Origin: Pseudomonas putida
GTDB taxonomy: Bacteria; Pseudomonadota; Gammaproteobacteria; Pseudomonadales; Pseudomonadaceae
DNA length: 64,000 nt
Reading direction: 5' to 3'
Assembly (NCBI GenBank): GCA_029953615.1
Contig: CP124529.1
Coordinates: 5,544,494 to 5,608,493 of the forward strand
Part shown: piece after piece, positions 1 through 64,000 of the stretch
Position numbering within the stretch: the first letter of the stretch is position 1
Layout: every line of letters begins with the position of its first letter
The notes under the pieces: generated by a model
Seen by the model: only the letters and a program-made list of their open reading frames with translations
Database searches by the model: none
What the model was told of the DNA's origin: nothing
Made by a program: the position numbers and the translations under genes

Positions 1-614
1 GGCGCAAGTATCGCTATTACCGGCGCTTCCAACCGGGTGCCACGGACGGATTCTCCCGCTACGTATTTGCCATGATCGGTCTGGATGACGCGGCGTTGCG
101 CGGGGCGACTCCCCTGCCCTGGAGCCGGTTGCTGAGCTTCGTGGGAATGATCGCCAGCCGCAGCCGATCACCGGGCATGGTGGCTGGCATGATCGCGCAC
201 TGCTTCGACCTTCAGGACGTGACGATCCGCGAGTTCGAGAAACGCGTCGTGCGGATACCGCAGTCTCAGCGCAATGGCTTGGGTTTGCGCAATTGCACGC
301 TCAACGACAACTTCCTGGTGGGCGGCAGCACCGAGTCACGCAGCAGCAAGTTCACTATCGTGATCGCAGGGCTGGACCAACAGCAGTTTCGCGAATTCCT
401 GCCCAGCGGTGAAAACTACCACCGCCTGGCCCGGCTGGTGGAGTTTCTGCTTCGCGATGTCGGGGCGTACGACCTGGAATTGCGCATGCGTGCCGAAGAG
501 GCGCCGCCTTTCAGCCTCCGGGCCGAGCATGGCACTCACCTGGGTTGGACCAGCTTCATAGCTGACCACAAAGACTCCACTCCCCCCCCTGTTCGCATCA
601 TGGTACGCGCATGA
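1..614 (+). CDS. tssG: TssG, T6SS baseplate subunit (5' end missing)
   Basis: This is the C-terminal part of TssG (ImpH/VasB family), a baseplate wedge protein that works with TssF, TssE and TssK. The reading frame is open from base 3, before the first ATG at 72, and encodes a YRYYRRFQPG-like stretch upstream of it, so the gene continues off the left edge. The visible part has the family's segments around SFVGMIASRSRSP, the NDNFLVGGS region and the LVEFLLRDVGAYDLEL region. It overlaps the next gene by 4 bases (ATGA), which suggests translational coupling. The name is secure from sequence pattern and context. Its usual partner tssF is not directly next to it inside the window but lies about 6.7 kb downstream. 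Confidence 0.88.
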   Translation, partial: RKYRYYRRFQPGATDGFSRYVFAMIGLDDAALRGATPLPWSRLLSFVGMIASRSRSPGMVAGMIAHCFDLQDVTIREFEKRVVRIPQSQRNGLGLRNCTLNDNFLVGGSTESRSSKFTIVIAGLDQQQFREFLPSGENYHRLARLVEFLLRDVGAYDLELRMRAEEAPPFSLRAEHGTHLGWTSFIADHKDSTPPPVRIMVRA

Positions 615-1189
615 GTTCACATGTTCTCTCCCCCAACCTGACCCTGGCCGTCCTCAACCCACAAACCCTGTTGCATGGCAGCGAGCCACAGCACCGCTTC
701 GATACAGCAGGTGGCACCCTCGGCACGCAAGCGACCTGGCGGCTGCATGATCGCAAGGCACGCATCCTGCCGGTGCACTGCGAAATCCGCTGGCATGAAG
801 GCCATTTCTGCCTCATTAACCACAGCAGCATGAGCTTCATGAACGGCAGTGACACCGCTCTACTAGCTGGCACGCCCATCCGCCTCAGGCACAACGACAG
901 GCTGCAAATCGGCGACTACCAGATTGCCATTCGCTTGGGCAATGAGAACGAGGTAGAAGAACGGCCGGAACTTCATTCTGCCAACAATCCACTTTCAGCC
1001 ATGCAGGCCACACAGCGCCTGTGTCCACTGCAGGTCCTCGGCGAACCGGCTACCGATACATTGAGTCTGTTCCGCCCCTCAGAGCCCGTTCATACAGATG
1101 AGCTTGATCCCCAGGCGTATCTGGACCGGGTCGCGCAATCCCGCATTGACCCCACAATCGCCGAGATCTTCGGCGGGGAGATGCGATGA
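611..1189 (+). CDS. tagH: FHA-domain T6SS accessory protein (TagH/ImpI-like), short
   Basis: A 192-residue protein with an N-terminal forkhead-associated fold (about residues 10-115). It shows the FHA pattern of a CEIRW strand, an NHSSMSFMNG turn and a hydrophobic LRHNDRLQIGDYQI strand. FHA proteins in T6SS clusters bind phosphothreonine or scaffold assembly. The family usually has a long variable C-terminal half; here only about 75 residues follow the FHA domain, so this is a short version. The start overlaps tssG (ATGA) and the stop overlaps tssJ, so the four + strand genes form one tight operon. The family call is firm, but whether phosphorylation is involved cannot be seen. Confidence 0.75.
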   Translation: MSSHVLSPNLTLAVLNPQTLLHGSEPQHRFDTAGGTLGTQATWRLHDRKARILPVHCEIRWHEGHFCLINHSSMSFMNGSDTALLAGTPIRLRHNDRLQIGDYQIAIRLGNENEVEERPELHSANNPLSAMQATQRLCPLQVLGEPATDTLSLFRPSEPVHTDELDPQAYLDRVAQSRIDPTIAEIFGGEMR

Positions 1190-1935
1190 ACAAGCGCATC
1201 GGCCTGGCTCTGGCCTGCTTGGCACTCAGCGGCTGTACCTCGATCAGCAAGGCGTACCAGTTGATCAAGGACCCGACACTCCCTGTCGGCGGGCCCAACA
1301 ATGACATCAGCCATGTGGGGCTCAGTCTGTATGCGGCTGATCCACCTGTTGTTGCCCGCTCAGCTCACGCAACCCTGGAGGAGCCTGCTCCGCCGCCTGA
1401 CCAATCGGCGAGGCTGGCAGTGACCCTCAGTGCCACAGATGCTGTTGGGTTGACCGACAAGATGGGGGCGCTGGCTGAACAACTGCACCAGAACTACCCC
1501 GCCTCACCCAGTGCGCCTGCCCAGCTGGCCAATTACACAGCAGCGCAATCCGAGACGCCAGAACCCGCCAGCCAAGCGCAGCGACAAGCACCTTCCTCCA
1601 TCGCGTTCAAAGTGCTTCAACTCAGGGACGACTCCCTGTTGCTGGACGCCACGTATGAGCAATTGGAAGAAGATCTGGACAAAGCACTGGGCAGCACCCT
1701 GATCAGCGTTGACGACTTCCGGTTGATGCCGGGCCATTTCAAGTTCATTGAGCATGAAGAGATGAACGAGCGGACGCGTTACATCGCTGTCGTGGCGAGC
1801 CTGGATGACCCACAGGGCAAGTGGAAGGATTCCATACGCATCAAGCCCCGCGGCTACAGCCACACCGTGCACGTCCACTTCGAGAACAACGGCGTCGAAC
1901 TGCGTCAGGACAGCGAACTTCTCCGCAACCCGTAA
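1186..1935 (+). CDS. tssJ: TssJ, T6SS outer-membrane lipoprotein
   Basis: TssJ anchors the TssJLM membrane complex to the outer membrane. The protein starts with a lipoprotein signal peptide ending in an LSGC lipobox (Cys at about residue 17). The C-terminal half carries the TssJ beta-sandwich signature: LQLRDDSLL, then a DDFRLMPGHF strand, then TRYIAVVASLDDP. At 249 residues it is longer than the usual 150-180. The extra length is a Pro/Gln/Ala-rich segment (about residues 50-135) between the acylated Cys region and the conserved core, which may be a longer tether. It overlaps the FHA gene and is followed 26 bases later by tssK. Confidence 0.82.
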   Translation: MNKRIGLALACLALSGCTSISKAYQLIKDPTLPVGGPNNDISHVGLSLYAADPPVVARSAHATLEEPAPPPDQSARLAVTLSATDAVGLTDKMGALAEQLHQNYPASPSAPAQLANYTAAQSETPEPASQAQRQAPSSIAFKVLQLRDDSLLLDATYEQLEEDLDKALGSTLISVDDFRLMPGHFKFIEHEEMNERTRYIAVVASLDDPQGKWKDSIRIKPRGYSHTVHVHFENNGVELRQDSELLRNP

Positions 1936-1961
1936 AGCCCTATTGAAAGAAGGAATACCCG

Positions 1962-3299
1962 ATGACTTCACGTAACGCTGTACTGTGGAAAGAAGGCGTG
2001 TTCGTCAAACCCCAGCACTTCCAGCAGATGGCCTTCGCCGCCGAATCGGCACTGCAACAACGCGTGTCCAGTTTGAACGATGCCTTCTATGGGTTCAGCG
2101 AACTGGAGTTGAATGCGGAGTACCTGAGCTTCGGCAAGGTGGCCATCGTCCGCGCTCGTGGCGTGATGCCCGATGGCACGGTCTTCGACATCCCCGGTGA
2201 CATGCCACCGCCCGCGCCACTGGAAATTCCCCAAGGCACTGCCAATAAAAAGGTGTACCTGACACTTCCCTTGCATGCTCCAGGCGCCCCTGCAGTACGC
2301 TGGCCCGACAGCGAGGATGTGAACGGCCGCTTCATCGCCAAAGGTGTTCCCGTCATGGACAACCACGGCGGCAGCGGCGATTCGATGATCCTGGATGTCG
2401 CCATTCCTAACCTGCAGCTCAAGCTTCAGGATGACGACAACAGCGCCTACAGCTGCCTTGCAACGGCCAAGGTCCTGGACAAGCGCGCCGACGGCAGCCT
2501 GTTGCTCGATCAGCACTTTTACCCCACCAGCGTTTCCCTCAAGGGCGCCCCTGCCCTGCACCGGTTCCTTGAGGAAACCACGGGGCTCATCCGAGAACGC
2601 GCACGCAACCTCGCCGAACGGATCTGCTCACCCGGCCAGTCCGGCATCGCCGATGTCACCGATTTCGCCCTGTTGCAGGTACTGAACCGCCTACACCCTT
2701 ACTTCCATCACCTGGCGCGTCGCCGCAACGTGCACCCCGAGCAGCTGCATATCGCCCTGGGCCAGGCCTGCGGTGAACTGGTGACGTTCACCGATGACGG
2801 TCGGTTGCCCATGGACTACCCCGCCTACCAGCATGACAACCTCTCAGAGTCCTTCCATGTGCTGGAGGAAACCCTGCGCCGATCACTGAGCACGGTCCTG
2901 CAGCCTCGGGCCGTTTCCCTGCCGATCCAGGAGAGAAAGTACGGTGAACTGACAGCCGTTCTGCATGAGCGCAAGCTGCTGGAGGATGCGACGTTCATTC
3001 TTGCCGTGCGTGCCGACTTGCCCGGCGACGATCTGCGCAAGCGGTTCCAGCAGCAGGGCAAGGTCGCCCCGCTTGAGAAGCTGCACCACTTCATCCAACT
3101 GCAAATGCCGGGTTTACCGTTGATCCCTCAGCTGGTAACGCCCCGCTATCTGCCTCATCACTCCGGCTTCGTGTACTTCGAGCTGGATCGACAGCACGAA
3201 ACCTGGCAGCAGTTCAAGGATGCGAGTGGCTTTGGCTTCCACATCGCGGGGGAGTTCCCGAACCTTGAAATGCAGCTCTGGGCGATCAGGCCAGACTGA
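1962..3299 (+). CDS. tssK: TssK, T6SS baseplate-membrane complex adaptor
   Basis: TssK (445 residues, normal family length) links the TssEFG baseplate to the cytoplasmic side of TssL/TssM. The N-terminus has the conserved VLWKEGVFVKPQHFQQ pattern typical of the family. The middle has the FLEETTGLIRERARNLAERI helix, and the C-terminal receptor-like domain ends near NLEMQLWAIRPD. It is the last gene of the tssG-FHA-tssJ-tssK run and is followed by a hairpin terminator at about 3322-3354. A GAAAGAAGGA ribosome binding site precedes the ATG. Confidence 0.92.
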   Translation: MTSRNAVLWKEGVFVKPQHFQQMAFAAESALQQRVSSLNDAFYGFSELELNAEYLSFGKVAIVRARGVMPDGTVFDIPGDMPPPAPLEIPQGTANKKVYLTLPLHAPGAPAVRWPDSEDVNGRFIAKGVPVMDNHGGSGDSMILDVAIPNLQLKLQDDDNSAYSCLATAKVLDKRADGSLLLDQHFYPTSVSLKGAPALHRFLEETTGLIRERARNLAERICSPGQSGIADVTDFALLQVLNRLHPYFHHLARRRNVHPEQLHIALGQACGELVTFTDDGRLPMDYPAYQHDNLSESFHVLEETLRRSLSTVLQPRAVSLPIQERKYGELTAVLHERKLLEDATFILAVRADLPGDDLRKRFQQQGKVAPLEKLHHFIQLQMPGLPLIPQLVTPRYLPHHSGFVYFELDRQHETWQQFKDASGFGFHIAGEFPNLEMQLWAIRPD

Positions 3300-3321
3300 A
3301 CCGCTGGTGCAGCTGAAGAAG

Positions 3322-3354
3322 AATCCCGATCCACTCCAGGCATCGGGATTTTTC
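3322..3354. terminator. Bidirectional terminator between tssK and tssM
   Basis: AATCCCGAT and ATCGGGATT arms surround an 11-base loop and are followed by TTTTCATTTT on the + strand; the opposite strand gives a TTCTTCTTC tail. It sits between the convergent ends of tssK and tssM, so it probably serves both. Confidence 0.75.
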
Positions 3355-3368
3355 ATTTTGGGTCTATG

Positions 3369-6300
3369 TCAGCGCTCTGCCGCACCGTCGCGCAACAACC
3401 GCTGCGGCAACGCGAACCCTGCAAACAACTGGCGAGTGAAGGGGTTGTTCGCGCCGGTGGCGTGGAACTTGTAACGCCCAGTCTCACCAGCAATCCTGAA
3501 GCTTAGATCGACGCTGGTAGGCGTGCGAGCGTTCAAGCCACCTCGACTGAGCAGGCGGTAGAACGACCACGGCCCCTGATAGCCCAGGCTGACCGTCGTA
3601 CCCGCTGCCTGTACCAAGGTGACGCGGCTATGCCCACTCTCCCCGCCAGGGCCTGGCCAGATCATGCCAATCGGGTCTTTACTCTTGTCCGCAAATGCCT
3701 GCAGTTGACCATCCACACCAAAGACGCTGCCGCGCAACCCGCTGCTGATGGCTACCGGCTCCAGGCCAAAACTCACGTTCAATTCACCGCGGTTGTCGAA
3801 GAACGCGTTGCGAATCGATTCCGCCTGCTTCATTTGCTCCATCACCTCAGGCCGCACCAGATAGCCGTCATCGGCGCTGGAATAGAGCGCATTGAGGTTG
3901 TCTTTCAAAAACACTGTGAGGTACTGATCCTCAAAGCGCTTGAGCTGCCCCTGCGGGCCAAAAAACGCCTCGAAGTCCTTGAGCGAAACATCCGGCCCGG
4001 CCGGATCGATGGGGTAGCGTGAAGCCAGGCGCTCCTGGTAGACGCTGTACACCTCCGCCTCCCAGCGCTGCTCCAGCTCGCGCAGCGCCATGACCATCAA
4101 CACCTGAGATGTCTGGTGCGCCAATTGTCGAACATGCCGGTTCAGCGGTTCCGGCAAGCCAGTGGCAACGCGCTGCAGGTTACGGATGGGATCAGGCTCT
4201 TTCTCCGAGAACCGACTCAGCGCCACCGCCAGGGCGGCCTTGCCCTGATTCGGGTTGTCCTGCACCGCTTTCACATAGTCGTACACGGCACTGACGGCTT
4301 GCAGGGTTTCGTCATAGTAGGACGGCTTGTCACCCTGCACATCGAGCATCCCCGAAAGCCCGGCAAACGACCGATAGATCCCCATGGCCTGTAGGCGGCC
4401 TGGTTGAGTGCTTTGTGGCTGCTTCTCGCTGTCCGCAGGCTCAGCGTAGATCAGCGTGTTGCCGCGCACCGTTTCCAACAATCGCCGCATGGGCGCTGCC
4501 GGGCCGGTAACCTGCTCCAGGACACTCAACGCATGGGTCATGTCGGTAAATTCTGTAACCGAAAACTGGTTCAGCACCCGCCGCCAACTGTCGATGTAAT
4601 CGGCGCTGTACAAGGCGCGCAAGCGCTCCGTCAGGGCCTGGCGGTCCGCCTCGGAATAGTCCAGGGTGCGCCGCTCGCCCAGCACCCATTGGTCGATCAG
4701 GGCGAGGTCGGCCACGTTCTGGCTATGCTGGTCGAAGTAATCCCGGAAGCCCCGCGCGGTGAGCAGGGGCGGCAGCGACAGGCTGCCATCGACGGCCGCC
4801 TGATGGTTGCGCTCAGTCAACGGCACATAGACGATGTCGAAGGCCGGTCCGATTTCGTTGCGCAGGTCGAGTTCGCCGTGCAATTGCTCCTGGGCCTGCT
4901 GCCTCAAACTGATGTACACACGCTGGGCCAGGGGCAGTTTGCGCAGTTGCTGTTGTGCCTCAGCTACTACGCGCTGGTAGTTCGGCAGCTCGACATCAGC
5001 GTAAGCGAGGCCGTACTGCAGATGACGCATCAGCGCGGCCTGCAACTGGCCTTGATTCGGAAACGCCTTTTGCCATTCACGGGCCATCCACTGTTCAACC
5101 AGCTCCGGTCGGCGATTGTCGCGATCCTCGATCATGCGGTAGACGCGCAGGGCGGCCAGCTGTTCGTCACTACCGGGTGCCGCCCGCTGGATGGTCGCCG
5201 CCACTCCGCCCGCAATCGCTGGCAGAAAGCGCCGGGCCAATGCATTCAGGTAAGCCTGGTCCACCTGGGGGCCGATGGCTTTGCCCTGGTACAAGCCCAT
5301 GTCCGTGAAGACGGTCCAGCCTGAGCGATAGTCACCGTACAGGCTCACCGCATCGCGGATCTCATCCAGCGGTGCCAGCAGGCTGCGCCCGGTCAGGTCA
5401 CCTTTGCCGTCGGCGCGGGTGTTGGTGAACGCCTGGCTTTTCTCCAGCACCTGCTCGGCCTTGTCACGGTTGACGCTGTAGAAGTACAGCCAACCACCGG
5501 CTATGGCCAACCCGCACACGCTCGCAGCAATGGCGCCGCCTCTCAACAACCGGGCCTTGTGCTCGACCACCCGTTGGTTGTCGCCGGCCAGGCCAGCCTC
5601 GGGATAGATCACACGTTGCAACAGCTGCTGAGCGAAATAGACCACCGAGGTGCCTTGTGGCTTGGTTGACAGCGCCGGTGGGTTGAAGGCGAAAGCACGA
5701 GCGGAGGCATCCGCGAGCAGGTTACGTACCTCGCCGCGTTGGTAGACCGAGGAAAAGTACAGCCCTCGCACCAGCGCAGGCGTGGTGTATCGATTGCTGC
5801 TCAACACGTCGCCCAGGAAACTCAGCAACATCTTGCGGACACCACTCAGCTCCCTGAGCAGCGAGTAGGCACGTTTGCGCGCCGCTGGAGGCATCGCACC
5901 ACTGGCGGATTCCAGCGTATCCTCAAGCTGCTCGATGAAGTGCTGGTAGGCCTCGCCCAGCTCCTCCAGCCAGCTGTCGAAATCCTTCACCGACGCCAGC
6001 GTAAAGGTGAAGCCCTGCACCTCTTCGCGCTCGCGTGCAGGCAGCTTGGCAAACAGTTCCTCAAAGCCGTCCAGCAGGTCGAACTTGCTCATCACCACGT
6101 ACAACGGCAGGCGCGTGCCTAACTCGCCACCCAGTTCCGTGAGGCGTGCGCGCAGCACGAAGGCCAGGTGACGCCGCTCTTTTTCGGTTTGCGCGGACAG
6201 CTTGGTCATGTCCACCAGCAGAACCACGCCATTGAGCGGCCGACGACTGCGATTCTGCGCCAACCAACCGATCATGTGCCGCCACAGGCGGCGCTCGATA

Positions 6301-7058
6301 CCTGCCGGCAGCCCTGGCCGATCGGCCGGCTTGAGCTCGACGGGGGCAGCTGCCTCTGCAGGTACAGGCGCATCGTTCTGACCGTCTGCAAGCGTTGCCG
6401 GAGGCGGCAGCGGATCGGGAACCGGCACGGGCCGCTCCGGTTGGCTGATGAACTCGCCGGGCGGATCGATCAGCACCGCATCGTCCCCCACCCACCAGTC
6501 AATATCGAACAGCAGGTCTGGATCGGTGCTGGCCCGTTGCGTCGAACTGCGCTCGGTGCGAGCCAAGGCAAAGCGCTGGTCCGAGCGACTGACAAAGCTC
6601 GATTTGCCCGCATTCTCTTCGCCCAGGATCAGGTACCACGGCACATCGTAGCGATGCCTGCGGCTGCCTTGGCTGTCGCGCAGGCGAGTCAGGCTGCCAT
6701 CGAGGGCGCGCTGCTGGGCCTGCAGGTACACCAGGCCGGGGTCCTCCACCTCACGCTGCTGTCGTTGCTGCTCTTGCACGATCAAGCGATTGCGACGGTG
6801 CACCCACGCGCTCCACACCAGCAGCGGTAACACCACAAGCAGCACGGTGACGGTAATACGCATGGGCTGCTCGGCCAATGGCTGCTGGTCACGCCACTGC
6901 CACTGCGGCCCCCACCACCATACCCCGATCACGGCAGCTGCCACGCAGAGCACTGTGGCGATAACAACTACGGGCATCGCCTGACGCTGCAACAACGATA
7001 AACCACGCAGCAGACTGTCCTTCTTCACTTTCATAGCGGCAAACCTTACCGACTGCAC
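3369..7058 (-). CDS. tssM: TssM, T6SS inner-membrane complex protein
   Basis: TssM (IcmF/VasK, 1229 residues) forms the trans-envelope channel with TssL and TssJ. Two membrane helices lie at about residues 28-49 and 67-87. A cytoplasmic nucleotide-binding-like domain has a P-loop GEENAGKSS (G146 to S153), and a third membrane helix lies near 505-525 (VCGLAIAGGWLYFY). A long periplasmic part follows. The P-loop is intact, so this is a TssM of the type that keeps a Walker A motif. The gene is inverted relative to its neighbours, convergent with tssK and divergent from tssF. The start at 7058 could instead be the Met nine codons in (7034). Confidence 0.93.
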   Translation of the reverse strand: MQSVRFAAMKVKKDSLLRGLSLLQRQAMPVVVIATVLCVAAAVIGVWWWGPQWQWRDQQPLAEQPMRITVTVLLVVLPLLVWSAWVHRRNRLIVQEQQRQQREVEDPGLVYLQAQQRALDGSLTRLRDSQGSRRHRYDVPWYLILGEENAGKSSFVSRSDQRFALARTERSSTQRASTDPDLLFDIDWWVGDDAVLIDPPGEFISQPERPVPVPDPLPPPATLADGQNDAPVPAEAAAPVELKPADRPGLPAGIERRLWRHMIGWLAQNRSRRPLNGVVLLVDMTKLSAQTEKERRHLAFVLRARLTELGGELGTRLPLYVVMSKFDLLDGFEELFAKLPAREREEVQGFTFTLASVKDFDSWLEELGEAYQHFIEQLEDTLESASGAMPPAARKRAYSLLRELSGVRKMLLSFLGDVLSSNRYTTPALVRGLYFSSVYQRGEVRNLLADASARAFAFNPPALSTKPQGTSVVYFAQQLLQRVIYPEAGLAGDNQRVVEHKARLLRGGAIAASVCGLAIAGGWLYFYSVNRDKAEQVLEKSQAFTNTRADGKGDLTGRSLLAPLDEIRDAVSLYGDYRSGWTVFTDMGLYQGKAIGPQVDQAYLNALARRFLPAIAGGVAATIQRAAPGSDEQLAALRVYRMIEDRDNRRPELVEQWMAREWQKAFPNQGQLQAALMRHLQYGLAYADVELPNYQRVVAEAQQQLRKLPLAQRVYISLRQQAQEQLHGELDLRNEIGPAFDIVYVPLTERNHQAAVDGSLSLPPLLTARGFRDYFDQHSQNVADLALIDQWVLGERRTLDYSEADRQALTERLRALYSADYIDSWRRVLNQFSVTEFTDMTHALSVLEQVTGPAAPMRRLLETVRGNTLIYAEPADSEKQPQSTQPGRLQAMGIYRSFAGLSGMLDVQGDKPSYYDETLQAVSAVYDYVKAVQDNPNQGKAALAVALSRFSEKEPDPIRNLQRVATGLPEPLNRHVRQLAHQTSQVLMVMALRELEQRWEAEVYSVYQERLASRYPIDPAGPDVSLKDFEAFFGPQGQLKRFEDQYLTVFLKDNLNALYSSADDGYLVRPEVMEQMKQAESIRNAFFDNRGELNVSFGLEPVAISSGLRGSVFGVDGQLQAFADKSKDPIGMIWPGPGGESGHSRVTLVQAAGTTVSLGYQGPWSFYRLLSRGGLNARTPTSVDLSFRIAGETGRYKFHATGANNPFTRQLFAGFALPQRLLRDGAAER

Positions 7059-7326
7059 TTTCGATGAATTGACGCACGCTCAAGGCACGAACCGCAAAAG
7101 ACAGTAACAGCACCCGAAATTACTTATCAACTCCTACCACTATGAAATAAGCACTAACACTTTTCTTGAAGACGCCGCACGACAATTTGCAATAAAGAAT
7201 TAATAGCCAAACACCACCAGGGCATTTAAACCGCGAACTTCGTGGGAAATTTCCTACAAGCCACCCCGATCAATTTTTATTGCACCGGGCTCAACCTCCA
7301 TAAATAGAGCGCTCGAAACAATAAAC
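7059..7326. promoter_or_regulatory. AT-rich divergent promoter region between tssM and tssF
   Basis: This 268-base gap is clearly more AT-rich than its surroundings and must contain the promoters of tssM (leftward) and tssF (rightward). A perfect 10-bp palindrome GGAAATTTCC lies at 7245-7254, followed by TAC; a related GCGAAACTTCCTAC element lies upstream of vgrG at 10003-10016. No convincing sigma-70 or sigma-54 element can be assigned by eye. There is no gene in the gap. Confidence 0.45.
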
Positions 7327-9090
7327 ATGAAGTTTAAAGATTGGTTCATGCAGGAGCTGCAGACCCTCCGGGAGCTGGGTGACGACTTTGTCGAAGACGA
7401 GCCGCGCCTGGCGCCTTTCTTGGGGCGCACCGCTTCGGACCCGCAAAGTGAGCACGTGTTGGAACACTTCGCCTTCCTGACCGCTCGCCTGGTCATGAAA
7501 CTTGAAGACCATCTGCCCGAGCTGACACACCCCTTGCTGCAACTGCTCTACCCCAATGTGCTGCGGCCGCTGCCGAGCATGACGGTGATGCAGTTCCAGC
7601 CAGTCGACCATGCGCTGAGCGAAACCCAGGTGCTGGCCAAAGGCACACCGGTGTTCTCCCGGCCGGTTGAAGGTGTGAGCTGCGAATTTCGCACGTGTGC
7701 GGAGCTGGCCATCGCACCGCTGGAGATCCGCCGCATCACAATGCAGCCCAGTGCCGACGCCCCTGTGGTGCGCATCGACCTGGGCGCTCTGTCCGAACAG
7801 CCACTGCGGCGCATGAAGTGCGACCACTTGCAGTTCCATCTTGCTGGTGGCGACCGCAACGCACTGAACCTCTATCAGTGGTTGGCGCAGCATCTGGACA
7901 AGCTCTATCTGCACATCGGCCAGCAACGCTTTGCGCTGCCGCCTTCGGTGACCTTCGTCGGTTTCGAGGTCGATGAAGCCCTGCTGCCAAGCGCAGGCGA
8001 GCAGATGGACGGCTACCGCATCCTGCACGAGTTCTTTTGCTTTCCCGAGCGCTTCCATGGCTTTCGCATCGAGGGGCTGGGGGCCTACTGGCCGGATGAA
8101 GCTGCCGAACAAATCCAGTTGGAGTTGCGCTTCAACGCCCCCTTTCCGACTGACATCCTGATTGATCCGACGACGGTCCTGCTCAACTGCATCCCCGCCA
8201 TCAACCTGTTCACCTGCCCAGCCAAGCCTATCCCGCTGAATGCAGAGGCAATCCGTGACCGCATACGCGTGGGCCGCCAAGGCAGCGATAAGGATGAGAT
8301 CTTCAGCGTCGATCGTGTCAGCAGCCAACGCCAGAGATCCAAGGACCACGTACAGGAGTTCACGCTTTTCGAATCACTGCACCGCAATTTCCCACTGGGT
8401 GAGCGAGTACCCACCCGCTACTACCAGCTGGATATCGAGCAGGAACCGGTCAACGACACGGTGCAACACAAGATCCGCCTGGTGCATCACAACCTTGAAC
8501 CCTATCTGGGCGAACAGGAAGAACTGAGCATCGACCTGACCTGCAGCAACGGCGCTCTGGCGCAGCAGCTCAAGGTGGGCGAGATCGACCTGACGACCCA
8601 GGACACGCCGTCGTTCGTCACCTATCGCAACCTGGCCCCGCCCACTCGCAGCTATCCGCCGATGCTGCAAAGCGGCGGTCAGGGCGAGCGCCACTGGGCG
8701 CTGATTTCCAACCTGGCCCTGAACAACCTGTCGCTGACCTCCCCGGCCGCGCTCGCTTCAGTCCTGCGGGTGTATGACTTTGTCGGCGCCCACGACCTGC
8801 CACAGGCGCGCAGGACCGCCCAGCGCCTGGGCGCCATCAAGGAAGTCCACAGCGAGCCCTATGACTGGCTGATCAAGGGCCTGCCCGTGCGCGGCATGCG
8901 CACCACCCTGCATATCGACCCTGACGGTTTCGAGTGCTGGGGCGAAGTGCAGCTGTTCGGCAACGTGCTGTCCCACTTCATGGCGTCGTATGCCAGCAGC
9001 AATTCCTTTCATCAGTTGCAGATCGTCAATACCGCCAACTCAACCCGCCAGCTATGGCCCGCCCGGACCGGGCGGCAACCGGTAATGTGA
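7327..9090 (+). CDS. tssF: TssF, T6SS baseplate subunit
   Basis: TssF (ImpG/VasA, 587 residues) is the large baseplate wedge protein that makes a TssF2-TssG heterotrimer. The N-terminus shows the family pattern: a QELQTLRELGDDF helix, LGRTASDPQSEHVLEHFAFLTARL, and the HPLLQLLYPNVLRPLPSM segment. The C-terminus has the typical LFGNVLSHFMASYASSNSFHQL region. It is followed 12 bases later by tssL. Having tssF downstream of an inverted tssM, and apart from tssG, is an uncommon order. Confidence 0.9.
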   Translation: MKFKDWFMQELQTLRELGDDFVEDEPRLAPFLGRTASDPQSEHVLEHFAFLTARLVMKLEDHLPELTHPLLQLLYPNVLRPLPSMTVMQFQPVDHALSETQVLAKGTPVFSRPVEGVSCEFRTCAELAIAPLEIRRITMQPSADAPVVRIDLGALSEQPLRRMKCDHLQFHLAGGDRNALNLYQWLAQHLDKLYLHIGQQRFALPPSVTFVGFEVDEALLPSAGEQMDGYRILHEFFCFPERFHGFRIEGLGAYWPDEAAEQIQLELRFNAPFPTDILIDPTTVLLNCIPAINLFTCPAKPIPLNAEAIRDRIRVGRQGSDKDEIFSVDRVSSQRQRSKDHVQEFTLFESLHRNFPLGERVPTRYYQLDIEQEPVNDTVQHKIRLVHHNLEPYLGEQEELSIDLTCSNGALAQQLKVGEIDLTTQDTPSFVTYRNLAPPTRSYPPMLQSGGQGERHWALISNLALNNLSLTSPAALASVLRVYDFVGAHDLPQARRTAQRLGAIKEVHSEPYDWLIKGLPVRGMRTTLHIDPDGFECWGEVQLFGNVLSHFMASYASSNSFHQLQIVNTANSTRQLWPARTGRQPVM

Positions 9091-9102
9091 CCAGGAGGTC
9101 CC

Positions 9103-9906
9103 ATGAAGAATCTCCCTGAGCAAGACTACGAGAAGGGCCACGTCGATGCCCAAAAGTCTCCACCACCGAACGAACTATTCCCGCAGGTTGACGCGCTTGG
9201 GTTCGACACGCGCTCAGATACAGGTAATCCCATCGTTGACATCGCCTCTCCACTGCTCGGCTTGGTCATTCGCCTGGAAGGCACCGAAAAGTACGAGCAC
9301 GTCGAGCCGCTGTACGCCCACGTCAAGACCATGATCCACGGCATGGTCGAGGAAGTGCGCCAGCTTGAGCACTGCGATGAAGGTGACCGCGTGGTGTTCT
9401 CCTACTGCCTGTGCTGTGTGGTCGATGAAGCGGTGATGGCCACGCCCTGGGGACGTGACTCGCCCTGGAAGGCACAGTCCCTGCTCAGTGCTATCCACCA
9501 GGAAACCTGGGGCGGCGAGAAATTCTTCAGTGTGCTGGAGCGCCTGCTGGAAGCGCCGGAAAAGCGCCGCGACCTGTTCGTGTTCCTGTTCTGGTGCCTG
9601 GCATTGGGTTACCGAGGCAAGTACGCCAACCAGACCAATGGTGATCAGGAGCTGGAACTCTGGATGGCGCGTCTTCGCAAGCGGATAGTGGAGCTACGCG
9701 GCCCCAAAGCCCCCTCACAACGGTTGACCGACCCTTTCACCAATGTGGCGCCCCGCCACTATCGCATGAATCGCCAATTGCCCTGGTGGACACCGTGGGC
9801 CGTCATGGGCGTGTGCTGTACCGCCCTCTATGTGTATTTCACCAGCAGACTCAACGGCATGACCGAACAAGTTTTGGCTTCGTTGCAAACACTATTGCAG
9901 CCATAA
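9103..9906 (+). CDS. tssL: TssL, T6SS inner-membrane protein (DotU family)
   Basis: TssL (267 residues) is the DotU/IcmH-like partner of TssM. The cytoplasmic helical domain has the LLGLVIRL segment, the CLCCVVDEAVMATPWG motif, and FFSVLERLLEAPEKRRDLFVFLFWCLALGYRGKY split over the hook region. A single C-terminal membrane helix lies near residues 226-246 (WAVMGVCCTALYVYF). No peptidoglycan-binding (OmpA-like) extension is present, so another protein would anchor the complex to the wall. It lies in one operon with tssF. Confidence 0.92.
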   Translation: MKNLPEQDYEKGHVDAQKSPPPNELFPQVDALGFDTRSDTGNPIVDIASPLLGLVIRLEGTEKYEHVEPLYAHVKTMIHGMVEEVRQLEHCDEGDRVVFSYCLCCVVDEAVMATPWGRDSPWKAQSLLSAIHQETWGGEKFFSVLERLLEAPEKRRDLFVFLFWCLALGYRGKYANQTNGDQELELWMARLRKRIVELRGPKAPSQRLTDPFTNVAPRHYRMNRQLPWWTPWAVMGVCCTALYVYFTSRLNGMTEQVLASLQTLLQP

Positions 9907-10002
9907 CTTCGGCCCGGCCGGACTGACTTGACTCAATAGTCACTGCGTCTCCGGAAGCAGCAAGTACAGCTGCATCCATAAAAAAGATAAGCGCTGCATT
10001 TG

Positions 10003-10030
10003 GCGAAACTTCCTACGCGATTCTAGGAAG
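10003..10030. promoter_or_regulatory. Inverted repeat upstream of vgrG
   Basis: The 242-base gap between tssL and vgrG holds CTTCCTA (10009-10015) and TAGGAAG (10024-10030) arms around an 8-base spacer, and the left arm is part of a GCGAAACTTCCTAC element resembling the one upstream of tssF. It could be an operator for a T6SS regulator. This is inferred from symmetry and position only. Confidence 0.35.
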
Positions 10031-10148
10031 CTACTGCGGCGACCTGGAAGGGATTCCTCGCTACGGTCTTGAGTGCACTTACGCCGCGCGTTTTATAGCG
10101 CGTTCGGCTCCATGAACCTGCCCGAAAGGATGAACAGCAGGAGTCTGC

Positions 10149-12891
10149 ATGAGCAACTTGAACGATGTGCGTTTTACCTTCAGCACGCCCGCCGACGAGG
10201 CAATAGCATTTGACGTGGTGTCCTTCGAATTGAAGGAAGGGATCAGCGAACTGTACCGACTGACCCTTGAATTGGTCAGCGAATCGGACGACGCCGACTT
10301 TGCCACCCTCCTCGACCAGCCCGCCGCTTTGACCATCTGGCAACGTGATGAGGCGGTGCGCCATGTGCACGGCTTGATCAGCAGCTTCGAGCAAGGCAAG
10401 ACTGGCCACCGCCGCACCCGCTACCGCGCCGTGATCGAACCGCAACTGGCCCGCGCCGGCCTGCAATCGGACTGGCGGATCTTCCAGCACCGGCCAATCC
10501 CGCAACTGCTGGAGGACCTGTTCCGCGAACGCCAGTGGGGCACGTTGACCCAGTACATGGTCAACCCGCACCAAAGCCGCGAGTTCTGCGTGCAGGCCGG
10601 CGACCTGGACCTGGATTTCTTCTGGCGCCTGTCGGCCGAGGAAGGTTTGATTTCAATCTTCGAGCACAGCGAAGGCAGCCATGGCCTGATGCAGGCAGAC
10701 AGGATCAACCAGTTCGGCAGTCTGGAAGGTGAGCCGGTGCTGTACGTCGCCAACCGTGGCGGCACCGAGCAGCAGCCCTGCCTGCACCACTTTGCCTACC
10801 GCGAGCAAGTGCGCAGCAGCCGCCAGGTCCAGCGCGACTACACCTTCACCCACCCGCGCTACAACCATGAGCACACCATGTTCCCTCGGGAGATGGGCAG
10901 CCAAAGCAGCGATTACGAACGTTACGACTACCCCGGCCGCTACAAGCACGATAACGCTGGCAAGCCATTCACCCAGACCAAGATTGATGCGTTGTTCAGT
11001 GATGCGCGCGTGGCCGAGGTCGAAGGTGACGATGCCCGCTTGCAACCGGGTATCGCCTTTCAGCTGACCGGCCATGCCCGAGAGGACATGAACATCCTCT
11101 GGCGCCCCCTGCGCATCACGCACACGGGCCGCCAGTTCACCGCACTGGAAGAGGACGCGGCTGAGGCCGAGGTCGGTACGTCCTACACGTCGACCGCCAC
11201 CCTGATTCCGGCGCAGGTCGAATGGCATGCTCCCGCCCGCCCCAAACCTGTGATCGAAGGCCCGCAGATGGCCAAGGTGGTCGGCCCGCCGGGTGAGGAA
11301 ATCTACTGTGACGAGCATGGCCGTGTGCGGGTGCAGTTTCCCTGGGATCGCTTCGGCCAGGACGACGACAAAAGCTCGTGCTGGGTGCGGGTCACCCAAG
11401 CCTGGGCCGGTGCGACCTGGGGCCACATGGCCATTCCGCGCATCGGCCAGGAAGTGGTGGTCAGTTTCCTCAACGGTGATCCCGACCAGCCGATGATCAC
11501 TGGGCGCAGCTATCACACCGTCAACCGCCCACCATACCGACTCCCCGAATTCAAGGCGGTGAGCCCGATTCGCAGCAAAGAGCACCACGGCAAGCGCCAT
11601 AACGAATTGCGGCTGGACGACACCACCGGGCAGATCAGCGCCGCCTTGATGAGTGATCACGATCATTCGGCATTAAACCTCGGCTACCTGACCCACCCCC
11701 GCCACTTTGGCGGCAAGCCTCGTGGACAGGGGTTCGAGCTACGCACCGATACCCACGGTGTGGTGCGTGCTGGTGGTGGGCTGCTGCTGACGACCGAAGC
11801 TCGCGCTCGCGCCAGTGAACACCATACGGACCTCGCCGAAACCGCCGAGCGCCTTAAAACTGCTCAGGAGTATCACACCACCTTTGCCAATGAAGCCCGC
11901 GACCACCTCGCCCAGGAAGGCGGCGATCAGGATGAAGTGGGCGACGCCCTCAAGGCACAACACAGCGCTATTCGCGGCAGCGGCGGCAACCCTGAAAGCA
12001 ACCGTTTTCCTGAGCTGGCCGACCCGCACCTGGTGCTTGCCAGCCCAACCGGAATCGCCACCAGCACACCTGAATCAACCCATATTGCCAGCGGCGAACA
12101 CCTGGGTTTGAGCACGGGTGGCCACACTAGCATGGCCATCGGCAAACGCTTGCTGATCAGTGCTAGCCGTGGCGTGCGGCAGTTCGTGCAAAGCATGGGG
12201 TGGCGTTTGGTGGCCGCTTCCGGCGACATCGATCTGCGCGCCCTGAAAGACAACATCAATTTGCTGGCCAAGCTCAAGGTCAGCGTCACCGCCGAACGCA
12301 TCACCCTCAGTGCCAAGGAGGAACTGGTGATCCAGGCCGGAGGCAGCAGCACAACCTACAACGCGGGCGGCATCGTGCATGCCACGGCGGGCCAGTACAC
12401 CGCGCACGCGACTGACTTCATCTACAAAGGCTCGAAGAGCGAAGCAGCAGCGTTTCCCGACGAGATCAAGGCGGGCCAGGGCAATCTGGAATCTGTTTCA
12501 GCACTATGCGAGCCGCCATGCCTACGAGATGGCGGACTACCGCGTCGAAGATGCATTGGGTCGGGTGTTTACAGGAAAGCTGGATAGCGAGGGATTCGCT
12601 AGCGTGGCCGGGCTCGCTGCTGGACCGGCCAAGGTGACATTGGGCAAGGATCCGACTGACACATGGTCGCCAGCGAGCGAGATCAAAGAGCCTAGCGATG
12701 CTGCAGTTAGTTCGAAAACCGCTGAGCTCGCAGCCAGGGCGGTCGAGCAGGTTGCAACTGCAGTCCTCTCGAATGCTGCATCCCCCAATTCCTCGATAGC
12801 CAAGGGGCTGCTCAACCAACCCCTTGTGAACCGCGCCTCCGAAGAACTGGAGACCTTAGTCACCGCCGCCGCGGGGAAAACACGACTATGA
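10149..12891 (+). pseudogene. vgrG: VgrG/TssI spike protein, C-terminal part frameshifted
   Basis: VgrG forms the trimeric T6SS spike and carries effectors. The open frame from 10149 gives an 812-residue protein ending at 12587. It has the gp27-like base (residues 1 to about 340), the gp5-type OB fold (around GRVRVQFPWDRFGQDDD and the IGQEVVVSFLNGDPDQP stretch), and the DUF2345 needle. At about 12492 an extra T switches the frame. Removing it restores NLELFQHYASRHAYEM, a transthyretin-like tail and a stop at 12889-12891, for a total of 913 residues. That stop overlaps the ATG of the rhs gene (ATGA), which supports the longer form as the original. As written the product loses about 133 residues, probably the Rhs/effector docking part. 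Confidence 0.87.
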
Positions 12892-15800
12892 CCGCACCTT
12901 CCACACGTCCACACGAGACGGCCGTCGCACCTATCAGAGAGATCCCCCCGGAAGACATTGAAGAAAGTGCGAACAATGTTGACCTCTGGCTCAGGCAACT
13001 CAGCGAAAACAGGCTGACCCTCGCCGATCTGAAGATGGCGGCTGAGTTCATTCCCATCGCTAACAACATCATGGCGGCTGTAGACGCCGTCAGCGATTTG
13101 ATCACGCTCGCAGAGAACGAAAACAGAACGCTGCTCGACTGGGTCAGCCTCGGCATAAACCTGATAGGCGTAATTCCAGTCCCGCCCGTGATGGCCTTTG
13201 CAAGAAAGAGCCTAAGACCTGCCCTGCACCTAGCCAAGCAGCAGGTCAAAGCAAATCCGAAAGCAGCAATCGGCGAAACCATAGTAACCGTTCTGACCGG
13301 ACACTTGAACGCGACAATCCTCGGCGAGCTGGAGAACTTCGTCGCCTTCGCAGAAGCCGAACTGTCGCAAATGCTTGCGAAATGCGGCGCGTCTGCGAAG
13401 ACATTGATGCTTACGATCGCCAAGGGTATCGACGACTTCCTGAAAGGACAGCTGAAGCATGCGCCGGCAACCAAAAGCGACGATCTATCGTGGCTGGAGG
13501 AGATTGCAAAACATGCGACGCTTCCGCTGGAAGTCGCTACCGTTGCGGCGCTCAATAGCTTATCGAGACTGATCCCCCCTTACATAAAAGCAATTGGCTT
13601 CAAATACGTTGCATTACTTCGACACCTTGCTACCGAGGTGGAGCGAAATCTTAAGGACCTTGGCAACGCTCAAGTAACCAACAGCATTGGCCACATCCTA
13701 TTAATGCTGCGAAACGCCGCTGGGCGCAAACGTGCTCAGCTCAATACCAGTGTTCCTCCAACCGGCATAAGGCAAGCCAGAGGGGTTAGTCGTCAGAACG
13801 AACTGGGCGCGATCAACAGGCAGCCTGGCCCGAGGCAGGATGCAAAGCCCGAGAAGAATGGCGCCTGCGCTAGTACATGCCACAACATCACTTTCGCGCG
13901 CGGCTCTGAACAGTTAATTCACACTGATTTTACGCTTCCTGGACCCTTTCCAGTTTCGTGGGCGCGCAACTACCGATCCAGTCAGTCCGCCCTTGATGGT
14001 GGCCCATTGGGTGCACGATGGATATCTCCGTTCACCGTCTACTTTGAAGTCACCGATGAAGCACTGTGCTACCAGGCTGCCGATGGTCGCTCCCACAGCT
14101 ACCCACTGCCCAAAGTCGGAAAATTCCACCATGACCCCGTTGAAGAAGTCGTACTCGTTCGGACGGGCGAGCGAACGCTCTCACTCGCCAGAGGACATGC
14201 GCTCGAAGAGCAGTATGAGCGGGTCGGCGACGTTTTTAGACTCATCCGCATGCGCCAGCGCGGCGGAGCCAGCATTGCCCTTCACTACGAGCATTCGCAT
14301 GAAGGAACCCAGGTCCTCTCTGATCTGCTGACCTATCAGAACGACCAGCCCCATCAACACATCCAAACTCTAATTGATCGTACTGGACGCATCGAGAGCT
14401 TGTGGTTGATGAAGGCGGGAGAGCCGGTTCGGCAGCTGGCAGCCTATCGCTACAGCGACGAAGGAGACCTGACAACTGCTCTTGATGAGCATGGCAGGCA
14501 GTGGAACTACGAATATCGGCACCACTTGATCACTCGGTACACCGACAGGACTGGCCGGGCGATGAACCTGGAATGGCTGGGTGAAGGACCGGATGCCAAA
14601 GCCGTCCACGAATGGGCAGACGATGGCAGCTATGAGGTGCGCCTGGAGTGGGACAAGCACATCCGCCTTACCTACGTCACGGACGCCCTGGGCAACGAAA
14701 CCAAGCACTATTACAACATTCAGGGCTACACCTATCGCATCGTCCACCCCGACGGCAACGAGGAGTGGCTGTTCCGCGACGATGCCATGAACGTGGTCCA
14801 ACATGTGCACCGCGACGGCAGCGTTGACCACTATGCCTACGATGAGCGCAGCAACCTATTGCAGCACACGCGACCAGACGGCACCTCGGTCCACCACGCC
14901 TACGATGACCTCGACCAACGCTTTAAAACACGGGATGCCGAGGGGGGATTATGGCGGTATGACTACGACCAACGCGGCAACATCATCGAAGCCATAGACC
15001 CACTGGAGAACAAGACCCAGTACACCTACAACAGCGACAACCTGCCCATTGCCATCATCGATGCCAACGGGGGCGAGAAAAAGCTCACGTACAACCATGA
15101 CGGTCAACTGGCTAGCTACACCGACTGCTCTGGCAAAACGACTCAGTGGAAGTACGACGCGCTCGGCCAACTCACCAAGCTTATCAACGCTGCTGGTGAG
15201 GTAACCGAGTATCACTACGCCGCAGGGCACCTCACCAGTGTCGTCCATCCGGACCAGACCCGAGATCGCTTCGAATACGATGCTGAAGGCCGGCTGCTCA
15301 GCTTCACCGACGCCCTGCATCGCCGTACGCGCTGGGACTATAACGAAGCCGGGTTGATTCATCAGCGCCACAACCCCAACGACGCCACCCTCACCTACCA
15401 CTGGGACAAGCTCGGCCAGCTGGTGCGCCTGCGCAACGAGAACAACAGCGAAGCCACCTTCGCCTACGACCCCGTAGGCCGTTTGCTCAAGGAGACAGGC
15501 TTCGACAAGCAAGCCACCGATTACCTATACGACAACGGCAGTGACCTCCCCACGCGCCGCCTCGATGGCGACCGCATCACGCACTTCGACTACGACCCCA
15601 TGGGCCGCTTGGTCGAAAGCAACGCTGGGCAGCGTGGCGGCAAAGAGTGGGAAACCGAAACCTTCGCTTACGACGGGAACGGTAGACTGCTGCTCGCCGA
15701 GAACAAGGACTGCAAACTGCAGTGGTTCTACGATCTTGCGGGCAACAATACCCGTGAGCACCAGCACTTCAAGTACATGCAGCAGCCCAAGGTCGCCGTA

Positions 15801-17351
15801 TTCACCCACGAATACGACGCCCTGAATCTGCGGGTTGCCACCACGCGGCCGGATGGCCATAGGGTCAGTTGGCTTACCTATGGCAGCGGGCACCTGCTTG
15901 GCCTCAAGTTCGATGATCGCGAACTGCTCAGCTACCAGCGCGATGACCTGCACCGGGAGATTGGCCGCGAACAAGGCAATGGCCTGGTTCAGCGTCAAAC
16001 CTGGACCGCGAATGACCAACTGCTCGAACAGACCCTGGCGCCCCGAGGTGCTACCAAGCGCATCGCGGCTCGCAATTATCGATACGACGAGAGCGGTCAG
16101 CTTACCCACGTCAACGATCTGAACCGGGGTGACACGTACTACCGATACGACCCGGTGGGCCGACTGCTCGAAGCCACCCACAACTACAGCAAGGAGACAT
16201 TCGCCTTCGACCCGGCGAGCAACCTGCTGGACCCCGACGCGCCGCCTGGACCGAACCCGCACTCGCCGCGCAAGATCAACGACAACGTGCTACGCAGCTA
16301 CTGCGGCACGCAATATCGATACGATGAACGTGGCAACCTGCTGGAGCGGATCGAGAACGGCAAGACAGGTCATTTCACGTGGGACCTCTACAACCGGCTG
16401 CGGCGTTATGAAGATGATCGGCTGATCGTCAGTTTCGCCTATGACGCATTGGGCCGTCGTCTATACAAGAACTCACGCGCCAAGTACCGGGATCGGCCTC
16501 AGGCAGGGCCATTGTGGAACGAGAACGCTCGACGGCAGCGGGATGAGGAACTGGGCTGCGGATTCACCTGGTTTACCTGGGACGGCGACACGCTTGCCAC
16601 GGAGTGCCGTGATCAGAAGGAACGGGGTGGCAGCACCACTCACTATGTGTTTGAGCCAGGGACGTTCATACCTGTAGCTCAAGCTGTGACCAATACTGTC
16701 TTGGACCTCCTACCACAGCCCCTGTATGGAGATCATTACAGCATCGATAGAGATCCGATCTGGCTGCACAAGCCCAAAGCAGGGCCGATTGAAGCGTTTG
16801 TTTGGTATCAATGCGATAAGCTCGGTACGCCTATGGAGCTGACTGACGAAGATGGGCAGATAGCCTGGAGCGGAGCCTTTAAAGCGTGGGGGTTTGCTGA
16901 AGAGGTGCGGAAAGACGCAGTTCAAGCAGCTAAATTTGGGAATCCGCTACGCTTCCAGGGGCAATATTGTGATAACGAGACAAAACTACATTACAACCGT
17001 CATCGCTATTACGACCCCGAAATTGGCCGTTTCGCCGGAAAAGATCCGATAAGATTTTTGGGGGGAATAAATATATATCAGTACGCTCCCAACCCAACTC
17101 AATGGATCGACCCCCTGGGTCTTGCTCGCTCCGGCCAATGGGTTGCCGTGGGAAATGGGCGGATTAGAATAGATCCACCACACGTTGAAAACACAGACCA
17201 ACAAGTCCATGCTCATTGCCAGTGCAAGAGCAGAAAAAGAGAAGTCGTTGTAAACATGGATGGTTCTCAGAGCCATAAATCACGCGGAAGCACCACTGAG
17301 CTCACGCGAACCGAGAAAGATTTCCTTAGAAATAAAGGATTTAACCTATGA
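12888..17351 (+). CDS. Rhs-family T6SS effector with small C-terminal toxin domain
   Basis: A 1487-residue polymorphic toxin. Residues 1 to about 310 form an alpha-helical N-terminal region with hydrophobic stretches (IPIANNIMAAVDAV, LGINLIGVIPVPPVMAF) and no PAAR motif. The RHS entry domain (DUF6531) starts near CHNITFARGSEQLIHTDF. About 25 YD repeats follow, then the RHS core ending RYYDPEIGRFAGKDPIRF to NIYQYAPNP, with DPLGL (1408-1412) as the likely self-cleavage site. The last 75 residues are the toxin: HxH (VHAHC), then VVNMDGSQSH, then a basic helix ending at the C-terminus. I cannot assign its activity; a compact nuclease is a guess. GC content drops over this tail, as usual for swapped toxin tips. 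The start overlaps the vgrG stop and the stop overlaps the next gene. Confidence 0.9.
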   Translation: MTAPSTRPHETAVAPIREIPPEDIEESANNVDLWLRQLSENRLTLADLKMAAEFIPIANNIMAAVDAVSDLITLAENENRTLLDWVSLGINLIGVIPVPPVMAFARKSLRPALHLAKQQVKANPKAAIGETIVTVLTGHLNATILGELENFVAFAEAELSQMLAKCGASAKTLMLTIAKGIDDFLKGQLKHAPATKSDDLSWLEEIAKHATLPLEVATVAALNSLSRLIPPYIKAIGFKYVALLRHLATEVERNLKDLGNAQVTNSIGHILLMLRNAAGRKRAQLNTSVPPTGIRQARGVSRQNELGAINRQPGPRQDAKPEKNGACASTCHNITFARGSEQLIHTDFTLPGPFPVSWARNYRSSQSALDGGPLGARWISPFTVYFEVTDEALCYQAADGRSHSYPLPKVGKFHHDPVEEVVLVRTGERTLSLARGHALEEQYERVGDVFRLIRMRQRGGASIALHYEHSHEGTQVLSDLLTYQNDQPHQHIQTLIDRTGRIESLWLMKAGEPVRQLAAYRYSDEGDLTTALDEHGRQWNYEYRHHLITRYTDRTGRAMNLEWLGEGPDAKAVHEWADDGSYEVRLEWDKHIRLTYVTDALGNETKHYYNIQGYTYRIVHPDGNEEWLFRDDAMNVVQHVHRDGSVDHYAYDERSNLLQHTRPDGTSVHHAYDDLDQRFKTRDAEGGLWRYDYDQRGNIIEAIDPLENKTQYTYNSDNLPIAIIDANGGEKKLTYNHDGQLASYTDCSGKTTQWKYDALGQLTKLINAAGEVTEYHYAAGHLTSVVHPDQTRDRFEYDAEGRLLSFTDALHRRTRWDYNEAGLIHQRHNPNDATLTYHWDKLGQLVRLRNENNSEATFAYDPVGRLLKETGFDKQATDYLYDNGSDLPTRRLDGDRITHFDYDPMGRLVESNAGQRGGKEWETETFAYDGNGRLLLAENKDCKLQWFYDLAGNNTREHQHFKYMQQPKVAVFTHEYDALNLRVATTRPDGHRVSWLTYGSGHLLGLKFDDRELLSYQRDDLHREIGREQGNGLVQRQTWTANDQLLEQTLAPRGATKRIAARNYRYDESGQLTHVNDLNRGDTYYRYDPVGRLLEATHNYSKETFAFDPASNLLDPDAPPGPNPHSPRKINDNVLRSYCGTQYRYDERGNLLERIENGKTGHFTWDLYNRLRRYEDDRLIVSFAYDALGRRLYKNSRAKYRDRPQAGPLWNENARRQRDEELGCGFTWFTWDGDTLATECRDQKERGGSTTHYVFEPGTFIPVAQAVTNTVLDLLPQPLYGDHYSIDRDPIWLHKPKAGPIEAFVWYQCDKLGTPMELTDEDGQIAWSGAFKAWGFAEEVRKDAVQAAKFGNPLRFQGQYCDNETKLHYNRHRYYDPEIGRFAGKDPIRFLGGINIYQYAPNPTQWIDPLGLARSGQWVAVGNGRIRIDPPHVENTDQQVHAHCQCKSRKREVVVNMDGSQSHKSRGSTTELTRTEKDFLRNKGFNL

Positions 17352-17608
17352 TCAAGCTTGACGAAATTAAAGCCTGGGGCACGGAACCCGGTAGTGACAA
17401 ACTCTTAAAGCTGGACGAAATATCCATACTTGCATCTGCAGCGATGATCCGTACCCTTGGTGTATTCCTAATCAATGCAGCCTACGAGATGGAGACTAAC
17501 GACGTCGAGCACGTCCACCTTCAGGATTTTTCGTCAAATTTCTCATATGACCACCACGTCGATATAGTTTTGACCGATAAATTCAAGGTTAACTCAGACC
17601 CCATCTAG
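17348..17608 (+). CDS. Candidate immunity protein for the Rhs toxin
   Basis: An 86-residue protein whose ATG overlaps the rhs stop codon (ATGA), the standard place for the cognate immunity gene. It has no signal peptide and no membrane segment, so it would act in the cytoplasm and the toxin target is probably cytoplasmic. It is acidic, with a hydrophobic core helix (LGVFLINAAYEME) and an HVHLQDFSSNF strand-like segment. The pattern reminded me of small Imm families with an H-x-H-L-Q-D segment, but I cannot name one securely. The function is inferred from position. Confidence 0.7.
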   Translation: MIKLDEIKAWGTEPGSDKLLKLDEISILASAAMIRTLGVFLINAAYEMETNDVEHVHLQDFSSNFSYDHHVDIVLTDKFKVNSDPI

Positions 17609-17786
17609 GTGCGCTCCGACCACCAAGATGGTTGCGGGGCCACATACTTCTAGTACAGCCCTAGGTGGCATCCGCGCAAGAGCGGCTCCGATGAATACTG
17701 CGGATGACCACCGAAACAATAAACTGATCCCAAGGATCATTCGCTCTAAGCTAACTACCAATCACCATCAACATAGGTTCAGGCAC

Positions 17787-18051
17787 ATGAAAAAGATCGT
17801 TCGACTCGGCGACTCATCCGACCACGGAGGAACGGTCATTGACGCCATTGCCCACACCAACCTCAACGGTAAACCAATGGCTGGCAAAGGCAACATGGTT
17901 TTCTGCCCTCTATGCAAAGGCGAGTTTCCCATCGTCGAGGGCAGTGACACCTACCGCGTCAACGAGGTGCCCGTCGCGCTGGATGGCATGAATGACCGCA
18001 TGCGGGGCAAGCTTGATTGCCAGCGCCTCACACGGCAGTGTCCATAGCTGA
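17787..18051 (+). pseudogene. PAAR-domain T6SS tip protein, frameshifted near its end
   Basis: PAAR proteins cap the VgrG spike. The ATG at 17787 gives MKKIVRLGDSSDHGGTV, then a GKGNMVFCPLCKGEFPIVEG segment typical of stand-alone Pseudomonas PAAR proteins. At 17988-17995 there is an exact tandem ATGAATGA. As written the frame ends at 18047 with an odd tail. Deleting one ATGA copy restores TACGASLIASASHGSVHS and a stop at 18051 (86 residues), including the conserved second Cys-Gly motif. The 4-base duplication therefore destroys the third part of the PAAR fold. Confidence 0.8.
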
Positions 18052-18187
18052 GCCAACTCGGCAATTGGAGCAGGCGAGCAACAGACATCCCAGCAGTATT
18101 GTCTGTTGCCGCCGCTCCCGGCCTCCGATCACGACCTGATCAGTCTTACTCGTGTGCCGTTGGAAGGTGACCCGACGATGGCTTCAA

Positions 18188-19170
18188 ACGGAAGCCGGGC
18201 AATGAACCTGGAATGGCTGGGTGAAGGACCGGATGCCAAAGCCATCCACGAATGGGCAGACGATGGCAGCTATGAGGTGCGCCTGGAGTGGGACAAGCAC
18301 ATTCGCCTTACCTACGTCACGGACACCCTGGGCAACGAAACCAAGCACTACTACAACATTCAAGGCTACACCTACCGCATCGTCCACCCCGACGGCAACG
18401 AGGAGTGGCTCTTCCGCGACGATGCCATGAACGTGGTCCAACATGTGCACCCCGACGGCAGCGTTGACCACTATGCCTACGATGAGCGCAGCAACCTGCT
18501 GCAGCACACACGACCAGATGGCACCTCGGTCCACCACGCCTACGATGACCTCGACCAACGTTTTAAAACACGGGATGCCGAGGGGGATTATGGCGGATAC
18601 GACTACGACCAGCGCGGCAACATCATCGAAACCCAGGATCCGCTGGAGAACAGAACCCTCTACACCTACAACAGCGACAACCTGCCCATTGCCATCACCG
18701 ACGCCAACGGTGGTGAGAAAAAACTGGCGTACAACCGCGACGGGCAGCTGATCAGCTATACCGATTGCTCGGGCAAGACCACTCAATGGAAGTACGACGC
18801 AGCGGGCCAACTGGCCAAACTGATCAACACCGCCGGTGAGGTCACACCAGTACGAAGCGGGCCAGCTGGTGCTACTCGTCCACCTGGACAAGACCTGTGA
18901 GCACTTCGAGCGTGACGCCGAAGGCCGCTTGCTCAGCCATACCGATGCCCTTTACCGACGTATCCGGTGGACCTACAACGAAGCCGGGTTGATTTATCAA
19001 CGCCACAACTCCAATGACACCACCCTCACCTTTCACTGAGAATAGCTCGGTCAGCTCGTGCGCCCGCACAACGAGAACAACAGCAAGGCATTCGTTTACG
19101 ACGGCAACGGCAGGTTGCTACTCGCTGAGAACAAGGCCTGCAAGCTGCCGTGGCTCTATGACGCAGCCTG
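18188..19170 (+). pseudogene. Decayed rhs fragment, partial copy of the upstream rhs core
   Basis: From about 18195 the DNA is almost identical to rhs positions 14556-15215 (same AMNLEWLGEGPDAKA segment and following YD repeats). It then shows small deletions around 18845 and resumes as ERDAEGRLLSHTDALYRR. It carries two nonsense changes near 19037-19046 (Trp to TGA, Lys to TAG relative to the intact copy). A deletion then joins a NENNSKA segment to FVYDGNGRLLLAENKACKL, skipping about 200 bases of the parent. There is no start, no core end and no toxin tip. It is a relic of a second rhs gene or of a displaced tip, and could serve as recombination substrate. Confidence 0.88.
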
Positions 19171-19202
19171 ACTCGCCACTGCGCCATTTGCGAAACAGCA
19201 CA

Positions 19203-22200
19203 CTAGAAATCCCTTTTGTAGAAGATATCCAGTGAGCTGGCCAGCCCGCTGGCCGCCTCGAGATAGACCTTCTTGCTCAGCTTGTAGCGCAATGCAATGG
19301 TGTTCGCGGGCTCGAACACCCCCACCCCGTAGCGCAGGCTCAGTTTCTCGGTGAGGTTGCCACTGGCGACCACGCTGGTGGTATTGCCCGAACCTTCGGT
19401 GTCCAGCTGGAAGTCATCGATGCCCAGGCTCGAGGCCAGGCTACCGGTGATGCCGGCGCTACCTGCCAGGCCCAGGCCCAAGGCTGCCTCGGCGAGCATG
19501 TTGTTGTCCTCGCCGGAGGCGCCCAGAGGCCGCCCCAGTACCAGGTACGACAGCGCCTGCTCCTGGCTCATGGCCGGTTCCGAGAACACTTTGCTGGTGG
19601 GCTGCTCGGCGCTGCCGCTCAGGCGAATACCGGCAATCACGTCGTCGACCTTGCGAATCGCTTCAATGTCCAGGTACGGCTGATCGATCGGGCCTGCGAA
19701 CAGCAGCCGCGCACGGCGGATGGTCAGGCGCTGGCCGTAGGCACGGTAGCGGCCGTCAGCCAGGCTCAGCTCGCCACGGGTGTCGAGGTTGTCGCCGATG
19801 TGCACATGGCCCAGCAGGTTGGCCGTGAGACCAAAGCCGCTGAACGAAAGCTTGTCGCGGCCCACCTCGACATCGATGTCCATGGCCATCGCCATGGGTG
19901 GCTTGCCCTCTTCGGTCTGGTGGCCGACGATCACCGTGTCATCAGAGACCTTGACCGTGGACGGTGGCAGCTCGCGTACAGTGATCGTGCCCTTGGGCAC
20001 CTGCACCTTGCCGGTCACCGCCAGCTTGTCGTCGATCAGGCGCAAGCTCAGGTCGGGGGCAACCTCCAGTGTCGCATAGGGCTCGACCGTGACGGGCAGC
20101 TGCTGGCCTTGCAGGCGCAAGTCCATGCCCAACGCCTGGCCCCAGGTGAGGTTGCCACTCAACTGGCCACGCCCCGCCTCGCCACTGCGCCATCCGCCAT
20201 CGAGCTGTACCTGCTCGCCGGCAATCAAGGCCTGCAATGACAGGTCCTTGAGGCTGACCGGCAGCTCGGCGCCACTGACTTCGCCGCCGCTGAGCATCAG
20301 ATTGCCGTTGACCTGGGGTGCCAGCAAGGTGCCCGACAACCGGCCACTGCCATTGAGCTGTCCGGCGAGGCGCTCGACCATCGGCACGAACGGGCGCGCC
20401 ACCGACAGGTCGAGGCCGGCCAGGCGGAAATCACCCGACAGCGGCTTGTTCTTGCCCAGTGGATCAAGGCGCGTGTTGACGTTCAGCTCGCCCGAGGCGC
20501 TCGCCGCGGAACGCCAGGCGGGTATCGATGCGCCGTGGCGCCAGCGTGCTGTCCAGGCGCAGCGCCTGGTACGGGAAGTCGAGCCAGCGGTCCTTGTCGC
20601 GCACGCGCAGGGTACCGCCACTGGCGTCGACAACGATGTTGCCCTTGGGGCCACTGGCCGGGATGTCCAGATTGATGTCGGCATTGAGCAGGCCCTGCCA
20701 GGCGAAGTCCTTCGGCAGCCACTGGGCCAGGCTGTCCAGCGGGAATTGCTTAAGGTGGTAGCGCAAGCGTGGCTCGGGGGCCAGGCGCTGGTCGTCGCCA
20801 CACAAGCTGGCCTGGCCGGAGCGCCAGCAATGCGCAGCAAAGTCCAGCTGCCCGCTGGCCAGCCGCTGCAGGCGCGCCGGCGCCTGTAACTGCCAGTCCT
20901 GGCCGCCGGCCTGGACCCGCCCGCTGGCCAGGCGCCCACGCCAGTCGCCATTGTTCAGCTGCCCATCAAGGCCGAGGTCGAGCTTGAGTTGCGGGCCATC
21001 CAGCGCCAGGGTCAGCGCTTGCTGGCGAATGTCGCCTTTGCCGTTGGCCTGCAAGGTGCCCAATGCCGTGTCACCCAGGTGAATGCCGCTGGCCTTGAGC
21101 TCGATCACGCCGCGCTGGGCGTTGTCCAGGCGGGCATCCAGGTCCAGCTGCTGCAAGCGGTTTTCCGCCTGGGCCAGCCGTTGGCCCTGCAGGGTCAGCG
21201 TACCTTGCGGAGCCTGCAAGGTGCCGGCGACATCCAGCCGGCCCTTGGCCTGGCCCTGCAACCTTGGCCACAACTGGCCCAGGCGCGGCAGGTCGAGGTC
21301 GACCCGCCCGGCCAGGCGTTGCTGCAGGCTGCCACTGCCATTGATGCGGTTATCCCCCAGCTGGATTGCCAGCGCGCCCAAGGTCCAGCTCTGCCCTGCC
21401 CCTTGGGCCTCCACCTTGAGCATTGCCGGCTGGCCGCGCAAACGGCCTTTCAGGTCAAGCTGGGCATCGAGGCTCAGGGCGTCGCCTTTCATTGTCGCCT
21501 TTGCTGCGCAGCGGCCCCGCCAGGGTGCCCGGCAGCTCGGCCAGCCAATAGGCCGGGTCGAGCGCCGACAACTGCAGGTCGACATCCCATGCCAGGGTGT
21601 CGGCAAAGCGCACGGCGACACTGCCGGCAGCCTTGCCTTGCCCGGCACTCAGCGCCAACTGCGGCAGCTTCACCTGGCTCAGGTCACCTTCGAACGGGCT
21701 GGCCAGGCTGAACGCGCCGGCCGGGCCATCCAGGTCGCCATTGAAGGTGCCCTGGTAGTTGCCATCGCGATAATGCACCTGGGCCATGAAGCGCTTGAGT
21801 GCGACCTCCGGCGGCGTTTCCAGTGGATACAGGCGCAGCCACGGGAAGTCCTGCCAGTCCAATTGGGCGTCGGCAACCAGGCCTTGCTGCCAGTCAGCCG
21901 TGGCTTGCAACCTGACCCGCTGGGTATCGCTGGCGTTCAGGTCCAGGGCATCGAGCCTGGCGCCTTTGCTGTCTACCAGCCCGGACAACAGCAAGGCGAT
22001 CGGCGACTGCTCGGCCGGCAGGCTGGCCGCCCCCGACAGTTGATAGCCCTTGAGCAGATCGCCGCTGGCATCGAGCTTGAGCTGGTTGAACTGCAAAGTG
22101 TCAGGTAACGAGGCAGCCGGCTTGAATGCCTCGGCGCGGATCTGCAAGGTCGCCGGCAAGTGCTCCGCCAACGCCTGCAATTGCCCGCTCAGCGTGGCGT

Positions 22201-22879
22201 CGAGGTAACCGCTGCTGGTGCCGGCGAGTTTCAGGGTCTTCTGCAACTCGCCGGTGGCGGTCAACGCCAGCTGCCACGGTTTGCCGTCTACTGCGGGCAG
22301 TTGCAGCTGCGCCTGAAGTTGCACTGGCCAGTCGGCTTCAGGCTGCAGGTCACCCTGCAGGTTCAGTTGCAGGTCATCGCGCTGCAGGTGCAGGCTGTCG
22401 ATGCGCAGCCCGGAATTGGTCCAGTGCGCCTGCAGTTCCAGGTCGCCAAGCAGGTCGCTGCCATCCATGCGCAACTGGCCAACCTTGACCTCACCCAGTT
22501 CGATGGCCAGCGGCAAGCGCAGGGCCGGCAACTGCAACGGGCCGCTGTCGGCCGATTCGGCGCTGGGTGTAAAGGCCATGTCAATGCGCTGCGCCTGCAA
22601 GTGGTCAATGCACAAGGTAGAGCGCAGCAGGCATGCCGGCGACCAGGCCAGCAGCGGTGCCTGTACCTCCACTGTGTTGCCGGCATCGGCCCAGCTCAGC
22701 CGGCTGGCTTGCCAGCTTCCGGCCAGGCGCCCCTGGAAGTCAGCCACCTCAAGCCCCGGCACCTTGCCCAGCACCCAGCGGCTGCCGGCTTCGGTCCCAA
22801 GAAGCAGGCCGAGTGCCAGGCCAAGGCTTGCGGCTGCCCCGAGCAGGCCCGCCAGGATGTACTTGGTCACGCGTTTCAC
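19203..22879 (-). pseudogene. tamB: TamB, AsmA-like lipid/autotransporter assembly protein, two frameshifts
   Basis: TamB spans the periplasm from an N-terminal membrane helix (about residues 7-29, LAGLLGAAASLGLALGLLLG) and pairs with TamA. The reconstructed gene encodes about 1224 residues, a normal length, ending with the DUF490 domain (ALSYLVLGRPLGASGED; C-terminus FYKRDF). The frame is broken twice. The first lesion, near 21492-21496, joins LAGPLRSKG to MKGDALSLDAQL. The second is at the CCC run 20491-20493, joining RLAFRGERLG to ELNVNTRLDPLG. Each fits one extra base. The start overlaps the tamA stop (ATGA). There is no other decay, so a sequence error is as likely as real loss. Confidence 0.88.
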
Positions 22880-24627
22880 AGCTCAGGCCCCATGGAAAAG
22901 TGCAGGCGAATTCCTCCTTCATCGTCCAGCGCCTTGGCCAGGTCCAGGCGCAGCGGCCCGACCGGCGACACCCAGCGCACGCCAAAACCGACACCGGTCT
23001 TGAGGCTTGGGAGCTCCAGGTCATTGAACGAGTTGCCCTGGTCGACGAAGGTAGCCAGCCGCCACTTTTCGGTCAGCGAATACTGGTACTCGACACTGCC
23101 GGCGACCAGATAGCGCCCGCCAATGCGGTCGCCATCGCTGTTCTTCGGCGACAGGGTCTGGTAGTCGTAGCCACGCACGCTCTGGTCGCCACCGGCGAAA
23201 AAGCGCAGCGACGGCGGAATGTTGTTCTTGAAGCCATTGGTCGCGCTGCCACCGAACTGCACCCGGCCGAGCAGGCGGTGGTTATGGCCAAGGGTGGTCA
23301 GGCCCTTGAGCAGCACATTGCCATGCAGCAGGTTGGTGTCGGAGACCAGCCCTTCCTTGGCCGCCTGCACATCGAACTGCAGACGGTAACCGTTATGCGG
23401 GTCGATACGGTTGTCACTGCGCAGGAAGGCGTAACTCACCCCGGGCATCAACAGGTTGCTCAGCCCGGAGTCATCACCCAGGCGGTACTCCTCGCGCTGG
23501 TACTTGAGAGAAATCACCCGCTGCCAGCCGCTGGGCAGCTTGCTGTGCCACTCAGGGCCCACCGTCAGCAGCTTGCTGAGGGTATCGGTGCCGGCAATTT
23601 CTTCGTTCTGGTAGCCGCCGGCAAAGCGCAACTTGTCGGTCAGCGGCGGGTCGAGGGGGATGTCGTACCAAAGGCCGACGTTCTGCCGGGGTGCCGACAG
23701 TTCGGTTTCCCAGCCGTAGCTATGGCCCTGCGGGTTGACCCAGTGGCGGGTCCAGTTGGCCTTGCCGCGTGGCCCGACGTCGGTCGAGAAGCCCAGGCCC
23801 AGGCCCATGGTGCGCGGCTTGCGGGTTTCCAGGCGGACATCCACCGGGATTTCTTCGCCCACGGCGGCGGTGGGCGCAGCATCCACGCGCACGCCTTCGA
23901 AGTAGCCGCTCGATTGCAGGTCATTGTTCAGCTCGGCGATCAGTTCCGAGTCGTAAGGCGTACCCGGCTTGAACGAGACCATGCGCTGCAGCAGGTCGTC
24001 GTCCAGCGGTGTGTCGCCACCGAAGGTGACGGCGCCCAGGTGATAGCGCGGGCCGCTCTGGTAGACCAGCTCGATATCGGCCACCCCGGCCTGGGGGTCG
24101 ACCGCCAGGCGCTGGCGGCTGAAACGCCCGCTGAAGAAGCCGTAGCGCGACGCCTGATTCTGGATCAGCCGCTTGGCATCTTCGTAATGGCCGTGGTTGA
24201 GCTGTTCGCCCGCGCGCAGGGCCTTGCTGTCGGGCACGCGAAAGGCTTTCATCTCGCTGGCGGGGCCTTCGATGCGCACGGTCACGTTGCGCAGGCGAAT
24301 TGGCTCGCCGGGGTCGATGGTGATGATCAGTTGCGGGGAACGGTCAGCCTCGCTGGCGGGCTTGACCTCGGTGTCGATCTGCGCCTGGTAGTAGCCAAGT
24401 GCCTGCGCGGCTTTGCGCGCCTGCTCCTGGGCGCCGCGACTGAAACGAAGCAGTGCTTCTTCATCGCGGTTGCCAAGGGTACCGATATAGCCTTCGACAT
24501 TGGCCTTGAGCGCTTTGTTGGCCGGTTTGACCTTTACCAGCAACTCGCTCTGGCCCCATGCTGCGAAACTGGCGGCCCAGATAACCAGGCCCCAGGTCAA
24601 TCTTCCTGAATACGTCATGCGGCGCAT
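22876..24627 (-). CDS. tamA: TamA, outer-membrane translocation/assembly barrel (Omp85 family)
   Basis: A 583-residue Omp85-family protein. A signal peptide ends near AAWGQS, three POTRA domains fill roughly residues 30-270, and a 16-strand barrel follows with the Omp85 motif around GRYLVAGSVEYQY and the terminal strand LHFSMGPEL. TamA inserts or assists outer-membrane proteins and phospholipid transport together with TamB, whose gene overlaps it by 4 bases. Start choice: the ATG at 24627; MTYSGR three codons later is an alternative. Confidence 0.92.
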   Translation of the reverse strand: MRRMTYSGRLTWGLVIWAASFAAWGQSELLVKVKPANKALKANVEGYIGTLGNRDEEALLRFSRGAQEQARKAAQALGYYQAQIDTEVKPASEADRSPQLIITIDPGEPIRLRNVTVRIEGPASEMKAFRVPDSKALRAGEQLNHGHYEDAKRLIQNQASRYGFFSGRFSRQRLAVDPQAGVADIELVYQSGPRYHLGAVTFGGDTPLDDDLLQRMVSFKPGTPYDSELIAELNNDLQSSGYFEGVRVDAAPTAAVGEEIPVDVRLETRKPRTMGLGLGFSTDVGPRGKANWTRHWVNPQGHSYGWETELSAPRQNVGLWYDIPLDPPLTDKLRFAGGYQNEEIAGTDTLSKLLTVGPEWHSKLPSGWQRVISLKYQREEYRLGDDSGLSNLLMPGVSYAFLRSDNRIDPHNGYRLQFDVQAAKEGLVSDTNLLHGNVLLKGLTTLGHNHRLLGRVQFGGSATNGFKNNIPPSLRFFAGGDQSVRGYDYQTLSPKNSDGDRIGGRYLVAGSVEYQYSLTEKWRLATFVDQGNSFNDLELPSLKTGVGFGVRWVSPVGPLRLDLAKALDDEGGIRLHFSMGPEL

Positions 24628-24670
24628 GCTACCAGAGCCGGGCGCTCATGGGAGCCGCCGCACGGTCTGC

Positions 24671-25321
24671 TTACGCAAAAGCAGAACTGGAGGAGACCGG
24701 ATTGGGATGGAAGAACACCCTCTCCCGGATTGGTCCTACAGCTACCTCGCCAATTTCCTCATAACCCTGGCGTTGGTAAAAGGCCAGGTAGTGCTCGTTG
24801 CCGGTGTCCAGCACCACACCTTGGGTGCCAGGGTCGTCTGCGCACCAGTCATGAACAGCTTGTAACAATTGCTCACCGTAGTGCTTGCCCTGAAATTTCG
24901 GGTGCACGCCCAACAGCGGCAGCACATGCACCTGGTCGGTGGGCAGGCAGCTGGCCAGGGCGGCCTGGTAGTCCATGTAGCGGCGTGTGCAGCGCAGGCC
25001 GGTACCCAATACCATGCGCAGGCGCCAGGCCCAGCTGTCGGCCACCCCCAGCCTGCGCAGCGGCGGCACGATCAGCGCCAGGGCGATCAGGCGGTCCTCC
25101 AGCAGCAGGCCAATGGCAGGCAACTGCAGGTAGAAATGCTGGCGTACCCATTCGCGCACCATCACCCGCAGGCGCTGCTCATAACCTGGGCGTTGGGCCT
25201 CGAAGATGTAGGCGAAGGTAGGTTCATGACGGTAGGCGTTGTACAACAGCGAACGCGCCTCGCGGCTGTAGCCATCATCGAGCAGGCAGACTCGGGCCGG
25301 AACGGCAGTGGTTTCGGGCAT
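24671..25321 (-). CDS. GNAT family N-acetyltransferase
   Basis: A 216-residue GNAT protein. The acetyl-CoA binding motif A is visible as LPLLGVHPKFQGKHYGEQLL (about residues 137-156), followed by VVLDTGNEHYLAFYQRQGYEEIGE, the usual strand-helix end of the fold. The substrate is unknown. The ATG at 25319-25321 is chosen because it begins MPETTAVPARVCLLDDG; the longer upstream frame runs over xthA on the opposite strand and is not plausible. Confidence 0.85.
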   Translation of the reverse strand: MPETTAVPARVCLLDDGYSREARSLLYNAYRHEPTFAYIFEAQRPGYEQRLRVMVREWVRQHFYLQLPAIGLLLEDRLIALALIVPPLRRLGVADSWAWRLRMVLGTGLRCTRRYMDYQAALASCLPTDQVHVLPLLGVHPKFQGKHYGEQLLQAVHDWCADDPGTQGVVLDTGNEHYLAFYQRQGYEEIGEVAVGPIRERVFFHPNPVSSSSAFA

Positions 25322-25453
25322 TGCGGGCAGTCCTCCTGGAATGGGCGTACGGTGCCCTGGGAAGGACGTTAGCAGCAGCCTCCCGAAGCCGCCATGCTGG
25401 TGATGGCAAGCGATGTCGGCTAGCATCGCGCCTTTTACCGGGATTGTCTTTCC

Positions 25454-26266
25454 ATGAAGATCGTCTGTTTCAACATCAACGGCCTGCGCGCCCGCCCGCA
25501 CCAGTTGGCGGCGCTGATCGAAAAGCACCAGCCGGACGTGATCGGCCTGCAGGAAACCAAGGTCAGTGACGATCAGTTCCCGCTGGCCGACGTGCAGGCG
25601 CTGGGCTACCACGTGCATTACCACGGTCAGAAGGGCCACTATGGCGTGGCCCTGCTGTCGCGCCAGGCGCCGCTGAGCCTGTACAAGGGCTTCGCCAGCG
25701 ATGAGGAAGACGCCCAGCGCCGCTTCATCTGGGGCACCTTCGCCGATGCCGAAGGCAACCCGATCACCATCATGAACGGCTACTTCCCCCAAGGTGAAAG
25801 CCGTGACCACCCTACCAAGTTCCCAGCCAAGCAGCGCTTTTACAGCGACTTGCAGGCGCTGCTGGAAGGCCAGTTCCGCAATGACCAGCCACTGTTGGTG
25901 ATGGGCGACATGAATATCTCGCCGCAGGACTGCGACATCGGCATCGGCCCGGACAACGCCAAGCGCTGGCTCAAGACCGGCAAGTGCAGCTTCCTGCCGG
26001 AAGAGCGCGAGTGGATGGAACGCTTGAAAGGCTGGGGGTTGGTGGACAGCTTCCGCCATCTGTACCCGGAGGTGACCGACCGCTTCAGCTGGTTCGACTA
26101 CCGCAGCCGCGGCTTCGAGGACGAGCCCAAGCGCGGCCTGCGCATCGACCTGATCATGGCCTCGCAGCACCTGGTGCCGCGGATCAAGGATGCGGGTGTG
26201 GACTATGAACTGCGCGGGATGGAAAAGCCCTCGGACCATGCGCCGATCTGGCTGGAATTGAGCTGA
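25454..26266 (+). CDS. xthA: Exodeoxyribonuclease III (AP endonuclease)
   Basis: A 270-residue Exo III of normal length, which repairs abasic sites and 3'-blocked ends after oxidative damage. It has the family motifs [21 protein letters not shown] (catalytic Glu), [15 protein letters not shown] (Asp-Asn pair), RIDLIMAS and [10 protein letters not shown] (catalytic His). It is followed by a REP pair. A neighbouring oxidative-stress type sigma factor system lies just beyond it on the other strand. Confidence 0.96.
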
Positions 26267-26269
26267 TCG

Positions 26270-26391
26270 CCCAGGGCTGCTACGCAGCCCATCGCCGGCA
26301 AGCCAGCTCCCACAGAACTACACATAACTCAGTGAATTAGCCGGGACAATGTGGGAGCTGGCTTGCCGGCGATGGGCCGCAGAGCGGCCCC
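26270..26391. repeat. Inverted REP pair between xthA and prtR
   Basis: Two copies of the REP core CATCGCCGGCAAGCCAGCTC and its complement (near 26290-26315 and 26350-26373) face each other between two convergent genes. The class is the AGCTGGCTTGCCGGCG type, also seen at 34.1 kb and 63.6 kb. Confidence 0.85.
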
Positions 26392-26433
26392 GAAATGACA
26401 GGCGTGAAAAGGGTTAAAGGCAACCTTCTTCGC

Positions 26434-27187
26434 TTACAACCCCAACCGCAACGCCTCCCCCACCCCCGCCCCGCGTACATCGTCCGCCGCGCTGCACCAG
26501 AGCAAAGTTGTAGGCCCCATGCGACCAATACCTCGCCTCCAGCTGGCCATCCACGCGATGCCCGTCCGGCATGCGCCGATAGTGATCACCTGGTGAGCGC
26601 AGGAACAGGCTGATGCGCTGGCCCTTGGCATCCTCGAACACCAGCAACGCCGCCGGCCCCTGCTCATTGCTGAGCAGGCGCGCGCCCACCGGTTTGAAGC
26701 CATAACCCGCCAGGTCCGGCAACTGGCCCACGCGGCTGAAATGGCGCCCCAGCCAGTCGCGCAACCGGCCCGGGTCATTGGCCTGGATATCCAGGGCCTG
26801 GCTGCCGGCGAACAAACGGTGCGCCTGGACGGCATCTGCCATCGGCAGGTCGCCACGCGCCAAGGTCGCGTCGCGCACCTGCCAGCCGCCCAGGCCGCCC
26901 ACACCGACCGCCAACAACAACACCGCCGCCGTGGCCCAGCGCCGTTGGCGGCGTTGGCGCAATTGCCGGCGCAACTGCCTCAGGTCCAGCTGCGCAGCCC
27001 CTGGCACATCGCCAAACCCGGCCAGCGCCGTACGCAGGCGGCGAGCGTCGGCACGCCAGCCCTCTACCTTGGCCGCAGCCTGCGGGTTGGCCGCCAGCCA
27101 GGCCTGCACCTCGGCCCGGCGCACAGGCTCCAGGCGTTCGTCGACATAAGCATGCAATTCATCTTCGCTGGGGATCAGGCGGGTCAT
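26434..27187 (-). pseudogene. prtR: PrtR-like anti-sigma factor, frameshifted near the 3' end
   Basis: A membrane anti-sigma factor paired with the adjacent ECF sigma gene. The N-terminal cytoplasmic part (DELHAYVDERLEPVRR) is the sigma-binding region, and a single membrane helix lies at about residues 84-104 (ATAAVLLLAVGVGGLGGW). The periplasmic domain ends in YWSHGAYNFALV. One extra base near 26486 diverts the frame into a Gly-rich tail ending at 26414. Correcting it gives RADDVRGAGVGEAL and a stop at 26434 (250 residues). Only the last ~25 residues are affected. It overlaps the sigma gene by 4 bases. Confidence 0.82.
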
Positions 27188-27705
27188 TTCAGTCTCCGCA
27201 AGGCCGGTGGCTGTGGGTTGCCCTCGGTCAGTTCGCGCAAGGCATTGCGGGCGCGCGACAGGCGCGACATCACAGTGCCGATCGGAATGCCCAGGGCCAG
27301 GGCGGCCTCCTTGTAGCTCAAACCTTCGATGCTGACCAGCAGCAGCAACGCCCGCTGCTCAGCCGTGAGCCGGGCAAAGGCCTGCAAATCGGCCTGGGCC
27401 AGCACAATCGCCTCGATGTTGCCACCGACCGGCTCATCGTCGCGCTCGGCGCGGCCGAACCAGGACAACCAGCGCGCATGCAGGCGCTCGCGGCGCTTAC
27501 CGTCGAGGAACAGCCGATACAGGATGGTGAACAGCCAGGCCCGCAGGGCATCGGCGTCGCGTTGCTGGTCGCGCCGGCTCAAGGCCCGCTCGACCGTGGC
27601 CTGCACCAGGTCGTCGGCGCTGCCCGACTCACGGGTCAGCCACACGGCAAAGCGGCGCAGGCGGGCCAGCAGCTCGCGCCACTGGTGGTCGTCCAGATCA
27701 TGCAT
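27184..27705 (-). CDS. prtI: PrtI-like ECF sigma factor
   Basis: A 173-residue extracytoplasmic-function sigma factor. Region 2 includes SADDLVQATVERAL and AWLFTILYRLFLDGKRR; region 4 has the helix-turn-helix SYKEAALALGIPIGTVMSRL. The start is the ATG at 27705 (MHDLDDHQWRELL), because the longer frame runs through the promoter. A matching ECF-type promoter lies just upstream on this strand and a mirror copy drives the catalase-like gene, so it probably regulates itself and that operon. The PrtI name rests on family pattern and on the gene order xthA-prtR-prtI-catalase-b561 known in P. putida. Confidence 0.87.
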   Translation of the reverse strand: MHDLDDHQWRELLARLRRFAVWLTRESGSADDLVQATVERALSRRDQQRDADALRAWLFTILYRLFLDGKRRERLHARWLSWFGRAERDDEPVGGNIEAIVLAQADLQAFARLTAEQRALLLLVSIEGLSYKEAALALGIPIGTVMSRLSRARNALRELTEGNPQPPALRRLK

Positions 27706-27745
27706 GGCAAAGTCCCGGCCTTTGAGGCTGTCAGTGTAAGAGGCA

Positions 27746-27771
27746 GACGCCTGTGAGGAAATTTTATTCCC
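27746..27771 (-). promoter_or_regulatory. ECF-type promoter of the prtI-prtR operon
   Basis: On the minus strand GGGAATAA (27771 to 27764) is followed after exactly 14 bases by CGTC (27749 to 27746). This is the classical GGAATAA / CGTC layout of ECF sigma promoters. The start codon of prtI is about 40 bases further on. Confidence 0.78.
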
Positions 27772-27776
27772 GGCGA

Positions 27777-27802
27777 GGGAATAAGTTTTTCCCTGCGCCG
27801 TC
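27777..27802 (+). promoter_or_regulatory. ECF-type promoter of the catalase-like/b561 operon
   Basis: On the plus strand GGGAATAA (27777-27784) is followed after 14 bases by CGTC (27799-27802), identical in layout to the divergent prtI promoter. The two -35 elements form a perfect 8-bp inverted repeat around GGCGA. The catalase-like ATG lies 33 bases downstream. Confidence 0.78.
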
Positions 27803-27835
27803 GTACCGGCACCTTCACTGAACCGGACCATCACC

Positions 27836-28882
27836 ATGAACTCATCCCTGCACGGCCCGGCCAAGGCCCTGCGCCTGGCCGCCATCGGCGCCGTGGTGCT
27901 GGGCGCGGGCGCCGCCTTTGCCTATGCCGCCGGCTGGCTCGGCGAGCCCCGCCTGACCCCGCAGCGCATCATCGACACCTTCGAAGCCCAGGCCGGGCAT
28001 TACCCGGGTTACCGCAAGAACCACGCCAAAGGCCTGTGCGTCAGCGGCTACTTCCAGCCCAGCGGGCAGGCCGCCAGCCTGTCCACGGCGCGGGCGTTCA
28101 GCCAGCCGCGGGTGCCAGTGACCGGCCGTTTCGCCATCGGCGGTGCCAACCCGTTCGCGCCGGACACCGGCATACCGGTGCGCAGCCTGGCCATCGAGCT
28201 GAGCACCGACGACGGGCAGGTCTGGCGTACTGGCATGAACAACCCGCCGGTGCTGGCGGTAAGCACGCCACAAGCCTTCTATGAGCAAGTGCTGGCGGGG
28301 GCGCCAGACCCGGCCACCGGCAAACCGGACCCGGGCAAACTGCAAGCGTTTTTCGCCGCCCACCCGGAGAGCGCGGCGTTTCGCCAATGGGCGGCGGGCT
28401 ACAAGCCCAGCAACAGCTTCGCCAGCACGCAGTACCACAGCATCAACGCCTTTCGCCTGATCGACGCAAGCGGCGCGGCTCACCCCGTGCGCTGGCAACT
28501 GGAGCCGCAAACAGCGTTTGCCGCACTGCCTGGCCAAGTCGATGACAAACAGTTCCTGCAGCATGACCTGCAGCAACGCCTGGCCCAAGGCCCGCTACGC
28601 TGGACCCTGCGCTTGGTGCTGGCGGAACCTGGCGATGCGGTGGACGACCCTGCCAGCCCCTGGCCTGCCGAGCGGCGCAGCGTGGACGCCGGCACGCTGG
28701 TACTGGAGCAGGTCGACGGCCCCGAGCAAGGCGCCTGCCGCGACCTCAACTTCGACCCGCTGATCCTGCCTCATGGGATCCAGCCCTCCGCCGACCCGAT
28801 CCTTGCCGCCCGTTCTGCCGCCTACTCGGAATCCTTCAACCGCCGCAGCCGCGAATCGCTCGACACCGGAGCCCACCCATGA
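27836..28882 (+). CDS. Catalase-family (SrpA-like) heme peroxidase, membrane-anchored or exported
   Basis: A 348-residue member of the small-subunit catalase-related family. An N-terminal hydrophobic segment (about residues 16-35) looks like an uncleaved anchor or signal peptide, placing the enzyme in the periplasm. The heme-site region YPGYRKNHAKGLCVSGYF carries the conserved His, followed by FAIGGANPFAPD and the SLAIEL strand typical of the catalase core. It overlaps cytochrome b561 by 4 bases and is probably an electron-coupled peroxidase. It is transcribed from the ECF promoter at 27777. Confidence 0.86.
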   Translation: MNSSLHGPAKALRLAAIGAVVLGAGAAFAYAAGWLGEPRLTPQRIIDTFEAQAGHYPGYRKNHAKGLCVSGYFQPSGQAASLSTARAFSQPRVPVTGRFAIGGANPFAPDTGIPVRSLAIELSTDDGQVWRTGMNNPPVLAVSTPQAFYEQVLAGAPDPATGKPDPGKLQAFFAAHPESAAFRQWAAGYKPSNSFASTQYHSINAFRLIDASGAAHPVRWQLEPQTAFAALPGQVDDKQFLQHDLQQRLAQGPLRWTLRLVLAEPGDAVDDPASPWPAERRSVDAGTLVLEQVDGPEQGACRDLNFDPLILPHGIQPSADPILAARSAAYSESFNRRSRESLDTGAHP

Positions 28883-29412
28883 AAACCGACGCCTTCCATC
28901 CCCTCGCCCGCCTGTTGCACTGGCTGATGGCCGTGCTGATCCTGGCGATGCTGTTTATCGGTGTGAGCATGGTTGTCGACCTTTCGCCGCGCCACCCCGT
29001 GCTGATCGGGTTGCACAAGGCGACTGGCCTGGCCTTGCTGGTACTGGTGCTGCTGCGCATCGGCGTACGCCTGGCACTCCCCCACCCGGCCCTGCCGCGC
29101 GACCTGCCTACCGTGCAACGCTGGGCCGCCGGGGCATCCCACGTGGTGCTGTATGGCCTGATGCTTGCCATGCCGCTGCTGGGCTGGGCCATGCTGTCGG
29201 CTGGTGGCTACCCGCGCCCGCTGGGCTTGCCGGCGATCGCCCCGCATGACCTGCAGCTGTATGCCGTGCTGCGTCAGGCCCATGGCTGGGCCGGCTACCT
29301 GCTGTTCGCCACGGTGCTGGTGCATGTGGGCGCGGCATTGGTGCACGCGTGGGTGCGCCGCGATGGCGTGTTGCGTAGCATGTGGCCTGGCCCACTGCGC
29401 CGTAGCGAATGA
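28879..29412 (+). CDS. Cytochrome b561 family di-heme membrane protein
   Basis: A 177-residue prokaryotic cytochrome b561 with four membrane helices (starting at about residues 9, 39, 88 and 137). Heme-ligand His residues lie in LARLLHWLMAVL, LIGLHKATGLALL and QAHGWAGYLLF. It can pass electrons from the quinone pool to a periplasmic partner, most simply the catalase-like protein encoded by the overlapping upstream gene. The same gene pair occurs with this sigma factor in related pseudomonads. Confidence 0.9.
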   Translation: MKTDAFHPLARLLHWLMAVLILAMLFIGVSMVVDLSPRHPVLIGLHKATGLALLVLVLLRIGVRLALPHPALPRDLPTVQRWAAGASHVVLYGLMLAMPLLGWAMLSAGGYPRPLGLPAIAPHDLQLYAVLRQAHGWAGYLLFATVLVHVGAALVHAWVRRDGVLRSMWPGPLRRSE

Positions 29413-29498
29413 TGCTCGGCAGCCCAGGGGCCGACAGTCGATAACGATTCCTAACAAGATCGGCTTTTTCTATTCGCCATACCACCCTGGACTGCCCT

Positions 29499-30705
29499 AT
29501 GAATGTCGCAAAGGATCCTGCCACACTCGCACCCACCAGCACCCTGGACTTGCGCCCCCTGCTGCTGGCCAACATGGCGTGTACCATGTCGATGATGGCC
29601 TTCGTCGCCCTGATCGGCCCGATCGCCCGCCAGCTCGGCATGGCCACCTGGCAAGCTGGTGCCGCCGTGACCGTGGCGGGCGTGATCTGGGTACTGCTGG
29701 CGCGGCCCTGGGGGCGCGCCGCAGACCGCCTGGGCCGACGGCGCATCCTGCTGCTGGGCAGCGCCGGCTTCACCCTCGCCTACTGGCTGCTGTGCCTGTT
29801 CGTCGAAGGCGCGCTGCGCTGGCTGCCGGGGGCGACCCTGGCCTTTATCGGCCTCATGGTCGCGCGCGGTTGTATTGGCGCTTTCTATGCTGCTATCCCG
29901 GTAGGTTGCAATGCGCTGATCGCCGATCATGTCGAACCGCAACGACGCGCCCGGGCCATGGCCTCGCTGGGTGCGGCCAATGCCGTTGGCCTGGTTGGTT
30001 GGGCCGGCACTGGCGGCGCTGCTGGCGCGGCATAGCCTGAGCCTGCCGTTCCATATCATGTCGCTGCTGCCGGCCAGTGCCTTCCTGGTCCTTCTGTTCA
30101 CCCTCAAGCCGCAAGCGCTGCCGCACAGCCATGCCCCCAGCCCGGTGCGGCTGAACGACCCGCGCCTGCGCCGGCCCTTGCTGGTCGCGTTCAGCGCCAT
30201 GCTCAGCGTCACGGTATCGCAGATCATTGTCGGTTTCTTTGCCCTCGACCGCCTGCACCTGGGCCCTGCCGAAGCTGCCCAGGCCGCCGGCATCGCCCTG
30301 ACCACGGTAGGTGTGGCGCTGATCATGGCGCAGGTGCTGCTGCGCCAGCTGGAATGGCCGCCGTTGAAGATGATCCGGGTTGGCGCCACGGTTTCGGCCC
30401 TGGGTTTTGCCTGCGGCTCGCTGGCCACCACGGCGCCTTGGCTGTGGGTTTGCTATTTCGTCGCGGCGGCTGGCATGGGCTTTGTCTTCCCGGCGTTTTC
30501 GGCGCTGGCGGCCAATGCCATGCACGCCTCCGAGCAAGGCGCCACGGCCGGCTCCATCGGTGCTGCCCAGGGCATGGGCGCAGTGATCGGGCCGCTGGCC
30601 GGCACCCTGGCCTATGCGCTCGATCCACGCTTGCCATTCCTGGCGGTGGCGGCGCTGTTGCTGCTGGTCGGCTTATGGCCGATGCCGCGCGATCAGCGGC
30701 CCTGA
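29499..30705 (+). pseudogene. MFS transporter, interrupted by a 4-base tandem duplication
   Basis: A 12-helix major facilitator protein of about 400 residues when reconstructed. Motif A between helices 2 and 3 is clear (WGRAADRLGRRRILL). The frame breaks at 29993-30000 where GGTTGGTT sits inside AVGLVG; removing one GGTT gives GAANAVGLVGPALAALLARH and an open frame to 30705. As written the first part stops at 30035, after about five helices. The substrate is unknown. Nothing else in the gene looks decayed. Confidence 0.85.
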
Positions 30706-30786
30706 CAAGCACAGCGCGCAAGCGTGCAGAGTGTGTTTTAATGCGCATCGCTCATTATTATTGACACCTCTGATTACAAGGCGGCT

Positions 30787-31334
30787 ATGGACACGGGGAC
30801 GCGACTCAAACTGGTGCGTGAACGCAACAACCTCTCCCAACGGGAACTGGCCCGCCGCAGCGGGCTGACCAATTCGACGATCTCGCAGATCGAGCAGAAT
30901 CGCGTCAGCCCTTCGGTCAGCTCCCTGAAAAAACTGCTCGAAGGCATTCCGATGAGCCTGGCGGAGTTCTTCAGTTTCGACGAGCCGGTGCGCGAAGAGA
31001 GCGTTACGTGTTCCGAGGCGGCGAACAGCCAGACCTGGGCCGCAACGGCCTGCGCATGCTGCTGGTTGGCGCCAGCGTGGAAGGCCGGCAGATGCGCATG
31101 CTGCGTGAACTGTATGCACCGGGTGCCGATTCGGGCGAACCGATCGTGCATGCCGAGGGCGAAGAGTGTGGCCTGGTCACCCGCGGCACCGTCGAGTTGT
31201 GGGTCGATGGCCAGGTGAGCGTGCTCAACTCGGGCGACGGGTACTACATCCCCACCACCCTGCCGCACAGCTTCAAGAACATCGGCCCGGACGAGGCCGA
31301 GATCATCAGCGCCAATACCCCGGCGAACTTCTGA
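30787..31334 (+). pseudogene. XRE-cupin transcriptional regulator, interrupted by a 2-base duplication
   Basis: An N-terminal HTH (LKLVRERNNLSQRELARRSG, TNSTISQIEQNRVSPSVSS) is joined to a C-terminal cupin (YAPGADSGEPIVH, ECGLVTRGTVELWVDG, DGYYIPTTLPHSFKN). This layout is typical of PuuR-type regulators of amine or amino-acid catabolism. At 30996-31001 an AGAG duplication shifts the frame; removing AG joins EPVREE to RYVFRGGEQPDLG and gives 181 residues. As written the HTH is separated from its sensor domain. It lies between the MFS gene and a REP pair, and may control the former. Confidence 0.85.
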
Positions 31335-31384
31335 TTGGGTGGTGAAGGGGCTGCCCTTTCCCAGCCCCGACGTACGCGGTCTTT

Positions 31385-31476
31385 GTGAGGCGGGCATGCC
31401 CGCGAACACCGGCGCAGCCGGTGCCAGGCACCGTGCGGGGGCCTTCGCGGGCACGCCCGCTCCCACACGCACTCAG
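31385..31476. repeat. Inverted REP pair downstream of the cupin regulator
   Basis: Two GCGGGC(A)TGCCCGC-type palindromic units face each other with an ACCGGCGCAGCCGGT hairpin between them. It lies between convergent genes and can act as a transcription stop. Confidence 0.85.
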
Positions 31477-32087
31477 CTGGAACGGCTGCTTGCGCCCTCA
31501 CGCAGGGCCTCTTCGACAAAGTCCAGGCGGTCCTGGCCGAAGAACATCTGGTCACCGACAAAGCAGGTCGGCGCACCAAACACCCCGCGCGCCACAGCCT
31601 CTTCGGTCGCGTGCCTGAGCGCAGCCTTCACCTCCTCATCAGCCGCCAGCGCGCGAAATGCCTGCGGGTCAAAGCCGCCCTGGCTGAGCGTATCGTCGAG
31701 GACGGCGCTATCGCCCAGGTTGCGGCGCTGCACGAAAAGGCCATTGAACAGCACCCCCAGTAACGCCTCGAAGCGCTCCGGCGAACACAGCTGAGTGCCC
31801 ACTGCCCCGCGCATCAGGGTCAAGGTATTGACCGGGAACCCCGGCGGCAGCTCGAACTGAACCCCGTAGCGGGTGGCGAAGCGCGCCAGGTCGGTGAACA
31901 TGTAACGGCCCTTGGCCGGGACCATGACCGGCGAGGCATTGCCGGTGGCCTGGAAAACCCCGCCCAGCAGCATCGGCCGGTAGCGCAGCGTGGCCCCTTG
32001 GCGGGCACACAGTTCAGGCAGCTGGGTCCAGGCCAGGTAGCTGGCCGGGCTACCAAGGTCAAAAAAGAAGTCGACAGTCTTGTGCAT
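31473..32087 (-). CDS. DsbA-like 2-hydroxychromene-2-carboxylate isomerase family protein
   Basis: A 204-residue thioredoxin-fold protein of the GST-kappa/HCCA-isomerase group. The N-terminus VDFFFDLGSPASYLAW matches the family's DFxFDxxSPxxYLA pattern; the C-terminal AVARGVFGAPTCFVGDQMFFGQDRL is the typical cis-Pro region followed by the GQDRLDFVEEAL end. It has no signal peptide, so it is cytosolic and probably uses glutathione. The start is the Met at 32087. It lies 29 bases after the SDR gene and is probably co-transcribed with it. Confidence 0.88.
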   Translation of the reverse strand: MHKTVDFFFDLGSPASYLAWTQLPELCARQGATLRYRPMLLGGVFQATGNASPVMVPAKGRYMFTDLARFATRYGVQFELPPGFPVNTLTLMRGAVGTQLCSPERFEALLGVLFNGLFVQRRNLGDSAVLDDTLSQGGFDPQAFRALAADEEVKAALRHATEEAVARGVFGAPTCFVGDQMFFGQDRLDFVEEALREGASSRSS

Positions 32088-32116
32088 GGTTACGGTCCTT
32101 GCTTGGTGAAAAGTGC

Positions 32117-32849
32117 TTACCAACGTTCCAGCCAGGGGCGCAGGTCCAGCTCGAAGGTCCATGCGTCGCGGGGCTGGGCGTGCAGGAACCAGTAGCTGTC
32201 GGCGATATGGGCCGGGTCAAGGATGCCATCCTGATCTTTGAGGGCGTAGCGCTCGGGGAAATTGTCACGGATAAAAGCAGTGTCGATGGCACCGTCCACC
32301 ACCACGTGGGCGACATGTATGTTGCGCGGCCCCAGCTCGCGCGCCATGCTCTGCGCCAAGGCACGCAGGGCGTGCTTGGCCCCGGCGAATGCCGCAAAGC
32401 CCGCCGAGCCTCGGGTGCCAGCGGTGGCGCCGGTGAACAGGATAGTGCCGCGCTCGCGCTGGACCATGCGCCGGGCCACCGCCTGGGCGGTGAGAAAAGC
32501 CGGCAAAACAGGCCATTTCCCAGATCTTGAAATACTTGCGCGGGGTTTCCTCAAGAACGCTACAGGGCACATTGGCACCAATGTTGAACACAAAGGCTTC
32601 GATCGGGCCGATATCACGCTCGATGGTTTCGACCAGCGCCGCTACCTCCTCCTCCTTGCGCGCATCGGAGCCAAAACCGTGGGCCTGGCCACCAGCAGCG
32701 CGGATATCGTCCAGCAGCGGCTGCAACTTTTCTGCCTGGCGCCGGGTAACACAGGCAATGTAGCCTTCGCGGGCAAAGCGCTTGGCGATCTCGCCGCCAG
32801 TAGCATCCCCCGCACCAATCACGAGCACCACTTTTTGTTGTTCTGCCAT
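32117..32849 (-). pseudogene. Short-chain dehydrogenase/reductase, frameshifted at an A4 run
   Basis: A Rossmann-fold SDR; the glycine motif is the variant VIGAGDATGGEIAKRF near the N-terminus. The frame breaks at the AAAA run 32495-32498. Removing one A joins KIWEMACFAGF to LTAQAVARRM and continues through ILFTGATAGTRGS to the stop at 32117 (243 residues). The reconstructed active-site region has GAKHALRALAQSMARELG instead of the classical YxxxK, so it may be a divergent or non-catalytic SDR. It is divergent from the TetR gene across an operator-like palindrome. Confidence 0.82.
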
Positions 32850-32871
32850 GCCTGCCTCCATTGGTGAATGA

Positions 32872-32886
32872 TCGTTTAGTAAACGA
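32872..32886. promoter_or_regulatory. Perfect palindrome, likely TetR operator
   Basis: TCGTTTAGTAAACGA is a perfect 7-1-7 palindrome in the 89-base gap between the SDR (leftward) and TetR (rightward) genes. The size and position fit a TetR-family operator controlling both. Confidence 0.72.
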
Positions 32887-32938
32887 ACGCTATGTTATGA
32901 TCGCCGCTATCGTCAAGCCCGCCAGCAGAGGCAAGTGA

Positions 32939-33502
32939 ATGCGCTACACCAACGAACACAAGCAGCAAACCCGCGAGCGGCTGCTGGCCAGCAGTGGCGC
33001 GCTGGCCAAACGCGGGGGCTTTTCCAGCACCGGCGTGGCCGGGCTGATGAAGGCGATCGGCCTGACCGGCGGCGCCTTCTACAACCACTTCCCGTCCAAG
33101 GACGACCTGTTCACCGAGGTCGTGCGGCAAGAACTGTGCAACAGCCCGCTGGCGCGGCTGGCCAACCAGGAGGCCAGCCGCGAACGCCTGGGCCGTTGCC
33201 TGCAGCAGTACCTGAGCCTGGCCCACCTGCACAATCCCGAAGGCGGCTGCCCGCTGCCGCCATTGGGGGTGGAGATTGCCCGGGCCCAGGCCCCCGTGCG
33301 CGAGGTGGCCGAGCATTGGCTGGTGGAACTGCACCGGGCCTGGAGCGCGACCCTGGAGGACGACGAGTTGGCCTGGGTGCTGATCAGCCAGTGCGTCGGC
33401 GCCTTGCTGGTCGGGCGCATGCTGGCTACTGAAAGCGTGCAGTCGCAAGTACTGGACGCCAGCCGCCACTTTGTCGAGAAGGCCCTGCATGAAGCGGATT
33501 AG
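32939..33502 (+). CDS. TetR-family transcriptional regulator
   Basis: A 187-residue TetR repressor. The N-terminal HTH is clear: RERLLASSGALAKRGGFSST then LMKAIGLTGGAFYNHFPSKDDLF. The C-terminal ligand domain contains NPEGGCPLPPLGVEIAR, resembling repressors of reductase genes that sense electrophiles. The ligand is unknown. It probably represses the divergent SDR/DsbA-like pair. Its 3' end overlaps the next gene's start. Confidence 0.92.
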   Translation: MRYTNEHKQQTRERLLASSGALAKRGGFSSTGVAGLMKAIGLTGGAFYNHFPSKDDLFTEVVRQELCNSPLARLANQEASRERLGRCLQQYLSLAHLHNPEGGCPLPPLGVEIARAQAPVREVAEHWLVELHRAWSATLEDDELAWVLISQCVGALLVGRMLATESVQSQVLDASRHFVEKALHEAD

Positions 33503-34083
33503 TCTATTGCTGGGGCTGCTGCTGGCCCTGCCTGCGCTCGCCGAACAGGCCTGCCCGCCGGGGCAGTACCAAGTGTGCCTGATGGGGTGTTTCTGTGCGC
33601 CCATCGACCCCGGGCAAGCCGGGCAGATTTTCAAGGACGTGGAAGTGCTGGCTTCTTCCAGCCTGACTTATGCCTTGCAGCAGGCTCGCGACGAAGCCAC
33701 TGCCAGCGGCGTCGAGCCGATCCCGTTGCATATCCGTGCGCAACTCGAACCCTGGTATGACTTTGCCGTGCTCGACGCGGCGCGCTTCCGGGTGGGTGAC
33801 GAACAGCAGATGAGCGCGGCCAATGCGCTGCTGCAGAACCCTGACGTGAACGCCGTCACGCTGATCGACACGATCATCTTCCGCCGCCCCGCCGATGCCG
33901 AGGACAACGTCGCCTTATGGGCGCACGAGCTCAAGCATGTGCAGCAGTATCAGCAGCTGGGTGTGGAAGAGTTCGCCCGGCGCTACACGCGCAACTACGT
34001 ACGACCTGGAAGCGCCGGCCTACAAGATCGAGGCCGAGGTAAGCAAGGCGCTGCGCGAGCGTGGGTCAGGGCAGGCCAGATAG
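33489..34083 (+). pseudogene. Exported DUF4157-like metal-binding protein, frameshifted
   Basis: A signal peptide (MKRISLLLGLLLALPALA) is followed by a short Cys-rich stretch (CPPGQYQVCLMGCFCAP) and a DUF4157-type domain with the HELKHVQQYQQLG motif, the HExxH-like zinc site of peptidase-related proteins. The frame breaks at TACGTACG (33996-34003). Removing TACG (or one G) gives RNYDLEAPAYKIEAEVSKAL and a stop at 34083, about 196 residues. As written the frame runs into the REP element and ends at 34148. It overlaps the tetR end by 14 bases. The role is unknown. Confidence 0.75.
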
Positions 34084-34085
34084 GC

Positions 34086-34196
34086 CTGGGGCTGCTGTGC
34101 AGCCCATCGCCGGCAAGCCAGCTCCCACAGGCACAGCATATGGCTTGAGACCGATGCGGTCGAGGTGGGAGCTGGCTTGCCGGCGACAGGGCCCTG
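34086..34196. repeat. Inverted REP pair
   Basis: Two facing copies of CATCGCCGGCAAGCCAGCTC and its complement (near 34105-34130 and 34164-34190). They separate the DUF4157-like gene from the convergent transporter gene. Confidence 0.85.
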
Positions 34197-35189
34197 TCAG
34201 GACGCCGCAGAAGCCTCTTCAGCCACCGGCTCACGGCTGGCATAACGTTGCGCCAGCACCGCACAGACCATCAGCTGGATCTGATGGAACAGCATCAGCG
34301 GCAGGATCATTGCGCCAATGCCACTGCCGACGAACAGCACCTGCGCCATTGGCACCCCGGTAGCCAGGCTCTTCTTCGAACCGGCAAACAGGATGGTAAT
34401 GCGGTCTTCCAGGTCAAAGCCCAGCAGCTTGCCCAGCAGCCGGGTACCGTACAGCACCACCGCCAGCAATATCCCGCACACGGCAAACAACCCGGCCAGG
34501 TGCTGCGGCGATACCGTGTGCCACAGCCCGGTGACCACCGCCTCGCTGAACGCGGTATAGACCACCAGCAGGATCGAGCCTTGGTCCACCACCTTGAGCC
34601 AGCGCGCGTTGCGCTTGACCCAGGCGCCGATCCATCGCCGGGCGACTTGCCCGGCCACGAACGGCACCAGCAGCTGCAGGGTGATCTTCAGCACTGCGTC
34701 CAGGCCAGAACCGGTATCACCGCTGGCCCCCAGCAACAGCATCACCAGCAACGGCGTAAGGAAGATTCCCAGCAGGCTGGATGCCGCCGCGCTGCAAATG
34801 GCCGCCGGCACGTTGCCACGCGCCAGCGAGGTGAAGGCAATGGCCGACTGTACGGTAGCCGGCAACGCACACAGGTAGAGCACGCCCAGGTACAGTTCGT
34901 TGCCCACCAGCGGCACGAACAATGGCTTGAACGCCAGGCCCAGCAGCGGGAACAGCACGAAGGTGCAGGCGAACACCAGCAAGTGCAGGCGCCAATGCCC
35001 GGCACCGGTGATGATCGCCTCGCGCGACAGCTTGGCACCGTGCAGGAAGAACAGCAGGCCGATGGCCAGGTTGGTCAACCAACCGAAATACACCGCGCCG
35101 TCGCCCGAGCAAGGCAGCACTGTGGCAATCAGTACCACCCCGAGCAAGGCCAGGGTGAAATTGTCGAATAACATGCGCAAATACTTCAT
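34197..35189 (-). CDS. Bile acid:sodium symporter family (BASS/YfeH-like) transporter
   Basis: A 330-residue membrane protein with about ten helices, including LALLGVVLIATVLPCSG, LAIGLLFFLHGAKLS and ALPATVQSAIAFTSLARGN. The latter is the conserved crossed-helix region that binds sodium in BASS proteins (ExxGxQN-like position replaced by TVQSAIAF). The YfeH subgroup has an unknown organic-anion substrate. The start at 35189 (MKYLRMLFDNF) is used because the upstream extension is not hydrophobic and lacks a ribosome site. Confidence 0.87.
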   Translation of the reverse strand: MKYLRMLFDNFTLALLGVVLIATVLPCSGDGAVYFGWLTNLAIGLLFFLHGAKLSREAIITGAGHWRLHLLVFACTFVLFPLLGLAFKPLFVPLVGNELYLGVLYLCALPATVQSAIAFTSLARGNVPAAICSAAASSLLGIFLTPLLVMLLLGASGDTGSGLDAVLKITLQLLVPFVAGQVARRWIGAWVKRNARWLKVVDQGSILLVVYTAFSEAVVTGLWHTVSPQHLAGLFAVCGILLAVVLYGTRLLGKLLGFDLEDRITILFAGSKKSLATGVPMAQVLFVGSGIGAMILPLMLFHQIQLMVCAVLAQRYASREPVAEEASAAS

Positions 35190-35308
35190 CACAGTTTCCG
35201 TCTTGTCATTGTGCAAGGGCAGACGATAAGGTCTCCGGCTTTTCGCCGCTAACGCCGGAACCCCCACCGGTGTCGCTCAACGGACACGCTCCAGCAAAGG
35301 ACCCGCCC

Positions 35309-36451
35309 ATGCCCTTCTCCCGCCTGGCTGCACTTGCAGCTGCCATCACCCTCACCCTGGGCCACAGTGCCGCAAAGGCCGACGACCAGTTGCAGGCCAA
35401 GGTAGACCAGATCATCCGCCCGCTGATGCAGGCGCAAGGCATCACCGGCATGGCCGTGGCGATCTATGCGCGCGACCATGCGCACTACTTCAGCTATGGC
35501 GTGGCCAGCAAGGCCGACAATGTGCCGGTCAGTCGCGACACGCTGTTCGAGATCGGTTCGCTGAGCAAGACCTACACCGCCACCTTGGCCGCACTGGCCA
35601 GTGCCGAAGGCAAGCTGGACCTCGATGCCCCGGCCAAGCGCTATCACCCGGCCCTCGCCGGCGCCCCCATCGGCGACGCGAGCGTGCTGGAACTGGGCGC
35701 CTACAGTGCCGACTGCCTGCCGTTACAGTTCCCCGACGCGGTGCAGACCCCGCAGCAGGTGGTCGAATTCTTCCGTCATTGGCAACCCCGCGTTAAACCT
35801 GGCACCCAGCGCTGCTATTCGAACCCCAGCCTGGGCTTGTTCGGTGACCTGGCTGCGCGCGCACAGCACCAGCCTTTTGCAACGCTGATGAGCGAGGGCC
35901 TGCTGAAACCGATGGGCCTGGAAAACACCTATCTGCAGGTCCCGGCCAGCGCCCAGGGGCTGTACGCCCAAGGCTACGACAGCGCCGACAAACCGGTGCG
36001 TGTCGGCCCGGGCCCCTACGCCGACGAAGCCTACGGCATCAAGACCAGCGCCAGCGACCTGCTGCGCTATGTGCGCTTGCACATGCAGCCGGCGGGCCTG
36101 CCACCGGCGCTGGCGCAAGCCACGGCCATTACCCGGCGGGGCTACTTCCAGGTCGGCGCCATGACCCAGGGGCTGGGCTGGGAGCGCTACCCCTACCCGG
36201 TCATGCTGAGCACACTGGTCGATGGCAACGGCCCGCAGCTCATCCGTGAACCGCAGGCCACCACGCGCTTGCAGCCAGCCCTGCCACCGCTGCCGGCAGC
36301 CTGGTACAACAAGACCGGTTCAACCAATGGTTTTGGCGCCTACGCCGCCTTCGTACCCGCCGAACAGCTGGCCGTGGTGTTGCTGGCCAACCGAAACTAC
36401 CCGAACGAAGTCCGGGTGCGCGCTGCTTTCGACATTCTGTCCGGGCTGTAG
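35309..36451 (+). CDS. ampC: Class C beta-lactamase AmpC
   Basis: A periplasmic serine beta-lactamase of 380 residues, which hydrolyses cephalosporins. The signal peptide is residues 1-24 (ending AAKA). All catalytic motifs are present: SxxK as S84-L-S-K87, YSN in RCYSNPSLGLFG, and KTG in YNKTGSTNGFGAYAAF. The start Met is at 35309; the upstream in-frame Met lacks a signal peptide. No ampR-type LysR gene lies next to it, so induction through an adjacent AmpR is not expected. Confidence 0.95.
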   Translation: MPFSRLAALAAAITLTLGHSAAKADDQLQAKVDQIIRPLMQAQGITGMAVAIYARDHAHYFSYGVASKADNVPVSRDTLFEIGSLSKTYTATLAALASAEGKLDLDAPAKRYHPALAGAPIGDASVLELGAYSADCLPLQFPDAVQTPQQVVEFFRHWQPRVKPGTQRCYSNPSLGLFGDLAARAQHQPFATLMSEGLLKPMGLENTYLQVPASAQGLYAQGYDSADKPVRVGPGPYADEAYGIKTSASDLLRYVRLHMQPAGLPPALAQATAITRRGYFQVGAMTQGLGWERYPYPVMLSTLVDGNGPQLIREPQATTRLQPALPPLPAAWYNKTGSTNGFGAYAAFVPAEQLAVVLLANRNYPNEVRVRAAFDILSGL

Positions 36452-36752
36452 TGCGGGCAGCGATTGTCGAACAAAACGACACGATGTAGTGAGAAAAAAT
36501 ATTCACTACAAAATGGTTGACGCCGTTCATCGCCCTTGGGCATGATGAAGCCGTCTCCCCGATCGGGAGCGGTGGCAAGGGTGTTCCAGACGGCCTGCGC
36601 GGTAACGCAGGCCGTCCGTGGAGAGGGAAACTGTCCAAAAGGCAGCGTGAGAAAGCCCCTGTTGCGATGCTGCTGTAGCAGCCTTGGTAGTGCGCTACAC
36701 CGTGGTAGCGCCAACTGTGAAAAATCACCTACGACTGGGTAATGGGGGCTTT
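36452..36752 (+). other. Intergenic region with strong RNA secondary structure
   Basis: This 301-base gap has no credible gene. It contains an 11-bp perfect stem (GACGGCCTGCG and CGCAGGCCGTC, 36589-36616, loop CGGTAA), a smaller CTCCCCGATCGGGAG hairpin near 36555-36569 and a TTGACG box near 36510. It could be the structured 5' leader of the small conserved gene at 36753, or a separate small RNA. I could not match it to a known riboswitch. Confidence 0.4.
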
Positions 36753-37085
36753 ATGATGAACCTGAACAACAATCCGACTATCGACCAACTGGCCCAGCTG
36801 TTCGCGGTACGCAAGGACAGCCTTGACGACCATCTGCTGTGGGTCAGCCAGACCGGTGAAGTGCGCCTCGACCGCCTGCCACCGAACACCGTCGAAGATG
36901 AATTCGAAGAGCACCTGCCCAGCATGCGTGCCCGCTTCAAGGTCTACCGCCGTGGCCAAGGCTACGTCGGCAAGAAGGCCGCCGCCGACACCGAGTTCGT
37001 CGGTCGCGTCCTGCAGACCCTGCAACAAGAATGGCCCGCTGCCCGTGAGCAGCAGGCAGTCAAGGTGATCGAACCGCTTAACTGA
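36753..37085 (+). CDS. Conserved small protein, function unknown
   Basis: A 110-residue acidic cytosolic protein (MMNLNNNPTIDQLAQLF...). It contains a DHLLWVSQTGEVRLDRLP segment and an LPSMRARFKVYRRGQGYVG segment, but no catalytic motif or membrane helix. It looks like a Pseudomonas core protein. The double ATG at 36753/36756 is preceded by GGGGGCTTT. It is followed by a clear terminator, so it is monocistronic, with a long structured leader upstream. Confidence 0.8.
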   Translation: MMNLNNNPTIDQLAQLFAVRKDSLDDHLLWVSQTGEVRLDRLPPNTVEDEFEEHLPSMRARFKVYRRGQGYVGKKAAADTEFVGRVLQTLQQEWPAAREQQAVKVIEPLN

Positions 37086-37104
37086 GGGTTCCCAGCCTTA
37101 CCTG

Positions 37105-37131
37105 AGCCCGGCCGCATAGGCCGGGCTTTTT
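37105..37131 (+). terminator. Rho-independent terminator
   Basis: AGCCCGGCC and GGCCGGGCT arms with loop GCATA, followed by TTTTTC, 20 bases after the stop of the 110-residue gene. Confidence 0.9.
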
Positions 37132-37436
37132 CATGCCTGGCGCCTGCGGGGTTCCGGCAGCGGCAGGGCACCGGTTGCCATCGCCCGGGCGCGGTCAACG
37201 CCCCACACCAGAGCGCGGGTCATGGTCTCGCCTGGCCGCGCAGGGTAATACTCCTCCAGCAATGCTCGCCCATCACTGGCATAAAGCCCGAGAAACAGTT
37301 GGGTCGCCCCCAGGCGCGACAAACGCACCTGCACGTCCAGCGTGGTGCCGTCACTGAGCGCTTCATCATGGCAGCGGCTGTGCAGCTGGGCGTCGGCCCA
37401 CTGCCAATAGGTCTCTTCCCTGACTCGCATGAGCAT
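37131..37436 (-). CDS. Conserved hypothetical protein
   Basis: A 101-residue soluble protein beginning MLMRVREETYWQWADAQLHSR. It has alternating strand-like segments (TTLDVQVRLSRL, TQLFLGLYASDGRALLEEYYP) and a basic Pro/Arg-rich tail. No signal peptide or known motif. It is convergent with the preceding gene and preceded by a weak purine-rich site. I do not recognise a function. Confidence 0.65.
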   Translation of the reverse strand: MLMRVREETYWQWADAQLHSRCHDEALSDGTTLDVQVRLSRLGATQLFLGLYASDGRALLEEYYPARPGETMTRALVWGVDRARAMATGALPLPEPRRRQA

Positions 37437-37536
37437 TCAATCCTCCGTTGCTGGAATGCCGCGCAAGAAAACCACAGCCTTGGCCATCCTGCGAGCGCTA
37501 CCCGGCGATTCCATGAGGCGGATCAAAAAAAGGCAA

Positions 37537-37562
37537 TAAAAACCCCGCCACTCGGCGGGGTT
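37537..37562 (-). terminator. Rho-independent terminator of the 62-residue gene
   Basis: On the minus strand CCCCGCC and GGCGGGG arms (loop GAGT) are followed by TTTTTAT. Confidence 0.88.
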
Positions 37563-37576
37563 GTGCTGGAGCGGGA

Positions 37577-37765
37577 TCACTTCTTCAGCGGAACCCGCGG
37601 CATGAAGCGGCCTTTTTTGCTGCGCTGCAGGTGTGCAGGCTGGAGCTGTTCGGAATCATCCAGCGTCATGTGGGCGAAGCCCAGGCGAAATGCCGCCTGG
37701 CCGCAACGCACCTGGCTATTGATCGGGAACACGTCGTTCAGGTCTTCGAAAAAGGATTCGCTCAT
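37577..37765 (-). CDS. Small conserved protein
   Basis: A 62-residue protein, MSESFFEDLNDVFPINSQVR..., with a basic C-terminus (RSKKGRFMPRVPLKK). A strong Shine-Dalgarno (GGAGGGAG) lies upstream and a perfect terminator follows the stop, both good evidence for a real short gene. The function is unknown; two Phe-rich segments suggest a small folded domain. Confidence 0.75.
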   Translation of the reverse strand: MSESFFEDLNDVFPINSQVRCGQAAFRLGFAHMTLDDSEQLQPAHLQRSKKGRFMPRVPLKK

Positions 37766-37904
37766 GCCCTGTCTCCCTCCAGTGGCGGACGCGTCGGCAA
37801 CCAGAACAGTTGCTCAACCAAACGCGACCTGTGAAAGTGAGACTAGCTGGTCATTTGTGGACCGCTTGGGCTAAAGCCCCGGACCCGACCAGCGGCAGAC
37901 CGCT

Positions 37905-38226
37905 CTACTTCAGGCGCACCGCCGTGCCGGTAGCAAATACCACGACCATGCCGCCCTGTACCGACGGCATGCTGATCTCGAAATCCACCCCCACTACCGC
38001 AATCGGCTTGCAACTGGCGTGCCCGCGCCTTCAGTTCTTCGGTGGCCTGTTCCCGGGCCTCGCGCAGTGCGCTTTCCAGGGTTTGCGAACGGCCACCGAA
38101 GAAGTCGCGAAAACGTGCAAAGAAATCGCGCACGAAGTTGATGCCCTGCACCGATTCGGAGCTGACCACACCCAGGTATTCGGCAATCGGGCGGCCTTCA
38201 AGCTGGCTGGTGGTGGAAATGATCAT
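37905..38226 (-). pseudogene. YbjQ/DUF74 heavy-metal-binding family protein, frameshifted
   Basis: Starts MIISTTSQLEGRPIAEYLGVVSSE, the diagnostic opening of the YbjQ family (small homopentameric proteins of unknown role, once called heavy-metal binding). Its middle segment GINFVRDFFARFRDFFGGRS is also typical. At 38001-38002 one extra A (T on the coding strand) breaks the frame. Removing it restores AVVGVDFEISMPSVQG and a family-like end with stop at 37905, 106 residues. As written the protein runs on to 37843 out of frame. Confidence 0.85.
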
Positions 38227-38300
38227 GGGGTGCGCTCCATTGGCCTGGCAAAAGAGGTCGATTCTAACAGAGCGCAATGCCCCTCGCAGATACGCCCCCA

Positions 38301-38390
38301 GTGTGGGAGCGGGCGCGCCCGCGAAGCAGGCACCGCATTGGTTGGCACGGGCTTCGCCCGTGTTCGCGGGCACGCCCGCTCCCACAGGGA
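38301..38390. repeat. Inverted REP pair upstream of ybjQ
   Basis: Facing GTGGGAGCGGGCGCGCCCGCGAAG and CTTCGCGGGCACGCCCGCTC-type units separated by an ACGGGCTTCGCCCGT hairpin. Confidence 0.85.
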
Positions 38391-38412
38391 CCGCGCAGGC
38401 TTGAGGGGGCGA

Positions 38413-39297
38413 CTACGCGCTGACCGCGCGCAGCCGTTGGCCAATGCGGGCGCCGAACACATTCACCAGCAACCCGGCCATCACCAGCAAGGCGCCCCAA
38501 CCCTGGGTCGCGGTCAAACGCTCACCCAGCAACAACGCCGACGAGCTCAGGCCAATCACTGGCACCAGCAGCGAGAACGGCGCTACCTTGCCCGCCGGGT
38601 GGCGCGACAGCAGTTTGCTCCACAGGCTGTAGCCGAGCATGGTGGCGACAAACGCCAGGTAAACCAGGGCCAATACCGAACTCCAGCCGATATTGGCCAG
38701 CGCATGGCCAATGCGCTCCGGCCCCTCCAGCCACCAGGAGAGTGCCAGGAACGGCAGTGGCGGGATCAGCCCGCCCCAGATCACCAGCGCCACCAGGTCA
38801 ACCGAGCCAAAGCGCCGCGTAATGATGTTGCCCAAACCCCACATGGCGCCGCCGCACAGGGTTAGTACCAACGCCAGCATCGGCACATGGCCACCGTCTT
38901 CGCTGCCGATAAGCGCCAGGCCGCTGGCTGCCACCAGCAGCCCCAGCACGCTGGCCAGGCGCAGCCGCTCACCGAGAAACAGCGCGGCGAAGCCGAGGGT
39001 AAAGAACGCCTGGGACTGCAGGATCAGCGAGGCCAGCCCCGGTGGCATGCCGCTATACATGGCCTGGAACAGGAACGCGAACTGCCCCAACGAAATGGTC
39101 GCACCGTAGGCGATCAGCCAGCGCCAGGGTAGCTTGGGCCGCTTGACCAGCAGGATCGCCGGAAACGCCACCAACAGGAAACGCAACGCCCCCAGCAACA
39201 TCGGCGGCAAGCCATCGAGGCCAACCTTGATGACCACGAAGTTGACTCCCCAGGCGACAATCACCACCAGGGCGATGAGCAGGTCCTTGAGCGGCAT
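38413..39297 (-). CDS. EamA/DMT-family metabolite exporter
   Basis: A 294-residue transporter with ten membrane helices in two EamA repeats. The first begins LLIALVVIVAWGVNFVVIKVG; the second begins near LVLTLCGGAMWGLGNIITRRF. The pattern is closest to O-acetylserine/cysteine exporter-like proteins, but the substrate cannot be told from sequence. It ends just before the REP pair and is divergent from the flavin oxidoreductase gene. Confidence 0.9.
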   Translation of the reverse strand: MPLKDLLIALVVIVAWGVNFVVIKVGLDGLPPMLLGALRFLLVAFPAILLVKRPKLPWRWLIAYGATISLGQFAFLFQAMYSGMPPGLASLILQSQAFFTLGFAALFLGERLRLASVLGLLVAASGLALIGSEDGGHVPMLALVLTLCGGAMWGLGNIITRRFGSVDLVALVIWGGLIPPLPFLALSWWLEGPERIGHALANIGWSSVLALVYLAFVATMLGYSLWSKLLSRHPAGKVAPFSLLVPVIGLSSSALLLGERLTATQGWGALLVMAGLLVNVFGARIGQRLRAVSA

Positions 39298-39557
39298 TGC
39301 GACTTCCTTCTTCAGGCGTTTCAGACATATTTCGTTACAGCATAAGGTTATTCCGCGTACCGGGACCCGTACAGTTGCAGCCCATCATTGTGCAACAGCA
39401 CCACTGTTCCACTCGTTTCTCGGTGCGTTGAATTCGTTCATCCTGGTCCTGCTGACGTGAAAGCCTAGTCGCGCATAGTAAATAAATTGTTTGATTTTTT
39501 ACTGTGGCTGCATTTTTATAGGGAAAACAAGAACGACAGCGCACCGGAGCCGCCTGT

Positions 39558-41510
39558 ATGCAGACCGCCTTCCCTCACCTGTTCGACGCCTTGCAGATCC
39601 GCGGCAAACGCTTGAAAAACCGCATCATGTCAACCGGCCACGACACCTGTCTGCCCACCGACAACCTGGTCAACGACAAGCTCATCGCCTACCAGCGCGC
39701 CCGCGCTGCTGGTGGTGTCGGCCTGATCGTGCTGCAGGTGGCCGGGGTTCATGACAGCGCCCGCTACACCTCGCATGTGCTGATGGCCACCGACGATGCC
39801 TGCATCGACGGCTACCGCCAGCTGGCCGAGGCCTGCCATGAGCACGGTACCGTGGTGCTGTCGCAGCTGTTCCACCCCGGGCGGGAGATCATGGAATCGG
39901 CGGACGGCTTGCTGGCGGTGGCCTACTCGGCATCCGCGGTGCCGAATGAACGCTTCCGGGTGATGCCGCGCGCACTGGACCAGGCGATGATCGACGAGAT
40001 CGTCCAGGGTTATGCCAGCGCTGCACGCCGCCTGCACCAGGCCGGGCTGGACGGCGTTGAAGTGGTGGCTAGCCACGGCTACCTGCCCGCGCAGTTTCTC
40101 AACCCACGGGTAAACCAGCGCACAGATGGTTACAACGGTGAACTGGAGCAGCGCCTGAGGTTCCTGCGCGAAGTGCTGGCCGCCGTGCGCGCGGCCACCG
40201 ACGAACAGTTCATCATCGGCCTGCGCATCAGTGCCGACGAGCGCGACAGCCAAGGGCTGAGCGAGGACGAGTCACTGGCCGCCGCGGTTGCCTTGCAGGG
40301 CCAGCTCGATTACCTGCACATCGTTGCCGGCACGTCAGCGTCCCTGGGTGGTGCCATACATATCGTGCCACCGATGGCCATCGAGCCCGCATACCTGGCC
40401 CGGGAGGCCGGCACCTTCAAGCAACGCCTGGGCATCCCGCTGTTCGTCACCGGGCGCATCAACCAGCCACAGGAAGCCGAACTGATCCTCGCCCGTGGCC
40501 AGGCCGATGTCTGCGGCATGACCCGCGCGCTGATCTGCGACCCGCAAATGCCGAACAAGACCGAGCATGGCCAGGTCGAGGACGTACGCGCCTGTATTGC
40601 CTGCAATCAGGCCTGCATCGGCCACTTCCACCGTGGCCTGCCCATTTCCTGCATCCAGCGGCCGGAAACCGGCCGCGAATTGCAGTATGGGCAACTGACA
40701 CCCACCACCCGCCCCAAACGCATCCTCGTGGCCGGCGGTGGACCCGCCGGCATGAAAGCCGCCGCCGTGGCCGCGGCGCGTGGGCACCAGGTCACGCTGT
40801 ACGAGGCGGGCCCGCAGCTCGGCGGGCAGGTGCTGCTGGCCCAGTTGCTGCCTCGGCGCAGCGAGTTCGGTGGCGCCAGCACCAACCTGCAACGGGAACT
40901 GGCCCTGGCGGGTGTGGAAGTGGTGCGCAACACCCGGGTCGATCGCGCACTGGTCGAGCGAGAACGCCCCGACCTGGTGATCGCCGCCACCGGTGCCACC
41001 CCCTACTGGCCAGCCTTCGAGCGCACCGGTGAGCTTCAGGTAGTGGATGCCTGGCAGATACTGCGCAACGAGGCAAAGCCGGGGCGTTCAGTGCTGGTGA
41101 TCGACTGGCGTTGCGACTGGATCGGCCCTGGTATCGCCGAACGCCTGGTGCGCGAGGGCCACCAGGTGCAGCTGGCGGTCAATGGCACCCACTGCGGCGA
41201 AAGCCTGCCGCTGTACGTGCGCGACCAACTGGCCGGCGAGCTGCATCGCCTGGGTATCCCCATCACACCGTACGCCCGTCTGTACGGCTGCGACGACAAC
41301 ACGGTGTACCTGCAGCACACTGCCAGCGGCGAACCGATGATCTTCGAAAGCATCGACACCCTGGTGCTGTGCCTGGGCCATCAACCGGAAGACCGCCTGG
41401 CCACGGAGCTGGCCGGCCTTGTGGAGGTGCGCCGCGTTGGCGACTGCCTGGCGCCACGTACCGCCGAAGAAGCGATCCATGATGGCCTGACGGTTGCCTG
41501 GGCACTCTGA
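39558..41510 (+). CDS. NADH:flavin oxidoreductase with Fe-S centre (OYE / dienoyl-CoA reductase type)
   Basis: A 650-residue three-part enzyme. An old-yellow-enzyme FMN barrel (about 1-340) has LSQLFHPGREI and the SHGYLPAQFLNPRVNQRTDGY substrate-site region. A 4Fe-4S site has C-x2-C-x3-C-x11-C (CIACNQACIGH to SC). A C-terminal FAD/NAD domain has the dinucleotide motif ILVAGGGPAGMKAA. The layout matches 2,4-dienoyl-CoA reductase and the demethylases of trimethylamine/dimethylglycine type; the substrate is open. It lies 39 bases upstream of a cupin regulator, which may control it. Confidence 0.9.
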   Translation: MQTAFPHLFDALQIRGKRLKNRIMSTGHDTCLPTDNLVNDKLIAYQRARAAGGVGLIVLQVAGVHDSARYTSHVLMATDDACIDGYRQLAEACHEHGTVVLSQLFHPGREIMESADGLLAVAYSASAVPNERFRVMPRALDQAMIDEIVQGYASAARRLHQAGLDGVEVVASHGYLPAQFLNPRVNQRTDGYNGELEQRLRFLREVLAAVRAATDEQFIIGLRISADERDSQGLSEDESLAAAVALQGQLDYLHIVAGTSASLGGAIHIVPPMAIEPAYLAREAGTFKQRLGIPLFVTGRINQPQEAELILARGQADVCGMTRALICDPQMPNKTEHGQVEDVRACIACNQACIGHFHRGLPISCIQRPETGRELQYGQLTPTTRPKRILVAGGGPAGMKAAAVAAARGHQVTLYEAGPQLGGQVLLAQLLPRRSEFGGASTNLQRELALAGVEVVRNTRVDRALVERERPDLVIAATGATPYWPAFERTGELQVVDAWQILRNEAKPGRSVLVIDWRCDWIGPGIAERLVREGHQVQLAVNGTHCGESLPLYVRDQLAGELHRLGIPITPYARLYGCDDNTVYLQHTASGEPMIFESIDTLVLCLGHQPEDRLATELAGLVEVRRVGDCLAPRTAEEAIHDGLTVAWAL

Positions 41511-41549
41511 GGCTGTACATACTGCGGCTTTTACGATGGACCGACGTGC

Positions 41550-42149
41550 ATGAGCCAACTCCCCCAGCCCCCCGCCAGCGAAGCCGGGGGCGCAGCGCCG
41601 CAGTTTCTAGGCAGCCGCATTCGCGGCCTGCGCAAGCGCCGTGGCATGACCCTGGCGGAGCTGGCCACGCACAGTGAACTGACCGCCGGCTACATCAGCC
41701 AGCTGGAGCGCAACCTCTCCTATCCCTCGATCCCGGCGCTGTTCAACATCGCCCGCAGCCTGGGGGTGACCATCCAGTGGTTCTTCGCCAGTGAAGCCAC
41801 CACTTCGCCCGAGGACCAGGGCTATGTGGTACGGCGCAACAGCCGCCTGAGCGTGCATTACGAAGATGGCATCGTCGATCAGCTGCTCACGCCCCAGCCC
41901 AACCGCCAGCTGGAAATCCTGCATTCGCGCTTCCCTCCGGGTAGCTACAGCCAGCAGAGCTACAGCCATGACGGCGAAGAAGCCGGCTACATCCTCAGCG
42001 GCAGCTTCGAGCTGTGGGTCGGCGAGCGACATTTCCAGCTGGGCGAAGGGGACAGTTTCAGCTTCTCGAGCCAGGAGCCGCACCGCTATGGCAACCCAGG
42101 CGAGGTGGATGCCGTGGTGATCTGGGTGATCACGCCGCCAACATTCTGA
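41550..42149 (+). CDS. XRE-cupin transcriptional regulator
   Basis: A 199-residue regulator: HTH at about residues 22-77 (SRIRGLRKRRGMTLAELATH, YISQLERNLSYPSIP) and a cupin ligand domain at about 120-195 (HSRFPPGSYSQQSYSHDGEE, GYILSGSFELWVG, SFSFSSQEPHRYGN). The group typically senses small amines or amino acids. The short gap after the oxidoreductase suggests one transcript and makes that enzyme the likely target. Confidence 0.9.
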   Translation: MSQLPQPPASEAGGAAPQFLGSRIRGLRKRRGMTLAELATHSELTAGYISQLERNLSYPSIPALFNIARSLGVTIQWFFASEATTSPEDQGYVVRRNSRLSVHYEDGIVDQLLTPQPNRQLEILHSRFPPGSYSQQSYSHDGEEAGYILSGSFELWVGERHFQLGEGDSFSFSSQEPHRYGNPGEVDAVVIWVITPPTF

Positions 42150-42183
42150 AGCATGCGGGCGACGCTTGCGCAAAACAGCAGGA

Positions 42184-42795
42184 TCAGGCAGCAGCGAACA
42201 GCTCGTTGGCAATCTGCGCCTGGGCAGCATCGATCGCCTGGCTGCGGTGCTCAGGGCCGTAGGCCAGGCCATGGGCGCGGACGATTTCCAGGTCGGTGAC
42301 ACCGATGAAGCCGAGGAACACCTTAAGGAAGTCCTCATGCCCGGCGCCAGTCGGCTGGCCAGCGTGCAGGCCACCGGCGGTCGACACCAGCACGACCTTC
42401 TTGTTGCCGCACAGCCCTTCCGGGCCGGCTTCGGTGTAGCGGAAAGTCTTGCCGGCGACAGCAACGCGGTCGATCCAGGCCTTGAGCTGAGTCGGCACGG
42501 TGAAGTTGTACATCGGCGCACCGATCACCACGGCATCGGCGGCCAGGAACTCTTCCAGGGTCTCCGCGCTCAGCTTGGCTTCAAAGGCCTGAGCTGCATC
42601 ACGCATGTCTTCCGGGGTGCCAGCCGCTACCAGGGTAGCCGCAGAGAAGTGGGCGATGGCGTCAGCGGCCAGGTCGCGGTACACCACTTCCACGCTCGGG
42701 TCGGCGGCTTTCCAGGCTTCGACCACTTCGCGGCTCAGTTGGCGGGAGGCGGAATTGTCGCCCAGGATGCTCGAATCGATATGCAACAGTTTCAT
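42184..42795 (-). CDS. azoR: FMN-dependent NADH-azoreductase
   Basis: A 203-residue flavodoxin-like quinone/azo reductase. The FMN-phosphate loop is [15 protein letters not shown], and the AzoR signature [19 protein letters not shown] is intact, followed by [13 protein letters not shown], the family's second flavin contact. It reduces quinones and azo dyes with NADH. The start at 42795 (MKLLHIDSS) is used. It is divergent from a LysR gene, its probable regulator. Confidence 0.94.
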
Positions 42796-42928
42796 GGGAC
42801 TCTCCTGTGAATGAAGACCGCGACGTGGGGCGATCACGATGAGGAGAATCCTACCGGTCTCACCAATGGCTGATAAGTCGGCAAAAATGCGTTAGTTTGT
42901 CCTACAGGTGGAACAGTGAGACATTCCA

Positions 42929-43831
42929 ATGCAAGACCTCAACGACCTCTTCTACTTTGCCCGCGTGGTCGAAGCTGGCGGTTTCGCCGCTGCCGGCCGC
43001 CAGCTGGGCATTCCCAAGTCGCGCCTGTCGCGGCGTATCGCCGAGCTTGAAGAACGCCTGGGCACACGCCTGCTGCAACGCACCACCCGGCAACTGAAGC
43101 TCACCGCAGTGGGCGAGCGCTATCTGCACCACTGCCAGGCCATGCTGCTGGAAGCCGAAGCCGCCGATGAAGCAGTGGCCAGCATGAGCAGCGAACCGCG
43201 CGGGCGACTGCGAGTGTCCTGCCCGGTGGCATTGGCCCACGCCTTCCTGCCGGACGTGATCAGCCGTTTTCTGGCGCAGTACCCGCAGGTGCAACTGGAC
43301 ATGGTGCTACTCAACCGCCGGGTCGACCTGATTTCCGAAGGCATCGATGTGGCCTTGCGCGTACGCGACCTGGGCGATGAAGACCCGGCCCTGGTCACCC
43401 GCCGCCTGCGCCAGGCGCAGATGCAACTGGTTGCCGCGCCCGGTTTCGCCGATCACATCCGCGAACCGGGCGAACTGGCCTCCTTGCCGGTGCTGGGCGC
43501 TGCCGAGGCGGACCGTCTGGTACACTTCCGCCTGTTCGGCCCCCATGGCAAACAGCAGGAAATCGCCCTGGAACCGCGGCTTGCCATCGATGATTTCGTA
43601 GTACGTAATGCTGCTGTACGAGCGGGCCTTGGGTTTACCGCGCTGCCCAGCATGTTCTGTGAAGAAGAACTGGAACGCGGCGAACTGGTGCGCCTGCTGC
43701 CGGACTGGTCGCTGCCGGGTGGCTACCTGCAGGCGGTGTATCCGCATCGGCGCGGCTTGCTCCCTGCGGTACGGGTGTGGATCGACCACTTGGCGGCTTC
43801 GTTCGAGGCCTGTGGAGAAAAGTATGTCTGA
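42929..43831 (+). CDS. LysR-family regulator
   Basis: A 300-residue LTTR. The HTH (LFYFARVVEAGGFAAAGRQL, IPKSRLSRRIAELEERLG) is complete and the C-terminal effector domain shows the LRVSCPVALAHAFLP start and the usual periplasmic-protein fold pattern. It belongs to the CrgA/AaeR-like group often paired with divergent reductases. The 133-base gap to azoR would hold the operators. It overlaps the start of the mmcQ-like gene. Confidence 0.92.
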   Translation: MQDLNDLFYFARVVEAGGFAAAGRQLGIPKSRLSRRIAELEERLGTRLLQRTTRQLKLTAVGERYLHHCQAMLLEAEAADEAVASMSSEPRGRLRVSCPVALAHAFLPDVISRFLAQYPQVQLDMVLLNRRVDLISEGIDVALRVRDLGDEDPALVTRRLRQAQMQLVAAPGFADHIREPGELASLPVLGAAEADRLVHFRLFGPHGKQQEIALEPRLAIDDFVVRNAAVRAGLGFTALPSMFCEEELERGELVRLLPDWSLPGGYLQAVYPHRRGLLPAVRVWIDHLAASFEACGEKYV

Positions 43832-44184
43832 GCGGACCATGAGCGAAGCCCAGGTGGCAGCGTTCTGCCTTGGCCTGCCGGGTGCGCGGGAGGACTATAA
43901 ATGGGGCGGCATCCGGGTGTTCTCGGTGGCAGGCAACAAGATGTTCGCGGTGCTCGACCTGGCAGGTGCAGGGTTGTCGTTCAAAGTGGCCGACGAATTG
44001 TGTTCTCGGCTATTGCGACCGACCAGGAGTGCGGCCTGCGCCGTATCTGGCGCGGGCGCGATGGATCAGCATGGCATCGCCCTACCCCATGGGGCGTGTT
44101 GAGCTGTGTGATCTGTTGCAACGCTCGCACCAGCTGGTGGTGCGGCGATTGCCGAAGCGGTTGCAGGTGGGGTTGGTGATCTAG
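43824..44184 (+). pseudogene. MmcQ/YjbR-family DNA-binding protein, frameshifted
   Basis: A small YjbR-type CyaY-fold protein. The N-terminal half is AFCLGLPGAREDYKWGG and FSVAGNKMFAVLD; after a frame break at about 43998-44006 the other frame reads GYCDRPGVRPAPYLARARWI and ends RLPKRLQVGLVI at 44184, the expected family C-terminus. One extra base explains it (about 119 residues). As written the frame ends at 44102. The start overlaps the LysR stop region by 8 bases. Confidence 0.82.
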
Positions 44185-44190
44185 GTATCC

Positions 44191-44296
44191 TGTGCCGGCC
44201 GCTTCGCGGGCTTGCCCGCTCCCACAGGGTTTTCACTGGCCAAGACTTGTGTAGTACCTGTGGGAGCGGGCAAGCCCGCGAAAAGGCCGGCACAGC
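44191..44296. repeat. Inverted REP pair
   Basis: CTTCGCGGGCTTGCCCGCTC and GTGGGAGCGGGCAAGCCCGC-type units face each other around a 40-base spacer, between convergent genes. Confidence 0.88.
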
Positions 44297-44302
44297 CACC
44301 TA

Positions 44303-44716
44303 TCAATCAAAAGCCAGATACCGCCCGCCAAGAAACAGCCAGTCCGCCCAGAACACCTGGTGCACCAGCACAATCCCCCAGAACACCAGTTGGTACGACA
44401 CCTTGCGCGTCTTGTGCCGATACAGCTGCTGCGCCAGCAGTGCCCCCGGCCAGCCTCCGAGCAGCTCACTGGCATGCAGCACCTTCTCGGGCGTACGCCA
44501 GGCCTGGGTACGCGCCTGCTGTTTATCCTGCCAATACAGCAACAGGCTGATCAGGCTCATGGCCGGGTACAGCGCCAGCGGCCACCAGGCGTGGTCGAGC
44601 CAGGCCATGCGCGCCGCGCCCAGGCCCGGCAGCAGGCACAGCAGGCCCAACAGCAGCAGCTTCAGGCGCACATTACGTACGCCCTCCCCCCTTTGCCCCC
44701 GGGCCGCCTCAGCCAT
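44303..44716 (-). CDS. DUF1294 membrane protein
   Basis: A 137-residue inner-membrane protein with about four helices. The DUF1294 pattern [21 protein letters not shown] followed by [19 protein letters not shown] is intact, ending [16 protein letters not shown]. The function is unknown. The Met at 44716 overlaps the uppP end, so the two are probably coupled. Confidence 0.88.
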
Positions 44717-45540
44717 GCGCCGTCGCCCAGTCAACCCAGCCGAACTGCCAGGTCGCCAGAATCAGCAGGCCAAAGACAATGCGATACCAGGCGAACACCG
44801 CGTAGCTGTGGTTGGCAATGAACTTGAGCAAGCCACGCACGGCGATCATGGCAAAGATGAACGAGGTCACGAAGCCGATGGCAAAAACCGGCAGGTCGGC
44901 GGGCTGGAACAGGTCGCGGTACTTGTAGCCCGAATACACCGCTGCACCGACCATGGTCGGCATCGCCAGGAAAAACGAGAATTCGGTCGCCGCCTTGCGC
45001 GAAAGGCCGAACAGCAGGCCGCCGATAATGGTAGAGCCGGAACGCGAAGTGCCCGGGATCATCGCCAGGCACTGGATGAAGCCGATCTTCAGCGCGTGGC
45101 TCCAGCGCATGTCGTCGACGTGATCCACCTCCACGCGGTGCTCGCGGCGCTCGGCCCAGAGCATGATTACCCCGCCCACCACCAGGGCAGCCGCCACAGT
45201 GACAGGGTTGAAAAGGTACTCGTGAATCAGGTCGGCGAACAACACGCCCAGCACCACGGCCGGCAGGAACGCAAGCAACAGGTTACCGGTGAAACGCCGC
45301 GCCGTGGGCTGGCTGGTCAGGCCGAAGACCACGTCGAAGATCTTGCCGCGAAACTCCCACACCACCGCCAGGATCGCCGCCAGCTGAATGATGATGTTGA
45401 AAGCCATGGCCCGTTCGCCACCAAAACCGATCAGGTCGGCGACGATGATCTGGTGGCCGGTACTGGAGATCGGCAGAAACTCCGTCAGCCCTTCGACCAC
45501 GGCCTAAGATGATTGCCTGGAAGGCAGTCCAAAAATCCAT
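44709..45540 (-). pseudogene. uppP: UppP, undecaprenyl-diphosphatase, frameshifted after the first helix
   Basis: UppP (BacA) recycles the cell-wall lipid carrier and gives bacitracin tolerance. The gene starts at 45540 ([13 protein letters not shown]), and the catalytic segment [18 protein letters not shown] with the Glu-rich motif is in the next frame, so one extra base at 45501-45502 (GGCC instead of GGC on the coding strand) splits it. The second motif [17 protein letters not shown] is intact. Reconstructed length is 276 residues. Without correction translation would have to start internally without the first motif. Confidence 0.88.
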
Positions 45541-45839
45541 CGTTCCCCCGATGGAGCGCTGCTCGTTGCAGGCCCCTTGTTCTTGATTTACTTGAAATTG
45601 CCGCGCGCGGCCCGGCTGTTTTACAGCGACTGTTGGGCGCAATGCCAGTAGAAAAGTTCACGCCGCCTAAAGGTTTCATCTTGCGCGGCCGAAATCCTAG
45701 CAGAGCACCTTTGCAAACGCCTTGTACAACCTGCTGCAGACTATTGGACATATAGCACTTAGCCATTAGTCGAGTGGGGGCCTGGCGCAAAGCATGCTTG
45801 GATGCGGCTATATAAAAAGAACAATGCGGGAGCTGTGGT
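45541..45839. other. Intergenic region between uppP and the chemoreceptor gene
   Basis: A 299-base divergent gap. I see no gene; it must carry promoters for uppP (leftward) and the chemoreceptor (rightward), and a GGGAGCTGTGGT ribosome site at its right end. No regulator site could be assigned. Confidence 0.5.
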
Positions 45840-47474
45840 ATGAAAACCCTGAGATCGATGTCTATCAGCCGCCGCCTGTGGTTGATCCTTTTGGTGGCGG
45901 TGGCCATGCTGGTGGTCTTGGGCCTGCTGATGCTGCGCCAGATCCACGGTGACCTGTACCAGGCCAAAGCGGAAAAGACCCGCCACGTGGTGCAGACCGC
46001 AGCCGGTGTGCTGGCCTATTACCAAGGCCTGGAGGCAGCTGGCACGCTCAGCCGCGAAGCCGCCCAGCAACAGGCGCTGCAAGTGGTACGCACGCTGCGC
46101 TACGACCACGACGACTACTTCTGGATCAACGACCTGGGGCCGAAGATGATCATGCATCCGGCCAACCCCAAGCTCGATGGCCAGGACCTGTCGGCCATCC
46201 GCGACCCCGACGGCTTTGCCGTGTTCAACGAGATGGTCGCCCTGGCCCGACAGCAGGATGCCGGGGCGGTCAACTACCGCTGGCCCAAGCCCGGTGCCAG
46301 CGAGCCGGTGGCCAAGACTTCCTACATCCAGCTGTTCAAGCCGTGGGGCTGGATCATTGGCTCGGGCGTGTACGTCGACGACGTGCAGGCCGAATTCGCC
46401 CGCCAGTTGCGCGACGCCTCACTGGTGGGCGTGGCCATTGCCCTGCTGATGGCGCTCGTGGTCATGCTGATTGCCCGCAGCATCGCCCGCCCGTTGCAGG
46501 AAGCGGTGCAGGCCATGGGCAACATCGCCAGCGGCGAAAGCGACCTGACCCGGCGCCTGGATACCCACGGCCGTGACGAAATCACCCACCTGGGCGAACA
46601 TTTCAACCGCTTCAACGGCAAGCTGCAAGGCGTGATCGGCCAGTTGCAAGGCGCGGCGCACGCCCTGGCCGAGTCCGCCGGGCATGTCGGCGACAATGCC
46701 GGTACCGCGCAACAGCACAGCGCCCAGCAATCGCTGCAGATGGACCAGGTGGCCACCGCGGTTAACGAAGTGACCTACGCCGTGCAGGACGTGGCCAAGA
46801 CCGCCGAGCAGGCCGCCGGGGAAATGCGCACCGCGCAACAGCAGGTGGCACACGGTCAGGAGGCCATTCACGGCAGCCTGGCGCAGATCGACCGGCTGTC
46901 GCTGACCATCGACCAGGCGGTGCAGGTGATTCGCGACCTGGCCGGGCACAGCACGCGCATCGGTGGTGTACTGGACGTGATCCGCTCCATCGCCGAACAG
47001 ACCAACCTGCTGGCGCTGAACGCAGCCATCGAGGCGGCGCGGGCCGGCGAGCAAGGCCGTGGCTTTGCCGTGGTCGCCGACGAGGTGCGCCTGCTTGCCC
47101 AGCGCACGGCGCAGTCGACGGCCGAAATCCATACCATGATCGAGCACCTGCAAAGCCAGTCGGACGCTGCGGTGAAAGCCATCGACACCAGCAGCGAGGC
47201 CTCGCGCCAGACTGTCGAGCAGGCCCGCGAGGCCGGTGCCAGCCTGGATGCCATCAACCAGGCGCTGAACAACCTCACAGCGTTGAATGCATCCATTGCA
47301 AGTGCCACCTTGCAGCAGTCGCATGTGGTCGAGGAGATCAACCGCAACGTGCTGGATACTGCGGGGTTGTCCCAGCAGACCGCCGATGCGGCGCGCCAAT
47401 CCAGCGATGCCGGGGCGGCGCTGGGGCGGTTGAGCGAAGAGCTGGAGCAGCTGTTGCGGCAGTTCCGCGTATAA
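45840..47474 (+). CDS. mcpP: McpP-like methyl-accepting chemoreceptor with single Cache domain
   Basis: A 544-residue MCP. TM1 is at about residues 13-33, then a periplasmic sCache domain (35-190: [20 protein letters not shown], then [16 protein letters not shown]), TM2 at about 195-215, HAMP, and the signalling hairpin with the conserved tip [20 protein letters not shown]. The sCache region matches the P. putida receptor for short carboxylates (acetate, pyruvate, propionate, lactate), and the neighbour order supports this. The specificity is inferred. Confidence 0.9.
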
Positions 47475-47480
47475 GACCAA

Positions 47481-47576
47481 GCCCCTGTGGGAGCGGGCAT
47501 GCCCCGCGAAGCAGGCGACGCGCGGTATGGCACCGGCTTCGCCGGTGTTCGCGGGCATGCCCGCTCCCACAACGGG
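47481..47576. repeat. Inverted REP pair with one extra base
   Basis: GAGCGGGCATGCCCCGCGAA and CGCGGGCATGCCCGCTC-type units flank an ACCGGCTTCGCCGGT hairpin. The left unit has CCCC where its mirror and the other REP copies have CCC. Confidence 0.85.
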
Positions 47577-47662
47577 CATGTAAATCCGTTCGTGCCATGC
47601 CTACACCTTCCCCGGCCGACCCGCTACAATCGCGCCCTTCCCGTAGTCTCCAAGGATCGCCG

Positions 47663-48229
47663 ATGTCCGGCCTTGAACTCATCGCCGCCGTCCTCGGCGT
47701 CACCGCTGTCTGGCTAACGGTCAAGCAGAATGCCTGGTGCTGGCCGATCGGCCTGGTCATGGTGCTGATCTATGGCTGGCTGTTCTACGAGGTGAAGCTG
47801 TACTCGGGCATGCTGCTGCAACTGGCCTACGCCATCCTGCAGGTTTATGGCTGGTGGCAATGGAAGCGCCCAGGCCACGCTGCGGACGCCCGCCTGGTCT
47901 CACGCCTGCAGCGCCCGGCATTGTTCACCGGCCTGGCCGTCGGGGTGCTGCTGAGCGCCGCCCTGGGCGCGGCCATGGCCACCTGGACCGATGCCGCCCT
48001 GCCTTGGCTGGACGCCACCCTGACCGGCTTCAGCCTGGTGGCACAACTGTGGATGGCGCAGAAGCGCCTGCAGTGCTGGCCACTGTGGGTGGTAGTGGAT
48101 ATCGTCTACGTGGGCCAGTACCTGCACCAGCAGCTGTACTTCACCGCAGGCTTCTTCGCCGTACTCACCCTGATTGCCGTGCGCGGCTGGCTGGAATGGC
48201 GCCGGGACCCGGCGTTGGTGCAACCATGA
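47663..48229 (+). CDS. pnuC: PnuC-type nicotinamide riboside transporter
   Basis: A 188-residue membrane protein with seven helices. The PnuC pattern is visible as VWLTVKQNAWCWPIGLVMVL, YAILQVYGWWQWKR and the end WPLWVVVDIVYVGQYLHQQL. It imports nicotinamide riboside for NAD salvage. The Met at 47663 is chosen as the first residue of the hydrophobic N-terminus. It overlaps the downstream kinase gene by 4 bases, supporting the pairing. Confidence 0.92.
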   Translation: MSGLELIAAVLGVTAVWLTVKQNAWCWPIGLVMVLIYGWLFYEVKLYSGMLLQLAYAILQVYGWWQWKRPGHAADARLVSRLQRPALFTGLAVGVLLSAALGAAMATWTDAALPWLDATLTGFSLVAQLWMAQKRLQCWPLWVVVDIVYVGQYLHQQLYFTAGFFAVLTLIAVRGWLEWRRDPALVQP

Positions 48230-48795
48230 GCGCGGCACAGGCCATGAAAGTACTGGTACTGTGCGGCCCGGAGTCCAGCGGCAAGAGCTGGCTCAGCGGT
48301 GTGATCCAGGCGCATTTCGGCGGCGTGGTAGTAGCCGAATACGTGCGCCACTTCATCGACCAGGAAGGCCGCGACACCTGCTATGCCGATATCCCCACCA
48401 TCGCCCGCGGCCAGCTGGCCTGGGAAGACCATGCCCGCGAGCAGGCACCGCCGCTGCTGATTCTCGACACCCACCTGCTCAGCAACATGCTCTGGAGCCG
48501 CGCCCTGTTCGACGACTGCCCGGCCTGGCTGGAACAGGCGCTGTTGGCGCGGCATTATCACCTGCACCTTCTGCTGAGCCCACAAGGCGTGGAGTGGGTT
48601 GCCGATGGCCAGCGCAGCCAGCCCGAACTGCGCGACCGCCAGCGCTTTTTCGACGACAGCCTGCACTGGCTGCAACGGCATGACCAAGCGTACAAAATAA
48701 TTGAGGGCAATTGGCCACAACGCCAGTTGCTGGCACTGCAAACAGTGGCTAAGCTCATTGGTAGCGATGCGCCATCCTGCCCCACCGAGTGTTAA
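48226..48795 (+). CDS. NadR-type AAA/ribosylnicotinamide kinase
   Basis: A 189-residue P-loop protein. The Walker A motif GPESSGKSWL begins near residue 15, and the NadR kinase pattern AEYVRHFIDQEGRDTCYADI and LILDTHLLSNML is clear, with DGQRSQPELRDRQRFF near the C-terminus. It phosphorylates nicotinamide riboside to NMN, trapping what PnuC imports. It lacks the NadR adenylyltransferase and HTH domains, so it is a stand-alone kinase. Confidence 0.9.
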   Translation: MSAAQAMKVLVLCGPESSGKSWLSGVIQAHFGGVVVAEYVRHFIDQEGRDTCYADIPTIARGQLAWEDHAREQAPPLLILDTHLLSNMLWSRALFDDCPAWLEQALLARHYHLHLLLSPQGVEWVADGQRSQPELRDRQRFFDDSLHWLQRHDQAYKIIEGNWPQRQLLALQTVAKLIGSDAPSCPTEC

Positions 48796-49094
48796 CCCAC
48801 TGACACACCCGTGGGCGGCAACCCCCCTGAGAACAGAAGGTTTTCTTCGGCATCGAAGAGACTGTCAAGGCGCTGAAACACCCCTGCAAAAAACCCTTCC
48901 AATCCGCACCGACACAGGCTTCGCCTGCATCGCTCGCGGCTGCCTGTTTCAACCCTGAGACAAAATACGCCGCAGTTTTTCATGGTCCTTGTCTTAAGCT
49001 TTTGATCTGCAAATACTTTTCAAAAGCGGCACACCTTCTGCTCCCTCGTTCGCATCGCTGAACAAGGCCAGCGCTCATTGAAGGAGTTGCCGTC
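48796..49094. other. Intergenic region upstream of the fap operon
   Basis: A 299-base gap without a credible gene. It holds the sigma-54-like promoter at 49027-49042 and the AAGGAG ribosome site (49081-49086) of fapA. The first half shows nothing I can assign. Confidence 0.5.
49027..49042 (+). promoter_or_regulatory. Sigma-54-like promoter of the fap operon
   Basis: CGGCACACCTTCTGCT has GG and GC exactly 10 bases apart and matches five of six positions of the -24 box. It lies 52 bases before the fapA start. Confidence 0.6.
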
Positions 49095-49529
49095 GTGAGG
49101 AAAACTGACAAACGCCTTTATCACCTGTTGCTGATGAGCTATGTGCTGGGCTCGTTGAGCTTCACGGCCCAGGCCGACAACGGCATCATCGTGATAACCC
49201 GTGATGTGCAGACACGCAACGCCGTGGTCCCGCCTTTAAGACCCGACCCCAACCCCACCACCGTCAATGCCAATCCTTCCGCTCACATCCTCAAGCAAAC
49301 CAACGAACTGAGTGATGGCGACTTCGCCAACATCAGCAGCGGTGCGGGCATCAGCACCCTGATTACCCAGCAGACCAACAACCTGGGCGGCAACCTCAAT
49401 AACCAGTCCCAACTGCCCAACCTGGCCGGTGGACGCGGTACGGGCTCGGGAAATGGCATCTCGAACATGGTCAACTCGAGTGTGCAGCGCGGCCTGGCGC
49501 CGCTGCAGATCCTGACCGGAGGCAAGTGA
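49095..49529 (+). CDS. fapA: FapA, functional amyloid operon protein (nucleation control)
   Basis: A 144-residue exported protein; the signal peptide is residues 1 to about 27 (ending TAQA). The mature part has one Fap-type repeat-like segment (LITQQTNNLGGNLNNQS). FapA is periplasmic and controls the FapB/FapC ratio in fibrils. The start codon is GTG with an AAGGAG site nine bases upstream. One base separates its stop from the fapB ATG. Confidence 0.9.
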   Translation: MRKTDKRLYHLLLMSYVLGSLSFTAQADNGIIVITRDVQTRNAVVPPLRPDPNPTTVNANPSAHILKQTNELSDGDFANISSGAGISTLITQQTNNLGGNLNNQSQLPNLAGGRGTGSGNGISNMVNSSVQRGLAPLQILTGGK

Positions 49530-49530
49530 G

Positions 49531-50109
49531 ATGAAGCACACGCTGCTGATCCTGGTCACGCTGTGCAGTACATCGGCCTTCGCGCAATCCCCGGTCCCCG
49601 TGATCAACAACGCCGACATCGACAGCTCGGGTAGCCGTTACCAGGGCAACCTGTCGGTCAACCAGGCAGCCGGCGACCAACAGCAACAGGCCAACGCGCG
49701 CGCCTTCGCTGCAGGGCCCGAGGCTGGCGCCACCACACAGATCCGCCAACGGCTGAATGCCCCCGCAACTTCCGCGATGGACGCGCGCTCGACCATACAG
49801 GGCGATGCCTTCAGCAACGGTAGCGGCGCCCTGGGGGTCAACCAGAGCGCCGGCGCCAACACCCAGCAAGCGAACGCACTGAGCATCAGTATCGGTGCCC
49901 AGCCGCAAAGCATCGACGACAGCGTCCTCATGCAACAGAACGTGGCGCTGCTCAACAACTCCGGTCCGATTGACACTTCAACTGGCCATCGCCAGGTCAC
50001 CACCAGTGACCAGGCCTTCACCGGTAGCCGTGGAGTGATTCAGTTGAACCAGAGTGCCGGGGTGGGAAACCGAATGGCCAACACCTTGAGCATCCGGGTC
50101 GCGGATTGA
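49531..50109 (+). CDS. fapB: FapB, minor amyloid subunit / nucleator
   Basis: A 192-residue secreted amyloid protein. The signal peptide ends AFA-QSP. Three imperfect repeats, each with an SVNQAAGDQQQQAN, GVNQSAGANTQQAN or QLNQSAGVGNRMAN core, carry the conserved Asn-Gln pairs that stack in the cross-beta fibril. It is the second gene of the operon, in the standard order. Confidence 0.93.
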   Translation: MKHTLLILVTLCSTSAFAQSPVPVINNADIDSSGSRYQGNLSVNQAAGDQQQQANARAFAAGPEAGATTQIRQRLNAPATSAMDARSTIQGDAFSNGSGALGVNQSAGANTQQANALSISIGAQPQSIDDSVLMQQNVALLNNSGPIDTSTGHRQVTTSDQAFTGSRGVIQLNQSAGVGNRMANTLSIRVAD

Positions 50110-50157
50110 CCCATCCAGTCAAGAACGACACTTAACCTAAAAGTACGGAGAATCACC

Positions 50158-51609
50158 ATGAAACCCTCGATGGCAATCAAGCCTCTGGTTTTCGCAATTG
50201 CTGCGGTCATGGCTGTTGCTGTACAAGCTGATCAGAACGACCGGCGTGGCGGGCACCACAATGGTCACCACAATAACGGGCATCACACCCCTCCTCCCAC
50301 CCGGATCCCTGTGTATGCCACAGCCAACGCCATGGACAGCCAACGCAGCACGGGCAATACCATCACCAACCAAGGCACCATCAACGAAGCCGAAATGAGC
50401 AGCTCGGCCACGGGTGCAAGCGGCAACGTGGGTGTCAACGTGGCAGCCGGTAACGGCAACCAGCAGGACAATGCTGCGGCCATTGCCAATGCATCGTCCG
50501 AGTCCAGCCTGGACAACAGCTTCGTGTTCGGCACCGCCGAAGCCACCGCTGACGTTCGCCAGTTCAGCAACAACAACCGTGTCGACAACTGGTCCACCCA
50601 GAACTCGGCAGTCATGACTGGCTCGGCCGATGGTGCGGAGGGTAACGTCGGCATCAACATCGCTGGCGGCGACCTGAACCAGCAGAAGAACACCATGGCC
50701 ATCGCCAACACCGGTGCCCCGCTGGGCAATGCCACTGCCACCGCCTCTGCCGACCAGAACGGCCCAGGCCTGACGGTGAACAACGGCGCCGACCGCACCT
50801 ACCGGGTGGACACGCTGACCATCACCACCACCAAGAGCGGTTCCAGCTCGCGTGAGGGCACGTTCAATTCGACCGACGACCGCAGTTCGTCCTCGAGCTT
50901 CAGCGTGGCCGGCTCGCAAAGTGCCAGTTCCAGTGGCTCCAGTGGCTGGAACTCCAGCGGTTCGAGTAGCATGAACGCCAGCGGTTCGCACAGTTCCACT
51001 GCCAGCGGCTCCAACAGCTGGAATGCCAGTGGTTCGATGGCCGGTAGCGCCAGTTCGTCCAGCAGTGCCAGCCTGAGTGCCTCCTTGGCCGCTGCTGCAG
51101 ATGCGACCCGTACCATGACCACCGATGACGGCCGTCGCGAGCGTACTCGCACCGACAGCTTCGATGCCTCGCTCAATGCCTCGCTCAATGTAGATGTCGA
51201 CCACTCGCGGGAAAGCTCTTACGACAAGTCGTTCGAGAAGGCATTCGACTCGTCGTACGACAAGGCTCGCCAATCGAGCTACGAGAAGTCTCGCGACTCC
51301 TCGTATGAGAAGGCTCACGAGTCGTCCTATGCCAATGCATCGGAATCGGCGTTTGAAAAGTCTGGCGAGAAATCGTCTCAATCGTCGAACGACGTGTCGA
51401 AGAGCTACAGCGAAAGCAGTGCCTACGACTTGAGCAATACCGTGTCCTTCCAAGTGCTGACCCCGACCGGCTGGGCCAACCCCGTGACCAACACTGCAAC
51501 CCTTAGCGGCTCGGTGAACGGTGGCAGCGGCAACCTGGGCGTGAACGTGGCAGCCGGTGTGGGCAACCAGCAGAGCAACTCGCTGGCCATCTCCAACACC
51601 TCGTTCTGA
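50158..51609 (+). CDS. fapC: FapC, major functional amyloid subunit with very long linker
   Basis: A 483-residue main fibril subunit. The signal peptide ends near VQA-D. Repeat 1 (about 60-120, GNVGVNVAAGNGNQQDNAAA), repeat 2 (about 145-205, GNVGINIAGGDLNQQKNTMA) and repeat 3 at the C-terminus (GNLGVNVAAGVGNQQSNSLA) are clear. Between repeats 2 and 3 lies a linker of more than 200 residues: first Ser/Gly/Asn-rich, then about six copies of an SSYxK-type unit (nt 51210-51380). Linker length is the known variable part of FapC. No cysteine is present. Confidence 0.94.
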   Translation: MKPSMAIKPLVFAIAAVMAVAVQADQNDRRGGHHNGHHNNGHHTPPPTRIPVYATANAMDSQRSTGNTITNQGTINEAEMSSSATGASGNVGVNVAAGNGNQQDNAAAIANASSESSLDNSFVFGTAEATADVRQFSNNNRVDNWSTQNSAVMTGSADGAEGNVGINIAGGDLNQQKNTMAIANTGAPLGNATATASADQNGPGLTVNNGADRTYRVDTLTITTTKSGSSSREGTFNSTDDRSSSSSFSVAGSQSASSSGSSGWNSSGSSSMNASGSHSSTASGSNSWNASGSMAGSASSSSSASLSASLAAAADATRTMTTDDGRRERTRTDSFDASLNASLNVDVDHSRESSYDKSFEKAFDSSYDKARQSSYEKSRDSSYEKAHESSYANASESAFEKSGEKSSQSSNDVSKSYSESSAYDLSNTVSFQVLTPTGWANPVTNTATLSGSVNGGSGNLGVNVAAGVGNQQSNSLAISNTSF

Positions 51610-51621
51610 TCGCTGTGCTTG

Positions 51622-51647
51622 AGGCCCCCTTCGGGGGGCCTTTCTTC
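51622..51647 (+). terminator. Hairpin terminator/attenuator between fapC and fapD
   Basis: AGGCCCCC and GGGGGGCCT arms (loop TTC) are followed by TTTCTT. It lies 12 bases after fapC and 25 bases before fapD, inside the operon, so it probably lowers expression of fapDEF. Confidence 0.82.
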
Positions 51648-51671
51648 AACAGAACCGGAAGGCATCCGATC

Positions 51672-52352
51672 ATGCGCATCATTGCCCTGGCGTTTTTGCT
51701 GTGCCTGGCCAGCGTGAGCGAAGCTGCACAAATGCCGCTGTCCGTCCTGCCGGGCGGCGCCGTGGTGTTCAAGCCCATCCAGAGCGTACGCGAGCGCAAG
51801 TTCGCCGACCTGGTGCAACAGAAAACCGACTTCAGCTGCGGCGCCGCCGCGCTGGCAACCATCCTGCGCCAGGCCTACTGGCTGGACGTGGACGAGCAAC
51901 AGATCATCGAAGGCATGCTGGCCCACGCCGACCAGGACCTGGTGCGCACACAAGGCTTCTCGATGCTCGACATGAAACGCTACGTGGAAAGCCTGGGGAT
52001 GCGTGCCCGCGGCTACCGGGTGGCAGCCGAGACCCTGCACAGCGTGCGCATTCCGGTCGTGGTGCTGATGGACGTGCGCGGCTACAAGCACTTCGTGGTC
52101 ATGCAGAAGGTCGACAAGGGTTGGGTGTATATCGGTGACCCGGTACTCGGCCACAAGCGCTACAAGGTCGATGATTTTCTCAAGGGCTGGAACGGCATCA
52201 TCTTCGCCGTCATCGGCCAAGGCTACGACAAGAACAACATCCTGCTCGACCCGCCCCTGCCGCTGACCGCCAAGGGCCGGGTGAACAACTTCACCCCGGT
52301 GCAGGATGCAGAGCTGTTGGACTTCGGTTTCATCAAAAGCGACTTCTTCTAA
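51672..52352 (+). CDS. fapD: FapD, C39-type peptidase of the amyloid system
   Basis: A 226-residue periplasmic cysteine peptidase; the signal peptide ends near SEA-AQ. C39 motifs are present: the catalytic Cys in KTDFSCGAAALATIL, and GYKHFVVMQ with the catalytic His followed by IGDPVLGHKRY with the Asp. FapD is needed for export of Fap fibril components. The Met at 51672 is used; the longer frame overlaps the terminator. Confidence 0.92.
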   Translation: MRIIALAFLLCLASVSEAAQMPLSVLPGGAVVFKPIQSVRERKFADLVQQKTDFSCGAAALATILRQAYWLDVDEQQIIEGMLAHADQDLVRTQGFSMLDMKRYVESLGMRARGYRVAAETLHSVRIPVVVLMDVRGYKHFVVMQKVDKGWVYIGDPVLGHKRYKVDDFLKGWNGIIFAVIGQGYDKNNILLDPPLPLTAKGRVNNFTPVQDAELLDFGFIKSDFF

Positions 52353-52398
52353 CGACTCTTGCAACGACAAGGAGCACGAGGCTCCGGGGAGCACCCCA

Positions 52399-53151
52399 AT
52401 GAAGAACCCATTCTGGCTCGCGATCGCATGCCTGGCCGTCAGCCTTCCCACCCATGCCGAAACGTTCAAGCCGATCGAGCTGAAGGACCATGAGCTGGCG
52501 GCCCTGCGTGGCCGCTATGTGATGCCGGGGCGGATCGTGAGTTTCGGTATTGTCATGTCCAGCACCTGGCAGAATGCCAAAGGGGACGTTATCGGTGCCA
52601 CGAGCACGATGCAGATTCAGCAGTCGACCATCAAACCGCAATTCTATGTGTCATTGATCGACGAAAGCGGCACTGGCACAACGTCAGCTGGAACCACCGC
52701 ACCAGGTACCGGCACCGTCACGGGCGGTGCCGGCCTCAACACTACAGAGGGTGTTACCCAGGTGGTACGCGCAGCTGGCGACGATAACACCGCCTACAAC
52801 AATGTCGCCATCAATGTCTCCAAGGCCAACCAGGCGCCCACCGCGCAGCCACAGGGCCAAGCGCTGGCCAACGGCCAGACGCTGACGGGCGCAAACGGCG
52901 CAGGTGCGCTGAGTGTGTCCGCCAGCGGCGTAGGGGTGCAGTTCAATATCAATGCCAGTAACAACCAGGGCAGCAGCGTGCAGCGTCTGGCGCAGGGTGG
53001 CCTGATGCAGAACTCGACGCTGCTGGGCAACGGCAACCGGGTGAACAACGTCACCACGCTCAATGTAGTGATGCGTGAAAGCGTGCCAACAGCCGCGTCG
53101 CTGAACGGTAGCCTTGATCAGCTCAAAGGTCTTCGTACATCCGGATACTGA
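52399..53151 (+). CDS. fapE: FapE, minor amyloid-associated extracellular protein
   Basis: A 250-residue exported protein; the signal peptide ends near THA-E. The N-terminus [21 protein letters not shown] is characteristic of FapE, followed by a Thr/Gly-rich spacer and NQ-containing repeat-like segments. It is a minor fibril component and export partner of FapF. AGGAGCACGAGG upstream gives a ribosome site. Confidence 0.9.
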
Positions 53152-53197
53152 TCTACGCTCAGTCTCATCAAAAGTAGTCGGCAGGGACGGCACTTCC

Positions 53198-54478
53198 ATG
53201 CACCGATCTTTATCGCTCAAAGCTTTTGTGTGTTTGACCACCTTGGCCCCGGCCACATTGCTCTACGCTGCATCCGACCCACAGGTCGAGGCTCTCAAGC
53301 AGGAACTGATGGAGCTGAAACGTCGCTACGAAGCCCAACAGCAAGCGCTGATGGTGCTGGAGCAGCGCGTCCGCCAGGTCGAGGAAACCCCGGCAGCGCC
53401 GCCGCCCAAACGCCTGGTCAGGTCCCCGGCCGAAGGGGTCAAGGGCGCACAGACGGTGGCATCGGGCGCACCGGGCACCACCGGCAGCTCCTATGGCCAG
53501 GCGCTGACCGCCGACGCCGAACCGGCACAGAGCGTATCCAACCTGTATGACGAGGCCAGCGGCTTCTTCGGCGGTGGCAAGTTCAGCTTCGAGACCGGGG
53601 TCACCTATACCCACTACGATACCCGCGCGCTGGTGCTCAACGGCTTCCTGGCGCTGGACTCGATCTTCCTCGGCAGTATCAACCTTGACCGGGTCAAGGC
53701 AGACAACTGGACCCTGGACATGACTGCCCGCTACAACCTCGCTCAGCGTTGGCAGTTCGACATCAACGTCCCGGTGGTGTACCGCGAATCCACCTACTCT
53801 TCCGGCGGTGCGGGAGGCGCCGGGGCAAGCACCTCGGACCAGACCGTGACCCGCGACCCGGAAATCGGTGACGTCAACGTCGGCGTCGCCTACAAGTTCC
53901 TCGACGAAGACGAGACCTGGCCTGACGCCGTCGCTACCCTGCGCATCAAGGCGCCGACCGGCAAAGACCCCTATGGCATCAAACTGCGCCAGGTCGAGGG
54001 TAACGACAACCTGTCGGTGCCGGAAAGCCTGCCGACCGGCAACGGCGTCTGGTCGATCACCCCGGGCATCTCGCTGGTCAAGACCTTCGACCCGGCTGTG
54101 CTGTTCGGCAGCCTGTCCTACACCTACAACATGGAAGACTCGTTCAGCGACATCAGCCCACAGGTCAACAGCAAGGTGCCGGGTGACGTGAAGCTGGGCG
54201 ACTCCTGGCAGATCGGCGGCGGCATCGCCTTTGCCCTGAACGAAAAGATGAGCATGTCGTTCTCGGTGTCCGACCAGTTCGCCCGCAAGAGCAAGATAAA
54301 GCCCGATGGCGGCGACTGGCAGTCGATCTCCAACAGCGACTACAACGCAGCCAACTTCAACATCGGCATGACCTTCGCCGCCACCGACAACCTGACCATC
54401 GTGCCCAACCTGGCCATTGGTCTGACCGATGACGCACCAGACTTTTCCTTCAGCCTGAAATTCCCCTACTACTTCTGA
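53198..54478 (+). CDS. fapF: FapF, outer-membrane amyloid secretion channel
   Basis: A 426-residue outer-membrane protein. A signal peptide (1 to about 26) is followed by a coiled coil (about 27-65, [20 protein letters not shown]) that trimerises and gates the pore, then a Pro/Lys linker and a 12-strand barrel ending [12 protein letters not shown]. It exports FapB, FapC and FapE. It is the last gene of the operon, followed by a terminator. Confidence 0.93.
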
Positions 54479-54491
54479 GACTTGCCCCCGG

Positions 54492-54519
54492 CGGGCCCGT
54501 GCGAACGGGCCCGGCTTTT
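54492..54519 (+). terminator. Rho-independent terminator of the fap operon
   Basis: CGGGCCCGT and ACGGGCCCG arms with loop GCGA, followed by GCTTTTGG, 14 bases after fapF. Confidence 0.88.
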
Positions 54520-54613
54520 GGTTACCAGCCTTGTCCCGCAACGCCGTGCCCGCCCTGGCCTGTTATCATCAAGCACAGTTGCATGACGATTTAATGGCAA
54601 AAGGGATGTTTTT

Positions 54614-56815
54614 GTGAAGAACCTGTCAGACCACCCACGTATCCGGCTTGTCGCCCTGACGGCCCTGGTACTGGTGATCCCACTGGGTACGCGCGCCATA
54701 CTGGGTTGGTCCAACCCGCTCGGTTACCTGTCCGACCTCGCCCTCGGCAGCCTGCTGGTCTTGCTGCTGCACCGTCGGCCGTGGTGGCTGGCGCTGCCCG
54801 TATTGCTGGCCTGGGCGGCCCTCTGGGTGGCTTCGGCCGAACTGGTGAGCGCGGTCGGCCGTTTGCCCACCAGCGCCGACCTGACGTACCTGCTCGACCC
54901 GCAGTTCATGGAAAACTCGACCGGTGGCGGCCTGGCCCATGCCTGGCTACCCTGGACCATGGGCGTCGGCCTGCTGGCCTGGCTGGCCATCGCCTGGCGC
55001 AGCCGTACCCAACGCAGCCAGCCGCTGCCACGCAAGGCCTGGGCCATTCCGCTGCTGCTGTTTGGCGCCCATTGGGGCAGCCAGCAACTGCTACCTTCCG
55101 ACGCCGACCAATGGCGGCAATACAATCTCACCCACCAGTTGCTGTCGGCCGGGGCCGGTAACCTGCAGCGCCAGGTCGAAGGCTGGATGGGCCGGACGAA
55201 AACCTTCACTCCCCTGCCCAGCACCGGCCTGACCCAGTCCGACCTGCATGGCCAGCGCCTGCTCGCCGGGCCAGGCAACGCCCGCAACCTGCTGGTCATC
55301 ACCGTTGAAGGCATCCCCGGGGCCTACCTGCGGCCCAACCGCCAGGCCCTGCACAGCCGCTTCGACGAAGAGCTGATGCCCAGGCTCAGCCAGTGGGCCG
55401 AGCGCGGCATGAACACCCCGGACTACGTGTTGCATACCCACCAGACCATCCGTGGCCTGTATGCCATGTTGTGCGGTGACTACGACAAGCTGGCCAACGG
55501 CACGCCCAAGGGCATGGAGCTGCTGACCCAGAACGAGCGCAACCAGGCCTGCCTGCCGGCGCAGTTGCGCCAGGCCGGCTTCACCACCCACTACCTGCAG
55601 GGCGCCGGCCTGCGTTTCATGGCCAAGGACCGCATCATGCCGCACATCGGCTTCGACGCGGTGCACGGTCAGGAGTGGTTCCGCAACAAGAACTACCTGG
55701 ACTTCCCCTGGGGCAAGGATGACCGGGCCTTCTTCGAAGGCGCGCTGGACTACGTCGGCCAACTGCAGAAGCAGGACAAACCCTGGATGCTGACGCTGCT
55801 CACCGTGGGCACTCACCAACCGTACTCGGCACCGGCCGAATACCTGGAGCGCTACGACACGCCGAAACAGGCGGCAGTCGCCTACCTGGACGACGCGCTC
55901 GGGGCATTCCTCGACAACCTCGAACGCCAGGGCGTACTCAAGGACACGCTGGTGGTGGTGACCTCCGACGAATCCCACGGCATCGACGGGGTGCGCCTGG
56001 CCTCGTCCTGGGGCTTCAACCTCACCCTGGCGCCGGAGCAGGCGCAGTTGCCAAAGATCAAGCACGGCACCTACGGCCATATCGACCTGGCCACCTCCCT
56101 GCTTGATTACTTCGCCCTGCCCATCCCGATAGCGCTCGGGGGCCGTTCGCTGTACCGCGACTACGACAGCGGTCGCGAGATGATCTCCTACACCAACGGC
56201 ATGCTGCGCTATCACGACGGCCGGGGAGTGTTCACCGAATGCGACTTCCAGCAGCGCTGCCGGCGTTACGCCAGCGAGGGCTTCATCGCCGACCAGGCAC
56301 GCTACCTGGGCCCCGGTGACAGCCTGCTCGGCCAGCAGATCGGCGCCCTCGCCGGGGTGCTTGACCAGTCCCTGCTGCAAACACCGCTGAACCTGCGTTA
56401 CCAGTTCGGCGGCCCATCGCCGATCCGCTTGCGCAAGCGCATTCACGATGACTGGGCCGACAACCTGATCGGCGCCCAGTACCTGGAGATGCCCGAGGGC
56501 TCGCATACCCGCGTGCGGGTCAAGGTACGCTCTCTGGACCCTCGGCGCGCAGCCTACATCCAGCTCAAGGCCAAGCAGTCGGAGCAGGACGTACCGCTGG
56601 GCCTGCCTGATGAAGTGAAAGTCACCGCCGACGAGCCCCTCGAGATGGAGTTCAGCTTCGACAACCCGACCGCGCGAAAGGCGTTTTCCTTCCATTTGCT
56701 GGGCTATGGCGGTGGCAAGGTGGAAATCAGCGATTTCAGCGTGATCACCGCGCTGCCTGGGGAAGATGAGGCGGAGGATGAACTGCCAGAGGGGCATATC
56801 GCCCATTCGGGCTGA
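54614..56815 (+). CDS. LtaS/OpgB-like membrane sulfatase-fold phosphotransferase
   Basis: A 733-residue membrane enzyme. About four N-terminal helices (residues 10-170) are followed by an alkaline-phosphatase-type domain (about 225-560): VITVEGIPGAYLRP (metal-site Glu), the nucleophile Thr in HTHQTIRGLYAMLCG, and VVTSDESHGID (metal ligands). A C-terminal beta domain is unusual for LtaS. It probably transfers phosphoglycerol or a similar group to periplasmic glucans or lipids. Start codon GTG at 54614; the ATG at 54606 stops at once. Confidence 0.86.
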   Translation: MKNLSDHPRIRLVALTALVLVIPLGTRAILGWSNPLGYLSDLALGSLLVLLLHRRPWWLALPVLLAWAALWVASAELVSAVGRLPTSADLTYLLDPQFMENSTGGGLAHAWLPWTMGVGLLAWLAIAWRSRTQRSQPLPRKAWAIPLLLFGAHWGSQQLLPSDADQWRQYNLTHQLLSAGAGNLQRQVEGWMGRTKTFTPLPSTGLTQSDLHGQRLLAGPGNARNLLVITVEGIPGAYLRPNRQALHSRFDEELMPRLSQWAERGMNTPDYVLHTHQTIRGLYAMLCGDYDKLANGTPKGMELLTQNERNQACLPAQLRQAGFTTHYLQGAGLRFMAKDRIMPHIGFDAVHGQEWFRNKNYLDFPWGKDDRAFFEGALDYVGQLQKQDKPWMLTLLTVGTHQPYSAPAEYLERYDTPKQAAVAYLDDALGAFLDNLERQGVLKDTLVVVTSDESHGIDGVRLASSWGFNLTLAPEQAQLPKIKHGTYGHIDLATSLLDYFALPIPIALGGRSLYRDYDSGREMISYTNGMLRYHDGRGVFTECDFQQRCRRYASEGFIADQARYLGPGDSLLGQQIGALAGVLDQSLLQTPLNLRYQFGGPSPIRLRKRIHDDWADNLIGAQYLEMPEGSHTRVRVKVRSLDPRRAAYIQLKAKQSEQDVPLGLPDEVKVTADEPLEMEFSFDNPTARKAFSFHLLGYGGGKVEISDFSVITALPGEDEAEDELPEGHIAHSG

Positions 56816-56909
56816 GCGCAGTACCGCTCATCGCCCGGTCACCGCGGCCTGTCGATTCAACCCGCCCGTGCTCGACTAGGGTGTGAATCCCCAATGTGGA
56901 GACAGCACC

Positions 56910-57639
56910 ATGAGCACGAGCGAAAGCAGGCACCCGGTGGTTTCCCGCAGCCAGTGGCTGGCGGCCCGCCGGCAGCTGTGGCTGCACGAAAAGGCCTTTA
57001 CCACACCACCGCGACGCGCTGGCCGCAGCCCGTCGCGCCCTGCCCTGGGTCAAGGTCGAGCACGGCTACCGCTTCTACGGGCCAGACGGCAAAAGGGACC
57101 TGGCCGAGCTGTTCGCCGGCCGCAGCCAGTTGCTGGTCTACCATTTCATGTTTGCCGAGGGCTGGAGCGAAGGCTGCCCCGGTTGCTCGTTCCTGGCCGA
57201 CCACTTCGACGGCGCCAACCTGCACCTGGCACATCACGACGTGTCGCTGGTGGCGGTGTCGCGGGCGCCCTATGCCGAGTTCCAGGCCTTCCGCCAGCGC
57301 ATGGGCTGGCAGTTCCCCTGGTATTCGTCACATGGCAGCGGGTTCAATGAGGACTTTGGCGTCAGCGTTGGCAGCGAGGGCCAGCGGCAGTACAACTATG
57401 AGCCCTATGAGGGTAATGAAAGCGAGCTTCCCGGGCTGAGTGCGTTCTACCGTGATCCGGATGGCAGCGTTTACCACACCTATTCCACCTATGCCCGTGG
57501 CCTGGATATCCTGGTCAACACCTACAACTTCCTCGACATTGCGCCACTGGGGCGCAACGAGGGTGGGACCATGGACTGGGTGCGGCACCATGACCGTTAT
57601 GAAGGGCAGCCGAACAAGCCTGACTGCTGCCACAAATAA
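56910..57639 (+). pseudogene. DUF899 thioredoxin-like protein, frameshifted near the 5' end
   Basis: Reconstructed as 242 residues. It begins MSTSESRHPVVSRSQWLAAR and, after removal of an extra A at about 57003, continues HHRDALAAARRALPW. It then carries the DUF899 core: LVYHFMFAEGWSEGCPGCSF, then LVAVSRAPYAEFQAFRQRMG, then FNEDFGVSV. DUF899 proteins look like inactive or reduced peroxiredoxin relatives (CPxC in EGCPGCSF). As written only an internal start at 57130 gives the C-terminal 169 residues. Confidence 0.85.
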
Positions 57640-57658
57640 CGTGAGGCAACACCTATCC

Positions 57659-57748
57659 CTTGTGGGAGCGGGCATGCCCGCGAACACCGGCAAAGCCGGT
57701 GCCAGGCACTGCGTCGCCTGTTTCGCGGGCGCGCCCGCTCCCACTGGG
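57659..57748. repeat. Inverted REP pair downstream of the DUF899 gene
   Basis: GTGGGAGCGGGCATGCCCGC and GCGGGCGCGCCCGCTCCCAC units face each other around an ACCGGCAAAGCCGGT hairpin, between convergent genes. Confidence 0.88.
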
Positions 57749-57759
57749 GACGCGATATG

Positions 57760-58383
57760 TCAGCCACGCACACCCAGCATCCCGCGCTCGACGATGAAGT
57801 CGATCACCGCCTGCAGCCCCTCGCCCTTCTTCAGGTTGCTGAAGGTCCATGGCCGCTGTGGGCGCATGCGCTGGGTATCGCGTTCCATCACTTCCAGCGA
57901 AGCGCCCACATAGGGCGCCAGGTCGGTCTTGTTGATCACCAGGAAATCCGACTTGGTTATCCCTGGCCCACCCTTGCGCGGGATCTTCTCGCCTTCGGCC
58001 ACGTCGATCACGTAGATGGTCAGGTCGGCCAGCTCCGGGCTGAACGTGGCACTCAGGTTATCGCCGCCGCTTTCGACGAAGATCACCTCGAGGTTGCCAA
58101 ACTTGCGCGCCAGCGCTTCGACCGCCGCCAGGTTCATCGAGGCGTCTTCACGTATCGCCGTGTGCGGACAACCGCCGGTTTCCACGCCGACGATGCGCTC
58201 CGGCTCCAGGGCCCCGGCTTCGGTAAGGATGCGCTGGTCTTCCTTGGTATAGATGTCGTTGGTGACCACCGCGATCTGGTAGTGATCACGCATGGCCTTG
58301 CACAAGGCTTCGAGCAGCGCCGTCTTGCCGGAGCCGACCGGGCCGCCGACACCGACGCGCAGGGGTTGTTGATAGCTTTGCAT
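57760..58383 (-). CDS. ureG: UreG, urease accessory GTPase
   Basis: A 207-residue GTPase that delivers nickel to urease with UreE, UreF and UreD. The P-loop [15 protein letters not shown], the metal-site C-P-H of [19 protein letters not shown] and the switch segment [18 protein letters not shown] are present. The Met at 58383 ([14 protein letters not shown]) is the start. It is the last gene of the urease operon. Confidence 0.97.
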
Positions 58384-58394
58384 GCAGGCAGTCC

Positions 58395-59069
58395 TCAGGA
58401 ACGGAACAAACGGGTGTATTGGGTTTCGTGACACGATGAGGCAATGGCCAGCAACGGCAAGCCGCCGCCTAGCTGGTCATCGCCCAAAGCCAGTGCCTGG
58501 TCGAAGGCGGCGGGCAGCCCTGCCCCCAGGTCACGCAGCAACGTCTGGGCAGCCTGCTGGCCGAACGGCACCAGCTTGACCCCGGCCATTACTGCACCCT
58601 CCAGCCAGGCAAAACCATGGCCAAGGGCCAACTGGCGCAGTGGGATCGCCCAGTGCGCAGCCAGCCAGGCCATACCGCCGAGCTGGGTGAGTTCGAGGCT
58701 GGCCCGCCAGGCCGGCGCCTGGCCCAGTTGCCAGCCGTCCAGAAGCCGTGCCAGCGCCGCACCGCGCTGCTGTTCTTCCAGACGCAACTCGGCGGTTTCG
58801 CGGTTGGCCAGCAGAAAACGGCTCCAATGGCCGAAGGCCTCGGCGTCCTCGGCCTGGCAGGCGTGGTACAGGCGCGCCAGCACCGGCCAGTCGAGGCAGG
58901 CCAGGGTGTCGTCGATCTGCTCCCGCTGCCAGGCAGCGAAACCATCCGCGCCCCGTACCCAGCCGGTCTCGACCGCCCATTCCAGGCCTTGCGAGTAGGT
59001 GAAGCCCCCCACCGGCAAGCCAGGGCTGGCCAGTTGCAGCAGGCGCAGCAGCGCCAGGTCGCTGTCCAT
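58395..59069 (-). CDS. ureF: UreF, urease accessory protein
   Basis: A 224-residue UreF. The family N-terminus [29 protein letters not shown] is present and the C-terminus ends [14 protein letters not shown], the region that recruits UreG. UreF acts as GTPase checkpoint in the UreD-UreF-UreG nickel-insertion complex. The ATG at 59069 overlaps the ureJ stop. Confidence 0.95.
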
Positions 59070-59615
59070 CAACCGGCCAGTACCAGCGCGGCGCCGGCCA
59101 GCAGGCCACCGCCAAAGGCCTTCTGCAGGCCGCTATGCCTGCGCAGCAAACAACCGACCGCGAAGCCGGCCGCCAGCAACAAGCCGCTGACCGCGACGAA
59201 GCCGGCGCTGAACTGCCAGAACGCGCTGGGTGTGGCTTCCACGCCATGGGCCCAGCCATGGAACAGGGCGAACACCGGCATGGCCATGGCCAGCAGCAGC
59301 TGGCGGCTGGGCAGCAGCACGGCCCCGGCAGCTACCAGCAGCGACACGGCAATCAGGGTTTCCATGCCCAGCACATCGCCAAACAGGTGGCCGCACACCG
59401 CGCCACCGAACATTGCCGCCAGGGTTGCCAGGGGTAGCGTCAGGCTGCGCCGGGTCAACGCGGCGAGCACACCGGTACCCAGCAGCATCAGCAGGTGGTC
59501 AAGCGCCAGTCAGCGGGTGCAGCAGGCCGTCCTGCAGCGGGTTGGCGTCGTGCCCGGGGTGGGCGAAGGCTGGCAGCGCCAGCATCAGCAGAAACAGGGC
59601 GAAAGTCTTTTTCAT
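59069..59615 (-). pseudogene. ureJ: UreJ/HupE-type nickel-associated membrane protein, frameshifted
   Basis: A membrane protein of the HupE/UreJ family, proposed to import nickel. The N-terminus MKKTFALFLLMLALPAFA plus HPGHDANPLQDGLLHPLTG is in one frame (ending at a TGA after TGA-like GA), and LDHLLMLLGTGVLAALTRRS in the next. One extra base near 59504 explains the break and restores the signature HPLTGLDHLLMLLGTG; reconstructed length is 181 residues. Several hydrophobic helices follow. As written the signal peptide is lost. Confidence 0.86.
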
Positions 59616-59632
59616 TGGTTGCTCCAGGCAGT

Positions 59633-60136
59633 TCAGGAATGGGCAGGCAAGCGCACGAACGGATGATCGTGGCCGTGTGCATGGCTGTGGCTATGGCTGT
59701 GCGGCGCGCTTTGGTAGGCGCCCGCTTCAGGCTCGAAAGGCGCCTGTTCGGCTTCTACCGTCAGGCCCAGACCACGCAACATGTCGTCCAGCACATGGTC
59801 GTGCTGGAAGCGCAACAGGCCGGGCTCGATTTGCAGCGGCACGTGGCGGTTGCCCAGGTGATAGGCCGCGCGGGCCAGCAAGTGCGAGTCGGCGCAGCGC
59901 ACCGTGGACACCGCCTCGGGCGCCGCCAGCACACGGATCAGCTGGGTGCCCTCGGCATCGGCCAGCAGTTCGCCGCCGCGCAGCAGGTGGCCGCGCTCGA
60001 GCATAAGCCCGGCCTCGCGGCCATCATCCAGGGTCAGTCGCAGGCGGCTCTTGATGCGGCTGTCCACGTCCAGGGTGACAGTACCGGTTTCACCCAGTGT
60101 GCCGGGGTCGGTGATACGGCGGGTCAAGACAATCAT
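59633..60136 (-). CDS. ureE: UreE, urease nickel chaperone
   Basis: A 167-residue UreE. The core GNRHVPLQIEPGLLRFQHDHVLDDML contains the conserved nickel-binding His at the dimer interface, and the C-terminus has a histidine-rich tail (SHSHSHAHGHDH) that stores nickel. It lies 9 bases after ureC and 17 bases before ureJ. Confidence 0.96.
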   Translation of the reverse strand: MIVLTRRITDPGTLGETGTVTLDVDSRIKSRLRLTLDDGREAGLMLERGHLLRGGELLADAEGTQLIRVLAAPEAVSTVRCADSHLLARAAYHLGNRHVPLQIEPGLLRFQHDHVLDDMLRGLGLTVEAEQAPFEPEAGAYQSAPHSHSHSHAHGHDHPFVRLPAHS

Positions 60137-60145
60137 CGGGGCTCC

Positions 60146-61849
60146 TCAGAACAGGAAGTAACGCTGGGCCAGCGGCAGTTCGCGGGCCGGCTCGCAGACC
60201 AGCAGTTCGCCGTCGGCACGCACCTGGTAGGTCTGCGCATCGACCTCGATCAGCGGCTGCAGGGTGTTGTGGACCATGTCGGGCTTGCGTACCCGGCGGC
60301 AGCCGTGGGCCACGCCGATCAGGCTGCGCAGGTTCAGTTCCTCGGCCAGGCCGCGGTCCATCGCCGCCTGGGGCAGGAAGGTCATGCGCGTGGCATGCCG
60401 CGCCGCGCCCAGGGCGCCGAACATCGGGCGGTAATGCACCGGCTGCGGCGTAGGGATGGAGCCATTGATGTCGCCCATGGGCGCGGTGACAATCATCCCG
60501 CCCTTGATCACCAGGGCCGGCTTGACCGCAAAGAACGCCGGCGCCCACAGCACCAGGTCAGCCAGCTTGCCGACTTCCAGCGAACCCACTTCGTGGCCGA
60601 TGCCGTGGGTCAGTGCCGGGTTGATGGTGTACTTGGCGATGTAGCGTTTGACCCGGAAGTTGTCGCTGTAGCTGGTGTCCGGCGCCAGTGGCCCGCGGCG
60701 CAGCTTCATCTGGTGGGCGACCTGCCAGGTACGCAGTACCACCTCGCCAACCCGGCCCATGGCCTGGGAGTCGGACGAGGTCATGGCAAAGGCGCCCATG
60801 TCGTGGAGGATGTCCTCGGCGGCAATGGTTTCGCGGCGGATGCGCGACTCGGCAAAGGCCACGTCTTCGGCGATGCTCGGGTCCAGGTGGTGGCAGACCA
60901 TGAGCATGTCCAGGTGCTCGTCCACGGTGTTGACCGTGTACGGCAGGGTCGGGTTGGTCGAGGACGGCAACACATTGGCCTGCCCCGCCGCACGGATGAT
61001 GTCCGGGGCGTGGCCACCACCGGCGCCCTCGGTGTGGAAGGTGTGAATGGTGCGGTCGCCGATGGCCGCCAGGGTGTCTTCGATGCAGCCGGACTCGTTG
61101 AGGGTATCGGTGTGGATCGCCACCTGGATGTCCATTTCCTCGGCCACACCCAGGCAGCAGTCGATGGCCGCCGGTGTCGAGCCCCAGTCTTCGTGCAGTT
61201 TGAGGCCCACGGCGCCGGCCGCGATCTGCTCGCGCAGTGCTTCCGGCCGCGAGGCGTTGCCCTTGCCCAACAAGCCGATGTTGATCGGCAGGCTGTCTGC
61301 GGCCTGGAGCATGCGCGCCAGGTACCAGGGGCCGGGCGTGCAGGTAGTGGCGTTGGTACCGGTGGCCGGCCCGGTGCCGCCGCCGATGAAGGTGGTGACA
61401 CCACTGTTCAGCGCCTCGTCCACCTGCTGCGGGCAGATGAAATGAATGTGCGAGTCGACGCCACCGGCGGTGACGATCTTGCCCTCGGCTGCGATCACTT
61501 CGGTGCCGGGGCCCACCGGCACGTTCACGCCCGGCTGCACATCGGGGTTGCCAGCCTTGCCGATCACCGCGATACGCCCGTGCTTGATGCCGATATCGGC
61601 CTTGACGATGCCCCAGTGGTCGATGATCAGGGCATTGGTCAGGACCAGGTCCATGGCTTCGGCGGCCAGCATCTGGCCCTGGCCCATGCCATCGCGGATG
61701 ACCTTGCCGCCACCGAACTTCACCTCTTCGCCATAAATGGTGAAATCCTGCTCCACCTCGACCCACAGCGCGGTGTCGGCCAGGCGTACGCGGTCGCCCA
61801 CGGTGGGGCCGAACATGTCGGCATAGGCCTGGCGGGAAATACGGCTCAT
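60146..61849 (-). CDS. ureC: UreC, urease alpha subunit (catalytic)
   Basis: A 567-residue catalytic subunit that hydrolyses urea. The metal centre is intact: HIHFICPQQ (two His ligands), [12 protein letters not shown] (carbamylated Lys), a HTDTLNESG His site and the flap region [20 protein letters not shown]. Its length is normal. The start overlaps the ureB stop by 4 bases. Confidence 0.98.
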
Positions 61850-62163
61850 GCCCTACCCTCCAGCGCGCCCATCACCTTGCCCTGAAAGCCATGGACCTCA
61901 CGCTTGCCGGCGTAGGCCACCAGTTGCACGGTACGCGCCTGGCCGGGCTCGAACCGCACGGCGGTACCCGCGGGGATGTCCAGGCGAAAGCCCAGGGTCG
62001 GTGCGCGCTCGAATACCAGCGCCTCGTTGACTTCGTAGAAGTGGTAGTGCGAGCCAACCTGCACCGGCCGGTCACCATGGTTGGCCACGCTGACGCTGAC
62101 CGTTGCGCGGCCGCTGTTCAGCTCGATGTCGCCGGCGGCGACCTGGATTTCACCTGGGATCAT
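61846..62163 (-). CDS. ureB: UreB, urease beta subunit
   Basis: A 105-residue beta subunit: [19 protein letters not shown], then [19 protein letters not shown], then [16 protein letters not shown], all family hallmarks. The start at 62163 is chosen because UreB always begins with (M)IPGE; the longer frame adds an unrelated lead. It is translationally coupled to ureC. Confidence 0.97.
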
Positions 62164-62182
62164 GCGGGGCTCCTGGGCAGTT

Positions 62183-62485
62183 TCAGACGATGGGGTCATG
62201 CACGGTCACCAGCTTGGTGCCATCCGGAAAAGTCGCTTCGACCTGCACGTCGTGGAGCATTTCGGCAATGCCGGGCATTACCTGCTCGCGGCTCAGCACT
62301 TCACGCCCCAGGCTCATCAGCTCGGCGACAGTGCGACCATCACGGGCGCCTTCGAGCACGGCGGCACTGATCAGCGCCACCGCTTCCGGGTAGTTGAGCT
62401 TCAGGCCACGGGCCAGGCGCCGCTCCGCCAGCAACGCGGCGGTGAACAGCAGCAGTTTGTCTTTCTCTCTCGGGGTCAGCTCCAT
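62183..62485 (-). CDS. ureA: UreA, urease gamma subunit
   Basis: A 100-residue gamma subunit: [42 protein letters not shown] and [18 protein letters not shown] are all conserved. It forms the (UreABC)3 core with UreB and UreC. It lies 9 bases after ureD. Confidence 0.98.
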
Positions 62486-62494
62486 GGCGCTCTC

Positions 62495-63328
62495 TCAGGT
62501 AGCCCAGATACGCGGTGGGCAGGCCGGCAGGCCGAGGACGGCCGGGCGCAGCACATGCCACAGGCGTTGCAGGGTGCGTTGCAGGTGTTGGTTGTCATGG
62601 TCGAGCACGCGGATTACCAGCAGCGACCCGAGCAGGGTCGCACCGGCTGGATTGCCCAGTTCGTCGAGCAGCAGGCGCACCTGTTCCAGCACGGCCTGGT
62701 CGGCCGGTGCGGCGCAGAAGGTGGCCAGCAGCGGATGCCCGCCAAGCTTGTCCAGGCGCCCGCCTTCGAGGCGCAGGCGCTCGTGCAGGCCGACTTCGCC
62801 GGGCAGTTCGATGCGTAGACGGCTGTCGAGGGCACCCTGGTCGAAACGCTCGCCCATCACCGGGCGCCCCAGGCACAGGGTTTCCCAGGCCAGCAGGCGC
62901 GCCCCCGGTTCCAGGGTGAAACGGCTGTCGAGGCTGGCACGGGCACCGGAGAACAGGATGCTGTCCTGCGGCAGCCATTCCAGCGTACTGTCAGCGGCCA
63001 GGTGAAAGCGCTGGGCCAGCCGCGCGGTCGGGCCGATGCTGCGGTAGAACTTGCTGGCGCCGGGCATGGTCAGCAGCGCGTGGCTGCCCGGCTCCAGCCG
63101 GATGTCCAGCTCCAGACGGTCGCCAGCGACGATGCCGCCGGGTGGGTGCAGCACGTAGACATGGCATGGTGCGCCTTCCGGATAGAACGGCCGCTGCACC
63201 AAAAGAGGTCCGAAATGCCGCCACGCACCAAGGCGGGTCACTTCGTCGCGCCTGACGAAGCGCAACTGCAGGTGAGCACTCCAGCCTGCATCGTCTTGAC
63301 GTTGTTCGATCTGCTCCGCGAGCGACAT
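62495..63328 (-). CDS. ureD: UreD, urease accessory protein
   Basis: A 277-residue UreD (UreH), the scaffold that holds UreF and UreG on apo-urease. Visible motifs are GALRHFG-like WRHFGPLLVQRPFYPEG, HPPGGIVAGDRLELDIRLEPGS and LPQDSILFSGARASLDSRF. The Met at 63328 (MSLAEQIEQRQ) is preferred over the far upstream in-frame start. It is the first gene of the operon. Confidence 0.94.
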   Translation of the reverse strand: MSLAEQIEQRQDDAGWSAHLQLRFVRRDEVTRLGAWRHFGPLLVQRPFYPEGAPCHVYVLHPPGGIVAGDRLELDIRLEPGSHALLTMPGASKFYRSIGPTARLAQRFHLAADSTLEWLPQDSILFSGARASLDSRFTLEPGARLLAWETLCLGRPVMGERFDQGALDSRLRIELPGEVGLHERLRLEGGRLDKLGGHPLLATFCAAPADQAVLEQVRLLLDELGNPAGATLLGSLLVIRVLDHDNQHLQRTLQRLWHVLRPAVLGLPACPPRIWAT

Positions 63329-63433
63329 CCTGCGGCCCCTGAAATCCGTGGCCTGCTGGCCGTTTAGAGGGGCAGGCCTGCACGGCTGAAGTGCCCGCGG
63401 CCTGACCACTCGATCAAATTCTCAGGCTGGATA

Positions 63434-63451
63434 TAGCAGGTTGCGGGCCAA
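63434..63451 (-). promoter_or_regulatory. Sigma-54-like promoter of the urease operon
   Basis: The minus-strand sequence TTGGCCCGCAACCTGCTA has the GG and GC of the -24/-12 elements exactly 10 bases apart and departs from consensus only in the fifth and first T positions. It lies about 105 bases before ureD. Urease in P. putida is known to be nitrogen-regulated through NtrC and RpoN, so this fits. Confidence 0.68.
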
Positions 63452-63574
63452 CTCCGCAGGTGAAGGAAAATGAAACTTTTGCCACAGCCGCTCTGGCATC
63501 GGGCATACGGGGAGATGGCGCACAAAGCCGGGGCGCACTCAGGCCCTGTTTAGGTGCTGGACTGAGAGAATACT

Positions 63575-63619
63575 GGGGCCGCTACGCGGCCCATCGCCGG
63601 CAAGCCAGCTCCCACAGGG
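63575..63619. repeat. Single REP unit between ureD and the recombinase gene
   Basis: One CATCGCCGGCAAGCCAGCTC unit followed by CCACAGGG, without a facing partner, downstream of the recombinase gene. Confidence 0.75.
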
Positions 63620-63650
63620 ATCGCGCATGGCTTGAGGTCAGCGAGAAAAC

Positions 63651-64000
63651 CTAGTAATCGAAGCGGTCCACTGCACGCCGGCGCTCGTTGTCGTCGCGCC
63701 GGTCGTAGATTGCGGTGGTCTGGATATTGGCGTGGTGCGCCAGCTTCTGCGCAATCGACAGGTCATGCTCTTCGATCACCCGGGTGATGAACGCCCGGCG
63801 GAAGTCGTGCGGCATGATCTTCACGCCCACCTGCGCGCCACGCTGGCGGGCAATGTAATAAATGGCATGCTTGGTGATACGCGCCCGGGTGATATGGCTA
63901 CCACGGCGGATGCGGTTGAACAGGAACGGGTCATCTTCGGCACCTGCCGGCAAATCCTGGCGGCGCAGGTCCAGCCATGCCTGCAACTTTTCGAACGCCC
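63651..64000 (-). CDS. Tyrosine recombinase/integrase, C-terminal part (5' end off window)
   Basis: The frame is open to the window end (AFEKLQAWLDLRRQDLP...), so only the last ~115 residues are seen. They contain the catalytic core of tyrosine recombinases: the Arg in PHDFRRAFITRV, the His in LAHHANIQTTAIYDRR and the terminal Tyr nucleophile (AIYDRR). The family is phage/mobile-type integrase. There is no tRNA or attachment site in the visible part, so I cannot say whether it belongs to a mobile element. Confidence 0.85.
   Translation of the reverse strand, partial: AFEKLQAWLDLRRQDLPAGAEDDPFLFNRIRRGSHITRARITKHAIYYIARQRGAQVGVKIMPHDFRRAFITRVIEEHDLSIAQKLAHHANIQTTAIYDRRDDNERRRAVDRFDY

Follow-up and report, generated by a model that had tools for sequence, protein, structure and literature searches.

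Insertions on a 500-base grid break genes in a Pseudomonas putida genome record and very probably arose in consensus polishing

The frame-breaking lesions in the stretch of the Pseudomonas putida chromosome analysed here (the window, 64,000 nucleotides) lie on a grid of 500 bases, and they are very probably errors of consensus polishing, in which 500-base pieces were joined end to end and spare bases were left at the joins. The lesions are real as sequence and most likely not real as biology. The record, one contig with a 5.76-Mb chromosome and a completeness of 99.95%, serves as the species representative in the genome collection. The window matches the stored genome record exactly as a substring, and a display artefact of the preliminary description, which had reported fourteen frame breaks, is therefore rejected.

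A search supplied six relatives for alignment with the window (G072, G057, G103, G081, G045, and G077), whose identity is 76–94% over the main matched segments and 88–96% over one tamB piece. A single-block guess at synteny in G057 aligned only ~44 kb, and the relatives were hence located by 20-kb queries. The order of genes in this chromosome (G000) is interrupted in several places relative to that of G057, a close relative, and the matches between the two fall on either strand. Coverage by the six relatives extends from 19.2 to 64 kb of the window and includes 12 of the 14 sites. At each of the 12, this genome has an insertion compared with every covering relative (five relatives at two sites and six at the other ten, Table 1), eleven being of one base and one, at 30996, of two bases. 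In a codon model, the coding state switches or terminates at all 12. The site in vgrG shows a one-base insertion relative to G003 (81% identity), the sole relative covering it, and a plasmid search with vgrG gave no match. This brings to 13 of 14 the sites compared with relatives; the PAAR site lies outside all aligned relatives. The claim that the frames are broken almost exclusively by insertions holds at all 12 covered sites, and at vgrG against one relative; the extra bases are absent from the same genes in the relatives. The caution that any statement about pseudogenes here depends on whether the lesions are artefacts is upheld. The repair proposed for each gene, the removal of one, two, or four bases, stands for one and two bases, but none of the tested sites showed a four-base insertion. 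The REP copy near 47500, which had been credited with an extra base, aligns in three relatives with several conflicting gaps each and does not align in the other three. Between 17574 and 18900, a frame with a PAAR motif precedes a separate frame with RHS repeats, which opens at 18052, and the stretch 33471–34148 encodes a protein piece carrying an eCIS core domain (PF13699).

Table 1. Sites in the window, with window coordinates and the evidence at each site.
Feature	Interval	Strand	Site	Evidence
vgrG (T6SS tip protein gene), grid site, frame break	12487..12499	+	12493	insertion relative to G003 only; VgrG family match
PAAR site near grid position, putative break	17980..18000	+	17988	PAAR motif match as far as about 17990; following Rhs frame open only from 18052
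tamB, grid site	20490..20498	-	20494	6/6 relatives; TamB pieces on either side
tamB, second grid site	21490..21498	-	21494	6/6 relatives; TamB pieces on either side
anti-sigma-factor-like gene (preliminary name prtR), grid site	26490..26499	-	26495	5/5 relatives; anti-sigma match below curated cut-off; no Pfam hit
MFS transporter gene, grid site	29990..30000	+	29995	6/6 relatives; MFS_1 in downstream piece
HTH-cupin regulator gene, grid site	30992..31002	+	30996	6/6 relatives, 2-base insertion; HTH_3 before, Cupin_2 after
short-chain dehydrogenase gene, grid site	32491..32503	-	32495	6/6 relatives; two adh_short parts in different frames
eCIS-core (DUF4157-like) gene, grid site	33996..34004	+	34000	6/6 relatives; PF13699
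ybjQ-like gene, grid site	37997..38005	-	38001	5/5 relatives; PF01906
YjbR/mmcQ-like gene, grid site	43998..44006	+	44002	6/6 relatives; PF04237
uppP (BacA family), grid site near 5' end	45498..45509	-	45502	6/6 relatives; PF02673
REP-like noncoding stretch near grid position	47480..47520			conflicting gaps relative to three relatives
putative DUF899 gene (preliminary name), grid site	56999..57007	+	57003	6/6 relatives; no Pfam hit, two reading-frame pieces
hupE/ureJ gene, grid site	59500..59509	-	59504	6/6 relatives; PF04955

The coordinates given in the preliminary description all lie within ~14 bases of multiples of 500, a 500-base grid that went unremarked there. Successive sites in the window are separated by 1000, 5001, 3500, 1001, ~1500, ~1502, 4001, 6001, ~1500, ~11500, and 2501 bases, where an approximate distance marks an inserted base whose placement is ambiguous. 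Give or take a base or two, each spacing equals a multiple of 500 plus the bases inserted since the last site, and each insertion displaces the grid beyond it by roughly as many bases as it adds. By a rough, after-the-fact reckoning, the chance that 11 further sites would each fall within 3 bases of a 500-base grid is of the order of (7/500)^11.

Outside the window, 232,088 bases drawn from 5.36–5.76 Mb and 0–0.4 Mb of the chromosome were aligned with G057. This comparison yielded 296 gaps, 128 of which are no longer than 4 bases and have flanks of 80% identity or more, and the clean gaps of 1–2 bases comprise 79 insertions and 43 deletions. At a period of 500, 35 of the 79 insertions share a single 25-base phase bin (the maximum in 2000 random placements was 15), and the corresponding figure for deletions is 6 of 43 (null mean 6.2). 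Among all integer periods from 300 to 1000, it is 500 that gives the fullest bin of one-twentieth of a period. Only the insertions are periodic. Successive grid insertions outside the window are spaced by 8501, 5001, 18001, 4001 bases and the like. A wider phase band holds 43 insertions by position, or 44 if equivalent placements are allowed; about five of them miss the local grid by 13–22 bases, and some other spacings deviate by up to ~7. One interval of 137 kb lost 10 bases, indicating that other length changes occur between joins. The grid continues through the first base of the record to within 3 bases, which suggests that the grid already existed when the circle was, probably, rotated to its present start. 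The regions at 40–60 kb and 300–320 kb contain five and four grid insertions, respectively, on which G057, G072, and G103 agree (3/3 each, with one at 2/2); the same regions also contain three off-grid insertions and four off-grid deletions.

The grid is also recovered when frame breaks are called de novo, by a codon-usage Viterbi model applied to three 400-kb blocks (1.2 of 5.76 Mb). After overlap-like junctions were dropped, 14 of 75, 18 of 73, and 12 of 66 breaks remain in the three blocks, and these concentrate at period 500 (R 0.96, 0.71, and 0.83; p ~2e-6, 1e-4, and 2e-4, respectively). The grid is present in 3/3 sampled blocks, and its occurrence is not confined to one locus. With a previous codon model, for which a single block served as training set, 19 of 87 breaks remained, with R 0.85. 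When gene overlaps are kept the period-500 signal is weak (R 0.28, 0.35, and 0.15; p 0.003, 1e-4, and 0.24), a period of 558 is slightly better than 500 in the first block, and in the window by itself the period does not reach significance (R 0.16, n = 16). The overlap filter removes true grid sites too, leaving 3 breaks in the window compared with the 12 seen by alignment, and the frame-break counts are therefore undercounts. As a control, one 400-kb block of G057 gave 3 filtered breaks (R 0.07) and a second gave 2, numbers that carry little power; with overlaps kept, the control block gave R 0.26 and p 0.03. The 31 possible insertions of G057's own in one block show no significant period of 500 (Rayleigh p 0.80), with 8 of the 31 in one 50-base phase bin.

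The sequence around the joins gives an indication of what kind of change took place. No excess of substitutions relative to G057 was found at 135 insertion-free grid positions (65/1080 vs 559/8370), and mismatches beside the insertions are about as frequent as those further off (23/352 vs 163/2700), indicating that the change is a spare base at the join and not general damage. The 500-base unit is very probably the window of a polisher. The draft chromosome would have been cut into consecutive 500-base windows, a read consensus built for each, and the windows then joined end to end. A spare base, sometimes two, would have been left at roughly one join in twelve, breaking any gene that lies across the join; such a base may originate from read ends that add an extra node to the graph at the edge of the window. 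The record would later have been rotated to its present start with no subsequent repair.

The program that best fits this course of events is most likely racon, the leading candidate, whose default window is 500 bases. Racon divides an assembly, together with the reads mapped to it, into windows that do not overlap, and derives a partial-order consensus for each window (PMC11232133). The fixed 500-base unit, the changes at its edges, the insertions of 1–2 bases, and the presence in every sampled 400-kb block all resemble a racon-type window polishing error, although here the program is suggested by the pattern, and a literature search, in the partial texts that it returned, found no published description of an insertion artefact at 500-base window joins with this exact signature. 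The closest parallel is provided by assemblies of Drechmeria, for which racon was used with -w 500 and followed by Medaka; in the available sections of that report, the errors that polishing added were more often insertions than deletions, many had only tenuous support from reads, and the authors saw no obvious explanatory pattern; a 500-base spacing is not described in those sections (PMC7500977).

The same class of artefact could instead stem from another program with a 500-base unit, such as PacBio Quiver/Arrow/gcpp or an assembler step derived from racon, a possible though less likely source, and the grid itself yields only the length of the window. Quiver, Arrow, and gcpp use 500-base reference windows, and Arrow-type tools give their windows overlapping margins. 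VeChat has 500-base windows too, though for read correction (PMC9636371). The plain end-to-end joining of POA windows is well suited to leaving spare bases at the edges, but nothing in the present data discriminates between the programs.

A fault of file handling or stitching, in which a 500-base block had nothing to do with read consensus, would also be expected to give an exact, insertion-only grid, but it is improbable. Only ~8–9% of the joins in the aligned parts are affected (43 grid-band insertions, some five of which miss the local grid, for ~464 grid positions) and the density is regional, which fits a consensus that depends on reads. Per 20-kb bin, the density ranges from 0 in ~32 boundaries to 8 in ~39, with the densest bin lying in the window, and three of the sixteen 20-kb alignment bins contain no grid-band insertions. 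The segment G000:C1:5564017-5604016 has 8 in ~39 and 6 in ~40 boundaries, and 5444017-5464016 has 0 in ~32. The regional density of grid-band insertions perhaps tracks read depth. Extrapolated to 5.76 Mb, the whole chromosome would hold about a thousand such insertions, a figure that is an estimate only, the alignable segments being a non-random sample. The sampled parts of G057 and of a further relative, the indel-rich G080, both from the same collection, are without the grid, which argues against a stitching fault and makes a fault of the stored collection unlikely as well.

Ordinary homopolymer indel error of long reads, which likewise leaves many spurious frameshifts in a finished-looking genome, is a very improbable cause. 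Frame-breaking indels are common in long-read assemblies, and in G080 (a single contig of 86% completeness, perhaps a long-read assembly that was never polished) the overlap filter left 35 frame breaks over the 100 kb of G080:C1:1300001-1400000. However, these 35 breaks show no period of 500 (R 0.06, p 0.88), indicating that an error-rich assembly alone does not yield the grid. The sites in the present record are, in contrast, strictly periodic and without homopolymer preference: 16 of the 38 one-base grid-band insertions extend a homopolymer, where 43% would be expected for a random base, compared with 23 of 29 one-base insertions off the band. The grid-band insertions are located at window joins, not in difficult sequence. 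Of the insertion-biased sequencing that had been suggested as a cause, the insertion bias is retained, whereas the cause is more specific, namely a 500-base grid that shows no homopolymer preference.

The window also contains small indels that probably represent real divergence. Clusters with a gap in every covering relative (two or more) number 29 in the window and comprise the 12 grid sites, six other clusters of a single kind, and 11 mixed clusters with several gap kinds or sizes, which were left out of the analysis. The six off-grid clusters, an insertion at 31351 and deletions at 26391, 37112, 39476, 44243, and 60146 (2 to 6 relatives each), all lie inside noncoding sequence or at its edge. 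The broken genes of the record and the existence of such own-specific off-grid indels might speak for genuine decay of genes in the strain or for a mutator history, but either is scarcely credible. The clean off-grid indels keep to noncoding sequence or its edges, as expected under purifying selection, whereas the 12 grid sites fall in genes; moreover, insertions are periodic, deletions are not, and substitutions are not in excess at grid positions. We know of no biological process that would place mutations at multiples of 500 bases along hundreds of kilobases of sequence. The period, the indifference to homopolymers, and the absence of periodic deletions or excess substitutions accordingly lead us to reject a mutator history, gene decay, and homopolymer error. 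The preliminary description had left a choice between insertion-biased assembly error and a mutator history; the artefact is upheld, but the mutator history does not fit the 500-base grid.

For users of this record, pseudogene calls that rest on grid sites should be discounted, and the record should be checked against the grid first. Gene loss, pseudogene counts, comparisons of gene content, and protein records derived from it would be wrong at the grid insertions. The period-500 test needs no reads and could be used to screen other genomes. Insertions left at window joins by 500-base polishers may conceivably be a common but unrecognised reason for false pseudogenes among publicly available finished genomes of bacteria, detectable from sequence alone by a period-500 test of frame breaks, although we regard this wider proposal as tentative. 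As for the organism itself, the genes broken in the record are probably intact in the living bacterium.
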